From: Viridothelium virens
Taxonomy: Eukaryota > Ascomycota > Dothideomycetes > Trypetheliales > Trypetheliaceae
Length of the DNA: 64,000 nucleotides
Direction: 5' to 3'
NCBI GenBank assembly: GCA_010094025.1
Contig: ML991780.1
Span: forward strand, 310,001 to 374,000
A program made the position numbers and the translations under genes. Positions 1-64,000 of this stretch are shown in pieces (position 1 is the first letter of the stretch; each line of letters opens with the position of its first letter). The notes under the pieces were generated by a model. The model was not told the origin of the DNA. It saw only the letters and a program-made list of their open reading frames with translations, and did no database searches.

Positions 1-968
1 TATGATCCACAGGTAATCTGATCCCAGTCCGAAGGACTTTTGCATACGCTTTTCAACCTAGGCTCGTAGACGGTGATACCCATGGCTAAAAAAAATATCT
101 TTGAAGTCATCTCATACACATCTAATCTAGTACGGGGCGCCCCGAGACTAAATGCTGCTGGGGTCAGTAGGCGGCAGTATCTTCTTTACCCCCTGTCTCC
201 TTGTGATCGGCCTGCACTGGAAATTAGTGGCTGAGTATCAAGTGATTTGGTGTATGGAGTATGTAGGAGCTCACGTACAACATGGGGCACACACTTTCTC
301 TTCTTTGGTCGCGTTGCTACGGATACGCGTGAGTTACTAGAATCATATCATACGGCTCATCAGAGTAAATTGCGTTTTGATGTAGAGCGCAAAGGTGGAG
401 TACTGTGCGAAGCACGCTAAGTCTAATCTCCATCGCTCAAGCTAGACTGGCGATCTCGCAGTCCTGGTGTGGTCGTTTCACGCCAAATATGCGAGGGCGG
501 GAGGAGCATCGGGACGTACTCTAATTAACGTAGTTACCTGGCAAGCCACTCCACATTCTTCTCCAAGCTCCCCTTGATCCCTCCCTCCTCGTGCTTCGAT
601 GCGGATCAACTTTCCCAAAATATTTACGACTTATCTTTCCTACCGTCACTCTTAATCGAATCTGCTGGCGCAGCGCAGGGAGCCCTGAACTGGCTCGGAC
701 CAACCCGTACGAGCACAATCAAGGTAATGCGGCCCAACCTTGGGGATTGCCCAGGCAGGATTTACCCCAGCGCAGCCATTTATCAGCCACAGATCTTTCC
801 AACTCCAATCATAAGCAACCAAACTCTTCTATCACTCAAGCTCTGTGGACAATCCTTCAACCGGTCTCTGAAGCGACCAAATCCTTTCCGGAATACCTTC
901 TGTGTCCGACTTGCGACCAAGGGCGATAGCTGTTTACTATTACTGCTCCGAGATACAAGGCAGGAATA
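1..968. other. Intergenic / unassigned left edge
   Basis: No reading frame here has a recognisable domain, and no chain of open segments joins into a plausible spliced gene. The short open frames overlap on both strands and have no consistent codon preference. The last part is the 5' flank of the Ras-like gene that begins at 969. A gene ending or starting left of the window cannot be excluded. Confidence 0.5.
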
Positions 969-1909
969 ATGGATGACTCGAGAATATCAATCACGGTTTG
1001 CGGGGATGGCGGTTGCGGTAAACATGCCTTACAATGCGTCATGAAGCTTCTAATAGCTGATTGCGGCTCCTCTCTTTAGGAAAGTCGTCAATCACATTAC
1101 GACTTGTCCGAAGTCAATGGACACATGAGTAAGTTTCAGACTTAGTCACGCCTAATTGAGCTTGCTAAGCAATTCCTACAGATACGATCCAACAATAGGT
1201 ATCATCATTAGTCCCCCATGAATCACCTCACGAGATCCCCATCTAATCCGCTCATCCTCTCCAGAGGATTCCTACTCCGTAACCCGCACCGTCGACGGCC
1301 AAACCTACCACCTCGCCCTCACCGACACAGCCGGGCAAGAAGAATATCGCGGCCTCTGGGCAACCAGCAACCTCAAATCAGACGCCTTCCTTCTCGTCTA
1401 CGACATCACCAACGCCGCCTCCCTCGACGCCCTCGACTACTTCATGCAGATGATTGACATGGAGACGGAGCAACGGCTTGACAGCGGCGGCGTCCCGCCC
1501 GTCAAGATCGTCGCGGGCAACAAGTGCGATCTCCAAGGGGCGCGCCAGCTGAAGAGCCAAACTGGCTTGGAGTGGGCACGGGGGAGGAAGTGTGGATTTA
1601 TGGAGACGAGTGCGAGGGAGATGGTGAACATCGAGGAGACGTTTGCCCGTGAGTAGACTCCTGCTATGGGGGGAATGGTGTTCGAAAAGTTCAGAGGTTT
1701 TCTGACATGATACAGTGCTCGTGAGACGTGTAGTCGAAGCACGGAGGCGGCAAGCTGGGGGCTATACGGAATCGCCGCGGCCGGAAGCGCAGGCGGTCGC
1801 GGGCGCGCCTTCTGCTGAGAAGCCTACGAAGGAGAGTGGAGCGACGAAACCGAAGAATGCGCAAGCGCCTAGGAAGAGGAGCTTCTGGTCTAGACTGAAG
1901 TGCTGGTAA
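969..1909 (+). CDS. Ras-like small GTPase, divergent, five exons
   Basis: Predicted exons 969-1017, 1080-1128, 1182-1198, 1265-1648 and 1716-1909 give 230 residues. All GTPase motifs are present: P-loop GDGGCGKSS (12-20), Ras-type effector loop YDPTIEDSY (34-42), DTAGQE (59-64), NKCD (124-127) and ETSA (152-155). The residues equivalent to Ras Gly12 and Gln61 are kept (G14, Q63), so GTP hydrolysis should work. The third coding exon is only 17 nt and carries the core of the effector loop. The C-terminus is basic (RKR, then SFWSRLKCW) and ends two residues after its start of a would-be lipidation cysteine, so there is no CAAX box. It belongs to the Ras subfamily, but I cannot assign it to fungal Ras1, Ras2, Rsr1 or Rheb. 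Part of the coding region lies in a C-rich to G-rich switch. The start was chosen because it gives the usual short N-terminus before the P-loop. Confidence 0.88.
1290..1650. other. C-to-G skew switch island 1 (Ras-like gene)
   Basis: The + strand is C-rich from about 1290 to 1460 and G-rich from about 1560 to 1650. The switch lies inside exon 4 of the Ras-like gene. This is the mildest of the nine islands. Confidence 0.5.
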
Positions 1910-2447
1910 TCGTTTTATACCCTTGTCGCAAAATCTTGCTTTTCCTTTCCCGTTGTAAATTAATTTAATTGTCCAGTCACTCAGCACAGCTTTGATCGTT
2001 GAGGGCTACTCGCGAAAGATTGGAAAAGGAGTTATGGGAGGCTTGCTGATTGGATGCGGTACGAGGTGAGACGTACGGACTAATTAAGATGAGATGGATG
2101 GTGGCATGCAGACATGTATTATATTAGTGTGTATATTATGACAATGGCTGTGGAAAACTCGTGCGTCATACGGAACGACGTGTTGAAAATTCCTCCCATG
2201 ATAAAAACTTCGTGAGTGTAAACATGACATATCCAATGCGTGCTTCCTTCACCCGGTGTTGTTTTCTAAAAAGCAACAAAGCACGTCATCCAACGGCATG
2301 AAATTCTGACCGCAAAGAATTCGGAAAGAACTCCGGCAGCTTACACTCAAACCCAATCACTTAGTCTCACCATAGGGTATTGACCTGTGCACCACAGTCA
2401 TAGTGCAAACAGGTTTTCGGGAAGAGAGTATGGTCAGATAAGACTCA
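1910..2447. other. Intergenic, Ras-like 3' flank / carrier 5' flank
   Basis: AT-rich spacer between two same-strand genes. It should hold the polyadenylation region of the GTPase gene and the promoter of the carrier gene. I see no convincing core-promoter element or coding sequence. Confidence 0.5.
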
Positions 2448-3752
2448 ATGGAGGAATTAGAAGCCCCGCCGCAAAATACGTCCCAGACGCTCAAGGACCT
2501 AACGTCTGGAGCATGCGGTGGTATCGCACAAGTTCTAATTGGTGAGCCTTTCTCTAAGTACTTATGTACAGTTGGATATCCGGAGCTTCGATAGCCTTAA
2601 AGTATCTTATTCTTGAAACTCTCTTTTCTACTGTCTCAGGATATCTCAGTGTAGTCTCGTACCTTCGAATTTCCGATTCATATCTCAATTGGCTTCATGA
2701 TACTCTAAGTTTCAAATACTAACCGTGTCGCAGGACAGCCATTCGGTAGGTCTGGGCATCTGCAAGGTGTCTCCAATCTCTGACCGGGTTTGGCAGATAT
2801 CGTGAAGGTCCGCCTTCAGACTACAGCCCAATATAAGAGCGCTGCCGACTGCGCCACCCAAATATGGAAGAATGAAGGCCCAATAGCTTTCTATAAAGGC
2901 ACACTCACACCCCTCATCGGAATCGGCGCGTGCGTAAGTATCATCCTCGAAGTTCTCCACTTCTACCCGTACCCACGCTCCCCACACCATACCCAGGTTT
3001 CCCCCTTCCTAACCTTCTCCCTCCCTCTAGGTCTCCATCCAATTCGGCGGCTTCCACTTCGCCCGCCGCGCCTTCGAAACCCGCAACACAAAACACCACC
3101 CCGCCTCTCCCAGCCTCTCGTACACACAATACTACCTCGCCGGCGCCTTTGGCGGCCTCGCCAACAGCGTCATCTCCGGCCCCATCGAGCACGTGCGCAT
3201 CCGGCTGCAAACCCAACCGCACAGCGCAAGTGCGCGCCTGTACTCTGGGCCGGTCGACTGCGTGCGCAAACTCTCCTCACATGCCGGCGTGCTGCGCGGG
3301 CTCTACCGTGGCGAGGCGGTCACGGTGCTGCGCGAGGCGCAGGCGTACGGCGTCTGGTTCCTCGCCTTCGAGTGGCTGATGAATAGCGATGCGGCAAGGA
3401 ACCGGGTGCGTCGCGAGGACGTCCCCACGTGGAAGGTGGCGCTGTATGGGGGCTTGGCTGGGGAGGCGCTGTGGTTGGGGAGTTATCCGTTGGATGTGGT
3501 CAAGAGTAAGATGCAGTGTGATGGGTTTGGGCCGGCGCAGCGGTATGCGAGTATGCGGGATTGTTTTGCGCAGACGTGGAGGGGGGAGGGGATGGCTGGG
3601 TTTTGGAAGGGGATTGGGCCGACGCTCTTGAGGGCGATGCCGGTTAGTGCGGGGACGTTTGCGGTGTAAGTCTGCTTCAGTGCTGTTTTTGCTGGATGTG
3701 AGCTAATCGGAGAAACAGAGCGGAGTTGACGATGAGATGGTTGAACTCTTGA
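2448..3752 (+). CDS. Mitochondrial carrier family (SLC25) protein, YMC-like
   Basis: Predicted exons 2448-2541, 2734-2745, 2797-2933, 3031-3665 and 3719-3752 give 303 residues, the normal size for a six-helix inner-membrane carrier. The three tandem repeats each show the PX[DE]XX[KR] signature: QPFDIVKVRLQ, GPIEHVRIRLQ and YPLDVVKSKMQ. The second exon is only 12 nt, yet it is needed to rebuild the first signature across two introns in matching phase. Repeat sequence and order resemble the YMC1/YMC2/CRC1-like branch (organic acid, glycine-linked or carnitine carriers); the exact substrate cannot be read from the sequence. The 3' half is strongly skewed in composition, C-rich then G-rich. The family is secure; the subfamily is an inference. 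Confidence 0.9.
2990..3665. other. C-to-G skew switch island 2 (carrier gene)
   Basis: The + strand is C-rich from about 2990 to 3330 and then G-rich to about 3665. The switch lies near 3340-3400, inside exon 4 of the carrier gene. Codons go from C-ending to G-ending across it. Confidence 0.6.
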
Positions 3753-4340
3753 ACGAGCGATGTGCTGGGGGGTTTGCTGGGAGGTTTGCTAGAGGTCTCG
3801 CTTCAACAATTGAACCCGTCGATAGCATATTAGTTTTTATTATCATAGAGATCTTTGACAGTACGTCATTATTGGAGTGGGTTCTGCGGTGATGGAACGA
3901 AGTATCATTATAAGCTTTCCTAGGTAAGTAGACAGAGTGAAAGGTCGTAGAACAATTATTGTGACATAGTACTTCAACGACCAATTATTATTTAATATTG
4001 CGACGTTTACAGTATACTGATGGGAGATGTCATAGGGCTACAGAGTAGGATTCTAACGTGCCTCACGCCTCAATTTTTGTTGCGGATGGGAACTGAAATG
4101 TGTAGTGCATTGAAGTGGCCAACCATGGAACGCAGCTCCGCCTAATTCGATCCTCAGAGCGCGACTTCCCTGTATATTTTCCACCTCACAATCAAGGAGC
4201 CCCCCGATTAAATGAACTATTTGAAACATAGCAGAAACTCGAAGCTCACACCTCGTCAAGTGAGAACGTCGACTGAGCGAATTTTTCACTGAAGACCCCC
4301 AGGACGCTCGCGACACATTTAAGTCTGGCGCGGCAGGAGA
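3753..4340. other. Intergenic, carrier 3' flank / helicase 5' flank
   Basis: AT-rich spacer with no supported gene. The right part is the promoter and leader of the DEAH helicase gene. Confidence 0.5.
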
Positions 4341-6931
4341 ATGGCATCTGAGCCATTCCGCGGCCAAAAACGCAAACGAGAACATCATCATCATCATTCG
4401 AAGGGAGGCACTAATCCTCACGTCAACGTCATCCAAAAGCTAGATGGCAAGATCACTACACAGGGAGGCCCCCAATCCAAATCCACGCTTCAGGAATCGC
4501 ACTCGAAAGGAGGCCGTATTAACCAGCGCGAAAAGGCAAAATCGTTACAGGCTGTGCGAGAACAGCTGCCCATTTGGAGAAGCCGAAAGGACATCCGGGA
4601 GGCCCTTGATCAAAACGATGTCTTAATCCTAAGCGGTGAGACTGGTTCAGGAAAGTCGACACAGGTGCCTCAGTTTCTACTCGAGTCGCAATGGTGCAAA
4701 GGTCAAATTGCTATCACGCAACCACGGAGGGTCGCCGCCATATCACTTGCCCGTCGTGTAGCAGCGGAGATGGGTACTACTTTGGGCTCCTCATCTCCCG
4801 CGAGTAGGGTGGGCTATTCGGTGCGTTTCGACAATTCCACCTCACCTGCAATGCGGGTAAAATATCTCACCGAGGGCATGCTATTGCAGGAGCTACTGAG
4901 GGACCCCTGGTTGAAGAACTATAGTATTGTCGTGGTGGATGAGGTACATGAGAGGAGCATCAACGTGGATCTGATCCTGGGATTTCTCAGGAGAATTGTT
5001 ACTGGAGAGGCTCAAGGAGAGGGAAAACGGGAGAAGCGGCTGAAGGTTGTGATAATGAGTGCAACTGTAGATGTGGAGAGCTTCGTCGAGTTTTTTCAAA
5101 CCGGTTTCCGGAAGATCGAAGAGCAGCAGAAGCAAGAAGCAGCCGATGAAGAGGAAGACAACTACTCGGAGTCTTCGTGGTCTGGCATTTCTACCTCAGA
5201 GGATGAAAAGGCCCCCTTGCAGAAGGATAATTCTATCCCGGTCAATGGAAACGTTACTAAGGCTCTTCTACGATTTAAAAACAAACCACGAGACAAGAGC
5301 GACTATATCACTATCAATGGAAAGGTCATTAATCTTGTCCCCGATCGTTCAAAATCGCAGCAAAAAGAGCCATGTTTAGGCCAGCCTAATGGTCAAAACG
5401 AGGAGTATCGTACACTCGATACTAAGCATGTTGCTACTTGCTTCATTAAAGGACGGCAGTATCCGGTCCAGGTCTTCTACATGCCGGAACCAACAAACGA
5501 CTTCCTTGAATCCTCTCTAACGGCAGTTTTCCAAATCCATTACGGAGAGCCCCTTCCGGGAGATATCTTGGTGTTTCTTACCGGTCAGGATACTGTGGAA
5601 GCTCTCCAGAAAAGTGTTGAAGATCACGCTACGGGGATGGCCCCTGAAATGCCCAAGGTATGATGGTCGAATGCTTTTTCTACTCGGAGGGCCGCCCTGA
5701 TTTGGGACCTCGTTAGGAGCTTGACTGATTTAGTAAACAGATTCTCGTGCTCCCACTTTTTGCTGCACTTTCTCCTGCTCAGCAAGCTCAGGTGTTTCTC
5801 CCCGCACACGGCTACACGCGTAAGGTGATCTTAGCCACTAATATCGCGGAGACCTCCCTTACAATCCCGGGTATTCGCTACGTGATCGATACTGGCAAAG
5901 CAAAAGCAAAGCATTTTCATAACGGACTCGGCCTTGAGTCTCTGCTCGTTAAAACAATCTCCCAATCTTCTGCGATTCAACGCAAAGGCAGAGCCGGTAG
6001 AGAAATGCCTGGAAAATGCTGGAGACTGTACACAGAGCAAGGGTACCAGGAAATGGAGAAGACTGGTCAACCAGAGATACTCAGATGCGACTTGAGCTCC
6101 GCACTGCTCGTCATGAAAGCTCGAGGAGTCGACGATGTTATCAATTTCCCTCTAATGAACCCACCGCGTCGGGATGGCATCGAGAACGGCCTCCTGCATC
6201 TCCTTACTCTAGGGGCCCTCACCGAACGAGGCGTTATCTCTTCCATTGGCATCCAAATGTCTAGACTTCCCCTCCTTCCGTCCCTCGCCCGCGTCATCGT
6301 CGAAGGCGCTAGAAATGATGGGGAGTATCTCCTCGAAATCATCGATATCGTCGCCGCCCTCACGGTCGAGAATCTCTTCTTGAATCCTGCAACCGAAGAA
6401 AAGCGCGAAGAAGCCGACACAGCACGCGCCGAGCTGACACGGCGCCAGGGAGACCTCCTCACATTTCTCGCTACTGTCCGGAGCTACGCAGCCGAGAACG
6501 CCAATCGCAAAGCCTGGACTGAGAAGCGGTACATCTCGCATCGAGGCATGCAAAACGTCATGAATGTCCGCAAGCAATTACGGTCTTTGTGCCAGCAGCA
6601 GAAACTACTTCCGCCTTCCTCTTCTCTTAAATTTCACGATTATGATGAGGGGCCCCTCAATGTGTCCGAAGATATATCGACCTCAATCCTGAAATGCTTC
6701 CTGAAGGGGTTTCATGCGAACACCGCCCGCCTCATGCCTGACGGCAGTTACAAGACGTTTGTGGGGAATCATGCTGTGGCGATCCACCCAAGCAGTGTGC
6801 TTTTCGGAAAGAAGGTCGAGGCTCTTATGTTCGTACAGTTCGTATTTACAAACAAGAGCTATGCGAGGGGCGTAAGTGCGGTACAATTGAATTGGATTGG
6901 GGATGCGTTAGATGGGGGGGAAATAGCATGA
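4341..6931 (+). CDS. DEAH/RHA-family RNA helicase, DHR2/DHX33-like
   Basis: Exons 4341-5657 and 5741-6931 give about 835 residues. Visible motifs are Walker A GETGSGKS (99-106), TQPRR (126-130), motif II as DEVH (200-203) where the family normally has DEAH, SAT (240-242), then TNIAETS, the motif VI string QRKGRAGR, and the helicase-associated winged-helix/ratchet (HA2) and OB-fold regions. The closest family by sequence feel is yeast Dhr2 / human DHX33, nucleolar helicases of 18S rRNA processing. Unlike those relatives it has an acidic, probably disordered insert of about 105 residues (256-362) between SAT and the GRQYPV strand that opens RecA2. The N-terminus is basic with a five-histidine run. 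It converges on the next gene with an 84-bp gap. Helicase identity is certain; the DHR2 assignment is probable. Confidence 0.88.
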
Positions 6932-7015
6932 CAGCTCTAACTGCATATAATTCGACTGGGGGTTGCCCCGGTGAAATTCTTCATAAATACTTTTTCTACC
7001 CTGCATGACTCTGAA

Positions 7016-9779
7016 TCACCACATGTAATAGAACCTCATTTCCTTCACCTCGTCTCCTTCCGGCACACTTCTGCAAAACCGATAGGGATCCAAGTCACCG
7101 TCTCCACCCCTTCCACTTTCCTGAATGACTTGCTGTTCTCTCGCGGATTTCCTCCGTCGAAACTCGTCCTCTACTATGTCCCTCCGGCTCTCAAACGCCA
7201 CCACATCGTCCACACCTTCATACTCGTACCGCCTCTGCCACAGCATCTTCCCCCTCCACTTCCACACCAAGCGATCCAGCTTCTCCGCCGCCTCCTCCCC
7301 CTCCACCTCGCTCACCACCTCCAACACCTCTCTAAACCTCAACGTCCCCACCCAATCCCCCTCCTTCAACGGCCTAATAACCGCCGTCCTCACCAACGCC
7401 CTCGACATCCTCGCATCCATACCCACCCCCACCGCCCTCATCTCCCCACACAACCGCTGCACAAACCTCGCCGCAACCAAATGCCTGACATGCTGGCTCC
7501 GCGCAACCGCCTCCGCAACCCGATGCAGCAGCTCCACACGCGCGGGCGTAAACGCGTCCCGACTCTGCGGCACCACCAGCCGCCACAGCAGCGGCGCCTG
7601 CGCGATCCCTTCCTCGGCGACGCGCACGAAGAAGTCGGGTAGTAGCGAGCGCGGATGCACGGTGCGCACAAGCCGGAACAGGTGCAGTGCCTCGATCGGG
7701 TCGTGCGCCGTGTAGTGCGTGATGAGCTGGATGGTGAGCAGGTGCAGGGCGCGGATGCCGTGGTCGCGGTGGATGGCATGCAGGCCGGCGGCGGCGGCGA
7801 TGGGGCGGGTGAAGCGCGGGATGAGGTGGAAAATTTCCGTCATGAGGCGCCGGTAGGAGAGGCCCGTGTGGGCGACCGCGGCAATGAGGTCCATGTAGGG
7901 GGCGATGGAGGTGCAGGGGAGGTTGGGAGGGTGGCGGGAGATGTAGTTGGAGAATTTGGTGGAGATGAGGTGGAAGTATTGTTCGCCAAGGGAGTCGCTG
8001 TTGGTGGGTAGGGTCGCTTGATGGCTGCGCAATGTAGCGTCGAGAGCGGATTCGTGGTGTGGGTTTGGCTTTCTTACGGTGAGGAGCTCGTTGATCTTTG
8101 AGGAATGCCCTTGGTGGCCTAGTCGTCCTCGATACTCATGTAGGTTTACTGGCTCGATTGGGAAGTTGGACTTGCGGAGAGTAGGATCCAGGATTCGTCG
8201 TTTAACCCATGTTTGCATTATCAGGCTTGCGCCCTCGCGGGCATCCAATCGATTCAGGTAGAACGCAAGGGAGACTGGCTTAACGAAAGGTGCAACTAAT
8301 TCCGCAATATCGCGACACCGAGCATCATCGTCAGCAGCGCGAACGAAAGGTGCGGATCGGACTATACAGGACGCCCAAATTCGGAGAGCTGCGGTCCAGT
8401 ATGATCGATCAGGACCACGGGAAGGTTTGGTCTTTAGAATTTCCTCAGTCGTAGCAAAGATTCTGTTGTGCGCTTCCTCATTGGCAAGAGAGTTCAAGAC
8501 ATAGACCACGTGATTGGTTGCCAAGGAGTACTTTCCATTAGGACTGACCACTGTAGCTGAACTCTCAAGTTTCTCTGTCCAGGTCTTTAAGTATTCCTCG
8601 ATCTTATCTGGCTGGAAGTTGGAGGGCATCGGAAAGGCATGTTGCGAAGCCTCCACCATTAGACGTTCTCGAAGTTTTGGAGCCGAAACAATAAGAAAAC
8701 GGCTGTGAGCAACGTGGTCGTAGAATTCGCGAAACGATCGATGATCCAAGGCTTCGGACTCGCTGGAGGCGCATTGAGCCATAGCTTGCCAAAAGACCTT
8801 ATGTAGATAGGCAAGTTTATGATTGGCATGCCTTTTTTTGTTTTGTCTCGTTTGTCCAACTTTCTCTCTCAGTCGTTCGACCTGTCCACAAACTGTACTA
8901 GCCGATGCAAGACTAATTGCTCCTGTTCTCACGAGTTTGATGATCATGCCCAGAAGACCGCTGTAGAGTGTGTTAGACAACTGTTTCTTGCCCAGTATGT
9001 CGAAGAGTAAATCAAGGTTTCGAGCTTCTGAGAGGTTGATACTACGATCAAACATGAAGGGCATGATCGCCTCAACAAAGTGACGTTTTTTCTTCTCATC
9101 ATTTCCAGGAGACGACTGTTCAAATTGCCATACAAGATATTCAAAACCTCTTCGGCTTGCTTCAGGGCTTATTTTGTCGTCTACCCTGAACTCAAGGAGT
9201 TTTGCCCGGAATGTAGCAAATGTGCACGGCCATTCTAGGCTTTCCAAGCTGTGTTGCAGGGAGTCAAGGCTATTGTAGATTGCACTATCTGCGTTCTCTT
9301 CTTGCGTCTCGGTGTTCACACTGTTTAGGTCTTGATCCGTCAAGGGAGGCGGGGGAGGAGGTAGTGGTGACCAAGGAATCTTTAGTTCTTGAGGAAATTT
9401 CTAGTTAGAGTTATATGTGTAGAGTAGATGGTCGATTGTACATACCTGTGGGCTCTGAACGTTCCAATGTCGGATTTGGTGGCTCCCATTTCCAGTGTAA
9501 TTCTGGCTGGTATCCAGCCCCGAAAAGCGCACCAAACTCGCCGGAGGCTGCAATGTGACTCTGAGCTGAGAGTGCCCCCATTCTTCTCTTAGCCTGCCGT
9601 CGCTGGGCTTCCAATGGCCCAGGTACATTGCTGCCATGACGCCTGCAACTCACAGCGAAGATGCGGTTGAAACGGTGGACGGCTTGGGATAGTATATCGT
9701 CCGTAATCCATAAGGGATGGGTTTCTCCAAGAACAAGCGATTTGGCCAGTCCTCGGCAGACATGTACTCGGTGCCGCAT
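7016..9779 (-). CDS. Large helical-repeat (PPR-like) protein, probably mitochondrial
   Basis: Predicted exons (coding order) are 9779-9446 and 9387-7016, joined by a 58-bp intron in matching phase, giving about 901 residues. The N-terminus is rich in arginine and poor in acidic residues, as in a mitochondrial presequence. It is followed by a conserved-looking GSNVPGPLEAQRR segment and then long stretches of amphipathic helices, consistent with a PPR/TPR-like solenoid. Fungal proteins of this build act in organellar RNA expression or respiratory complex assembly, for example CIA84-like factors, but I cannot identify the orthologue. The splice acceptor at 9388 was chosen because it is the one that keeps the frame with the first exon; a nearby CTAG acceptor would break it. 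The last third contains a skew island. The gene is divergent from the MFS gene. Confidence 0.72.
7200..7990. other. C-to-G skew switch island 3 (helical-repeat gene)
   Basis: The + strand is C-rich from about 7200 to 7570 and G-rich from about 7640 to 7990. The gene is on the minus strand, so its own coding strand also reads C-rich and then G-rich toward the 3' end. Confidence 0.65.
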
Positions 9780-10090
9780 GAATCAGCAGCAGAATGTCTT
9801 GTACAACATTGGACTTGGGAGAGGAGCCTTGAAAGACAAGTAGAATACTTAGTAATAGGGTTATGATACGAGCTCTAGCTTCGGCCAATCGGAAGGCCTC
9901 CGCACTACATACGGAGTAACATGATAACCTTCACTGCTTCCAAGGTTACTCGAATTGAAAGCCAAGGAACCTCTGATGACATCGTAAACGTTCTTGACTC
10001 CGTTCTTCTTGCGGTTCGAATGTTGTGCTACTGATATGGTCGACCAACATCTGAGCAAGCCTTTGCTACCAAGACCCCTCCGCTACCTCT
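9780..10090. promoter_or_regulatory. Divergent promoter region, helical-repeat gene / MFS gene
   Basis: A 311-bp spacer between two divergent starts, so it should hold both promoters. It contains one copy of the motif TACGGAGTA at 9910-9918. No other element is convincing. Confidence 0.5.
9910..9918 (+). repeat. TACGGAGTA motif copy
   Basis: Exact nonamer in the divergent spacer between the helical-repeat and MFS genes. One of five copies at gene edges or between genes in this window. Confidence 0.6.
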
Positions 10091-11787
10091 ATGGAGAACT
10101 CGATATATCAGCAAATCAGTGATGATGAACACGACGAGGATGAGGTCGTCGAGCTTGAAGACGAAGATCCAATCATTGGGAGCCATATCGAAAATGGGTT
10201 GCTTCAAGGGGAGGCTCACCCATCTAATAAGCCTACAGTATGGTGTCTCTTGGCTATCGTTTGACTTTCTGTTCTGCATCACCTAATAAATGATAGGTGC
10301 TCTATTTACTATTCTTTTTTCTCATCAACAGTCTTGCTTTTGGAATCATTGCGGTTCCTCGCATGAATCTTGTCGTTTCTCTCGTATGCAGACATGCCCT
10401 AGAAGGCAATGAAAAGCCAGACAGTCCACCCGTCATTATTGGCGGCTTCAATCCACAATGTCAAAGCGACGAAATCAGTTCACGGACTGCTCTCATTGCC
10501 GCTCGAGGAAACATCATTGTCGGCGTTCTTGCAGCAGTCGTGAGCACCTCCATGGGTCGTCTCAGTGATAGAATTGGCCGAGTCAAAGTCATTGCATTCA
10601 ACACAGTGGGCCTCATCCTCACCGAGGGGACTCTCCTGACGATTGCCACGTTTCCGATGTCACTCGACTATAGATGGCTATATGCAGCCTATGCGATCGA
10701 TGGTGCAAGCGGCTCCTACGCCCTCACCATGGCCATGGCCTCTGCCTATGTCAGCGACTCATGCGCTCCCTCCATCCGCAGCATCCAAATCGGACGTCTA
10801 CATGGTGCAATGTTTATCGGAATTGCCGTCGGTCCATTACTTTCAACACTCATCTCAAAAATCGGAGGAAGCAAACTGCCTCTGCTAGTCTTCTACGTTT
10901 CCCTTGCCATGCGCTTCTTCTCTATCCTTTATCTCCAATTCGTCCCCGAATCACGTCTCACCAAAACCAGCCAGCTCATCGCCGAAGCCAAACCGCGACA
11001 CCTCCTCCGCCTCACCGCTCGCAGCTGCAAGCCACGCCTCAACTTCTCGAAACTCGACCCCCGCGCCTGGATCGCGCATCTCATCCCCTCCTCCGTCCCC
11101 TCGAGCGCCTACCTCCGCCGCAACCTCATCCTCCTCATGCTCATCGACCTCCTCATCTACGCCGGCGTGATGGGCACGATGGAAATCCTGATCCTCTACC
11201 CACAAGTCGTCTTCGCCTGGGGCGCCACCGCAAACAACCTCTTCATGTCGCTCGTGAACCTCTGCCGCGCCGCCGTCTCCACCCTAGGCCTCCCCCTCCT
11301 CGTCTTCCTCTTCCAACGCTCCTCTTTCTCCTCCTCTAAAATCGCTCCTTCCACCACCAGTACCCCGACCACCACCACCACCACCACTACCGTAGACGAA
11401 GCCCACCACCCCCAATCCGGCGCCGACCCCCTCGACAAATCCCTCATCCTCACCTCCCTCCTCATCGACCTCCTCGGCTACCTCGGCTTCGCCCTCGCCC
11501 CCTCCGGCGCGCTGTTCACGCTGTGCGGCGCGCTCGCCGCCTTCGCCGCCACCGGGCTCGCCTCGACGGAAGCCGCCCTGACGAAGCATGTCGATGGCGA
11601 GCGCACGGGCGAGCTGATGGGCGGCTTGGGCTTCTTGCAGGGCTGTGTCCGCGTCGTGGCGCCCAGCGCGGTCAACGTCGTGTATAGCGCGACGGTCAGG
11701 AGGCGCGTGCCGGGCGCGGCGTTTGTGGGCATTGCGGGCGTTTTGGGGGTGGGAGTGGGGTTGATGGGGTGGGTGAGGACGAGGTAG
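10091..11787 (+). CDS. Major facilitator superfamily transporter (TetA/HIAT1-like)
   Basis: Exons 10091-10237 and 10297-11787 give 545 residues. The first exon encodes a cytosolic, strongly acidic N-terminus of about 49 residues (DDEHDEDEVVELEDED). The second starts directly in helix 1. The loop after helix 2 carries GRLSDRIGRVKV, the MFS signature G-x-x-x-D-R-x-G-R between helices 2 and 3. About a dozen hydrophobic segments follow, with a long central loop rich in Ser, Thr and Pro that includes a threonine run. The pattern fits the tetracycline-resistance/HIAT1 branch of MFS proteins in fungi; the substrate is unknown. The 3' half lies in a skew island and the end of the gene is extremely G-rich. 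Intron phase 0, 59 bp. Confidence 0.88.
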
Positions 11788-11890
11788 GGGACGGGGAGGG
11801 GGAGGATGAGGAGAAAGTATGGCTGTTTTTCGGCTTCAAGGAGGGTGGGGATGGGGGAGGGGATGGGGGAGGGTACCATGTAATGGTAGG
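10970..11890. other. C-to-G skew switch island 4 (MFS gene)
   Basis: The + strand is C-rich from about 10970 to 11520 and G-rich from about 11600 to 11890. The G block runs about 100 bp past the stop codon, so coding constraint alone does not explain it. Confidence 0.65.
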
Positions 11891-13345
11891 GGAGGGAAGT
11901 CTTGATGAATTAATGGTAAGATGATTAGCTTGATTTGATAGCGATTTTGGTTCAATTTTGCATTTTCTTTTCCCTCCTTGAGCTCACTGATGTTTCCATG
12001 CATATACTCTTTAGCTATGTTGACGGGAGATGTTGGGTTTGTGAGCCTTTTACCCTTTTAGAGGATGCCAGTGGATCCATGGTATACAATGAGAAATGCT
12101 TATCTCGAATTGTTGTTCGACTTAATTTGGAAGTCAGTCCAGTCTTACGGCTCCTGGATCAAGTTTCCTACCATGCGCATTTTATTGTCTTCTCCGCCGC
12201 TTACTCATGTGACCACTTTCCCCAAGGCAAATGCGATAGATTCAGCGATTGCTCTCGGACTTTATCTCGCGATTTTGAGTTTTGCCGTCCTCTCGTCGTC
12301 CAAGTCGAGTGAATCATCAACATGAATATGAAACAACTCCCAGCTCACCTCGCTTACAAGTCATGGGAGCAATCACACCTCATGAAAATCAAGGTTCGGT
12401 CACCTGAATTTTAAGCGACATCTTCAGATCTTCGACGTTGATTCGATAATCCCCAGTCGCCTTGTAGGCTACGGTATGCCTGCCTGTCTGCCTGTTCAAG
12501 CCCCGTGCCCCAGTTCGTTTCACATCTCTAGAGCCCAAGGATGAACCTAGCGAACGCGGGGATGTGCATGAACATCGCCTCATGAACTGCGCTGTGGGGC
12601 ATTGTGCTTCCCTCTGATACGTTTTCACATTGAAAGCTGTCCGAGTCTGTTTGGTGCATATGATTCGATAGTTCGCATTCATGTGAGTTTCAGATCTAGC
12701 TACACTACCTACGACACAACACGTATGCGCCCCATCCCTTCCTCCTTGAGCCCACCCTAATCAAATCCAAGACCTGCTGAAAGCTTGTCCACCCAGCAGC
12801 CTTGTCACTATTCCCGTGTAACAACCACACGGACAGTCAGTCGAGAACCTTCGAAACACAACGCCAGCCGCCATCTGTTATTGTTGGGAGTGCAGTAGTA
12901 TTTGTCCAAACAGATCCGGCAATGTCTTCCGACTACCACCTAGAAACATCGACAAGGACCTCCATATAAAGAGAAAATAGAGCAAAGAAAAGTCCATAAA
13001 GTCTAAAGTACAATGGTATAGTATAGAAGGGAAATATGCTCGCTTTTTCAAACCAAGCCTGTCGATTGGACAGGAGGTCGAGGGAGTGTGGGAGAGAGAT
13101 GGATTCGTCGTGCGGACGTCGCTGATGGCAATCGAAGATGATTGACAGCGCGGTGGGAGGAGCGAAAAAGGAGCGTGTGTCGTCCAGTATCCTCTATGCG
13201 CCATGTACCAGACCGTAACCCAATTCTGATTGAGACGCCTGATCCAGGGATGAGGGAACAGAACGGGCCTCGAAGGAAGTTTGAATAAATAAACATGAAA
13301 GTCGTATGCGTATGCAAGGGTCGTGGCAGCAGGAAGCCGTAACAA
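11788..13345. other. Intergenic between convergent MFS and WSC genes
   Basis: About 1.56 kb between two convergent genes, so both 3' UTRs lie here. The first 100 bp are very G-rich and then the sequence becomes AT-rich. The open frames present are short, overlapping and unlike any family I know. Confidence 0.5.
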
Positions 13346-14316
13346 CTAACCCCGGTCAGGATTCGTGACCTATGGGACAATATGTTAGATGCCATCACTG
13401 AATAAATTTTCTACATGTTCGTCATACCTTCAATATTCTCCTCGAGTAGTCTTCATTATCCGCGATACTACCATCACTCTGTCTCCTCTCGAAGACCCTA
13501 GGATCCAGCCTCGAGTCTCCACCAGTTGAATGGCTCGTACCTGGTGGCCGTCCGTTCTCCATAAAGGCGCTCACGGAGTTTTGTCTTTGATACTCCTTCT
13601 CTGCTAGTTGATGTTGTCTCCTCCGCAGGAAAAGGAAGATGCCTCCAATTATGGCAAGCAAGACGACGACGCCAACGACCACACCGACTGCTATACCTGT
13701 TTTGTTCGGGCCGGATGAGGGTGCAGAGCTTGGCGTCGCGCTGGCGGTACTGGAGCCGGCTGGTACTGTCATGACAACAGTTTGCCCAGGTGCAGTCGTA
13801 ATAGACTGAGCTGTACCTGAGGCTGGTGGAGCTGAACTACTGGATTTCGAATCGGGTGCATTGTCGATTGAATTAAGAGTCGAGCCAGTCAGGTAGACTG
13901 TCCACCGATTCGCAGCACCACCTTCAAGGTCATTAGCATATTCCCGCAGCGCAATTGTTCAAGTAAAGCATACAGAACTCTTTATTGTAGCCAGCACATG
14001 GCGTATTACAGTCCGTGTCGGCGACCTTAGTGTCCACTGGTGGAAGTTGATCTCCACAGAAGCAGTTTGTTCCACTTGTCAAGCCCATGACAGGCTTTCC
14101 TTGTGCTACGCATTCGTTCTGACATGCGCCCGAAGACTGGAACGTGTATGAACCCTGATTCTGTAGTGGGTACGATGACGAAAAGCATCCTGAATACTGG
14201 ATTGCTCTTAGACCACTGACGGGTGATGGCGAAGCCATTGTTTGTGCAGAGACGTGGGACGTTAGCGAAAGGAGCGTGGAGACCGCGAAAGCGGCTCGTA
14301 AGCTGTATGACAGCAT
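13346..14316 (-). CDS. WSC-domain cell-wall stress sensor-like membrane protein
   Basis: Predicted exons (coding order) are 14316-13974, 13921-13428 and 13369-13346, giving 286 residues. Parts in order: a signal peptide ending near the SHVSAQT segment, a cysteine-rich WSC carbohydrate-binding domain (YSGCFSS ... CFCGDQLPP ... CNTPCAGYN ... FCGGAANRWTVYLTG), a Ser/Thr/Ala-rich stalk, one transmembrane helix (GIAVGVVVGVVVLLAIIGG) and a short cytoplasmic tail. The tail ends in NEDYSRRILKV plus TNPDRG; the last eight codons are a separate 24-nt exon. Wsc sensors sit in the plasma membrane and signal cell-wall stress to Rho1 and the integrity MAPK cascade; the role here is inferred from architecture. 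An upstream in-frame ATG at 14379 exists, but 14316 gives the cleaner signal peptide. Confidence 0.88.
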
Positions 14317-15509
14317 CTTGAGATCGTATGAACGAGCGTCGTCAGATGATTGTAAGACGAATGAAGCTTTGAGCTGCATTGACGAATACCGTTAGTAAGC
14401 TGTATCACAGGAGGGGATAATTGATTCGATGTGCCCTCTGCGATCATCGTGATGAAGCCTTTCGGCAGAGTTCCATTCTCCAACGTACCTTTGTATAGGC
14501 GGCTAAGCCACCATCTGGGTCGTGTAGCGATTGTAGGTCGAGTGTCTGGGCCTTAGAGAATTCTTTGTCCGGAGCTTTGTGCTCCTTACGCGATGACCGG
14601 CCGTGGTCGGAGCCGCTCCCTCAGCACTCTTCAGTCGATGTAATTAAATACCACCAAGCAGGAGCCCGAAGTGTTCAGTAACGAGAGTGCAGTTGCTCGT
14701 CCGCAGGTGAGATAGCAAAAGGTGAGTGGTAGGCTGGTGAAGGGCTCGTCTGGAATGAAGCGTGTTTCAGTGCCGACCGGCGCCCCTTAAACACGGTCTA
14801 AGCGCGGTCGTCGTGCCGCAACGAGTGACTGGGGTCAACAAAAGGCAACCACGAAACGAATGGAATGGCAGAAGCAAGCCCGGTTGATGTCGCTGCTACG
14901 GTGCATGCAGACACAGATGGATGGGGGTGGTGATGGTGGAGTTTGGGATGGAGCTCAGGGCGAGGACAGGAAAGGAGGAGAACGGCATCAACGGCTTTGC
15001 TGCTCGGTCGGTCACTCGGTCGGCCATTCGTTGGGCTAAGGCTGCTAAGCATAATCAATACATGCTAAACCCCTTTCGACCACGCCAATCGCAATTAATT
15101 TCACGGCCTTCCGATATCCTGCCGGCATCATCCGCCTGTTTCTCTATTCAAAAGCAGTCCTTCCATGCTGAAAACTGATCTGGAAGACCGTCAGGATATG
15201 TTTCGTAAGACTCTTCTCTTCGTTTTATTGTCTCGTTCGAGGAAACATGCAGGAGAAGTAGCTACAACGCGATCAACAGGAACAGCCGAGGCCTCTCAAA
15301 CCACATGCAAGGTACACGAAACGTGCAGGCCGGCTCCTCCCGCCCTGACGCAGCCAATCGACGCGTCCTTCAGCCTCGTCAAGGAGTGACCCAGAACGTC
15401 CCATCCGAAAAGGCAATGCTTGCGTGAAAGACAAGTCAGGAGCATGTCAGCCCGAAAGATAATTTCAAAGACTATTTGAATAGGGTTGGTAAGGGCTACT
15501 GCTCTTTAT
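14317..15509. other. Intergenic, WSC gene 5' flank / GTPBP1-like gene 3' flank
   Basis: About 1.2 kb between two minus-strand genes. It should hold a long 5' leader and the promoter of the WSC gene and the 3' end of the GTPase gene. No coding sequence is supported. Confidence 0.5.
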
Positions 15510-18437
15510 TTATTCACCCTCAACCACCACACCAACAAACCCGCCAAGACCCGCAACGACGCCTTTCTCGCCCCGCTTATGTCCACCGTAGAGGCCGGCC
15601 CCAGCATCCATAATCAGCACCTGCGCACCGGTCTCGACATACTCCCGCGAGTGATCGAATCGAAAACTGACAAGCAGAGTCGTAACCTCATTACCGGTGT
15701 TGTCATCCTCATCAGCCTCATCACCGTTCTTTCCATGACCGTCGGAACTCCCCATTTCAAATCCAAACGCATCATCATCACAATGCATACCCTGCGATAC
15801 TCGCCCATACTTTCCTTCCTCTCCCTCTCCCTCTCCCTCTCCCTCTCCTTTTCTACTCCCTGCTCCTGACCCACCACTCCCCTGACCCTCATCCTCCAAC
15901 ACATCCTCATCCGGCACCCTCGCCGCCACAATTCTCGCCGTTGCCCGCACACTCGCCACATACACCAGCACCGTCGTCCCCACCGCCATCGTCTCCAAAT
16001 CGCGCTTCGCAAACTCCGCCACAAACCCAGCACGTGCGCGCGGAGGGGCGTCGTGGGCAGCAGCAGCATCCAAGACCACCATGCCCCGCCGGCTCATGGC
16101 GCTCAGCGCGGCAGACCCGGCGATGGGCGCAGACAGGGGCACGACGCCCAGAGTACCCACCTGACCGGCGGAGAGACGGTGCACGGGCTGGCGCAGGTTG
16201 CGGATGCTGACGACCTGGACGCGGCGCCATTCCGAGTCCGCATGGTCGGTGGATGTGGTGGTGGTAGCGGTTGTCGTGAGGCTGAAGGCCTGCGGGTCTG
16301 CGTCGTGGTGGTGCAGGGCGCCGGGAAATGAGCGCGATGTCGTAACAGTCCGGTGGGGAATTCTGCGCAGGTTTGGTGTGTTGTCGGAGTCCTCAGTGTC
16401 CAGCCCAGAAGGGCGACCGAGCGGATAGGGACCCAGGACTAGCTTGTCGCCGATGGAGATGCTGCCACGTTGTAGATGGCCGCCGATGATGGATGTTGAG
16501 CGATTGTTGTTGACGAAGTCAATAGGAGAGGTGAACTGTTTCGTCGTTGTGTGGTACTCGTCCTCAACATGGAAGAGGACCTTAGATCGACTTCGATTGG
16601 CTGGATTATGTGCTAGCGGTTGTGCATAAGTGATATCTGGAATTGGCAGCTGGTGCAGTAGAGCGTGTAGAGTGGCGATACCTGTGCCGTTTAGGGCGCT
16701 GGTAAGTACTATGGGCACACTTTCTTGCATATCCTTGTCGAGTTCGCTTGTGAAACTAGCTGCATTTCCCAAGGCATCGCTGGTTATTCGGGAGAAATCA
16801 TGATCCGAAGCCCGAGAAGATCCAGGAAGAATACATGGCTTGCGATTTGCGGCTTTGAGTATCGAGAGCACTTTCGTTAATGTTAGGCGGAGGCCTTGTT
16901 TCGATGCCAAATCCAATTTAGTAATTACAACGACGAGTGGCAAGTGCAGCCTCAGACACAAATCCAAGTATGCTCCTGAAAGATCGACCTCGGCTGCAGC
17001 TGTACCAAGGATTTCCTCTGACGGTGGTGTACTTCCAGAACGGCCAGACGTATCTTCAATGTCGTCAGCAGGTATGCAAAGGAGCGTCCAGTGAGGTGCC
17101 CATCCTATGAGCCCTCTGAGTGCAGTTCGTCGATAACGAGGATTTCCCGCACAATCGGTGAGTAGGACGAGTCGTCCACCTCCTGTCATGTCATGCACAT
17201 CATTCCATGAAGACACATCTCCTGTCTCAAAGTTGATAACCTCCGTTATCCAGTCTTTCTCCGATGTACCCCCAACGTCATGATACCCAATGAGTTCCTG
17301 GGCAATCGAGCTCGTCACGCCAGTAGCAAGTTCGTGTTTGTGTTTGAGGAGACTCAGCCTGCTCTTGCCTCTGCCATTATCCAGGGTCGCAGTGGATAGA
17401 GTTCCTAACAGACTGGATTTTCCACACATGGTGGTACCCGTCAAAGAGACACGTACTTGCCTGCTCCATGAATGGCTTTTCGCCGTAGCCGGTTTTGCTA
17501 GCTTATCCGTATTGGCAAGGTGTCGGTCAGTGCAAGAGGCGATCTCCTGTTGCTGGTTTAGGGTCCTTTGCGAGCTGGAAAGTGATAGATCAGGTTTAAC
17601 GAAAGCCTCAGCAACCCAGAGTTTCTTCTGAGAGACGTGTTGCACTTGCTCCCCATTCTTGAAGGCACTTTCAGCATCCGGTGCGACGACTGACACCATG
17701 CGTAGGATCTCTACTGAGCAGCCCAGACTCGCTGCCATAAGCTTGAGTGTTTCGATAGACTCGGCCATCAGGTCCTCGGACAACCCGATCAAAGTGCCAT
17801 CGTCGGTCACCCCAATCTCATATAGAGCGCCTTCACTTTCCTGTAGGCCAGGTATGAGGCTTGTCGAAGGAGACACGCTTTGATCTCCTGTATGCTCTAT
17901 ACTAAAAGATGGCGGTGTCCATTTCGTCGTGGTGGAAGCATGGTAGGGAGACGACTGTTGTAGACGCCACAGCAGCTGCGTTGTCAATTGTTCCAGTCTC
18001 TGCTGTCGCGAACGATTCGGCGAGGAGTTGAGTTGCGTGTTCGCCAAAGAAGCTTCGGAAACGCTACGGGCGGTCATGGGATCATGTCTACTATATTTGC
18101 CCTCTGATGTACTCTTGCTAGTCTTCTCGGGCTGTGAATGGTACGATCCCGAAATATTCGGACCTCCTGGAGCATCATTGATCGATCGAGGATGCAACAG
18201 GAGATGCAACTTGTATTCAATGGGCCCTTCCTGAGGTTCAGCTTCTAGCCTTGTTGTTGTGCTATCAACTTTGATGATTGGCTGACTATCCAACGAGAGT
18301 GGAGTAGGCTGCCGTTCTATATGAGCAGGACGAGCATCGCCGTAAGAATCCTTCCCGGAGGGGGTAGATATGCCAGAATTTAGCCAAGGCGAAGAGACCC
18401 TTGGCGGGTTTGGATCATAGGTGAAAATGGATGCCAT
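15510..18437 (-). CDS. GTPBP1/GTPBP2-like translational GTPase-family protein
   Basis: A single exon of 975 residues. The N-terminal third is low-complexity and probably disordered. The GTPase domain begins near residue 328 with P-loop GTTMCGKS (334-341), a switch-like DCAG (428-431) and a G4 motif TKLD (506-509) in place of NKxD. Domains 2 and 3 of the EF-Tu type follow (STSIIGGHLQRGSISIGDKLVLGP; VQVVSIRNLRQPVHRLSAGQVGTLG). This layout matches GTPBP1/2, cytosolic proteins linked to ribosome rescue and mRNA turnover in animals. The C-terminal part has a Gly-Glu run from a (CTCCCT)n repeat near 15811-15850 and an acidic stretch. The family call is firm; the fungal function is not known to me. 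Confidence 0.85.
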   Translation of the reverse strand: MASIFTYDPNPPRVSSPWLNSGISTPSGKDSYGDARPAHIERQPTPLSLDSQPIIKVDSTTTRLEAEPQEGPIEYKLHLLLHPRSINDAPGGPNISGSYHSQPEKTSKSTSEGKYSRHDPMTARSVSEASLANTQLNSSPNRSRQQRLEQLTTQLLWRLQQSSPYHASTTTKWTPPSFSIEHTGDQSVSPSTSLIPGLQESEGALYEIGVTDDGTLIGLSEDLMAESIETLKLMAASLGCSVEILRMVSVVAPDAESAFKNGEQVQHVSQKKLWVAEAFVKPDLSLSSSQRTLNQQQEIASCTDRHLANTDKLAKPATAKSHSWSRQVRVSLTGTTMCGKSSLLGTLSTATLDNGRGKSRLSLLKHKHELATGVTSSIAQELIGYHDVGGTSEKDWITEVINFETGDVSSWNDVHDMTGGGRLVLLTDCAGNPRYRRTALRGLIGWAPHWTLLCIPADDIEDTSGRSGSTPPSEEILGTAAAEVDLSGAYLDLCLRLHLPLVVVITKLDLASKQGLRLTLTKVLSILKAANRKPCILPGSSRASDHDFSRITSDALGNAASFTSELDKDMQESVPIVLTSALNGTGIATLHALLHQLPIPDITYAQPLAHNPANRSRSKVLFHVEDEYHTTTKQFTSPIDFVNNNRSTSIIGGHLQRGSISIGDKLVLGPYPLGRPSGLDTEDSDNTPNLRRIPHRTVTTSRSFPGALHHHDADPQAFSLTTTATTTTSTDHADSEWRRVQVVSIRNLRQPVHRLSAGQVGTLGVVPLSAPIAGSAALSAMSRRGMVVLDAAAAHDAPPRARAGFVAEFAKRDLETMAVGTTVLVYVASVRATARIVAARVPDEDVLEDEGQGSGGSGAGSRKGEGEGEGEGEEGKYGRVSQGMHCDDDAFGFEMGSSDGHGKNGDEADEDDNTGNEVTTLLVSFRFDHSREYVETGAQVLIMDAGAGLYGGHKRGEKGVVAGLGGFVGVVVEGE
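15520..16330. other. C-to-G skew switch island 5 (GTPBP1-like gene)
   Basis: The + strand is C-rich from about 15520 to 16080 and G-rich from about 16080 to 16330. The gene is on the minus strand and the switch falls within EF-Tu-like domain 3. Confidence 0.6.
15811..15850 (+). repeat. (CTCCCT)n simple repeat, coding
   Basis: A run of about five CTCCCT units, read on the minus strand as Glu-Gly repeats in the C-terminal part of the GTPBP1-like protein. Confidence 0.8.
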
Positions 18438-21387
18438 GTTCCTACGCCTTGCCTATTCTAAAAGTTGGCGCAGTAAGCTCAGCAGATGCTTAATGCGGAG
18501 AGGTTCCACGATCTACCTCTGAATCCAGATTAATGTAGCTAATGGTGCCGCTCAAGTTGGATGCACTGTTCCAAACAGATATAATAGTCGGCAAATAAAA
18601 GAAACCGAAATAAGTGATAACGATCATGCGGCCTTTATGGGATTCAACGCCGCATTATATATCCGTATTCTTGTAAATCTTGCTATAGATTTTGAATTCG
18701 TATGGGAATGATGGATGCGAAAGAGTTGAGACAGAGGTCTGATCATGTTGGGCAGGTATACTCTGTCGAAGCAGCACAGATTATTGTGATGTTGACGGGA
18801 TGCTTAACGTGACTGATGCCTGCTAAGACATGAAGACAAAGACGTCTGCCATTATGGGACAGTACATAAATTGTGCAAAATGTATATCTGTGGATCACGC
18901 CGTTCTTAATTTAATACTCAACTACGAGATCTGCTGCTCTGGTGATGTGAAGTCCGGATATGAGAGACGCTAGGATTTACTTTGATCCAGCTGAGTCACT
19001 AAAACCACGTGATCGGTACCTATGTCCCGAATGGGGCAGTTGAGTGGCTGGATCGAGACAGGGAGGTGGAGTGTAATACTCTCGGGACGGGAAGGGAACA
19101 CTCCGCTTCCGCCTTGAACGTCTCTTCTGAACTATCCTCAATAGAGTCTTTTTAGAACCTTTCTTAAGCAAGCTTGGGGGGCCATTCCAACGCATCAAAT
19201 TTTGCGATGTCCATCTCACCCATCAGTCATACGAAGAAGTTTCGTATCGTGATGATTTTTGCTGAGTCGCCGGAGCTGCTCGGAAAGCCTTTGAAATACG
19301 AGTGGAGATTGGTTGTCAGCTTTGGCATTGGTGGTCTGGGATTGGGTAGGTAGTGGATTATGGTAGAAGTTGTTTATTAAGCATTTTAGTGCCCACCATC
19401 GCATCGTTTTCAAAGCATTACGGAGCGGATATGGCGGCTTTAAGAAGGCCAAGGCTCAATTATCGTTTCGCCAGCGATTTTTGCCCAGGGGACAGTAATT
19501 GGCGAATATTCTCGATAGGCTTTGTTGCTTTAAGATTACATCGTAGTCCGTGATGATGACGATAAAATATAGACATGAGACCGAGTGACACCGGTTAAAG
19601 AGCGAGTACGACTTATGCGACGCTACGCTAAGGTGGGGAATCTAAGAACTAAAGGCACGTGCGCGAGAAGGGGGCATCGGGATTCGGGGAACCTAGGTCT
19701 GCAGGCGCGATGCATGCAGCTCTGGAGCTAAAGCCAATCCGCGTTAGAAAGATGCGAGAATCTGCAGGTACGAGATGGGGGTAGCCTTGTCCAAAGCTAC
19801 TAGGTACACATTACGGAGTACACAGACCGGTGCCCGGTGGAGGACTACCTTCGAAGCATTTTCGAAAGTTGTCATTTGAGACACTGTCAAAAAGCAAACG
19901 ACATCTAATTGGGCTGTTCGCCTGACCCATGGGAACGCCTGAAGGTCGCAGAGATCTGATAATTTTTAGCAACGCAAATACCCCTCAAGATGGCGGGGAG
20001 GTTTTGGCCCCGCCAGGCTTTGCTCTGCGAGCCAGTAGGCAACCTGGCTTCGTCAATCTGGGCCACTTCAGGCAAAGATCCCGTGGAGTGACTCGAGCAG
20101 TCCAAGCCTTAAGGCCCCCAAACCGTTGGCAGGCAACCACAATGCAAGCTTCGGCCAATGACCGAGAGAGGTTGCTTTCGCGGAAGAAATGTACATGGTG
20201 TCAAGTGTTTAGCTGCTTCAGAACATGCATAAAACTAGGCTTTCCAGCCACCCACGCGTACGTAACAGGCCTCCGAGGCGATAACAACGGTGTGTGAACC
20301 TTTGTACTCATTGGTTTTTCCTGCTTGCACGAATCGCGTTGAAGCTGAAGCCTTGAATGCTATCTTGAGCATGAATATTCGAGGCAACCAGACACACGGT
20401 TCTGCGATGTGTCGCCCCCAGAGCCGCGGAAAAGGCCGATCAACCCGCATAAACACAGTGGAAATCTGGAGATAGCCATGAATAGAGCATGCACTCGCGG
20501 TTTGCCCGTTCGCTCACTCAGTGGTGAAGGGCAGTGCCTATCACTTGCTGCAGGGCTTGAGCATGGCGATCTCTCTGGCGAAACCGTGGACACAGACAGC
20601 ACGTTGATCCCTCAGCCGAGTACCGCCCTCGCGGGTCTTAACCGTGCGCAGACGTCACTTCGCAATGAGACCGTGCACGTGGCTCGTCCTCCCTCGAGAC
20701 TCGAGACCCAACAGCTGTGGATACCTGGGTGGCTTGTGTCAGGGACACTCTCCACCCTCTCTCGATGAGCTTTGAATGGCGAGTGCCCGAGATGCGATGG
20801 TGAAGTAGCAGGGACCCTTGACTTGGGCATTATGGATCTCTCAGTCAGGTCATCGGCTGTTTGATCATCATCTAACTATACAAATTTATCACAATGTGCA
20901 AGCCACAACAGGGTGCCGAACATGCATAATGTACATTCGAAACGTATCGTTCGTGATCTCTGCAATGACCCAGAAAGCTGTATATTCCCTAAAAGTTCTG
21001 TCATTTCGGCCACCATTGCCCCCCCCTGGTGGCCTTGTTGTTGGTGAACCCCTATCCAGCGTCCAAAATGTAACTGCTTGCCACAGAATAGCAGACCTAA
21101 TTTTAGCAACAGCGCGGGTGCGAGAAGTTCTGGTATCGTCCAATGCCTTTATCCATTCCCGTGTCTTTGATGTCGTGCCAAGCTAATCTCCTCGAACGAC
21201 TGTCCTGTGTCAAATCAAATATGGATATCATCTCTTTTTTGTATCACCATAACTCCCATCGCAATGCAAAATGCTCACGTGTGCTATCGCTCAATGGGGA
21301 CAAGGATGCTTCAGTAATGTAAAAAAATCAAAATCAGGGTCGAATGAATCGTAAGGGTCGCCAGGAGCCTTCGGATTGGAGCAGATA
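18438..21387. other. Gene-poor stretch of 2.95 kb
   Basis: No frame or chain of frames here shows a domain. The left part is the 5' flank of the GTPBP1-like gene and the right end is the 3' flank of the zinc-finger gene. It holds one TACGGAGTA copy (19812-19820) and GC-rich inverted repeats near 19992-20014 and 20012-20049. No repeat element was recognised. Confidence 0.5.
19812..19820 (+). repeat. TACGGAGTA motif copy
   Basis: Exact nonamer, followed by C so that it reads TACGGAGTAC, in the middle of a gene-poor stretch. Confidence 0.6.
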
Positions 21388-22861
21388 TCAACTTGCGCCT
21401 TCCGATGATTTCCTCTGCTTAGAACATTTCTCGTGTGCAAGATGTCCGTTTCGGGCGGTCGTTCTGGTGAATTCTGCACCACATTTCGGGCAGTATGACT
21501 TGGCAGCGGTGCCAGACTTTTCCCGTTGATGACGAAGCAGGTTGCTGAAAGTAGAGAATTGTCGTCCATTACAGCCATGTTCCCAGCACTGTGGCTTTGG
21601 ACGTGAATTGATAACGCGAACTGGCCCTTGAGCACTAGTCGGGCCTGCAGCTGAAGCCTCTCCAGTACCTGCAGCCATGTAGGGAGGTTGAAAGCTTTGA
21701 CTTAACGAAGGTAGATACTGCATTGAGCCCGGCTGCGCCTGCTGCTGTCCTGGTGTATATCCACCCATATACTGAGGTGACCTTGAGTAAAATCAGCCGT
21801 TGTTTTGACTTGTCTACCACTGGGAGGTGTACCTTGCGTAATGAGAATCGTACGAGCTTGTACCCTGTTCCGGCAAGTAATGAGTGGGAAGTCCACTTCT
21901 CACCGAGGCTCCCGAAGTCGCAACATCGTTAGAACCTGTAGGATAGGTCAGTCCTCTGTGACCACCAGGTACGGGACTTTGCTGCATGTTATAAGCATTC
22001 GATGGGCCCAAAGAAGTCGAACGATACGCTGGCGATTCCATCCTTGGGCTTACCCGATCAGTAGCGCGCTGGGCGTTCTGAACGTTGGAATGCGAGGGAG
22101 TACTTCCTAATAATGCTGGGCTTAGACCATACGACGGTCGATAGTTCGATGGCGGAGACTGCGGCTGACTCGCAGAAGGCGACCGCCCGTACGGGTGAGG
22201 TTGCATATTGTAGTCTTTGAAGAATGTGTCAGATCGGATTCTGAGCGGCAAATTTTTACGAGCTTACTGGAGTTCTCGAAGTTGGAGGGGTAAGGTTCCA
22301 AGCCAGTATATTGCTGCTGTGGAATGACGAATCCTAGGGAGCTGGTACTCGATCAATTAGTCATTGGTACTCGTGATCGAGGAGTGTGAGGGAGGTTTAC
22401 CTCATGTCCTCCGTGTTAAGCTGGTCGTCGAAACCAAGACTCCGAGCACCCGATTCACTTCCCTCGAACACTGGAGGAGCAGTTTCGACAGAAAAAGTAG
22501 GAACGTCGACACCGGATGATTGAGGATTCCCAGCAGATAGCGACCAAGCCTGAGGAGGCACTGGCTGACTTTCCAGTGATTGCGCCTGAGATACGGTTAA
22601 GGATGGATCCCACGAGAAAGTGGCTGCTGAAGTGCCCTGAGGAGTAGCCGCTGAAGCTGCAGAAGCTTCGGAAACCGCGTGCTGGAGTTGCTGCTCCAAC
22701 AGAAGTCGAGTTGGTGTGGTTAAAGAGCGATTTCGTGGCGGCCTTCGAATGCGAGCGTTACTGGTCTGCGCTGATAAAGGGTCAAAAGTACCACTGGTAG
22801 TTCTAGTTCTGTTAGGGTGTGAGCCTACAGCGAACCTTTGGACGGGAGGGGGAGGGGGCAT
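21388..22861 (-). CDS. C2H2-type zinc-finger protein
   Basis: Predicted exons (coding order) are 22861-22401, 22341-22268, 22214-21833 and 21781-21388, giving 436 residues. All introns are 51-59 bp and phases match. Most of the protein is Ser/Gln/Pro-rich and disordered, starting with MPPPPPVQ. The only folded part is near the C-terminus: C371-x4-C376 with H390, then C403-x2-C406 with H419, H422 and C425. The second finger is complete; the first lacks an obvious fourth ligand, so it may be degenerate or share ligands. This is the layout of a fungal transcription-factor-like protein, but the target genes are unknown. The gene stands alone between two spacers of about 3 kb, which is common for regulatory genes. 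Confidence 0.82.
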
Positions 22862-24153
22862 GTCAAGTATTGGAGACCGGAGATAGTGTCATGGTGGGAG
22901 AGCATCCTACCGGGTTATCTTGCCTCTACGAAGCTGCTCAGGACGTCTATATACGGGACTCTCATGTGACATGAAGCAGAGCTTCAGTGTTCAAACCGAC
23001 AACGAATAAGTTTAGGAACTCTGCGCCTTGGAAGAAAGCAGGGTCATCATATAGAGGCACATAGAGATCCAACAGACGACGGTTGGTACTAGCGCTCGAA
23101 GGATTCCACCCTTGTCTCCTACGAAAGAAAGCTCCAGAGGGCTGGTCTGGGGAGACAGCCGCTGGCCACCTTGAAACTGGACCGTAAGCCACAGCCAAGC
23201 TCGGGGCGAAACGGCTGTTTAAAATATTAGATCTTGCGAGGCCGCCGCTTACACCCAACCCTCTGATCGTATGTTACACAGCAATAAGGAAAACAAAAGC
23301 AGTCATCGCATCCGCCTAGCCCAGCGGGCAGGCTGGATACGAGCTGGGCTCCCCTCTCTTTAGGAGCGGAAATAATGGCAGCCTCACACGTGTAGTTAGG
23401 GCGGCCGAGGAGGTAAGTTAGCAGGTGCGCAAGACCCTCTTTCGGCCATGTTGATGAAGCGGAGGGACCTAACCCTGTGCCGTGCCGGTGGACTCGACGG
23501 TGTCTACCCAGCACCCCTGCACAGATCAGGCCCAACCCCGGGGGACACCGTAAGAACTGAGCACGTTGGCTAAACTTCTATCTTTGGCTACACACAATCG
23601 TCACTTGTGAGGGAGCTGAGGCACAGTGGCACACACAGCCGCGGCGCTCTCGACCGGGGCACCGGGACACTCGGGGGATAATTATGGCGAAACCGTCGAC
23701 CAAAGGCGCAGTAAATTAGCTCGCCAGAGAAATTAACGTGTCGCTTCCCCAGTGCCAGACTGGTAACCCTCGTCCGGCACATTCTGACGGTGACGGGCCG
23801 AGGGTGCGGTGCCGGTTCCTTCGGCCCATAAAGATGAAGCAGCAGCATCTAGCGATCGTCAAGGGCGGATGATGGATGTCGCAGGCAATAATCGCGACGA
23901 GGCTGATGAACCCTTTGAAACGCCAGATGCCCAGATCAAGGGCCGTTCGCACGAGTTCGTCTCGAGTGCCCTCTGATTCCCTGGTGCTCCGAGCCCCGTC
24001 CCGCCCCCGGACATCATAGCTAATTTGCGACCTTTTTGTCAACGAATCGGCCACATGCAAGAGCCGCCGCGGCGTTCGTCCTACGGTACCTACCATCGCT
24101 AAGATATGCTTGGGTGCTTGCTTGACAGGACCAGGTCCAGGTCGTCCCTTATC

Positions 24154-24162
24154 TACGGAGTA
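24154..24162 (+). repeat. TACGGAGTA motif copy
   Basis: Exact nonamer in the shared upstream region of the zinc-finger and F-box genes. Confidence 0.6.
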
Positions 24163-24343
24163 CCACCATCCCCGGTTTCCTCGTCCCGACTATAGGTCAT
24201 TTCCCCGAGCCAAGAGCAGCATAAGGCATAGACAGATGGGCGAGAAGTATTACTTTATTGAGACTTCGCTCACGTCTCGAGAGCTGCCCCTAATTTCAAG
24301 CTGAACCTGCGTCTCCACCCGCCCTCAACGTCAAAATCATGCG

Positions 24344-24368
24344 CATGAGATGGCATGAGATGGCATGA
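24344..24368 (+). repeat. Short tandem repeat, unit CATGAGATGG
   Basis: Two full 10-bp units and half of a third, back to back, in noncoding sequence. Confidence 0.75.
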
Positions 24369-25882
24369 AAAGCAGCTGAATCATCTCATCTACAAGAATA
24401 GGTGATAACCTAACGGCCCTCGCATAGCTTTCCAAAGAATACAACTCGTGAATTAGACAGCGACCCGCCATCCGAATGCAACAGTCTGAGCTTGTTTCAG
24501 TACCTCTTCTCATGTGGCTGCCACGCGGTGAAGCGACCCATCCCTGCCGTGTTGGGTAACGCTTGCGGATGCAGGCAGTTGCCTGGACTCTGGCTCTTGC
24601 TGATCTCCCTGTAATCGCTTTCCACGCGACTGAGCAAGACTTCGTAAGCATGGGAACTACTTCTCCGGCGGCACAGCAGCATTCGATCGACTCAGAAGCT
24701 CCGGCATCCGGCTGAGCTCTCATTTGGCTCATTTTATTACAGTTCTAAGAACCCCTAGCAAGACTACAGTCCAAGGCTAACACGATAATGACTGCTTGCA
24801 GTTGTATACTGGACGCCTAATAGGCGGTTCGGGTGACACCATCAAAAAGCCGCCGCGTGGCGAGAGTGCTGCTAGTTCTCAATCATACCTACCTTTCTCA
24901 GTCAGCCTATACGAGCCTCCTAATTTCACTGGGGCAAACATGTCAGTAGGTGTCCATCGCTCGGCCGAATAATAACGCGGCCACGGCTTATTAAAGAAGT
25001 CAAGAGCCCCTTGGGACCAGATATAGATTCCGTTCAAGATATGAACCGAACGACGCTATGAAACAATCAATTGGCCTGCATCCTCGGATGTACAGGCCAG
25101 TAAGTTGCTTTGCAGGACTGGGGGCCACTTTACCCAGCGCTTGCTGCTAAAGCGTAAGTAGAAAGTGCATGTCATGGACATACATACGATCAACGGAAGT
25201 GGGGGCCGGAAATCTGCGGTGGATAAGATAAATAGGATTTCAGCTGGTATGGCGGTCAGGAGGCAGCGCTGCGGCACGAGCAATCATAAGTTTTCGGACC
25301 TCACAGGCCTTCAGAGGAGTGGTTGATTTGCAAGAGTCCGACAATGCTGAACATGAGTCGTTGTGCGATGGATTCTTTTCTGGCAATGCCGTCCTTCCCA
25401 GTCTCCCCGTGTACTCTGCCCGTGTACTCCGCACAGAGTGCGGACGTGGTGCAATGGGGGCATGGAAGCGTTGACTGAGGTACCTTACCTAAGCGATTCG
25501 TAGAAGTTTCTCACCTTCTATTTTGCGGTGAGCAATGTCAAAGTTTTGTCCCGATTGTGAACTCGGCTAGGCCTGGTTAGTTTAGCCTTCCCCAGCTCGA
25601 ACGGCGTTGCTATGGCGCTTCACAGTCCTCACATCACGGTCGACCTCACGCAGCCTAGCATCGAATCACTCGCAGATTGCAGTCGCATTTCTACGCGATC
25701 AAATGCTTGACTCTTCACGAGCACCCGTACCGTTCTCGATCTCGTGAATCTTGAAACCTGCGAGTTATCCACTTCTGTTGGCTACCGCAAACTCCACGTT
25801 CACACCGAACCCTGAAATGTGCCTTAATCCCTCGACATCGGATCATCGAAGTTGGGCCTGACGGTGTGACTACAACTTTGGC

Positions 25883-28862
25883 ATGGAAGACCCTCCATCC
25901 GGTGAGAATGCTTCCAGCAGCGTGGCATCGCCGTTTCCTGCGGACTCAGAACAACGGAATCCTCCGGTCGCTCTGCCAGAAACATGCGATTCCTCGGAAC
26001 CGGCCAGCAGTAGCGCCATCGGTAAGCCGGCAACTGGACCTCAAAACAGCATCGTCCTAGAAGTTGAAGATGGCATGAGGAATAGCCCAACTGCTGTCCA
26101 AAAGGGCAAGCAGGTAATCGTGCCCTCTGACGTCAGCCGCAGGAGACCTCTTAAGCTTCTGGATCTCCCTGTGGACATCTTGAAGGAAATCATCAAAGAG
26201 GTTAGCATTCTTAGTATCACTCAGTGTCTATCCGCAATCTAATACTATGCTCGTAGGTCACACATACAAATGACCTTACATCGCTTGCTCTCTGTCACTC
26301 AGCATTGCATAACCTTGCGATACCTCATATATATTCCCGATTTGATATAGTCTGGCCTGATGAAACGAGTCACTCAGAACCGCGGACGGGTGTCGATGCG
26401 CTCACGTATGGGCTTTCCACGCTGGTGATGGCCGAGGATGTGTTTGGAGAGGCGGCATGGCAAAGAACAGGAAATCTTGTCCCTAAGAAACGCCGAAGAG
26501 GAAATCGTTACGCCCAATATACACGTAAATTTTCTCTTGGGAATGGGCCCCGACCATGGGTTCAGGAATATCTCATCTCGAAGGAGGGCGGTAAAATGCT
26601 CGGAACACTCGTTGCGCTTTCGGTGGCTCGTATGCGGAATTTGGAGACATTCATCTGGGATATGCCCACCGGCATTTTGAGAGATGTCTGGTTAGCATTG
26701 TCCTCTCTTGGCGACCGCGACGATGGTCAAGAATGTCGTCTGGAACGGTTGTGGGTTCGATGGCACGACAACCGTTTTCCGATAGGAAACGAGTCTGCTA
26801 CTTCCACTAATACCCAACCTCCGGTTCCGTTGGGAGGTATTCCACCCCCGCCAAATGCTACCCATGCCAGCGGAAACGCTACATCCCATATGCCCAATGC
26901 TGCTCTCTCGGTACACCAAACCATCCCTTCATTACCGGCCTTGGATCGTGTGGAGCATCCGACGTTTTCTGTTTTGCCACCCCTGAAAAGTCTCAGCGTG
27001 CTTGATATAGATGAGCTCTCGTATCTTGACGAAATGAGTATTCTGATAGGAGAATCAAAGACTCGATTGAGGGAGCTTCGAGTAGGAATCGCGGGACACG
27101 CTCAGCATCAGGACTGGGTCACTGCGTGGGAAGGCGATGTACAGCAATTGGACGAACCAAGTTCTGTCGGAAGTCGAACCAGCGAGAAACGGCTCGGTGG
27201 CGTCCTCGGAATTCTAGTTGGTCGTGTACATGACCTTCGGAAGAAGCCAAATCCCGTCGACCGACTGGCGAAACCTTCTGGGGAAGGAGATCAGGGCTCT
27301 GCCACATCCGCAGGACCCTCCCAAATTCCAACCAAAGATAAGGAGCCGACTGAGGCTGACACCTCGATTGCAATACTTCCGGGCGAGACTTCTGCCGTTC
27401 CTGATGTGCATCCTAAGCCTTGCGATAGCGATGGACACGACGAGCAATCAAACGTGCCTTATTCAACAGCAGAAAATCTCCTGGATGATGGCATGACCAC
27501 CGACTCAGGTCCGTCAATAATGACGCCGGAGAGCTTAAGTGTTGAGCAGAAATCAAACGCAGACCCTTCCCCTACAGGTCTATCTCATGACCTGAATGTG
27601 GCTAAAGCTTTGGATGATGTTCCGCTGAAGGTTGGGAAACCGACAAATTCGTCAGCCAAACTTCAATTGGAGATTCTCGAGCTTGAGCGTGTGCCTCTTG
27701 CGGTGCCAGTCCTGCACAAGGCTTTCGACTGGAGCAAACTTACAAGTCTGACCCTACTTCATTGTTACAACCATGAGCAGCTCTGGAAAACGTTGCGAAG
27801 GACATTCTCTCCATTTGCTGGATCGAAGGGAGAGGAAGTCTCAGGCCCTAGAGGGGAATTTAGAGATGGGCGCAGACACTCCAGATCTGGACCCACCTCA
27901 AGTCCTAATTACGTATTGAATTTGAAGAAAATACACACGAATGCGGTCTCGTCGTCTTTAATAGCATTCATTAAAGAAACGCTTGCACCAAATAGTCTGG
28001 AAGTCCTTTTTCTGCAAGAGGCGCGCTCCTACAATTCGAACGTTGCTATTGATGCAATCTACCGTGGCGCACTCCGGAGACATCGCTCAAGTCTCCGCAA
28101 ACTGCTTATCGACAGCAGTGAAAAAGGCTCTGATGGCCACGACACAGGAAGCCATCGTTGGAAGAGATGGATTCTTAATCGCGAAATCTTAGGGTATATC
28201 ACAAGTGGACGAATGAATAGTCTCAGGGAGTTGGGTGTGGCCATCGATTACAAGGATTGGGTATGTACTCTGCCAGAGTAGCGCGATATCGTGTACGACT
28301 AACGCATCTCCAGCATTTCTTCCTTCAGCGACTTCCCCAGATCCCACACCTAAGATCCCTATACATTCCTTACGTGCTAGATAATGTTCACACCGACGCC
28401 GATGGTTCACCTAAAGAACTTGCGCTACAGATCGTGGATATCGTCACGCTCCGTCCTGAAATCGAGCTTTGCTATATGGGTATTATGAAGAAATGCTTTG
28501 AGATTTTAGAGAACAAACGTCCTGACTACGATCTCCGGGGAGATGCCAATGCCCTTTTGGGTGAAGGCGGTGCCGGAGGATCAGTGACTATTGATATGCC
28601 ATCAGGTGCTGATGGTTCAGCAAGTGATGATGACGATGAGGACGAGGACGAAGACGAAGATGACGATGATCTCGATGGAGGCCTCGCTGGAGATGGGGAC
28701 GAGACCGAATCGGATGCTTCGGAGGAGACCCCCACAGACTCTGAAGACGAAGACTCTTACAGTATAGTGGATGACCGAACAGGACCGAAGCTTCGACTCC
28801 GAGAGATTTTGTTTTACGATGATAAAGTAGCAATCTTCAAGGCTCGGCACGGACGACTTTAA
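25883..28862 (+). CDS. F-box protein with acidic C-terminal region
   Basis: Exons 25883-26200, 26257-28260 and 28314-28862 give about 956 residues; both introns are phase 0 and about 55 bp. An F-box-like motif spans the first splice junction (LKLLDLPVDILKEIIKEV joined to THTNDLTSLALCHSALHNLAIPHIYSRFDI), as is usual in fungal F-box proteins. The rest looks like an irregular leucine-rich-repeat fold broken by a long disordered segment (about 330-460). Near the C-terminus is an acidic tract of Asp and Glu (28627-28680) and a second acidic cluster. F-box proteins bring substrates to the SCF ubiquitin ligase; the substrate here is unknown. It sits just upstream of APC2, another ubiquitin-ligase component, which may be chance. 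Confidence 0.85.
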
Positions 28863-29381
28863 TGACCTATGTAATCTCCGATGGCTCTCGGCTTTGACTG
28901 GCGTTCTGGAAACTGGCAACTGAGCTAGGCGGGTATGCTATGTAAGCGGAAGGCAGGGAAGGGCATTAGCTTTAATCCGGATGGCGTGGTTTGGCCGCGA
29001 TTACCCATATAAGAGGTACCTTAGGAAATTGGGATTCACGTGATGACGCGCGTTAGCGCGCTTACCTACCCACCTTACCTACCTAGATAGCACTTGAATC
29101 GAATATTTGCGATCACAACTCCTGCAGTGCACACAAACTTCTAATGGGACGACTTGTCCATACATTTGAATACTTGTCAATACGGCCAAGCGATTTGACG
29201 AAGTTGCCGTGGCCAAACCTTTCGCCATTACATGCGCTAAACACGAGTCTTCTACTCAAGTTGCGTTCCCGCTAGCTTCACGTGCGTTACCTCAAAACCC
29301 ACCTCTGTATTTGACCGGAGTCAGACGCAGAGGGACTCTGGAAGTAATGTCGGATCGCCGAGCTTAGCGGATGACGCTGCC
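28863..29381. other. Intergenic, F-box 3' flank / APC2 5' flank
   Basis: 519 bp between two same-strand genes. It holds GGTACCTTA at 29025-29033, an inverted repeat of GCGCG (29048-29061) and TTACCTACC twice (29062-29070 and 29075-29083). No coding sequence. Confidence 0.55.
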
Positions 29382-32164
29382 ATGGCAGAAAGGAAAAAGA
29401 TATCCGCTGAGCAAAAACGTGTCTTCTCCTCAATATTCCCATCACCGGCTCTTATCCACACTACGCCAACGCCGATCGCTACTCCGCTAGTAGGATCTTC
29501 GGAAGCAGGACAACCCTTCGGAGGGCTATCGGAAAGCGGCAGTGGCTCTTCGTTTTCAGGGAACGCAGATGTACAGCGAAGCAACGCTTGGAGCAACGCC
29601 ACCAGATTCTTGACCTTGCCATCGCACAGTCCAAGGGTTTGTGACCAATCTACATGCCGGGAAGATGTCTGGCATCCTCAAAAGCGCGCTAATGCAGACG
29701 TCACTCGAGAAATTGCATTCGTGTGCTTGGGAGATCTAACAGCGGATAACGCAAATAGCGGAGAGACGCTGGTAAGTCTTTTCTCCCCGCTGCGCTATAC
29801 CTGGTGCACAGTGTGAGATACTGAGACGAGTTCAGATCGATTGGTACAGTCAAGAGGTTCGGAATCATTTTAGCAGCTACATGCAAGCAGACTTGAAGCG
29901 TGAGTGGGATGTGGTATGTCTTTCTCAAGTTTTTGGATACATCATGCTCACCGACATAGCAAATACGGGAATCTGAAAGCATTGCTACTCTAACATCGAC
30001 CGTCAGTCATCTACGCATTGTGCAAGAGGCGTATTTAGCCCCTCTAGACCTCGTTAAGTCCTGTCTTCAACGTACACAGGCCACAGATATCTCTCGCATA
30101 GAGCAATATGCCAGAAGAGCTCAGGCAAAAGTCCGTGGTGATCTCCAAACGCTATTCGATCAAATCTTGCCAACCCCCCGATTCTACAACACGTTAACTT
30201 ATGCAATTTATTGTGCTGTCTCAGAATATTCTTCCGACTACAAGGTTGATGCTGTCCAGGGCACTAACCTCGAGAACTTGGGACAGAAGTATGAAGAACT
30301 TGCCGAAATTCTTGATGGTCTCCACTACGCGGGCCTTGGGGGCGACAAAGCTCAGAAAGCTCTGGTTCGTGCTCTGGATCGTTTCCTCATCCATCACATC
30401 GACAGTAGGGATGTCGCTGTGGATTGGCTCGGGAAAAATCCGGTGATAGAACCATTGAGAAAATGGATCAATGACTGTTTTGGGCCTTTCGGGTGTTGGG
30501 CTTTGTTTAAACTAGAGTCGGAAGAAAATTTCTTAGATACGTCCGAGCCTCGAGAGACGCAGGCAATAGAGACACGGTATTGGCAAGAAATCGCGATCGG
30601 CCGGCTTGGGACGTCAAGAACTATGGTACTCTTCGAATATGTCAAACGATGGGATCAGTCCATGGGAGCCATACGTGATCTTAAAGTAAGTACTTGATCA
30701 CTGAATAATTCTATCCAGTTGCTCATCAATGGATAGGACTATGTTAGTACAGCAGCCGGCAGGTTTCACGTCACAAAGATATTCACGGACCAACTCCGTG
30801 GTCGTCTGTTGATCCCGGCCATTGCAACATCAGACATCCTCAACATCTACATTTCCGTGATCAAAGTCTTTATTGAGCTAGACTCGAAGGGAGTACTTTT
30901 GGGCCGCATTGCACGACCGATTCGATCCTACTTACAGCAACGCGAGGACACGGTTCGGGTTGTTGTGGAGAGTTGCCTAGCCGACCTCAATGGAGACGGT
31001 GATCGTATGAACACTGCAAATCATGTGTGCACTGGCATCGTCGTGGAAATGAATAATGCCGTCTATACCCACAACTCTGAAGATCATGACCTTGATTGGG
31101 AAGACCTGGATTGGGTACCCGAACCACTCGATGCGGAACCTGGATACCGAACAGTCAAGTCAGATGACGTATTGTCGCACCTTTTGACTCTTTTCGACCG
31201 TGAAGAATTGATCAAGGAATTGCAGACGATTCTAGCCGACCACCTCCTCCGAAGCGAACACAGCGAGTATGAGAAAGAGATTCGGCTTGTGGAGCTCCTC
31301 AAGGCTCGCTTTGGCGATGACAAACTTCAAGCATGTGAAGTGATGCTCAAGGACATGCAAGATTCCAAGCGCATCTCGGCCAGCATCAATGGACAAAACG
31401 AAGAAGCCTTCACTCTTCCGAAGTTCTCTACCAATTTCCACACGAAAATCCTTTCAAGTTTCTTCTGGCCTTCTCTCCGTCAAGACGAATTCCGCGCTCC
31501 CCGAGACATCAAGACCCTTCGAAAAGCTTATGCCGAGCGTTTCGAAAGCATCAAAGCTAATCGAAGACTTGAATGGCTTGAGGCACAAGGCCGTGTGACA
31601 GTCAATCTGGAATTTGAAGATCGCAACGTCACGGAGCACAACGTGCTAACATACCAAGCTACCATCATTGAGGCGTTCCAGGGAACGATGGCGGAAGTGG
31701 GAGGTATCCCAGTGACGAGGACTGTGGAGGTGCTGGTGGATGTTCTTGAGATGGACGAACCTTTGGTACGGAGTGCGATCATGTTCTGGGTGGGTAAGCT
31801 CGTTCTTAGAGAAGTTGCGCCAGACACCTTTGCCGTACTCGAACGACTCGATGGAGCCGTAGAGAATGTCGACGTTGCTTTAGCTGCTGCCCATGCCGCC
31901 GCTATGGAGGATACTGACATGGGCGCGGTTAAGAGCCAGCAAGACCGATTTGGGGAGAATAAAGAGGTTTATACCCAATTCGTGACTATGATGCTGATGA
32001 ACCAGGGCAACAAGCCTACGGCACAGATACATGTGATGATGAAGATGATGCTGCCAGATGGCTTCCCATTCAGTGAGGAAGACTTGCGGGACTTTTTGAA
32101 TGATCTGGTAGATCAGGGGTCACTTGTCAAGGCTGGGGTGGACGTCTTTGGGATTAAAAGATGA
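29382..32164 (+). CDS. APC2: Anaphase-promoting complex subunit 2 (cullin-like)
   Basis: Exons 29382-29771, 29836-29913, 29960-30685 and 30737-32164 give about 873 residues; all introns are phase 0 and 46-64 bp. The cullin-homology region is visible: LRGRLLIPAIATSDILNIYI, then GVLLGRIARPIRSYLQQRED, both characteristic of Apc2, a degenerate cullin repeat and the C-terminal winged-helix domain ending in FPFSEEDLRDFLNDLVDQG. In the APC/C, Apc2 pairs with the RING subunit Apc11 to form the catalytic centre that ubiquitinates cyclin B and securin. The N-terminus (first 130 residues) is poorly conserved and its start is the least certain part. The stop is 84 bp from the convergent stop of UTP22. 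Confidence 0.9.
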
Positions 32165-32248
32165 GAAAATGACGCGCATGAGCATAACGTGGTGTATGTC
32201 ATCTGGAAGTATAATCAGAACTCAATAGAAGTATCGCATACTTCAATT

Positions 32249-35200
32249 CTAATTCATCTCTATCTTCTCAATCATGTTTCCTCCGAGCCTAGCAATGTCA
32301 CCTAAGATACTGTCTTTGTTGATTTCCACATCTCCCACATCGTCGCCATCCCTATGAAGAGGCAATGACGAATAATCTAAATGAACTTTCCATTTCCTCT
32401 TCGCGGTGTGCGGATCCCATAAGCCCGCGATTACATCCTCTCTATACCCATCATAGAAAAATACCACCGCATCTCCGTACACCTCCTCCAACTCCAAAAG
32501 AAAGGCCCCAACGGGATCGAATCCCACCTTTTCTGGCTCCACCTTCCTCTGCAGCCTCAAATTCTTAAATTCTCCACCGTTACTGCTCTCCCTATTCCTC
32601 CTCCCCGCCCGCGTAAACTCTTTCTTTATCCTCACCACAAAATCATACTCGCCCAGTGCTCTCACAAACAACCTCTCCGGGTCCAGTCTGTACCCCTCCC
32701 TCTCCACAACCTCCATCGCCGCCCTCGCCAGCCCTACCATCCTCCCCAACACCACCTTTCTCGGCCTCCACTCAGTCCACTCCGTCCCCTCACGATTCAC
32801 ATCACTCGCCACAAACGCCGCCACCCGGTTCATCGCCGGGTCGACCTTCCTCCACGCCTCAAACCTCACCGCAATCTGCCTCCGATCCTCAGCCGTCATC
32901 CCTCCGCCCCGCCGACTACTCCCCTGGCCTCCTCTCTCCCCCTCCTGCGCCTCCACCTCCTCCGCAGCAGAAAACTCGACGACCCACGGCTCAGCGCGCC
33001 AGTCCCAGCGCGCGAGGAAGAACAGCGTGCGCTGGAAGCCCATCGCGGCGCTGCTCGGGACATCCCAGGGCCAGGGAGCCGTAAAGGCGCGGGCAGCGAG
33101 GAGATCGATGAGCGGGGAAGGGAAATGCGGGGTCAGCAGGTGGGAGGCGAGCCAGAGGTGGAGCAGGCGGATGGTGGGGGAGAGGGCGGGGAAGCGGAAG
33201 CAGGCGGTTTGGAGGGCGGTGGTGTGGGCGGGGAGGGCGAGGAAGGCGCGTTTGTGGGAGGCGAGGGCGTAGGCGAGCGATTCTTTGGTTTTTGAGGGGA
33301 GGAGAGAAGAGGAGGAGGGGGAGTGTAGGCGGGTGGAGAGGAGGTGGTGTTCGCGGTCGTGGTGGATGCGCAGGCGGAAGGAGTGGCCGGTTGGGTAGGT
33401 GATGTCGAGGAAGGCGCAGTTGGTGTAGGGTTGTTGGCTGTTTTCGAGGCCGAGGCGAGCGATTATGGAGGGGTGGGAGGTGGTGAGGAGGGAGGAGAGT
33501 TTGAGCAGGAAGGCGATTTTGACGCGTTGGATAGCTTCGAGGTCGTCAGGCCATCGTCCAGAGCCTTCGAATTGGATGATGACACTGGCAGGAGACGTCA
33601 TTTGCTTGGTGGAGCCGTAAAGAGGGGGGTCGATCGAGCTATAACGCAATTGTGAATCGGTGGCCGTGATCTGGCGAATCGCCAATGGAAGGCTGTCAAG
33701 TCCGCGAATATCATTTGAAAGAGTCTCGAAGGCTGTCATTATTCCTTTGAAGGCAGTTGTAGTTTGCTGCTCCCCACCAGGGACTTTACGTGCAAGTTCG
33801 GTGCCATGATAGATCGTGGACTCCGCAACCTCGACACCCATGTGACGGGTCAGCACATGCCTGACGATTTGCTCTGTTATTGACACATTGCCTTTACTCG
33901 ACCACACGAGACTTTCCCGGACACTTCCATCTTTGAACCGTCTTAACTCTGCCTTATCGCCCCAAAACTGGCGGAATCTAGCAGATCCCTCAGGATCTTC
34001 GGCCAGTGGTCCATGGTCAATAAGGCGATTGACGTTTATCGGATTGAAGACCAGACCGATCTGAGTACCGCTGTCTTCGTTCGTCCGTCGGGGTATGTCC
34101 TCAAGAATCCATGCTGGAAGCTGATCCGCTTGAGAAGATACGCCAACCTTAATTAGAGATACACGGTCACCAAGACTTCGTGACATAATTGAATAGACTT
34201 GATCGAGGTCGGAAGGTCCAGGACGTAGCTCGAGAACGGCATCGTAGCGAAGAGCAGGGATATCATTCTTCAAGATAAAGGCGGCCTCAAATGGATTCTC
34301 TTTACTATCTCCAAACATTTTTATCGTGGTACGAGCTTCGTAACGGAATGCCTTGTAAGACGAAGAATCCATCTTGTACAAGATGTTCATTCCCCTGAGT
34401 CCATCAAGAAACATCGGGCACGTGCTACGAGTTGGCATTGCGCCATCTGAACATTGGTACCAAATGGGCTGCTTCGTCAAATCTCGTGAAGCCAGAAATT
34501 GCAGAGTAGCTCTGAACAGTTGGAAGCTATCGAACCCATGAGAAAACTTTGTGATGCCACGCGGAAGATCGTCCTGGAGAAGAATCGCCATCAGTGCTGC
34601 CCATTCGAAATTGCCGAAGCCTCCCGTAGCTATGGAGCTTCCGAAGCCGCGCTGTCGAAGCCAGGTTCGTCCAAGCAAGCACGCGTCCTTGAAGAAATCG
34701 GATTTTACGGATGCAGAATGGATAAGCTTAAGGTATGGAAGTATTGCAGCGTCTAACCGGAGTGAGGCATTGTAGAAAGGCGTCGAATCATTGTCACCCC
34801 GGATGCATTTCTTGTTTGGCATAGTCCTGCTTATTGCAAATAGGGTATCAGGAGCAGAAGGAATGATCCGAATCACATAATTTGCTCCGAAACGCTGTTG
34901 CGCACCATGTTCGGTCCGTGGTTTAGCAATAAGCACGGGAAGGAGTGTGTTACCATGTAAGTGTTGAAATCGCAGTGACAGGTTTCCATCATCTGCTTTC
35001 CGTATACCCGCTGCCAGGGAAGCAAGATAGTATGCTCGCCGATAGAAGTATCGAAAGTCCAGATAATCTTTGTCTTGGAACAAAAGCGATGGCATCAACA
35101 CCACCAGATCGATTACGGTGTGGTCAAGTGCGGACTCGATCTTGAGTGCGTAGCTGCCGACAACATTTATAGCCGCTGGTTTGGCATATTGCAATTTATA

Positions 35201-35899
35201 CTGCGTATCTCGACCTGGTCTTGGGTCAGGAAACGGTACCCTAACCTTATTGAACTTCATCAGTTCTTCCTCTGCTTGCAAAATCGGCAAAGAATCACTG
35301 TTGGGTATATTCTCAATTATTCCCTTTAGAGACTTTAGAGTTGATTCTGCTGTCGCTTCAGTTTTTCCATGGGATGGTCGTATTTGATCGAGAAGTTCTT
35401 CTATTTGAAGCTTCAATACATTCGAACCGGGATTGCCTGCCAAATGAAGAGTTCTGATTGCGCGCTTCTCAACTTTTCTCGACATGGAATTTGACCTATC
35501 CCCAACGTGCCGTACAGTATGTCGCGGTCGGATATCTGCATGGCCAATACTATCGGTAGCCTTGCCTTGGACAGTGCCTAACTGTTCGATATCCTCTGCC
35601 GTTGTATTCTCATTATCTTTATCCACGTCCTCACTGATGTGCTCATCTGCCGAATCATTGTCGTCCTCAAGAATTTCTGGTGGCGCATCTCTTTCGGAAA
35701 ATCCGTCAAGTGCGTATCCATCGACATTAATACCCGATGACGTCTCAGCGTCTTCATTACTTTCATTTTCATCGTCTCCGCAGCTTGTACCTTCCTGCTC
35801 TCCTTCATTGGGCTCTGGGGAAAATCCAGACCAAATGTCGTCTTCATCATCGGTTGGCGAATGGCTGAGCTTCCGCTTTTTCGGCACCGGCAAAGGCAT
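32249..35899 (-). CDS. UTP22: U3 snoRNP / SSU processome protein Utp22 (Nrap/NOL6 family)
   Basis: A single exon of 1216 residues. An upstream in-frame ATG at 35995 exists, but 35899 starts MPLPVPKKRKLSHS, a typical nucleolar basic N-terminus, and is preferred. An acidic region follows, then the conserved Nrap block KVRVPFPDPRPGRDTQYKLQ and KPAAINVVGSYALK, which belongs to the inactive nucleotidyltransferase-like first domain. Other Nrap motifs run through the length (FGNFEWAALMAILLQDDLPRG; FRQFWGDKAELRRFKDGSVRES). Utp22 joins Rrp7 and CK2 in the UTP-C module for 18S rRNA maturation. The C-terminal third lies in the strongest skew island of the window, which biases codons and residues (runs of Glu, Gly and Arg). 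It is divergent from the STR2-type gene. Confidence 0.92.
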   Translation of the reverse strand: MPLPVPKKRKLSHSPTDDEDDIWSGFSPEPNEGEQEGTSCGDDENESNEDAETSSGINVDGYALDGFSERDAPPEILEDDNDSADEHISEDVDKDNENTTAEDIEQLGTVQGKATDSIGHADIRPRHTVRHVGDRSNSMSRKVEKRAIRTLHLAGNPGSNVLKLQIEELLDQIRPSHGKTEATAESTLKSLKGIIENIPNSDSLPILQAEEELMKFNKVRVPFPDPRPGRDTQYKLQYAKPAAINVVGSYALKIESALDHTVIDLVVLMPSLLFQDKDYLDFRYFYRRAYYLASLAAGIRKADDGNLSLRFQHLHGNTLLPVLIAKPRTEHGAQQRFGANYVIRIIPSAPDTLFAISRTMPNKKCIRGDNDSTPFYNASLRLDAAILPYLKLIHSASVKSDFFKDACLLGRTWLRQRGFGSSIATGGFGNFEWAALMAILLQDDLPRGITKFSHGFDSFQLFRATLQFLASRDLTKQPIWYQCSDGAMPTRSTCPMFLDGLRGMNILYKMDSSSYKAFRYEARTTIKMFGDSKENPFEAAFILKNDIPALRYDAVLELRPGPSDLDQVYSIMSRSLGDRVSLIKVGVSSQADQLPAWILEDIPRRTNEDSGTQIGLVFNPINVNRLIDHGPLAEDPEGSARFRQFWGDKAELRRFKDGSVRESLVWSSKGNVSITEQIVRHVLTRHMGVEVAESTIYHGTELARKVPGGEQQTTTAFKGIMTAFETLSNDIRGLDSLPLAIRQITATDSQLRYSSIDPPLYGSTKQMTSPASVIIQFEGSGRWPDDLEAIQRVKIAFLLKLSSLLTTSHPSIIARLGLENSQQPYTNCAFLDITYPTGHSFRLRIHHDREHHLLSTRLHSPSSSSLLPSKTKESLAYALASHKRAFLALPAHTTALQTACFRFPALSPTIRLLHLWLASHLLTPHFPSPLIDLLAARAFTAPWPWDVPSSAAMGFQRTLFFLARWDWRAEPWVVEFSAAEEVEAQEGERGGQGSSRRGGGMTAEDRRQIAVRFEAWRKVDPAMNRVAAFVASDVNREGTEWTEWRPRKVVLGRMVGLARAAMEVVEREGYRLDPERLFVRALGEYDFVVRIKKEFTRAGRRNRESSNGGEFKNLRLQRKVEPEKVGFDPVGAFLLELEEVYGDAVVFFYDGYREDVIAGLWDPHTAKRKWKVHLDYSSLPLHRDGDDVGDVEINKDSILGDIARLGGNMIEKIEMN
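32400..33520. other. C-to-G skew switch island 6 (UTP22)
   Basis: The + strand line 32701-32760 has 34 C and 4 G; the line 33181-33240 has 37 G and 7 C. The switch is near 33000-33030, inside the minus-strand UTP22 coding region. Confidence 0.8.
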
Positions 35900-36187
35900 G
35901 GGTTTGGTGACAGGGCAGAGGCTCGCAAGGTGTCGTAGATGTAGCACCGGCGACAAAAAAAAAAGCTCTGGGCAATTGGTAGCGATGCGACACAAGCGTG
36001 AAACGGCACGGCGTCGGGTTGACGCAGGGTCTAGTTATCGATAAGCCTATTATCTCTCATCACCAATCAGAAACGGGTGTTTTACTGCTGCGCCGACACC
36101 GGTGTCACCGGCGGGATGAACAATTGCATTCATGCCTCCATCTAGAAATTTTCTTCCACCTACTGAATCTTACATCTGCAGGGAAAT
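35900..36187. promoter_or_regulatory. Divergent promoter region UTP22 / cystathionine gamma-synthase
   Basis: Only 288 bp separate the two starts. It contains a CCAAT box at 36063-36067 and a perfect 12-bp palindrome GACACCGGTGTC at 36095-36106 embedded in a longer imperfect CG-rich dyad. Either could serve both genes. No clear sulfur-regulator (Cys3/MetR) site was seen. Confidence 0.55.
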
Positions 36188-38112
36188 ATGAATGCTTCTT
36201 CAACTATGACCGAACAGGCCGTAGGAGAGACCATACCAGCCTTGACAGCTCACGTATTTACCTCTTCACCTACTTGGCCGCGTATTTGCAGACTAATTAC
36301 AAGTGCAGGCGGTCAGCGTTTCATTGCCCACCTGGAGTGCCAATGTTGGCTATGAAGAGGGAGAAGAATGGGTTGTTAGCAAAATGAAGACAGGATATCC
36401 ACGATTCTTCATCAATAAGTCCATTCAGCGATTTGCCGAAGCAATTGTAAAGAGACATGGAATTCCAGGGGAGAAGGCCATGCTAGTACCATCACGCGCC
36501 GTTGCAAACAGATGCTTGGCCTTCATTCAATCCCAAAATGCTTCGCTGGAATCATCGAAATTTCGAATCTTGGACTTCGTCCCAGACCCCACGAAGTTTA
36601 AGACTGATTCCTCAACCAACGTCCTACCCAGAGTAACCGCTGTCATATACCCAGAGCAATGCTTCCCAGCCGCAAAGACATTTTGGCAACATTCTGGTGA
36701 TGGAATATCAAGTCGGAGGGCAGAGTATTGTCACAAAGCGTTCCTGGAAGGCACACTTGTGGAAAGAGGACATGCCGAGGACTCACTGCGGATGTACAAA
36801 GGGCCAAAGAGATATCAGAAGCATCCATCAGCAGACCTCAAGGAAACTATAGGAGGCAAGTCCAACGGAGATATCAATGGCACGGGTGATGGCCAGGAGC
36901 ATATCCAATTTGTGGAAGAGCGATTTGGACGGAACTTGGACGTCGCACGCTCAAATAATGCCAAGACTGCAGTGCGACGACGGATCGCAGGCTCACTGAC
37001 AGCTAACGTAGAGCCTGAGGCAGCGTTGGATTTACCACCCGATGAAGGAAGAAAGCGGAATGTTGAAGGGTTTTCGGAAGACGATGTCTACTTATACTCC
37101 TGCGGAATGAGTGCTATCTATAACTCACATCGGTCGATGATGAAAGCTAAAGGCCAAATGAAGAGCATAGAATTTGGGTTTCCGTATATTGATACCCTCA
37201 AAGTCTTGGAAAAGTTTGGGCCTGGGTGTCTTTTCTATGGGCATGGCGAATCCTCGGACTTGGATGATCTCGAGAAGCGGTTGGAGAACGGTGAAAGATA
37301 TCTTGCATTATTTTGCGAATTTCCAGGCAATCCTTTGTTGAAAAGCCCCGATTTGCAGCGAATACGACGGCTGGCGGACAAGTACGACTTTGGCGTCGTC
37401 ATTGACGAGACAATTGGCAATTTTCTGAATGTGCATGTCTTGCCATACGCCGACGTCGTTGTCACGAGCCTAACCAAAATTTTCAGCGGAGATAGCAACG
37501 TGATGGGCGGCGCTGCAATACTGAATCCCAAGGGAAAATACTACGACTTACTCAAACAGACCTGGCAGCACGAATATGAAGACAATTACTGGCCGGAAGA
37601 TGCCATATTCCTAGAGCGCAACAGTCGCGACTTTGTCTCAAGAATAGACAGAATCAATGACAATGCAGAAGTCATCTGCGATACTCTGCGCCAACACCCA
37701 CGAAGTAGGATTAAACATTTTTCATGTTACTTGGAAGGCTTGACCTGTACTAACATTCTCTGCAGTAAAGCAGGTTAACTACCCAAAATATTCTCACACT
37801 CGCCCATTTTATGATGCATGCCGTACTCCTACTGGTGGCTATGGCGGTCTCCTTTCCTGTACCTTCTATTCACTACCTGAAGCCATCTCTTTCTATGATA
37901 ACCTTGACACCGAAAAGGGTCCATCCCTGGGCACGAACTTTACGCTTGCCAGCCCCTTTGTGATTCTGGCGCATTACAATGAGCTTGATTGGGCGGAATC
38001 GTATGGCGCAGAGAGGAATTTGGTCAGATTTAGTGTTGGATTGGAGGAGGCCGGAGAGTTGGTCGGAAAGTTTACAAAGGCATTGGCAGCAATGGAGCAG
38101 GTGAAAGTTTGA
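36188..38112 (+). CDS. STR2: Cystathionine gamma-synthase, STR2 type
   Basis: Exons 36188-36253, 36309-37704 and 37766-38112 give 602 residues. A PLP-dependent Cys/Met-metabolism enzyme that joins cysteine to an activated homoserine to form cystathionine (transsulfuration toward methionine). It is the long fungal form: an N-terminal region of about 280 residues precedes the classical core. Core landmarks are YSCGMSAIYN (about 285-294), the PLP-anchoring aspartate in VIDET (388) and the Schiff-base lysine in SLTKIFSGDSNVMGG (K412). The last splice uses the weak donor GTAGGA, which is required to restore PKYSHTRPFYDAC. The first exon is short (22 codons). The protein ends at KALAAMEQVKV. The family call is firm; activity was inferred from the yeast Str2 family. 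Confidence 0.88.
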
Positions 38113-39826
38113 GTTTGTGATAGTTTCAAGGAACAACAAGGATATGCGATACTTTTGACGCTGAGACACGCAATCTCGACCTGCACGGCTTACGGAATGC
38201 GAAGCATGAGATGAAGCATGAAGAAAATAGATGACGAATTCCCGGTCTCTGTGCACCAGCGTGCGACCCAAGGGATCAATATTCAAACGTGGTCTTCAGG
38301 GCTCGGTACCTCGTCGCATGCAATATACTGTGTTAGGAAAGTACTCCGTACGATTGGCAGGATGTTCCCTGATACGTCATGTCTGTGCTTCCAGTATGAT
38401 CCCTCCGTAACGAATCCGACATCGCAAAGTCCAAGGCCACGTGAAGTTAGTAGACCCGCTATAAAGTCAGTGCTTCATTAAGGGTCTGGAGATGAGAATG
38501 AGCCATGTTGTTGTCACACGATGCTCTTCGGCATCGTAAGTTTTCCTCGGGCAACCTAATTGAGGCTAATATGGATGAGACACTACGAAGACAAACAAGG
38601 AGAGATCTGACGACTGCGTATGGCAATTGGCCGGTGCATACGCGATGAATATTCATTTAGCCTCAGACTTCTCTCACCACGAGACCTATGACCACGGTGG
38701 ATATGGTTGGTGGTTGGGTGTTCCTCAAGACCCTTCTCCACCCCCTTATCGTTCTTGCTGTCAGCTTCGCTTCGAGGGCGGTGGAGCCAAACTTTCGGAT
38801 GGAGCGTTGCACACCGGCCATCCACAAAGACGTTGGCAGTGGAGCTTACCTCTGTGCCTCTTCAGACATGCATGCAGCACGGCTTCGGATAAGACCCTGC
38901 GGCTGCGCTAAAGCCCTCCTTGGGAAAACACTGCGTGATGATCAGGCGTCAAGTCATGGCACTCTCGTCCTATAACCTCGGGCAGCCCTTGGGGATAGCC
39001 GAGTCGCAATTGACCCGAAGCTCGGCTGGGGTTAATCTAGAGTGAGGCAAGGTGCAAGCCCGTCACACTCGGGCATCAATGGCACGAATCTATGTTTTTT
39101 CCAGAATCCTTCAAGTCTGTGCGTCGTAATATCCACCGACCCAGCACGGTGGGAGTGCTGGCGCGGAAATGTTCCCAGTAAGCCATGCGCAAGATCATCC
39201 CTCATTCCTGTCGTCGGTCAGATAAAGCGGGCCTGTCTATTGGCTGTTTCTCGATACACATCCTGGCCCGGGCGTAAGGCGATGATCAAAGGGGCGGCGG
39301 GAACATTCTCACCATTCTGGTGATTCTCACCCACCCTGCCCCATCTGTCTAACTTCCCGTCTTGTCACTATCTCTTAGGGCCGGTAAATGGCGAGCGGGA
39401 GCGACTGCTTCGTTTTCTGGTTCATAACTGCCGCTGTTGTGGCTGCTAATTCATAATGCATCCCCCTGAGGCCCTTCTGCGAGGTCGCTAATTGGGGATT
39501 CGGTGAAGAAGAAAAAAAGGTCTGAGGAGGGGCTTTATTACCTAGACGTTACGCTCTGACACGTGTGTCCTAGATTGCTTCTACTCTTCTTCCACGCGAC
39601 CACTTTGTCGGCTTCCTTGGAGTCTGGACCTAATTCAATAGGGTACCGGCGCTTTTAGAACATCACCACTCCCACCACTCCCCCCCACGGCACCGTTAGC
39701 ACTGCCACCCTTTCCACCTACTCTTCACACCACTTCCGCCACCTTCTCATCACATGCGCGCGATCATGGCTCTTTGACCGGCGACTCTAAGCGACAGTCT
39801 TGCGACCGAGATCTGATCGGCACAAG
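38113..39826. other. Intergenic, STR2 3' flank / LST7 5' flank
   Basis: 1.7 kb with no supported gene. It holds an exact GTACTCCGTAC at 38341-38351 and a pyrimidine-rich tract with CCACTCC repeats near 39660-39740, close upstream of the LST7 start, consistent with a fungal promoter CT-box. Confidence 0.5.
38341..38351 (-). repeat. TACGGAGTA motif copy (as GTACTCCGTAC)
   Basis: Exact 11-bp version of the recurrent motif in opposite orientation, about 230 bp past the STR2 stop. Confidence 0.6.
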
Positions 39827-41394
39827 ATGAACTTCATCGTGAGTCTCGCTAATTTTCCGTCTACGATTCAAGGTGGGGGAGGCGGCAACGGTATCGCCAG
39901 GCAGCATCGTTCGCTTGTGCAAAGGCCGCACCCTCTATCACCATTAGCCCTACAAGTGGAAGTCATTTACAAGGCTGACTCGATTCTCTTGCGCTTGATT
40001 AGTTCTCTCTCGCCCATTTTTGCGAATACCACGGCCCGACCTCCATTCTGTGCACCCAGATCCAACCCGTCACATGCTCGACCTGTGACCCTCCCCCGGA
40101 TACGCCTCGATCATCCCGCTCGACTCCGTCCCCTCCGCAACGAGAATGGACCCCTTCTCTGGCCAGTGGGCGAGTCTTGAATACTGCCATCGAAACCCCT
40201 CCGACAAGCCCAGCGACAGCTAGCAGTCGAGATAATCCATACTTCCCCTCCTCTAGGAGCAGTCTAGAATCATACAGACGATACAGTGGGAGCTTTGAGT
40301 CCAAAGATGACACGTGCGCAAACTGCACATTCAATCTACCAGGGGACGTCAACCGGAGGCTGCCGGATGGCATGCCAGGGAGTCCCACCAAAGATGGGAA
40401 AGGCCGGCATGGAAGCCCTGTTCTACGGACCAGCGAAGGCCTCGTAGTTCCCGGCTGTGCTCTCAACACCGAAGACGAGTTCGACGACAGCAGCAGCCCC
40501 GAACTCGGCAGCACCACCGAATCCTCCGACACCGAACAACCGAAACCCCCCAAACCCCCGAAATCCACCACTTCCACCACCGCCGCCACCACCCTCCGCA
40601 TCCCCTCCACCCTCGCCCGCTCCCACACCACCGCCTCCTCCTCCTCCACCTCCTCCTCCTCCGCCCTCTACACCACCCGCCAACACACCCACCGCCACAC
40701 CATCGACTACGTCACCACGCGACAGCCCCCGTCCCCCACCGCATACACCCTCCTCCGCCGCTCCTGCATCAACACGCTGTCAGTGGAGAACCTACCGCGC
40801 GGCGCCTCGGCGGGCTTTCTCTTCTTCGGCGACGTCCACAAGGGCTACACGCTCGCCTACGTCTTCCGCGTGCCGGACCCGCGCGCCCGCGGCCGCCTGC
40901 GCACCTACGCCCTCCTCATGCTCGGCGGCCACGACGGCTGGCGCACTACCCTCGCTTACCGCGTCGTCACGCGCGCCTTCGAGAGCATGGCGGAGAAGAT
41001 CGTCCGCATGGCGAATGAGGTCATCATGCGCGAGTTTAGCGAGAGCGCGCAGGCGCAGGGGGCGCGCTCGCAGGGTGGCTCGTCCCCGGAGATGCCGTAT
41101 TCGGGGCCTCCGCCGCCGTCGAGGGGGAGTCTGGGGGGTGGGGCGATGGGAGGAGCAGCCGGAGGTGCGGACTCGGCGTATGGAGGGAGCGTGGTGAGTA
41201 ATCGGAGTATCACGCCCGTGTCAAGCTTTCTGGTCGCGAAGAAGGTTGATCCGGATGGCTATCCCCGCGTATCGAGCGAGGCGATGAGTGCGAAGAGTTT
41301 GGCGGAGATTGTCGGGGATGAGAATATCTTCTTGGAGTTGCATGGTGCGTTTGTGAAACTCCTGGCGAGTTTGACTCGGGAGTTTGGATTATGA
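39827..41394 (+). CDS. LST7: Folliculin / Lst7-family protein
   Basis: Exons 39827-39838 and 40003-41394 give 467 residues. The first coding exon is only 12 nt (MNFI); splicing over 164 bp restores FSLAHFCEYHGPTSILCTQ, the diagnostic start of folliculin/Lst7. CSTC and CANC cysteine pairs follow, then a disordered Pro/Ser/Thr-rich segment, then the longin-domain blocks RHTIDYVTTRQPPSPTAYTLL, ASAGFLFFGDVHKGYTLAYVF and ARGRLRTYALLMLGGHDGW. The C-terminal block is PDGYPR ... AKSLAEIVGDENIFLELHGAFVKLL. With Lst4/FNIP, Lst7 acts as a GAP for Rag GTPases at the vacuole in TORC1 amino-acid signalling. I see only the longin part, not the C-terminal DENN region of animal folliculin. Codons shift from C-rich to G-rich in the middle. 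Confidence 0.87.
40470..41190. other. C-to-G skew switch island 7 (LST7)
   Basis: The + strand line 40561-40620 has 37 C and 5 G; the line 41101-41160 has 32 G and 15 C. The switch is near 41000. Confidence 0.75.
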
Positions 41395-42995
41395 CAGATA
41401 TTGATGGGGGGATTCATGAATAATACGTGATGGTCCTGAAAAGGTGACGCCATGGACGGCGTGGACGCGGTGCTTGCTGTACCGCTTTTCTCCCAATTTT
41501 ACGGGAGAGCATCGTATTTCGGTGGATTATTCGTGGGCTCGTCATTTTCATGTTTCGTACTGGGTTCATGCTCTCTTGTTTTACCGGCTGTACTATTATG
41601 TTGGCGCGTGTCTTGCTGCGTTCTAGCGATTCATTCCAACTGTGGTTCTTTCGCGGCGCGAGTTTGCGTCCTCTTACTTTCTGCTTCTCACTTCGCTTCA
41701 CGGCTTACTTTCTTCGAGTGATACCCCTTGCTTGCTTCTCAGAGCGGCTCAATTGCTTTGAAATCACTAGAGATTTGTTTCAACTGCATGTTCTATGCTA
41801 TCATCACATGGTCGTCCCATACGATAAGTATATAGATGTTCGTAGGGGACGCGGATGCTAGAGAGGAAAGATAGGTATTGAATATTAAGACAGTCGATGT
41901 TACACACATACTATCCTTGAATTTTTCTGAGAAGCGTACCTAGATTATCAGCTACTAGGAGAGTCGTGCAAGAGAATTAGAGACGAATCCCAAAATGATC
42001 AAGACTAAAAGCACAAACCCGTTTACGCGGAGCAACCACTCTTTTCGCAAGCCTGGCTTGCTAAATGTCCATTTGCTACGGATTTAAGGGATACAGGTAT
42101 AAGATGCGTGGTTTTGTTGATGTCTTGATGAAATGGTTCCTAAACACGTCGACAAACCCCTCAGTCTTCCTGCAACACAAGCCTCAGCAGTCTGATGCTG
42201 GTGGGCCATTGACGATGTCGATACTGATAACGTCACAGGTTCATTCTATCCTTGATCGTGGCTGGAAGTTGTTGTCAGAAACGCAGGATATTTATTCCTG
42301 GCCTTTCGGCAAGGCAGGGAACAATTACTGGTGGAAGCATCCACTTGAGGTTATATGGCGGGCTTCATTAATAGAATCTCGGACTGTTTGGCAAGAATCG
42401 ACGATGAGAAAGTCGAGCGATTTGGGCTATTCTTGGTGGATATTGTGTTCACCAATGTGTCCCGAGGGACTTTGCTGATCATCCAGACATGAATGGAAAA
42501 ACTCATGAGTAATCGAGTACAATTCACATGAGAAAAAGCTGTATGATGGACTTTCCACTTGTTGTTTTTCAATTCGCTCAAGATGGCCTGTGTGCTCATT
42601 CATCGCGTCCCTGATTGCTACCACTCAGAGCCGAGACATAACAAGCTTAACTCTAATGCCCGATTCAAGCCGTAATTTCTAATCTGTGTATCCTTCGAGT
42701 GAATGTACTTGTTCTGCTTGGAGCGGAATCGTGGAGCCAAGAACGTCCATACAGAACGTGGTGATACATAGTGAGAAACGGTGACCGTCAGAATACCGTA
42801 CAGATAGCGCACTCACAGACACATGGGTCCTCTATCCAAAGTTTCTTCCAGAACGTCTGCAAAAACAAGGATAATCCATGCAATTCACTAAGTTGGGAAT
42901 CCGAGAGGGACCCTTTCCGAGACGGGCTTCTATTATTCTGTGATCCAAGGCACATCCATAGTACTCTTAGCTTTTCTGGTTGATGTCCATTTTTC
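41395..42995. other. Intergenic between convergent LST7 and arrestin-like genes
   Basis: 1.6 kb, AT-rich in its second half, holding both 3' ends. Open frames on both strands are short or lack any domain or codon signature. No repeat family recognised. Confidence 0.5.
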
Positions 42996-44285
42996 TCATG
43001 CTATCAACGATTGCTTTTTGGAGCTTTCTCCCATCACTTCTTCGTATGCCGGTGGCGGAGTAGGCTGCCCTGTCACTAGTCTCTGGCTTCCTTCGAAGGG
43101 AGACACAACTGCGCTGTTCCTGACCTTACCCTTTAGCTCATGTTTCTTCCCTCCAATCTCGGCGACGATAGTAAATGCTAGTCGGTGACCAAGGGATATA
43201 GAGAAGCTTTGAAAGCTTGGACAAACGGTATCCGGAACCACTGCTCTTATCCTAAATAGCCATTTCAGCTGATCTTCCAGTTTTTCCGCTTGTCCATTCT
43301 CGCGGTCACATGCGAGTTCAAGTCTGTCCTCAACAAAGGACGAAAGTTCGTTTCGATAGCCGCGATCGTGGACCTTCCCTCCGAAAGAGACACGGGGGCC
43401 GCGATACATTGTCATAGATCGCAGTTGGAGGCGCGTGAGTTCAAAATGAACAACGCATATCTCAGGCATTGGTTCAGGGGTGTCCTCGAAAACTAGTGCG
43501 CAGAAGATACTGAACGGTTCGCCTGGAACGATTTCTGACGACAGACTGGACTTCAAAGTTATTTTGTATTTGAGTGCATCTGACGAAAACGTGTCATTAA
43601 GTCTAGTTCGCAAGCTCCTCTTTTCTGATAGCAGACGACTTGCGGGAAGATCGAATGTCCGTACAAACTCTTGGAGTGGCAGTCGATAGAGTCGTGGCCT
43701 TCTGAAGGGTACGAACCTAATACGTTCTATACCGACGAGATCTGGGTGCTTTCTTTCCGCCGTACAGATAACGTGAGCTTCAACAGAATAGACAATTGAG
43801 CACTTGCGACTAGTTGAGCGCTCATGATCAAAGTTCGGGGGTAAGAGGTGCCGACACGAAAGCCATGCTCCCAAGTCATCCGTCGCTTGTCTATACGGGA
43901 ATGTACGGTCGTTGTCAGTCATCGAAGGGAAGCTGTCGAACGAAAATGGCCAAACATGTCGTTGACCTCTCAAGCATGTCTTGTTGCCGACGAACAATGT
44001 TTGACGGAAGATGAACAGGGGCGTCTGGTCCTGGTAGCGGTACGTCGTCGTAGACGTCGTTGACGAGTTCACTCCTCCACGGGTACTAGTATCGTCATCT
44101 TCTATATAGGTATCATTATGGCCTTGCAGAGTGATCGTGACTTGCTCAACAAACTCCTCGACTGTACTTTGGAGAACCACACGGCCAGAGACTCTTGAGC
44201 CCGGATGGTAAAGATGCTGTGGAGGCTGATCCAGCTCTATTTGGACCAGAGCTTTGACATCATCCGAAGGTCTGAAGAGAGGCAT
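42996..44285 (-). CDS. Arrestin-like protein with PPxY motif
   Basis: One exon, 430 residues from MPLFRPSDD. The frame stays open upstream to an ATG at 44447, but the arrestin fold starts right after the chosen residue. The N-terminal arrestin half is visible (YHPGSRVSGRVVLQSTVEEF, VEQVTITLQG), as is the C-terminal arrestin half (LKYKITLKSSLSSEIVPGEPFSIFCALVF ... VVPDTVCPSFQSFSISLGHRLAF). The tail ends with TPPPAYEEV. PPxY motifs bind WW domains of Rsp5/Nedd4 ubiquitin ligases, so it is likely an ART-type adaptor that marks plasma-membrane cargo for endocytosis; the cargo is unknown. Such fungal arrestins are numerous and hard to name individually. Confidence 0.82.
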   Translation of the reverse strand: MPLFRPSDDVKALVQIELDQPPQHLYHPGSRVSGRVVLQSTVEEFVEQVTITLQGHNDTYIEDDDTSTRGGVNSSTTSTTTYRYQDQTPLFIFRQTLFVGNKTCLRGQRHVWPFSFDSFPSMTDNDRTFPYRQATDDLGAWLSCRHLLPPNFDHERSTSRKCSIVYSVEAHVICTAERKHPDLVGIERIRFVPFRRPRLYRLPLQEFVRTFDLPASRLLSEKRSLRTRLNDTFSSDALKYKITLKSSLSSEIVPGEPFSIFCALVFEDTPEPMPEICVVHFELTRLQLRSMTMYRGPRVSFGGKVHDRGYRNELSSFVEDRLELACDRENGQAEKLEDQLKWLFRIRAVVPDTVCPSFQSFSISLGHRLAFTIVAEIGGKKHELKGKVRNSAVVSPFEGSQRLVTGQPTPPPAYEEVMGESSKKQSLIA

Positions 44286-44835
44286 GTTCTGAAGTCTTCT
44301 CTCGGGAAAGCGGTGTTGAAGCATCAGGAAACGTGCTCCTGTCAAGGCCCCGTCAGGGTAAGAGGCGTGAGGTGCTGAAGCACGACACAGCCTCGACAAC
44401 CAACGGCAGGCACTGGCCCAAATCCCCAAGCCATGATCAAGTGACACGCGCCTCAGCTGAAAAGCGCACAGTCATAGATGCAGTGGCCTCTACCGTAGCG
44501 AAAGGTAAGACGGTGCTTCTCTTCGGTAGTGTTCCGACAGAGATAGGATACTCCGTTGCGAATTTGACGTCATCTGACCGCGAAAGCATCCATGAAATCG
44601 AAGGTGTGATGCGTAACACTACTCTGCAAATTAATACAGAGAATTGCCAGGCCATGCATTTGAGCGTGATAGTATTGATGATATCAAGAAGAAAATTCAC
44701 TGAGATCAATTAAATGCATGGTCTCTTCGTCATTCTTGTGCAATCACGGCTTACTTTCAACCAGAGTAAAATTGAAGGGAACGAGGAGAACGACGAGGAA
44801 CCGCTGAACGAGAGACGTAATGTTTCTGTGAATCT
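44286..44835. other. Intergenic, arrestin 5' flank / decarboxylase 3' flank
   Basis: 550 bp between two minus-strand genes. The part nearest the arrestin gene is open in the arrestin frame up to 44447 and could be 5' coding sequence if the longer start is used. No separate gene is visible. Confidence 0.5.
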
Positions 44836-46827
44836 CTACGTCTCTACAACGTCTCTCCACACTTTCTCGCCTTCCTCCTCTATAGCTTTTACCAATCCCT
44901 CCACAGTACCTCGCCTTGTCTCAGAATTCACTACTACTCTCAAGAACAACCCCTTTTCTCCCGGTGCATAGTCAATCATGAATCCCCCCCTCATCAACCT
45001 TCGACATATATCTGAAGTTACCTTACTCATCTTCTTCTTCCCCTCGTTGCCTTCCACTAATGTCCCCTTCTTGGCGTAATAAAAGCAGACCTGTAGACAT
45101 GGCGGCGGCTGTTCGCTGATCAAAGTCATATCTGAATGCTCCTGCACAAGCTTCGCAAGATACGCCGTAGTGTCGTATGCTCGTTCAACCATTGCTGCAT
45201 ACCCAGTACGGCCATAATACAGCCATCCCAGAAACATCTTCAGCGCTTCGCCTTTTCGGCCACACTGGGGCGTCAGCTCGGCCAAATCCCAAACCTCCCG
45301 CCCATCTTGCAATCCCTTCCCAGCTTTCTCCCCTTCCGCTTCCTCCTGCTCCACCACATTTCCCCCATCCTCATCCCCATGAAACAGATACCCAGCACTC
45401 ACCTGATTCGCCTTATGCAACACCCGCACATCCCTCACCAGCAAAAACGAGCACGTCAGCGAAACCCCCAACATCTTATGCGGGTTCACCGCCACACTAT
45501 CCGCCCTCTCCACCCCCTTCAGCTTCTCCTCCTTCAACCTCTCCGAAAACACCACTCCACCCCCCCAACTCGCATCGACATGCAACCACAACCCCTCCCT
45601 CGCACACACCTCCGCAATCCCCTCCACCTCATCAAACGACCCCATCACCGTCGTCCCCGCCGTCGCACACACAAAAAACGGCAACTCCCCCTCTTCCCTC
45701 GCCGCCTGCACCGCCTTCGCCAGCGCCGCCCCTGTCATTCGTCCCCCCGCATCAACAGGCACAGCGCGCACCGCGCCGTCACCGAGGCCTAGCAGGGACG
45801 CCGCCTTCGAGGTGGAGTAGTGCGCATGCGCGCTCGCGAACACGACGGGGCGCTTCGTGGCCCCGCCCTCGCCTGTGCCTTGCATGATGGTGCCGACGCC
45901 GGAGGACTTGCTGGACGGGAAGTGCGTGTTCCGCGCGGTGAGGAGGGCGAGGAGGTTGGAGGCGGAGCCGCCGGGTTGGGAGATGCCGCCGGCGTGTGGG
46001 TTCGAGGTGGGGTTGGCGGGGTGCGGGTGGGGAGGGTTGGTGGTGGAGGTGGTGGAGGCGGAGGGGGCGCGGTGCAGGCCGAAGAGCTGGGCGAGGTGGC
46101 GGGTGGTGTGTTTCTCGATGAGGGTGAGGGCGGGGGAGACGGAGTAGACGTGGACGTTGGTGTTGAGGGTTGCGAGGAGGAGTTCGGAGATGAGGCCGAT
46201 CTGGGAGGATGGTTAGGAAGGGAAGGGGTTGAGGGGGTTTGGGTTGCATGATTAGGGACGGGGAGATTGGGAGTTGGAGAGTTGATGGTGAGGTATTGGT
46301 GGAAGGGATGAGGTGAGGGAAAGGGGATTATACATACAGCATTGTTTCCGTGGTACAATTTATCCATGAACCCCTGATCCCAAGTGTTGACTGAATACTG
46401 AAGGATCTGCTTGGCCATCGCCATTACACCTTCCTTCCCCTTGCCCTCGTCCGGTAATTCAAGATCCATCAGGCTCTGCAGCTTCTGCGGTGGATGGTGC
46501 TCTACAAGTGTAGTCCGTGGAGCACCACCAGAGACGACAGTGCCATGTCCAGAAGGTTTAGAATTGGCATCTGCATCGGCGGCTTTAACAAATGGGACGA
46601 TGAGGTCTTGGATTGAACGCAGCAACTAGGTCTGATATGTGAGAAAATTGAGAAAGGCAAACTTTTAAAATTGGTGTAATCGCTTCGGCCAATATGCAGA
46701 TTATGTACACTTTTGATGAATGAAAAAATAATAGACTTACGTCAGCAACCTCATCTGCGCGAGCAAGAGGAGGTTCGTCTTCATTGCTTGACGTAGCAGG
46801 ACGAGAGGGTATCTTCGAATTAGACAT
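44836..46827 (-). CDS. Group II PLP-dependent decarboxylase (glutamate / cysteine-sulfinate decarboxylase-like)
   Basis: Predicted exons (coding order) are 46827-46741, 46625-46338 and 46200-44836, all phase 0, giving 579 residues. Landmarks: LYHGNNA near the substrate-binding start, NVHVYSVSPALTLIEKHTTRHLAQL, GGSASNLLALLTAR, HVDASWGG (332-339, with the PLP-pairing aspartate) and the Schiff-base lysine in NPHKMLG (K367). The family decarboxylates an amino acid such as glutamate, aspartate or cysteine sulfinate. Sequence feel is closer to the GAD65/CSAD branch than to bacterial GadB, but the substrate cannot be fixed. Exon 3 contains a strong skew island that yields a Pro/His/Thr-rich insertion near residues 165-185. 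The two introns are longer than usual here (115 and 137 bp). Confidence 0.87.
45290..46290. other. C-to-G skew switch island 8 (decarboxylase gene)
   Basis: The + strand line 45541-45600 has 32 C and 4 G; the line 46021-46080 has 39 G and 7 C. The switch is near 45780-45820. The G block extends across the exon/intron border into intron 2, so it is not only a codon-usage effect. Confidence 0.8.
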
Positions 46828-47094
46828 CGCGGTCGTTCTTGAAAGAAAAAAGCTTGAACATGAATGAAGAATACAGAGTCTTCCAATAGTAGATTCGTAA
46901 TCGTTTGTGTTTATGCAGTAATGATGTGAAGCAATGAAAGACTTCTTAGTGGAGGAAGGAATGAAAAGACGAGATGAAATAAGACAGATCTCAATGTCAC
47001 GACATCATCAAGTCTTTGAAATCTTCACCGCCTTCGTCATCCCGGTGCGCCTTGTATGCTAATTCGTCCATCCTGATTCACTTCACTGCGGCGA

Positions 47095-49216
47095 TCATTC
47101 TGGCTCCTCTTTCTGCCGCTTTCCGAGTCTTATCCTTTTGTGTGTTTTTGCTGCTGCATGTCTCTCTCTTGCCAGCTCAATCTTGGATTTGGCTTGTGGC
47201 CTTTCCTCTTCCTGCTGCTCTCCATCCGGGAAAGATTGAAATCTTTCGTTCCCAACAGTAGTACGAGAATGCCGAACCCAGTCGGCTCGCCGTCGCTTGT
47301 AGAGATCCATTTTCCAATTCCGCCACACTGCTCTTCCTATATGTGATTCTCGTAGAGATGCTTCATTCTCGGCCAACTCTTCAGCGACGCGCTCTCGTAT
47401 AAAGGCAAGACCACGAGTACCTTCCCAAATGGCGTCAATAACGTGGGATGCCGATGAATCCAGTGCCATCTCGCCTATATTCCCATAAAATTGCTGTATG
47501 ACTTTTCGGCGGAAGATGATTGATGCGTTTGGTGACGTGATAGCGGCTTGGAGGGCGCGCGATGCTGTAGGATCCTTGGCTATTTGGATGCAGCCTTCAT
47601 TTCCCGCGCGGAGAAATGCGTCAAATACGAGGTCGCTCAATTGGCCTGGTACAGAAAGCATCGTTTGAGCAAGAAGAGATTCGTGCATTCGCTCGGATGG
47701 CGGTTCCAAAGACTTGGAATCTTTCTCTCCGTCAGCCACTGATGGTTTATCCACGTGAAGTAGTTTGGCAATGTCAAAGCCTTCGGGGCTTGCATATGCG
47801 CTTTCGAGATGGGCAGAAATCTCTGAAGTGTCACATCCCCTGATCAGACTCCTTTCAATTAGTACCCGAATAACCACAATGCGATTACGCTCCACCAAGT
47901 CCTCGATGTTAGGTGCCAGGGATTTCGCTGCATCTTGTAAATCGTCTTTACCTAGCCTTTCGAGAACCTTGCACACAACGTATCCTGCAACTTCGTTCCG
48001 TGCAAAAGTTGCCAATCTTTCTCGGAAAATCTCTTTGTAAAGGGCTTTGAATGTTCTTCCCGGCGCAAACGCGACAATTGTTTCAAGCAGACGAGAGCCT
48101 ACTGGATCGTAAAGGATGCCGTTGATAAAAGAGGCGCTTTCCGTGCCTTCGATGATCGGCTCATCTGGCAGCAATTTCCGAATCAATGAATCTTCATTCT
48201 TTGCTCGCTGCTTCCCAAACTTGGTCAATTCTAGTTGCAATAGAAGCTGGAGTGTAGGATTGCCCGTGTGGTGGGTAGCGAGCACGCGAAGATAGTTTGT
48301 GTCGAGGCCCAGAACGGTATCTGATATTATCTTTCCAGCAGCGAGGGCAAATGATTCAGGTACCTTCCGCTCATCCAGATGTAGATTGGTCTCAGAAGAG
48401 AATCCATTGATTGATACTTTCTCTTTCCGTTTGCTTTTGACAATCGACGAACGTTCCGTCAGTGGCTCTCCAGAAAGTACGAGAAGCAGGACCCTCAAAG
48501 CATGAGATGCGAATCGATCCGTCATTAGATACCCGAGGTTTCCCTCGAGTTCGTTCAGCGTGTACAAGAATAGGTTTTCCATCGATTCCGTGACAGCGTT
48601 CGGATCAGCTGGGGGAGCGATACTCTTTTTGGAAGCAAGGAGAAGTTCTTGGGTGACAATCGGTGCGGACCGAATAAAGAGTGCTTCGCAACAGTGTGAT
48701 GCAAATCGATGCTGAACCAGATGAAGGAAGCTGTGAGGGATTTAGCTGCAAACACTTATTTGTCTAGGTTTTTGCTTCGACTTACTGCCCGCTGAATTTC
48801 TGAAACAACATCTTGAGTTGGTCAGGGCCGGAAACTTGTATCAAGCGTTCCATTAGCCTTGAGCAAGACTGGCTGTTGGCAATTTTTAACTCTTTGCCAT
48901 CGGCCTCGCGGTAGACGTTGTTCAGGAAGACATCACGTTCTTCGGCGTTAGGGAACTGATTGAGCTCGAGCATATCGTCTGCATGCTTGAAGTATTCTTG
49001 TTCTCTTTGATCCAGATTGCCGTAGAAAGGTGTTGCACTTGATCCAGCGACTCCATCTTCAGAAACTCCATTCCAGGGTTCAGCAAGTGGCACAAACTCT
49101 TGCTCCGTAAAAGATTTCACTTTCTTGGAATCAGGTTCGTCGTCAGCGTCTTCATCCTCGTGTTTGCGTTTCTTTTCTTGCGCACGACGACCACGTTTCT
49201 GATTCTCTCGTGGCAT
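47095..49216 (-). CDS. NOP9: Pumilio-repeat nucleolar protein Nop9
   Basis: Predicted exons (coding order) are 49216-48786 and 48730-47095, giving 688 residues. The N-terminus is basic and nucleolar-like (MPRENQKRGRRAQEKKRK). Pumilio-like repeats follow, with typical core strings such as QSCSRLMERLIQ, HFLHLVQHRFASHCCEALF, DRFASHALRVLLLVLSG, NEVAGYVVCKVLERL and DSSASHVIDAIWEG. The tail is rich in Lys and Arg. The chosen splice acceptor at 48731 is the one that restores KFSGHFLHLVQHRF, a conserved Nop9 junction; a nearer TTTGCAG acceptor does not. Nop9 binds 20S pre-rRNA near the Nob1 site and is required for 40S maturation, which fits with UTP22 and the DHR2-like helicase in the same window, though the genes are not clustered. 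Confidence 0.9.
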
Positions 49217-49826
49217 CGTGACTGATTTGGTGAATGTGGGGAATTTCGGGCATACGGAGAAAAATATAACGTAATGATGAAGAGAATTTTTCAACGCTGA
49301 GACTGTTCGCAGATTATGCAGATGCCGTCTAGTGAGTGTAGAAGGGGCCCTGGAGGTTCCTACAGTTCTCGTGCAGTGTCCGGGAGTGTGTCGGGGATAG
49401 GGTGGTAGAGTCGGCAGGGGAGAGGTGGGTTTGCGTATGTGGAGCCGGAGCGATTTAGAGGAAGGACTCGACGTCACGCAAGATCGGAGGATCCAGATCG
49501 TGGCAAGCAAAACCAGATCGTACCATTGCTAGGCCGCATCGACCGCCCGCTTAGCGGTGGCGTGAGATCTCAGCGGCAGCCTCCACTCTAGCTCGATTTC
49601 CTGTACCGAGCCGTACCCTATTTCAGCCAAGATCGCTCCCTACCGAGGAGCCGCTGCACGCACTGCCAACGTCTCTTAACTAGATGTGCTAACTAACCTG
49701 CTAATCCCAAGAGTCGCTCTTTGCCCGACACGTCTGCCGGCAACTTCCAATTCTCGTACTAGCCGCTCATTGAGTCGGCATATTGAGCCAAAGTGTGTCT
49801 ACACCCCATTGGGCTCACCTGGGCTC
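49217..49826. promoter_or_regulatory. Divergent promoter region NOP9 / RINT1-like gene
   Basis: 610 bp between divergent starts. A direct repeat CCAGATCGT occurs at about 49492 and 49511. An upstream ATG in frame with the RINT1-like gene lies at 49686. No clear core-promoter element. Confidence 0.4.
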
Positions 49827-52723
49827 ATGTCAGCAAGGGACCCCATCCCTATTTCGTTCGGCGCACCCGACATAAGTGCATCAGATCTCCTGAACAGGTA
49901 TCCCTCAGTCATGCCGACTGCTGTCAGCCCAGACATGGAAGCTCCAGACGCCAGGGTCGGCGACTTCTTGGACGACAAGCTCCAATCCCTGGCCGACTTG
50001 GAGACGCTGGACTCTCTCCTATCCAACGTGCAGAACCAACACGAACTTCTCCGGAGACAAGTAAGCTTCCTCGCCTGCAACTATGGCCTGAGCACGTGGT
50101 CGGTCAGGGTCTGGACCGTTACTGACGTCTTCTGGTAGCTCCAAGATGCAGAGAAGGATTTCCACGAGTCAAACCTAGCTGCCGAGCATCACCGAGCCTC
50201 TATTCGGCCCAAGGCGGCGGCGTTTCAACGAGAGCAGGATGACATCGATCGTCGCCTCCGAATCATTACCGGCTCGGATGTCAGTGATGATGCAGTCCGA
50301 CGTTTTGAGAGGAGCATGAACAAGCTCCATCGACTTGATGTCGCCAATGGATATGTAGAACTTCTGAAAGAAGTCGACGCCCTTCGGTAGGATCTCTAGC
50401 ACTGTCCCTCTCTCTTTCCATATCCTCTGACTATCTGATACATAGCAATCAGTCTATCTCGCAGCTCAAGGTCAGCGATGAAGCTGCTCTTGGACCGTTA
50501 CGCCAGCTGCAGACGCTGAATGCGCACTTGGTGCCTCTGCAGACGACAGCTGAAGGTGCTGCACCACATCTGCTTGATCATGTCACCTGCACTACAAAGG
50601 CTCTACGGAACCATATCAGAGACGCTTTTGCAGCTCGGTTTGAAGACTTGCTAAAGAAAATCTATTGGCCTCGAGCCGATGTAGCATTACCTACCCCAGC
50701 ATTGCAGCAAGAATGGGTTGATTGCATTTCGAGGCTTCTGGACCTCCAGAAGCCAGAGCTTCAGGTTCATGAAGAAACGTTGGCTACTGACCCATCAACT
50801 AAAGAGCCCATCATTCTACTTCCAATCGAAGTCCTGGTCCACCCTCTTGAGCTTCGCTTTAGATATCACTTTGGCGGAGACAGACCAACAAATCGTATTG
50901 ACAAGCCGGAGTACTTCCTATCCCACGTCACAGATCTCCTGAATATGTACAATGACTTCTTCATCGACAATGTACAGCCCATACTCTTGGACCACTTCCG
51001 CGGCACCGATCTCGCCATGAATCCCGCCTACATTGACGTGACATCGGCTTTGACCACCTCGCTCCTACCAATGCTCCGGAACAAGATCATTCCCACGCTT
51101 CCACAAGTTGCGAGTCAGCCGCAACTTCTCAGCCACTGGATGCACGAGATTATGGGCTTCGATACAACTATTCGGGATGATTGGGGCTACGACGGCGGGT
51201 ACAGCGTGCAAGGCTGGAAAGGTCTTGCATGGGAAGTATTGGTCAAAGAAGACTGGTTTGGCCGGTGGCTGCAGGTCGAGCGCGATTGTAAGTACTCGGT
51301 TGTGATGCAGGAAGTCCTCCATGCAGACCTCATACGATGCCTCAGATCTCCGGATCTCATACATCATAGAGGTGACACAAGAGCTCTGGAACATGAACTC
51401 GATGCTGACGTTACCTCAACTCACGCAGTTGCCCTTTCCCGTTACGAAGCGATCATAGATACTCCAGATAGCGGCCTTCTTGATTACGACTCGGTCGAAC
51501 CCAATGTTACCAAGCCTACAGCCGCTGCCATCCGAGTCAATGATCTCCTAGAAACGATTACCGACCGCTATCGCCCACTATCCTCTTTCCAGCAGAAACT
51601 CCGTTTTCTAATCGATATCCAGATCAATATTTTTGACCGTTTTCATGCACGTCTCAATGACGGACTGGAAGCTTACCTGACACTGACGACAACAGTCGGC
51701 CGTTCTGTATCCGGTATCAGCCGTGAAGATCAAGACGGACTGAAAGGTGTCAAAGGCCTAGATAGATTATGCAGAGTCTATGGATCTGCCGATTATCTCG
51801 AACGGGCGATGCGTGACTGGAGTGATGACATTTTCTTCCTTGAGCTCTGGGACGAACTACAAGATCGAGCCCGTGGACGAACAAACAAAACCATTGCAGT
51901 GGACATGACCATCGAAGACGTGGCACAACGTACCAGTAGTGCAGTGGGAAAAGATGAAGACACAGGTGGATTATTCGATGAGACAGCCAATGCCTACCGT
52001 CGTCTGCGAGTCCGTACCGAAGGTATTATTATCGAGGCATTGACGAGGAGTGTCAGAGAAGCACTACGACCGTACGGGAGAATTAATCCTTGGTCCACAC
52101 TTTCGCTCCCTTCCACAGCCCCGATGTCGCCCAGTTCTCCCTCCTCTGATTCATACATCACGACGTCCGAGATCGAACCTACAATCTCAGTGCTCAATAC
52201 CCAGCTCTCATTTCTAGCGCGGACACTTGGCTTGACGCCTCTTCGCCGTATTGTTCGCCAAGCTTGTGCGGTTGCTCAATCATACCTCTGGGACTATGTA
52301 GTTATGTGTCACACTTTTAGCGCGGCTGGTGCGGAACAATTAAGAATTGACATCCGCGCGCTCGTCGCTGCTATCAATAGGCGGACTGGGCTGGGGCAAG
52401 GAGAAGCTAGCCTAAAGAAGATCATAGAAGGTATCGTCATGCTTGGCCTTCCAATCAAAAGACGGTCGAAACGGGCAAAGGCAGGTGAGACCTCGGATGT
52501 AGAAGATGGGGACGATGCGTGGGAGAATACTGAGGTTCCTGAAGATGGAAACGGGGAGCAACAGATTGAAGGAAGCGGAGCAATGGGATTGTGGGAAGCT
52601 GAAAGGAGACTCTTTGCTGATGACGAGAGCGCGAGAGAGGTCCTTGAGGAGCTGGGGCTGGAAATATTGTCAGAGGCCGAGGCCAGAAGTATTCTAAAGA
52701 GGCGGATCGAATTAAGTAGCTGA
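49827..52723 (+). CDS. RINT1/Tip20-family vesicle-tethering protein
   Basis: Exons 49827-50060, 50139-50386 and 50446-52723 give 919 residues. Intron 2 uses the weak donor GTAGGA but its phase fits. The N-terminal part is a coiled coil (DYLDDK-type start VGDFLDDKLQSLADLETLDSLL, then QDAEKDFHESN). The RINT-1/TIP-1 family region follows: PIEVLVHPLELRFRYHFGGDRPTN, the WF..WL segment LVKEDWFGRWLQVERD, and DLLETITDRYRPLSSFQQKLRFLIDIQINIFDRFH. These proteins (yeast Tip20, human RINT1) form the Dsl1/NRZ complex that tethers Golgi-to-ER COPI vesicles at the ER. The C-terminus carries a Lys-rich then acidic stretch (about 835-890). An earlier start at 49686 would add 47 residues with no resemblance to the family. 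Confidence 0.87.
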
Positions 52724-53535
52724 AAGACTGCGCTACGGGTCTAGATGGTGGACACATGCGAAATGTTTAGTAGTTGCAATGGAAAACATTTGGTACAGCG
52801 CGAGGAGTATAGTATGTTCTTAGAGGCTCGTCTCACTTGTCCGTCCGTTTCGTGCCTTGTCAATGCGTTTTCATTCTACAACAAACGAACGTATAAGTAC
52901 CATTAGTTTGAGTTGTCCTTACATGAAGCAAGATTGTTTTTGTGGTAAACCCAACTAGAACTGACGGTACTTGATCCGTCAGGCTGATCCAGAGTTTAGG
53001 ATCAGCCCCTATCATCAACACCAACGTAACTATATTGTATATTCATTTCGAATCTTCAAAAGAAGGTCAGGGCCGTTAGAAGAACTGATCTGGAGGGACA
53101 TGCTAGTGCATGTTCGAGCGTTTTCGAATTAATTGTCAAATCCAGGCAGTTCGCTATGCATGTTCTGAGGTGCGAGGCATGATCGACGCTGCATGAGCCA
53201 CACTTACCACTGGACTTGAAGACTTTCTGTGGCTGACATTTGTGGCTGAGGATATGACCACCGAGAGTAATGCTCACAAAAACTAAGCTACGTAACGTAC
53301 CTTCTGAACATGGGCTATAAGAACGTGTGTTGTGTTTCGGTGAAAGAGGAAGTAGCTCACGTGTTTGCTCAACGTGCAAACAGGATGCGCTAATAGATTA
53401 ATAGGTAGAGTAAGGTATGTACCTTAGTGCTCCCCACGCACAGACCAGTGCGCGTCGGTCCAGAGTCGCGTCTGTAATAAGTAGGAAGGTCACTCCACCA
53501 GGTACGGCAACGAGTTCGTCAGAGCTTCGCTCAAC
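52724..53535. other. Intergenic, RINT1-like 3' flank / SMC6 5' flank
   Basis: 812 bp without a supported gene. It contains the inverted repeat TAAGGTA-TG-TACCTTA at 53411-53426, about 110 bp upstream of the SMC6 start codon. Confidence 0.5.
53411..53426. promoter_or_regulatory. Perfect inverted repeat upstream of SMC6
   Basis: Seven-bp arms TAAGGTA and TACCTTA separated by TG. Its position about 110 bp before the start suggests a protein-binding dyad, but this is inference. Related TACCTTA elements lie at 25481 and 29027. Confidence 0.4.
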
Positions 53536-56500
53536 ATGGTGCCGGTCCCGCAGCGAAGGAGTCGCGCTGAGACAGAGGATTCTCAAATTGTCTCAGTTGA
53601 GAGTGCGACGTCAGGTCTCCGCCAAAAATCTGTACGTAACCGTCTCTATGAACTGCTCTATCTCTGTACCTGACAAGATACAGGCGAAACGGCGTCGCCT
53701 GTCTACATTGAGTCCTGGACTAGACTCGGAATCCGAATTCGGTCGAGAGAGCCGGGACGTCACCGTCTATGAAGACGAACCCTTTGAACCCCAAGACTAT
53801 GACACTCGACGCGATGCTAGGCTGGACGAAGAAACACAGCATCAAGAGAAAGATGATTTCAGATCAACACAGCTCGTACGGCAACATTTCGACGAAGCCA
53901 AAGAAAATAAGCCAGCCGAGAATGGTATCATTGAGCAAGTTGTCTGTCACAATTTCATGTGCCATAAGAAACTAGTAGTGAATCTCGGCCCGCTGATCAA
54001 CTTTATTATTGGACACAACGGGAGTGGCAAGAGTGCGGTGCTTACTGCTTTGACCATTTGTCTAGGTGGAAAGGCGACTTCCACCAATCGTGGCCAAAAT
54101 CTAAAAGCCTTCATCAAGGAAGGCGAAGAGTACGTGCATTGCACCAAACAGCTAGAGCAGCACTAATGGCGATAGCTCCTGTATGCTATCGGTGAAACTG
54201 AAGAATCATGGCGACACAGGTTACAGACCTGAATTATATGGCAATTCTATCCTCATCGAACGCCACTTCTCCCGAAGTGGAACATCTGGGTTCAAGATTA
54301 AGAACGACAGCGGGCGAGTCATCTCAACAAAACGCTATGACCTGGACGAAATTTCCGACCACTTTGCGCTTCAACTTGACAATCCTATGAATGTCCTGAC
54401 ACAAGATATGGCTCGTCAATTCCTGAACAATTCATCAGCTGCCGACAAGTACAGATTTTTCGTGAAGGGCACGCAACTGGAACAGTTGGATAATGACTAT
54501 CATATGATTGAACAATACGCCGATGCCATTGAAGGTCGGATTAGCACCAGACAGGAATCAATCAGTATCCTCGAGCAACGTTACAAGCAAGCGGACAACA
54601 AGCGAAAGATTGCCGAGAAGAATGAAACACTGAATGATAAAATCAGAGAACTCCGCAGACAATTCGCCTGGGCACAAGTAGAGGAGCAAGAACGGATACT
54701 CGATTCAATGAAGGATAGGATTGATAACGCAGATGAAAAGATTGAGCAGAGGACGAGCGAGGCCGAGTCCTACGCTCAAGCCTTAGAATCTGCAGAACAG
54801 AACTTGCAGCGAGCCGAAAACACAGTTATAGATCTCAAAAATGACCTACAACCACATGAAGATCATCACGCTGAACTCAGCAAACAGTTTAGCGCCAATA
54901 AGGAGAAGCTGATCCAACAACAGGTAAGGGCTTGAAAAATGCAAAAGCTTTGCGATGCTGATTCATCTCTAGACGCAACAACGCAATATCAACACGTCCT
55001 TGAGAGCAAGCAATTCAGCCATTGAAAAGGCCGAAGAGAGCATCCAAGAAGAAAAGAGAAGACTGGAAGATCAAAACGGTGGCGAACATGCTCGAAAACT
55101 TGACGAGATACAGAAAGCCAAGGAGCGCGCGGCCGTCCTCAAGATTGAATTTGAAGCTCACTCTGCTGAACGTGCTAATTTAGATCGTAGCAAAGGTGAC
55201 GCCCAGCGGGAAGCTTCTGAAGCTCGACCAGCACTTACTGAAAAGGCACAGGCTCTGCAAAACGCCGAAAAGATCCTGCAGAATTTGAATGACAACCGGG
55301 GCCAACAGAATGGTGCCTATCATCCGAAGACGTCAATTCTACTCAGGGCTATACAGGCCGAGACAAGATTCCGTGACCGCCCAGTTGGACCTCTTGGCCA
55401 GCATATACGATTGAAACCATCCAAGACAGAATGGAGCTCCATTATTGAAAGAACTCTTGGTAATAACCTATCAGCATTTGTAGTTACAAACAAAGCCGAT
55501 CAGAGTCTGCTCGACGAGATTAGCAAAAGAGTGAACTGTCCTTGCTCTGTCTTTATTGGAGATGGCCAGCCTCTAGATATCTCAAGATCACAACCCGACT
55601 CGCAGTATGATACAATCTTGAGGGTACTTGAGATTAAGAGTGATCTCGTCCGCAATCAATTGATCATCAACAATGCAATAGAGCAAACTGTGCTCATCAA
55701 GGATCAGACGGATGCTTACAATTTTATCAATAATAATCCAGAAGGCCGTCCACGGAACACAAAGGCATGTTTGGCTTTTCATCCTACGCAGCGGGGTCAT
55801 GGTCTGCGTTTTACAGCATCTGCAACGTCTTCGAAAATGGATCCAGTGCCGGCCTGGACACAGGGCAGTCGTTTGCAAACCGACACTGAGGCTCAGAAGA
55901 GGTACGTCCAGTGGTGCAAACACCGCATTGATCCGACTGACGAATTTTTTGTAGAAATCAAGAAGCTCTTGTGCAGCATCTTCAAAGTGAACTCCAGCAG
56001 CTCCGAAGCAAGAGTCAGGCGCTTGAAAGCGCTCTGACTACCGCGGTTAGTAATATCGATCAGCATGAGAAGCGCAAGAAGGAACTGCAACTCCAGCAAC
56101 AGAGGGCCGAGGAGGATGCAGAGCGACTTCGCGACGAACTTGACGAAGAAACACCGCAAGATGGGAAGCTAGACGAGCTGCAATCTCAACTAGAAAATTC
56201 CCGAGCAGAATCTCAGCAGTTCTCGACCGATTACGAAAATGCCATCATCGAGAAGGACAAGCTCAACCAAGACCAGACGGCGCTCAAGAGGCAATGCGAG
56301 GAGGCCAAAGCCACAGTGAACGAGTACAGGACCAAAATCGACAAAGCCGAGGCCAAGCTGCAGAAGCTCGTCGAGCACCGCACCACCGCCCTCCACGAGA
56401 AGAACTCCGCCTTCGAACGCATCCAAGACGCGCGAGACGAAAAGCAGCAACTCGAGCAGAACTGCGCGCAGCAAGAAGCCAAAGTCGACAACTTCGACGG

Positions 56501-57212
56501 CCAAGCCAGCCAGATCTCCGCGCGCGTGCCCGTGCCCCCCAACGTCAGCCCAGACGACCTCGATCGGCGCCTTTCGAAGCTGATGAAGGACCTGGACGCG
56601 TACCGGGCGCAGCAGGGGGGCTCGCTCGAGGACCTGACGAACGCGACGACGGCGGCGAAGAAGCAGTGGCGGACGGCGCAGCGGGAGCTCGACGGCTTCC
56701 TCGCCACGGCGGATCAGCTCAAGCGGTCGATGTTTCAGCGGCGGAACCGCTGGATGGATTTCCGCCGGTTCATCTCGAGTCGGGCGAGGGCGAACTTCAC
56801 GTATCTCCTCAGTGAGCGCGCGTTTCGCGGGAACTTGAAGCTGGATCATAAGAGTAAGTTGTTGGATCTGAGTGTCGAGCCGGATATTACGAGGGCATCG
56901 GATCGGGGGAGGCAGACGAAGACGCTGTCGGGCGGGGAGAAGTCATTCTCGACGATTTGTTTGCTGCTGTCGATTTGGGAGGCGATGGGGTCGCCGATTC
57001 GCTGTCTGGATGAGTTCGATGTGTTTATGGATAATGTGAATCGGGATGTCAGCATGAAGATGATGATCAATGCGGCGAGGAGGAGTGTTGGCAGGCAGTT
57101 TGTCCTGATCACGCCGCAGGCGATGGGGAATGTGGATAGTGCAGAGGATGTGAGAATCCATAAGATGAGGGATCCGGAGAGAGGGCAGACTACTATTTCG
57201 TTTGGGAATTGA
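53536..57212 (+). CDS. SMC6: SMC6, SMC5/6 complex ATPase
   Basis: Exons 53536-53631, 53678-54129, 54176-54923, 54973-55901 and 55955-57212 give 1160 residues, the usual size. The N-terminal Smc6 block is IIEQVVCHNFMCHKKL with Walker A GHNGSGKS (144-151). Long coiled coils follow on either side of a hinge (GPLGQHIRLKPSKTEWSSII ... CPCSVFIGDG). The C-terminal ABC signature is LSGGEKS (1066-1072) and Walker B is LDEFDVFMD (around 1093-1101). Smc6 with Smc5 and the Nse subunits acts in homologous recombination, replication-fork stability and rDNA maintenance. Introns 1 and 2 are only 46 bp. The start gives a short disordered N-terminus; an upstream in-frame extension is possible only if intron 1 is absent. 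The last exon contains a skew island. Confidence 0.93.
56390..57200. other. C-to-G skew switch island 9 (SMC6)
   Basis: The line 56521-56580 has 27 C and 16 G; the line 56881-56940 has 28 G and 11 C; the line 57121-57180 has 24 G and 6 C. The switch is near 56580. The G block covers the highly conserved ATPase C-terminus, where the protein is not low-complexity. Confidence 0.7.
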
Positions 57213-57854
57213 GTCGTAGGTGTTCCGGTCTCAGGTCTTCCTAATGGGCATGAGTATGGGTCAGGCAGCGTTTGGCTAGGCTCTTTTTTAGCTTTGTGTC
57301 GTAACACTGGTGTTCTTAGTAGCGTACAGCGAATTATCTGAATTCCTTCTGAAATGTCTGCAAGATTATGAAGAGATCACTGTATTTAGATACTCTTATT
57401 GAATTTACATCTCGCGGTACGTCGTCCCTACGTTCGCTCGTACGTGGCAAGGGGTAGCTGCATTACTGACCTTCATACGGCTTAGACGTATCTTAAATCC
57501 AACTCGTGGATCAGCTCTCCACACACACTGCGTTGCTTTGGTCCCTTCAGAGCCATGGCACCAAGGAGCATTGGACCTGCTCACGAAATAACTGAGCTAG
57601 AGAATTATTTTTATCCTTTATAAACACAGTGAATGATTAAATGACGATTTAAAGTGACTGGATATTCAATAACTTTCTCAGAATATACCTGCAAATCCTG
57701 TAATCTGCAACAACTCCCATCATGACCGACGAAAAACGCCGAATCTTTATGCCCCTTACCCGAAATATTCCTAGATCCCAAATCCAAAGATTCATATCTA
57801 CATGATGTGAGATGTGCACGAAGAGGTAACTCAGTGACCGTCGTGCTAAGACGT
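57213..57854. other. Intergenic between convergent SMC6 and small membrane protein
   Basis: 642 bp holding two 3' ends; AT-rich in the middle. Nothing else recognised. Confidence 0.5.
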
Positions 57855-58573
57855 CTAGTAGTCGTACTGACTTCGACTAACTTGAGCGGCAATAACAATA
57901 ATCCAGATGAACCACACAGCACCGATAATCCAGAACGCGAAGACGGCATCCCATGACTGGCCTAAGACACCAATGCATTAGCTTCCTTGATCTCCTCAAA
58001 GCTTTGCGAGTTCAGAGAACACACTAATCCCGCTGTGTGAACTTACATATACTGTTCTGTTCCAGCCACGCCAACGTGTTCACGCTCACGCCGGTGCTCT
58101 GATTATTCACAACCGAGTTCTGGCAAGCACTGCTGACGTTGCCGGCACCGAAGAGCTGGATGCCGGTCTCGATGGCACCAACGATGTAGAGGACAAGCAG
58201 GATGAAGGCGCCGAGGAGGACGAGGCCAGGAAGGAGACGTCGCTGCATAATGAGGAGGAGCAATATGAGGATGAAGATGATGGTGAGAGCGCCGACGGTG
58301 ATGCCGTAGGGAAAGATCCTGAATTGGGAGAAGGTCAGTTTAGTACAGTGCTTCGGGCTGTTTGAGATGGAAGTAAAAGCTGGCCAGAAAGTTGACCTAC
58401 CATGGTATGCCTAATCGCATCTGCTTTTGTATCACGAGGAACTGCGCATTGATCCCTAAGACTATACTTGCGGCGGCCAGAGCTGTGAGAATCCAGAAGT
58501 TTAGTTGTAAGTCCGGCCAGTAGTATCGTTGTCGCACGACCGTAACGGATCTTGCAATCGTTGATCGCGCCAT
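57855..58573 (-). CDS. Small four-helix membrane protein (tetraspan, MARVEL-like layout)
   Basis: Predicted exons (coding order) are 58573-58401, 58318-58047 and 57961-57855, giving 183 residues. Four hydrophobic helices are visible: NFWILTALAAASIVLGINAQ, GITVGALTIIFILILLLLI, LVLLGAFILLVLYIVGAIET and AVFAFWIIGAVWFIWIIVIA. Between helices 3 and 4 is a luminal or external loop with two cysteines (SSACQNS and NSICQSW) that could form a disulfide. The short N-terminus is basic. The layout fits a fungal MARVEL-type membrane protein, but the family is assigned by topology, not by sequence identity. The stop depends on reading through a GTTAGT near the end; an extra small intron there would change only the last few residues. 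Confidence 0.7.
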
Positions 58574-59851
58574 TGTGGTCTCTGGAAGTTGCGGTCTCTT
58601 CTAGGGCCGAGAGGTTTTGGCGAGCGGTCGAGAGGCAGGAGTCGGCGTTCGAAAGAGATGGCTATGAATGAGGAAGGTTGGAGGCTTGGTCTGGAAGCGC
58701 GATACTTTCAGATTCTTGGCCGAGGTGGAACTGCGCGCAAAAGTTTCGGGTGCGACTTCGACGATTGAAATGTGAGTAGTACAAGTACAACGGAAGAGAA
58801 GGTCTTGTGCTCGTGGTGAGTTTGTTGCGAGCCCAATTCTCTTAGAGCTCCTCTCGTCTAGCAGTCCTGAATTGAAATGCGCGCCGAGTTGATTGCTTCA
58901 AGGGCGCGATGATTGGAATTTTATTCAGGTTGGACTTAGTGCGGAAGGCTGCAGAAAATCGTCGGAGAGAAAGGCGGAAAGGACAAACAATGTGCAAGAA
59001 AAGCAGGCTACTAAGACTTGACGGTCGAGAGCTGGGCGAAATGTTTCTGAGCGCGATGACTTGGTGGGCTGCCGTCATGGGTGGCTGGTGGGGGAGCATG
59101 GCACGTGCACTGGTGGCTTTCTAGATGGCTGGAGGCCGGGCGCTAACTACATGTATTCAAGCACGTAAAGGCCGGGACTCCCCGGTCTGGTCCGGGCTGC
59201 CTTCCACTTTCTCCCGCACACGTCACGGCACCCGTGGCACCGTCATGCATGCAAAATTGTTCCAAACTCATCCTCCAGATCATCATGAGGACAACAGGGA
59301 GGCCAAGATTAAGCCGACGCGCCGCTCCGTACAAATGTGATACTCTCGTCTCTTGCGGAGGTTCGAGGTGGCATCCTTTTCGAAAAGGTGAGCGGAGAGA
59401 AAATCCTAGTCATGAGTTTGGACACAACAATTCAAACTTTGCACTTATTCTATTGAATATTTGAGCAGTATGTACACCTGGGTGGGTTTAAGAAAAAAGA
59501 GCTGGATTTACGTTTAGCCTGGTCCAAGCACTGGCCGTTGAACTCAGAGCCTCTTCGCCACGACATCTAATTGCAAGAAAACAACTGCAGCACGCTGATG
59601 ATGTATGTAAATGCCCAAAAATCTAGCGCAAACGCCTCGCTATGCTATGAACGCCAAAAGACCACTCCTACTACTATACAGTTCTACAACTTCCGACTGG
59701 GATGTCTCAAACTCCTTGGCTCCCTCTCTCCAGAGTGGGTCGTTGCACCTCCTTCTCTTGCGTTGTGTTCTCTCTGTTAACATCAACTCTATCACTGTTG
59801 GCTCCGTAGAACCTACCTGGTATCCCATACTTTCTTGAGCGGATACCAGAG
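58574..59851. other. Intergenic, membrane-protein 5' flank / coiled-coil gene 3' flank
   Basis: 1.28 kb between two minus-strand genes. No supported coding sequence and no recognised repeat except a partial CTCCGTAC near 59325. Confidence 0.5.
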
Positions 59852-62800
59852 TCAGTACGGAGTACCAGCTGCACCCCTAGCCGCAACAGAACTCGGCGGT
59901 CTGTAAGATGGTGTCGGACTTGTAACAACTCGGCGGGAAAAGGAATTAGTAGCACCGTCTTTCGACTGCAGTAACGGCGGTGACGCGGTTTGGGTTCTGG
60001 ATGGACCGGACTGCGCCGGTGACGCCGCCTGGGCAGCAGCAATCCGATGGGGAATAGGCAGAACCCCTGAGGTCTTTCTCTGTGTTGCAATAACTTTGGC
60101 TCGTGTCCCGTCCCTTACACGGTTCCGGGCAGGAGAAGGCGACTCTAAGAATGAGCGACTCGGCTCTGGCTCGTCGATCATGCGAAACTTCTCTTTGCGG
60201 CCCTGAGCGGGCGTCGAAGTGCCATTGCTTGCGACAGGTGATTGCACTGTCGAGCGCTCTGCTGTCTGAATCTTGTCGTCTCTTCTGATCGCCTCGGGGC
60301 TCCCTGCTTTAACAGGTGTCATAGGTACAGACTTTGCAGTCCCAATCCTGGTTCTGGTCATTGCATTGTTTTCTCTGTCCCGAGACCCAAGACTTAATCT
60401 TTCCACTTCAAGTTCGAAACTCTTCGACATCTGTTCAAATTCGCTCGGCGAAACGGACAGATCATTCTCCAAATTGTCTCTATCTTGTAGAAGCCGGGAG
60501 ATCTGTGCATCAAATTGCTCACTTAATATTTGAACATTTTGTTCGTGCTTGATCTCAATCTGAGACTTTTTGGTTGCAACCTCGTGATCATGCTCTGCAA
60601 CCAGCCGAGCGTCAGCATCCTTGAGTGCTTGCTTGCGTCGAGGGGTGAGCTCTTCAATTTTTGTCGAGCTTTCGTCGCCTTTAGCTGTTTCAACATCATC
60701 TGTGTACTGTGCAACAAGCTCGGCCCGTGCTTGAGCCAAGTCCTCCTCTTGTTTGGTGGCTAGTCTTTGCTCAAGCTCGGCCCGTTCCTGCAACATCACC
60801 TCATATTTGGTAGTATATTCTCCCGAAAGGTGGTCCTTGGCCTTTTGAAGATCGCCAACATGCTCACGAATCTTCTGCGCAAAGAGTGTTTCATTGGCAC
60901 TGATGGCTTTGCCCAGATCCGAAAGCTCGAGCTCAGCACGACGAAGATATTCTTCAAAGGACTGCGGCGATGCATCATGCCTCTTTGCTGATTGCTTTAT
61001 CTGCTTTGCTATCTTTTGCGGCCCAGAAGCATTTTCTAGAGCATCTAAAGTCGCCTTTCTTGAGATTTCCGGTTGGTCTGGTATCGCCTGCTGTCGCTGT
61101 GCTTTTGCTGCTGCTCTAGCCCGCACGAGCTCCAGACGGAGATCGCTGAGGTGCTGACGAAGCTCATCATTCTCTTGCCGGAGATCAGCATTTCCTTCAC
61201 CAAGATTCGAAGTTGTTGGGGTGTTGTTGCGCGGTGGAAGTACCGCAAAAGTCTTGCCTGTATCTTTACGGGAATATGAAGGAATCTCCTTATTTTCGGA
61301 CCGAGTCTGTTGGAGTTGTTGCTCTAGCGCACGCAGCTGAGTCTTCAAGAAGTCTTGCTCCTTGAAATTGCGAGACTCGCGTTTCTTGGCTTGGAGTAAT
61401 CGCTTGCGAAGCGAATCTTCGGCGGACTTGTCGTCCGAGGTTCTGCCTTCTGTATTGAGTCGAAATGTTGCTACTTGAGCTGCTAAAGTATCACGTTCCT
61501 CTTCGATAGATTTCGCTGCTCCTAGCACTCTCTGCATCTCCTCTTCCGTTCTCCTGGTAAAATTCTTTTGATAAGTCGAGGCCTCCTCGAGTCTTTGTTT
61601 CAATGTATTGATCTCATCGGCCGTGTTGAAACCCATCCTTCTCTCTCTTTCTCCTTCGATGAGGCTGTTGTCCAGCTGTTGTCGAAGTGACCCCATCTCG
61701 GAAAGAACGGAAGCCTTTTCATCGAAAATTCTCTTGTTCGTCTCCAAAGCCTCTTGAAGCTTTTCTTGTATGGCACTTAATTCAGTAGAATGTAACGCTC
61801 GCAAGGACTCTAGGTCTGACTCGTGTTGCGCCGCTCGTGCAGTGACTTCCGACTCAGACTTGCTTTGAGCGTTCGCCACGACTTCCACCAAGGCGGCCCT
61901 GTGCGAGTCCTGTAAATCTGTCAACTTGGTCTCGAAAACTTGCCTTTCGTTGCTAAGAGCCTCCTCGAGCACCTGCCTATGATGCTCCTCAGAGGCATGG
62001 AGATCCTCAGTTGCAGTTTTTCGATTGTCTTGCAATACTCGTTCATGGGCTTCTTCCATATCTTGCGCATGTGCTCGATGAGACTCACGCAATTGATTCA
62101 CCAGCTTAGCATGTTCTTCCGCCTGGGAATTAAGCAATTCCTTGCGAGCTACCTCGGCATCTGCAAGCTCTCTAGCTAGCCTCGACTCGAGATCAGCAAC
62201 TGTGGATTTGTGCCTTTCATCCGTCTCGGTGGTCTGCTGGGCATGCTTTTCTTGGAAATTGGCCAAGATTTCCCCATGGCTGGATTTGGCGTCTACCAAG
62301 CTTGCTTCTAAATCGGCAATTCTTCTTGTCATTCGATTGTCGAGGCTAGCAAGCTCAGACTTATGCGCAACTTCAGCTTCTAACATAAGGCGATTGTGTA
62401 GATCTTTTGCCGTTGTCATTTCGGATTGATGAGACTCCTGTCCTGCTTTCATTGCGGCCTCGTGTTTCAGTCTGGCTTCTTCAAGTTCTTTACGTTTCCT
62501 TGACTGAACATCAGACAGCTCGTGGGCTTGTCGGTCTTTTAGCTCTCTCATGGCAACGCGTTGGGATTCTTCAACTTCTTTCACACGTCTCGCATGATCA
62601 GCCTTCAATTCTTCTGCCTTTCGAGTTCCCATGTCCTTGACGTTTTCAGCTTCGCGCTTCCAGATCCTTTCGAGCTCCTTTCGCTCTTCAGCGCAACGTG
62701 TTTCGACCGTTCGAAGTGATTGCTCAGAATCCTTAATTTGTCGCTGATGCTTATCTTTGAGCTCTTGCATTTCTTTGCGCTTAGTCGACTCTGCATCCGC

Positions 62801-64000
62801 AAGCTTGAAAGCCATGTGATCCTCTAAATCCTTCAGTGCGGACCGATGAGAGAATTCTGCCTCTCGAAGTCTTTGCTGGCTATCTCCCCAATTCGTTCTG
62901 AGCTCTTCGAGTTCCGAATCGTGCTTTTTTTGTATCTCTTGTAACTTTCTCCAATGCATATTCTTCGCCTCGCCAAGATGGTTCTGCAACGTCGCAGTTT
63001 CCTGGTGCGCCTCCTCCAATGATGTTGCATGTGCTTGTTCCGTGTTCTTGAGCCGTTGCCGTAGACTCTGCTCGATCCCTGCGGCTCGAGAGCGCTCTTC
63101 CTCGGCCGCTCGATTGCTCCGTTCCAGATCCTGGCGACGCGTTTGTTGAATTTCGTCGATCATCTTTTGAAGACCATCCGCTTGGTCGTAAGCTTCCCGT
63201 CGTTCCTGCTCTATAGAGGCGACTTGTCGAGAATGAGCCCCTTCGGCGTCACGAAATCCAGATTTTTCTTTTTCCAACTGTTTTTCGAATTGTGTAATCC
63301 GGCTATCAAGCGCCTTCTTGACATCTTCATGACTCAGATTTACATCTGCAATCTGCCGAATGGATTCATCACGCTCACGCTCCAAGCTTTGAACTCGTTC
63401 GGAATGGATTCGCTCAGCTTCCGAGAATTTAGAAGCCTCCTCATTCAAACGGGTCAAATTTTCTTGATGCTTGATATCAGCAGTATGCCTCGACTCTTCC
63501 AGGGCGGCTTCGAGACCCACAAGTTTGCTCATAGCATTCGCAAGTTCTTGGTCGAGGGTATTAAGGCGTTGCTTATGAAGTCCTTCTGCCTCTGTCACGT
63601 CCCGCTGGTGGTCGCTTTCCGCTTTGGCAAACTTGGACTGGCTTTCTTTCAGTTGACTCTCCAGTTCTTCGACACGACTTTCCATTGACTGGAGCGACTG
63701 GCTGGATGCATTATGTAAAGCCTTGTAATCGTCTCTCATCGCTTGAAGCTGCTGGGAGGTAGTTTCATGTGCTTTTTCGGTGTCCACAACTCTATTACGC
63801 TCTGTTGAGAGATCCTCCAAGGCTTTGTCATGGGCTTCAATTGCTTCTGTAGCCTTTGAACGGCTTTCGTCCGCCCGATGTTCGAGGTCCTTAAGGCGAA
63901 CTTCTAATTCTTGCTTGGATCGTTTGAAAGACTGTTCAAGATTTGCTAGCTGGCGTTCTTTCTCCTCCAATTGCTTCGATGCCACGCGGTGTGCTTCATC
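59852..64000 (-). CDS. Giant coiled-coil protein, 5' end outside the window
   Basis: Open frame of at least 1377 residues on the minus strand that continues past the right edge with no start visible; only the C-terminal part is present. Almost the whole of it is heptad-patterned coiled coil rich in Glu, Lys, Arg and Gln, studded with His in recurring ExxHxxxL-like strings. The last 250 residues are Ser/Pro/Arg-rich and disordered, with several S/TP sites (MTPVKAGSP, FLESPSP, TSPTPSY) that could be kinase targets. Similar proteins are annotated in fungi as M-protein-repeat or Uso1-like proteins, but such matches are driven by coiled-coil composition. Function is unknown: a structural, septal, cytoskeletal or tethering role are all possible. 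The final codons coincide with the TACGGAGTA motif. Confidence 0.75.
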   Translation of the reverse strand, partial: DEAHRVASKQLEEKERQLANLEQSFKRSKQELEVRLKDLEHRADESRSKATEAIEAHDKALEDLSTERNRVVDTEKAHETTSQQLQAMRDDYKALHNASSQSLQSMESRVEELESQLKESQSKFAKAESDHQRDVTEAEGLHKQRLNTLDQELANAMSKLVGLEAALEESRHTADIKHQENLTRLNEEASKFSEAERIHSERVQSLERERDESIRQIADVNLSHEDVKKALDSRITQFEKQLEKEKSGFRDAEGAHSRQVASIEQERREAYDQADGLQKMIDEIQQTRRQDLERSNRAAEEERSRAAGIEQSLRQRLKNTEQAHATSLEEAHQETATLQNHLGEAKNMHWRKLQEIQKKHDSELEELRTNWGDSQQRLREAEFSHRSALKDLEDHMAFKLADAESTKRKEMQELKDKHQRQIKDSEQSLRTVETRCAEERKELERIWKREAENVKDMGTRKAEELKADHARRVKEVEESQRVAMRELKDRQAHELSDVQSRKRKELEEARLKHEAAMKAGQESHQSEMTTAKDLHNRLMLEAEVAHKSELASLDNRMTRRIADLEASLVDAKSSHGEILANFQEKHAQQTTETDERHKSTVADLESRLARELADAEVARKELLNSQAEEHAKLVNQLRESHRAHAQDMEEAHERVLQDNRKTATEDLHASEEHHRQVLEEALSNERQVFETKLTDLQDSHRAALVEVVANAQSKSESEVTARAAQHESDLESLRALHSTELSAIQEKLQEALETNKRIFDEKASVLSEMGSLRQQLDNSLIEGERERRMGFNTADEINTLKQRLEEASTYQKNFTRRTEEEMQRVLGAAKSIEEERDTLAAQVATFRLNTEGRTSDDKSAEDSLRKRLLQAKKRESRNFKEQDFLKTQLRALEQQLQQTRSENKEIPSYSRKDTGKTFAVLPPRNNTPTTSNLGEGNADLRQENDELRQHLSDLRLELVRARAAAKAQRQQAIPDQPEISRKATLDALENASGPQKIAKQIKQSAKRHDASPQSFEEYLRRAELELSDLGKAISANETLFAQKIREHVGDLQKAKDHLSGEYTTKYEVMLQERAELEQRLATKQEEDLAQARAELVAQYTDDVETAKGDESSTKIEELTPRRKQALKDADARLVAEHDHEVATKKSQIEIKHEQNVQILSEQFDAQISRLLQDRDNLENDLSVSPSEFEQMSKSFELEVERLSLGSRDRENNAMTRTRIGTAKSVPMTPVKAGSPEAIRRDDKIQTAERSTVQSPVASNGTSTPAQGRKEKFRMIDEPEPSRSFLESPSPARNRVRDGTRAKVIATQRKTSGVLPIPHRIAAAQAASPAQSGPSRTQTASPPLLQSKDGATNSFSRRVVTSPTPSYRPPSSVAARGAAGTPY
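59855..59865 (+). repeat. TACGGAGTA motif copy overlapping a 3' coding end
   Basis: Exact GTACGGAGTAC. Read on the minus strand it supplies most of the last three codons (Thr-Pro-Tyr) of the coiled-coil protein, immediately before the TGA stop. Confidence 0.65.

Follow-up and report, generated by a model that had tools for sequence, protein, structure and literature searches.

Nine C-to-G islands and their host genes

The sequence analysed was a 64,000-nucleotide stretch of Viridothelium virens DNA (contig ML991780.1, positions 310,001 to 374,000, + strand; hereafter the window). Nineteen genes were modelled in the window, with the region from 18.5 to 25.8 kb thinly covered; gene starts, some introns and gene names were read from open reading frames (ORFs), Pfam matches and splice signals. 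A strand-symmetric three-state HMM with rates equal in both directions detected 21 non-background blocks. Eighteen of these formed nine adjacent pairs, every one C-rich and then G-rich on the + strand, with C/G boundaries at 1448, 3285, 7627, 11582, 16166, 33013, 40980, 45808 and 56575. There were no G-then-C pairs and three lone blocks (C at 39661-39761 and 40005-40253; G at 49332-49465). The paired blocks, hereafter islands, are about 1 kb in size, carry no strand assignment, lie towards the tail end of their genes and were present in 9 of the 19 modelled genes, about half of the genes in the window. All nine places at which a first-pass annotation had reported C-rich DNA followed by G-rich DNA were thus recovered, and its hand base counts were exact at all six positions that it quoted.

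Island 1 (1213-1881; C block 1213-1448, G block 1449-1881) lies in a + strand gene for a Ras-family GTPase (CDS 969-1909; Pfam Ras, E 3e-27), and island 2 (2900-3795; C block 2900-3285, G block 3286-3795) in a + strand mitochondrial carrier gene at about 2448-3752 (Mito_carr, E 4e-40). Island 3 (7034-8086; C block 7034-7627, G block 7628-8086) is within a - strand ORF (7016-9343, the 7.6-kb gene) that is unassigned to a family and had no Pfam match at E 0.001. Island 4 (10901-11899; C block 10901-11582, G block 11583-11899) belongs to a + strand MFS transporter gene (stop codon at 11787; MFS_1, E 2e-15) and extends 112 bp beyond its stop codon. Island 5 (15515-16554; C block 15515-16166, G block 16167-16554) lies in a - strand gene for a GTP-binding protein (15510-18437; GTP_EFTU, E 9e-7). 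Island 6 (32416-33629; C block 32416-33013, G block 33014-33629) lies in a - strand Utp22/Nrap gene (32249-35995) with six Nrap domains, whose product matches the solved Utp22 structure 6rxv over residues 205-1259, a range that spans the island. Island 7 (40497-41472; C block 40497-40980, G block 40981-41472) is in the + strand folliculin/Lst7 gene (stop codon at 41394; Folliculin, E 2e-41), and island 8 (44834-46326; C block 44834-45808, G block 45809-46326) in a - strand gene for a pyridoxal-dependent decarboxylase at about 44836-46827 (Pyridoxal_deC, E 3e-74). Island 9, the weakest (56376-57185; C block 56376-56575, G block 56576-57185), lies in a + strand SMC-type gene (stop codon at 57212; SMC_N, E 7e-10, its 39.2 bits falling just under the cut-off of 40), which from its sequence is probably SMC6.

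The uniform direction of the nine pairs had a two-sided sign test p of 0.004. Flip scores computed with 300-bp arms were 122-214 at eight of the centres, and the extremes in 20 first-order Markov simulations of the window were +75 and -86, which rejects chance as the origin of the islands. The ninth centre (56.6 kb) was weaker in raw bases and contained no extreme 60-mer (27 or more of one base and 9 or fewer of the other), but it was called by the HMM and was visible at fourfold sites (C 18 and G 4 of 24 sites at -300 to -100; C 5 and G 32 of 42 at +300 to +600). The islands, which total 9150 bp, contained 49 of the 53 extreme 60-mers on a 60-base grid. Weaker C-to-G peaks were found at 12967 (score 85), 37959 (80) and 52382 (100), the first two inside the simulation range. 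G-to-C peaks reached 149, the larger ones mostly at the outer edges of islands. When an opposite skew of at least 0.25 was demanded on both sides, C-to-G and G-to-C flips numbered 9 and 2 with 300-bp arms, 13 and 7 with 200-bp arms and 14 and 12 with 150-bp arms, and at this last arm length the strongest two G-to-C flips were at convergent stop-codon junctions (6962 and 32219). The first-pass statement that the + strand never switches from G to C therefore holds at the scale of the islands and fails with shorter arms.

A shared repeat or mobile element was rejected as the source of the islands, as blastn among the nine (700 bp each side, E 1e-3) gave only two short matches between islands, of 22 and 25 bp; one 68-bp match was internal to the MFS island. 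The window contained no tRNA gene detectable by ARAGORN and no Rfam match at gathering score. Scans of viral contigs with Nrap, the carrier and SMC found no relatives, nor did one scan of genome contigs with the carrier. Nine G-quadruplex motifs were detected in the window, six on the + strand in G blocks and three on the - strand in C blocks, a placement that is as composition would give.

Position near stop codons and the fungal gene skew

The position of the islands was tied to gene ends. All nine centres were in the 3' half of the gene (fraction 0.51-0.88, some gene starts being approximate), 205-972 bp upstream of the stop codon, and the strong C blocks were internal, 244-2962 bp from the gene start. 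Downstream island edges lay between -167 and +112 bp from the stop codon at a mean distance of 53 bp, although the HMM edges may be drawn stopward because genes in general are G-skewed over their last 100 bp. None of 200,000 random placements was as close, in a test that assumes island midpoints to be uniform across the gene span. At two places where a convergent gene ends 85 bp further on (6931/7016 and 32164/32249), the islands still ended near the stop codons. The edge varied significantly with distance from the centre when the decarboxylase island was left out (r -0.87, p 0.005) but not over all nine islands (r -0.63, p 0.067). The islands had been described as independent of gene direction, a description contradicted by their consistent placement in the 3' half with edges at most 167 bp from the stop codon. 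Gene strand cannot test a link to genes, because the reverse complement of a C-to-G flip is again a C-to-G flip; flips in genes on both strands are therefore no evidence against such a link.

The closest known pattern is the average skew of fungal genes, in which the coding strand is C-biased at the 5' end and G-biased at the 3' end (McLean and Tirosh, 2011; PMC3315797). In the available parts of that paper, a significant change is reported along 33% of Candida albicans genes, the C bias is strongest at the promoter or gene start in most species studied, and the cause of the average skew is left open (PMC3315797). In all nine islands the coding strand was C-rich first and G-rich nearer the stop codon, and the effect was found at fourfold sites and outside coding sequence. 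The islands share with the published skew this direction, an effect at both fourfold and nondegenerate sites, a G peak near the stop codon and a mild C excess before most gene starts. They differ in that the published skew, as far as its description was available, is mostly a gene average, whereas the islands are local (about 1 kb), pass from a fourfold C of 0.75 to a G of 0.70 and have a GC peak. No description of discrete C-to-G islands in fungal genes was found in the titles and abstract openings among the matches listed, with preprints and most subscription papers outside the scope.

The islands might be the general fungal skew in an extreme and patchy form, produced by phase-specific transcription-coupled mutation or repair and involving no bidirectional initiation at the centre. 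Direction, the effect at fourfold sites and the stopward position all agree with PMC3315797 to the extent that it is available. The last 100 bp of genes had a skew of +0.50 in island genes and +0.29 in 10 non-island genes, and in the former it dropped to +0.11 across the stop codon. In the 300 bp before the start codon, C exceeded G in eight of the nine island genes, most of all in Lst7 (106 to 58), and the positions of the lone blocks agree with a C-rich coding strand at the 5' end of Lst7 and of Nop9 (gene names as read here). Weak 3'-end flips were also present in two non-island genes (37959 and 52382), so the contrast between genes with and without islands is incomplete. The C excess at gene starts was nevertheless weaker than that of the C blocks, whereas in most species with the published skew the C bias is strongest there. 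Within the first 300 bp of island genes, C exceeded G in six of nine (G 53-84, C 60-99; some starts approximate) and G exceeded C in the 7.6-kb gene, the MFS gene and, most strongly, Nrap (84 to 60). The strong skew was local: pooled fourfold skew was -0.30 at 800-1000 bp upstream of the centres and -0.07 beyond 1000 bp, compared to -0.10 in other genes. The MFS gene, however, remained strongly skewed beyond 1000 bp (-0.67; 51 sites). A 5'-to-3' gradient has neither mirrored arms nor a GC peak where the skew flips, both described below, and we consider this explanation unlikely.

Mirror symmetry and composition of the arms

Profiles at fourfold sites, centred on rounded positions (e.g., 3307, 16100 and 56600) rather than on HMM boundaries, reached C 0.75 and G 0.07 in the left arm and G 0.70 in the right arm, with far values of 0.22-0.26 for each base. 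When genes were pooled, each of the eight fourfold boxes favoured C as the third base in C blocks and G in G blocks. At twofold sites 150-300 bp to the left, C/(C+T) was 0.95 and G/(G+A) 0.30; at the same distance to the right they were 0.25 and 0.93, and the far background was 0.47 for each ratio. Left of the centres, each of the four bins between -1200 and -600 still had a fourfold skew in the range -0.13 to -0.59, so the DNA around the islands is not fully neutral.

The skew was also carried by the five introns placed in islands. Those of the Ras-family gene had skews of -0.58 (1199-1264) and +0.42 (1649-1715), those of the carrier gene -0.66 (2934-3030) and +0.33 (3666-3718), and the coding strand of the decarboxylase intron (46201-46337) was 0.49 C and 0.04 G. 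Past the stop codon the skew was clear in the MFS gene and weak in the others. The first 150 bp 3' of the MFS stop codon contained 70 G, 9 C, 36 A and 35 T (53% GC), a stretch that may be an intron or coding in another frame, one frame being open for about 130 bp. Protein composition alone is ruled out as the explanation by the skew at fourfold and twofold sites, in the five introns and in the MFS 3' noncoding DNA.

In coding orientation, fourfold sites of the upstream arm were compared with those of the downstream arm after reverse complementation. No difference was detectable in any of seven distance bins (p 0.12-0.85), which bears out the dyad symmetry proposed in the first-pass annotation. 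A two-term fit at coding sites, which folds both sides together and so assumes symmetry, gave a GC term of 1.86, 1.58, 1.12, 0.56, 0.42 and 0.02 and a strand (skew) term of 0.30, 0.70, 1.17, 1.19, 0.60 and 0.26 in six bins outward to 900 bp. The GC term was thus maximal at the centre and the strand term 150-450 bp away, and the two together fit better than either alone in the five bins to 600 bp. The five introns had no clear GC rise; these introns and the one 3' flank used for GC all lie 180 bp or more from a centre. Mirrored arms, a central GC peak and an off-centre strand peak suit a process that runs both ways from the centre.

The same data bear on selection on codons, protein composition or mRNA structure. 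The GC rise, clear at coding sites and unclear in island introns, speaks for selection, as does the drop in skew at the stop codon. Compared with 25 synonymous shuffles made within blocks, the native RNA of the decarboxylase gene and the 7.6-kb gene was more stable by about 2.4-2.5 SD. The other three of the five genes tested had no structural excess, and selection for mRNA hairpins was rejected on these results. Skew in the introns and the MFS 3' noncoding stretch, and a third-base preference that switches from C to G between blocks in all eight fourfold boxes, make selection in general very unlikely.

A replication start at each centre, with the leading strand gaining G on either side, would have the correct sign and the dyad symmetry. 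However, there would be nine starts in 64 kb, every one of them inside a gene and in its 3' half, and the strand term has fallen to 0.26 at 600-900 bp rather than extending for kilobases. The earlier suggestion of a replication start is thus poorly supported, and we regard fixed origins as highly improbable.

Break repair as a candidate origin

Our leading guess, to which we give a probability of roughly 0.38, is that the islands are putative recombination hotspots with GC-biased and strand-biased repair. Each island would then reflect, in its base composition, the accumulated long-term effect of a DNA process that begins again and again within a narrow zone, perhaps 100-150 bp wide. In about half of this fungus's genes such a zone would lie 0.2-1 kb before the stop codon, and the process would extend from it for about 0.5 kb in both directions. 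The process may be the repair of programmed (meiotic) double-strand breaks. Close to the break, conversion would be biased towards G:C at the expense of A:T; at greater distance the bias would come from strand-specific repair and would raise G, and to a small degree T, on the resynthesised strand. That strand would be + to the right of the break and - to the left, yielding C on the left and G on the right. A speculative rule with this effect is that mismatches containing G are converted to the donor and those without G (C:C, A:C) mostly are not.

Conversion decays exponentially on both sides of a break (PMC3020949), and 1435 of 2578 Zymoseptoria tritici hotspots are reported in exons and 132 in introns (PMC5844332), as given in the available text of each. 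The islands resemble GC-biased gene conversion (gBGC) around meiotic breaks as outlined in PMC3020949 in the local GC rise that, at coding sites, decays from a point. That process is strand-symmetric, whereas in the islands C and G shift oppositely on each side and introns have no clear GC rise. Symmetric GC bias alone is insufficient because C/(C+T) and G/(G+A) at twofold sites move oppositely on each side, and symmetric gBGC alone had a log-likelihood of -684.7 at 150-300 bp, compared to -497.4 with a strand term. Human meiotic-break mutation, in the accessible portion of PMC7615360, has a similar mirrored strand polarity, a symmetric core of about 100 bp each side and off-centre maxima. Its sign is opposite, with C>N and A>N on the forward strand left of the break (left and right being our reading of the text and figure legend), and C was gained, not lost, left of the island centres; it also concerns mutation counts rather than composition and flanks of about 2 kb. 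The gerbil study PMC7403616 was discarded as a precedent, its "GC skew" meaning, in the part available, a W-to-S bias. Besides the opposite sign in humans, further observations argue against break repair. GC-biased conversion should raise GC everywhere, and the introns and the MFS flank (53% GC) do not follow. Skew was lower past the stop codon than at fourfold coding sites equally far from the centre (G and C counts of 26 and 11 compared to 90 and 10 at 300-400 bp, p 0.007; 78 and 47 compared to 42 and 8 at 400-500 bp, p 0.006), and neither this nor the edges near stop codons would be predicted from tract lengths. Nor did the edge vary significantly with distance from the centre over all nine islands.

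Divergent transcription from a cryptic intragenic promoter could also make the islands. The non-template strand (+ to the right, - to the left) would more often be single-stranded and gain A-to-G and C-to-T changes, and the sense product would stop at the gene's own terminator, hence the downstream edge. In vertebrates A-to-G and C-to-T are favoured on the non-template strand, the A-to-G bias is reversed upstream of genes, and in the mammals examined, dog excepted, the start sites of CpG-island genes coincide with a GC peak, according to the available text of PMC2927911. The islands resemble such promoters in these three features: assuming divergent transcription from the centre, the sign and the transitions at twofold sites match the vertebrate pattern. 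The downstream edges lay near the stop codon in nine of nine. Vertebrate CpG-island skew, as that source presents it, is nonetheless at gene starts, whereas the islands are intragenic near 3' ends and the gene starts tested had no flip. Ordinary promoters should flip alike, yet C exceeded G in the first 300 bp of six of nine island genes, and the bodies of these genes beyond 1000 bp upstream were at -0.07 rather than positive. The strong fourfold preference for G demands transversions as well, and the amplitude of the islands exceeds any transcription skew known to us. We judge this origin unlikely.

If break repair is the origin, a wider reading, which we hold more tentatively, is that the islands record strand-polar break repair (strand-asymmetric biased gene conversion) and that the average fungal skew is largely their sum. 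Each centre would then be a recurrent break zone near the gene 3' end, and the C and G arms would reflect which strand was resynthesised.

What has been published as an average over fungal genes takes the form, in this window, of sharp, local islands that are mirror-symmetric and whose centres can be measured; they may mark a DNA process, such as recombination, that acts locally in both directions. A gradient is thereby turned into positions that can be set against maps of recombination, transcription and replication. If the recombination reading is true, one genome sequence could be enough to show where break zones lie and which polarity their repair has. Whatever their cause, the islands bias codon usage and protein composition locally, and analyses based on codons or phylogeny could be misled by them. 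Low-complexity residues were 347 of 2825 in islands and 158 of 7108 outside (the count omits the large ORF at 59852-63985), an excess compatible with a mutable site; skewed composition alone also raises the count.

Nine C-to-G islands in the window

The islands are stretches of about 1 kb in which a C-rich block (left arm) is followed on the + strand by a G-rich block (right arm), the flip point being the centre; the evidence base is one 64-kb window together with published papers. With 300-bp arms the flip score ranged from 122 to 214 for eight of the nine centres, and 20 Markov simulations gave extremes of only +75 and -86. A three-state HMM, in which both flip directions were given equal rates, detected nine adjacent block pairs in the 64-kb window, the C block preceding the G block in each, and none with the reverse order. 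The nine HMM boundaries matched all the centres listed in the first-pass annotation, whose base counts were exact at the six positions rechecked. The flip islands in the window are real. Three lone blocks (HMM) and three weaker C-to-G peaks (flip score) were also detected. The excess of C-to-G over G-to-C flips, 9 vs. 2 with 300-bp arms and 13 vs. 7 with 200-bp arms, disappeared at smaller scale (14 vs. 12, 150-bp arms), where the two strongest G-to-C flips were located at convergent stop-codon junctions.

The stop codons of two convergent gene pairs (6931/7016 and 32164/32249) are just 85 bp apart, and each pair has an island in one gene, none in the partner and a small G-to-C flip at the junction. 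The lone C or G blocks at 39661-39761, 40005-40253, and 49332-49465 lie near the 5' ends of Lst7 (+ strand) and Nop9 (- strand) and are C-rich on the coding strand in both, the gene starts being our own reading.

Skew in synonymous and noncoding sites

Protein composition alone does not account for the islands. Fourfold sites 150-300 bp left of the centre had C, G, A and T fractions of 0.75, 0.07, 0.09, and 0.09, the G fraction was 0.70 at the same distance to the right, and each base was 0.22-0.26 far from the centres. In coding sequence, the skew at third positions was -0.66 within C blocks and +0.57 within G blocks, compared with -0.02 outside, and first and second codon positions shifted in the same sense. 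Five introns placed inside islands by our own gene reading each carried the skew sign of their own arm (-0.58, -0.66, and -0.86; +0.42 and +0.33), and eleven introns outside islands ranged from -0.24 to +0.20. The first 150 bases past the stop codon of the MFS gene contained 70 G and 9 C, and its post-stop DNA 200-300 bp from the centre could not be told apart from fourfold coding sites (51/7 vs. 86/13, Fisher p = 1), a comparison that involves one gene with an uncertain reading frame beyond the stop. When all nine genes were considered, the skew of post-stop DNA fell short of that of fourfold sites in the bins at 300-400 bp (p 0.007), 400-500 bp (p 0.006), and 800-1000 bp (p 0.027), with no significant difference in the three bins spanning 500-800 bp.

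Island noncoding DNA (introns 1199-1264, 1649-1715, 2934-3030, 3666-3718, and 46201-46337; also 11788-11937) is strongly skewed with GC scarcely raised, whereas coding synonymous sites in islands are both skewed and GC-richer. Low-complexity protein runs, counted with the large ORF 59852-63985 left out, were about five times denser in island residues (347/2825) than outside (158/7108); examples lie at 11317-11416, 15788-15896, 32902-32962, 40513-40693, 41068-41197, and 45993-46068. One run near the centre of the Utp22 island falls within a 19-residue gap of the aligned chain of 6rxv, the best solved match, which we take to be a Chaetomium thermophilum structure. That match, together with the short introns and the gene content, suggests that the window belongs to a chromosome of a filamentous ascomycete.

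Position relative to genes and stop codons

Five islands lie in + strand genes and four in - strand genes, and because a C-to-G flip is self-complementary this mix is uninformative about gene dependence. The earlier claim that the islands are independent of gene direction fails on position. Each of the nine centres fell on the 3' side of its gene's midpoint (two at fraction 0.51), 205-972 bp upstream of the stop codon, and the downstream edges lay -28, +43, -18, +112, -5, -167, +78, +2, and -27 bp from it. The mean edge-to-stop distance was 53 bp, and edges were equally close in none of 200,000 random placements; upstream edges were 244-2962 bp from the start codon. The islands are tied to genes. 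Edge position correlated with distance from the centre at r = -0.63 (p = 0.067) across all nine islands and at r = -0.87 (p = 0.005) with the decarboxylase island dropped; given this latter dependence, how far the islands reach may account for part of the stop-codon alignment.

No HMM island was found in the other ten modelled genes, whose last 100 bp had a G skew of +0.29; two of these genes showed a weak flip close to the 3' end, at 37959 and 52382. Beyond 1000 bp upstream of the centres, the bodies of island genes had a pooled fourfold skew of -0.07, with the MFS gene an exception (-0.67, 51 sites), and other genes had one of -0.10.

The average 5'-C/3'-G trend of fungal genes, for which the available text of McLean and Tirosh proposes two causes and chooses neither (PMC3315797), might be the source of the islands. 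As described there it agrees in direction and position, and it fits both the G skew present over the final 100 bp of island genes and other genes and the excess of C before the start in eight of nine island genes. However, the trend does not fit how strong the skew is locally, nor the mirroring of the arms, nor the peak in GC; its C bias is strongest at gene starts in most species, unlike the islands, whose amplitude and symmetry were not among the features found in that text. Such an average could, at least in this genome, arise largely from separate islands carried by roughly half of the genes. A literature search, mainly of open-access papers, gave no description of discrete islands of this kind among the matches listed.

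Divergent transcription outward from the centre, inside the gene, might also be considered: it fits edges at gene ends and matches the transition pattern that the accessible part of one report describes in vertebrates (PMC2927911), but the gene starts of the window lack such a pattern, C exceeding G in the first 300 bp of six of nine island genes.

Mirrored arms and a possible bidirectional process

When the downstream arm was reverse-complemented and set against the upstream arm in coding orientation, fourfold sites showed no detectable difference in any of seven distance bins (p 0.12-0.85). A model with GC and strand terms was fitted to fourfold and twofold sites, the two sides being folded together. 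Its GC term was 1.86 at the centre and had dropped to 0.02 by 600-900 bp; its strand term started at 0.30, reached about 1.2 at 150-450 bp and was down to 0.26 at 600-900 bp, where by itself it fitted as well as both terms. At twofold sites 150-300 bp to the right, G/(G+A) was 0.93 and C/(C+T) 0.25; to the left they were 0.30 and 0.95. These ratios imply a preference for A-to-G and C-to-T that applies to the + strand on the right side of the centre and to the - strand on the left side, a combination that plain GC-biased conversion cannot yield.

A bidirectional process starting near the centre, as first proposed, fits the symmetry of the arms. Break repair resynthesises the + strand to the right of a break and the - strand to the left. 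Repeated meiotic break repair at the centre would thus supply the right geometry for C-left and G-right arms, and GC-biased conversion would supply the GC peak. Intragenic recombination hotspots are known in Zymoseptoria, according to the available portion of PMC5844332. Against break repair, island edges respect gene ends, and human break-associated mutation, as we interpret the part of PMC7615360 available, has the opposite sign. Island introns, for which our own arithmetic from the fit data gave a strand term of about 0.87, also count against it, with no clear GC term in a small sample (folded A 0.23, C 0.08, G 0.44, T 0.25). Replication origins, the other process initially suggested, are bidirectional too but unlikely, since density, location and range are all unfavourable.

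Elsewhere in the window, strong + strand AT skew, peaking at +0.49 and later falling to -0.34, was observed at 54500-56500, over an SMC-type gene and probably its coiled-coil part, and at 59850-64000, over a large minus-strand ORF without a Pfam match.
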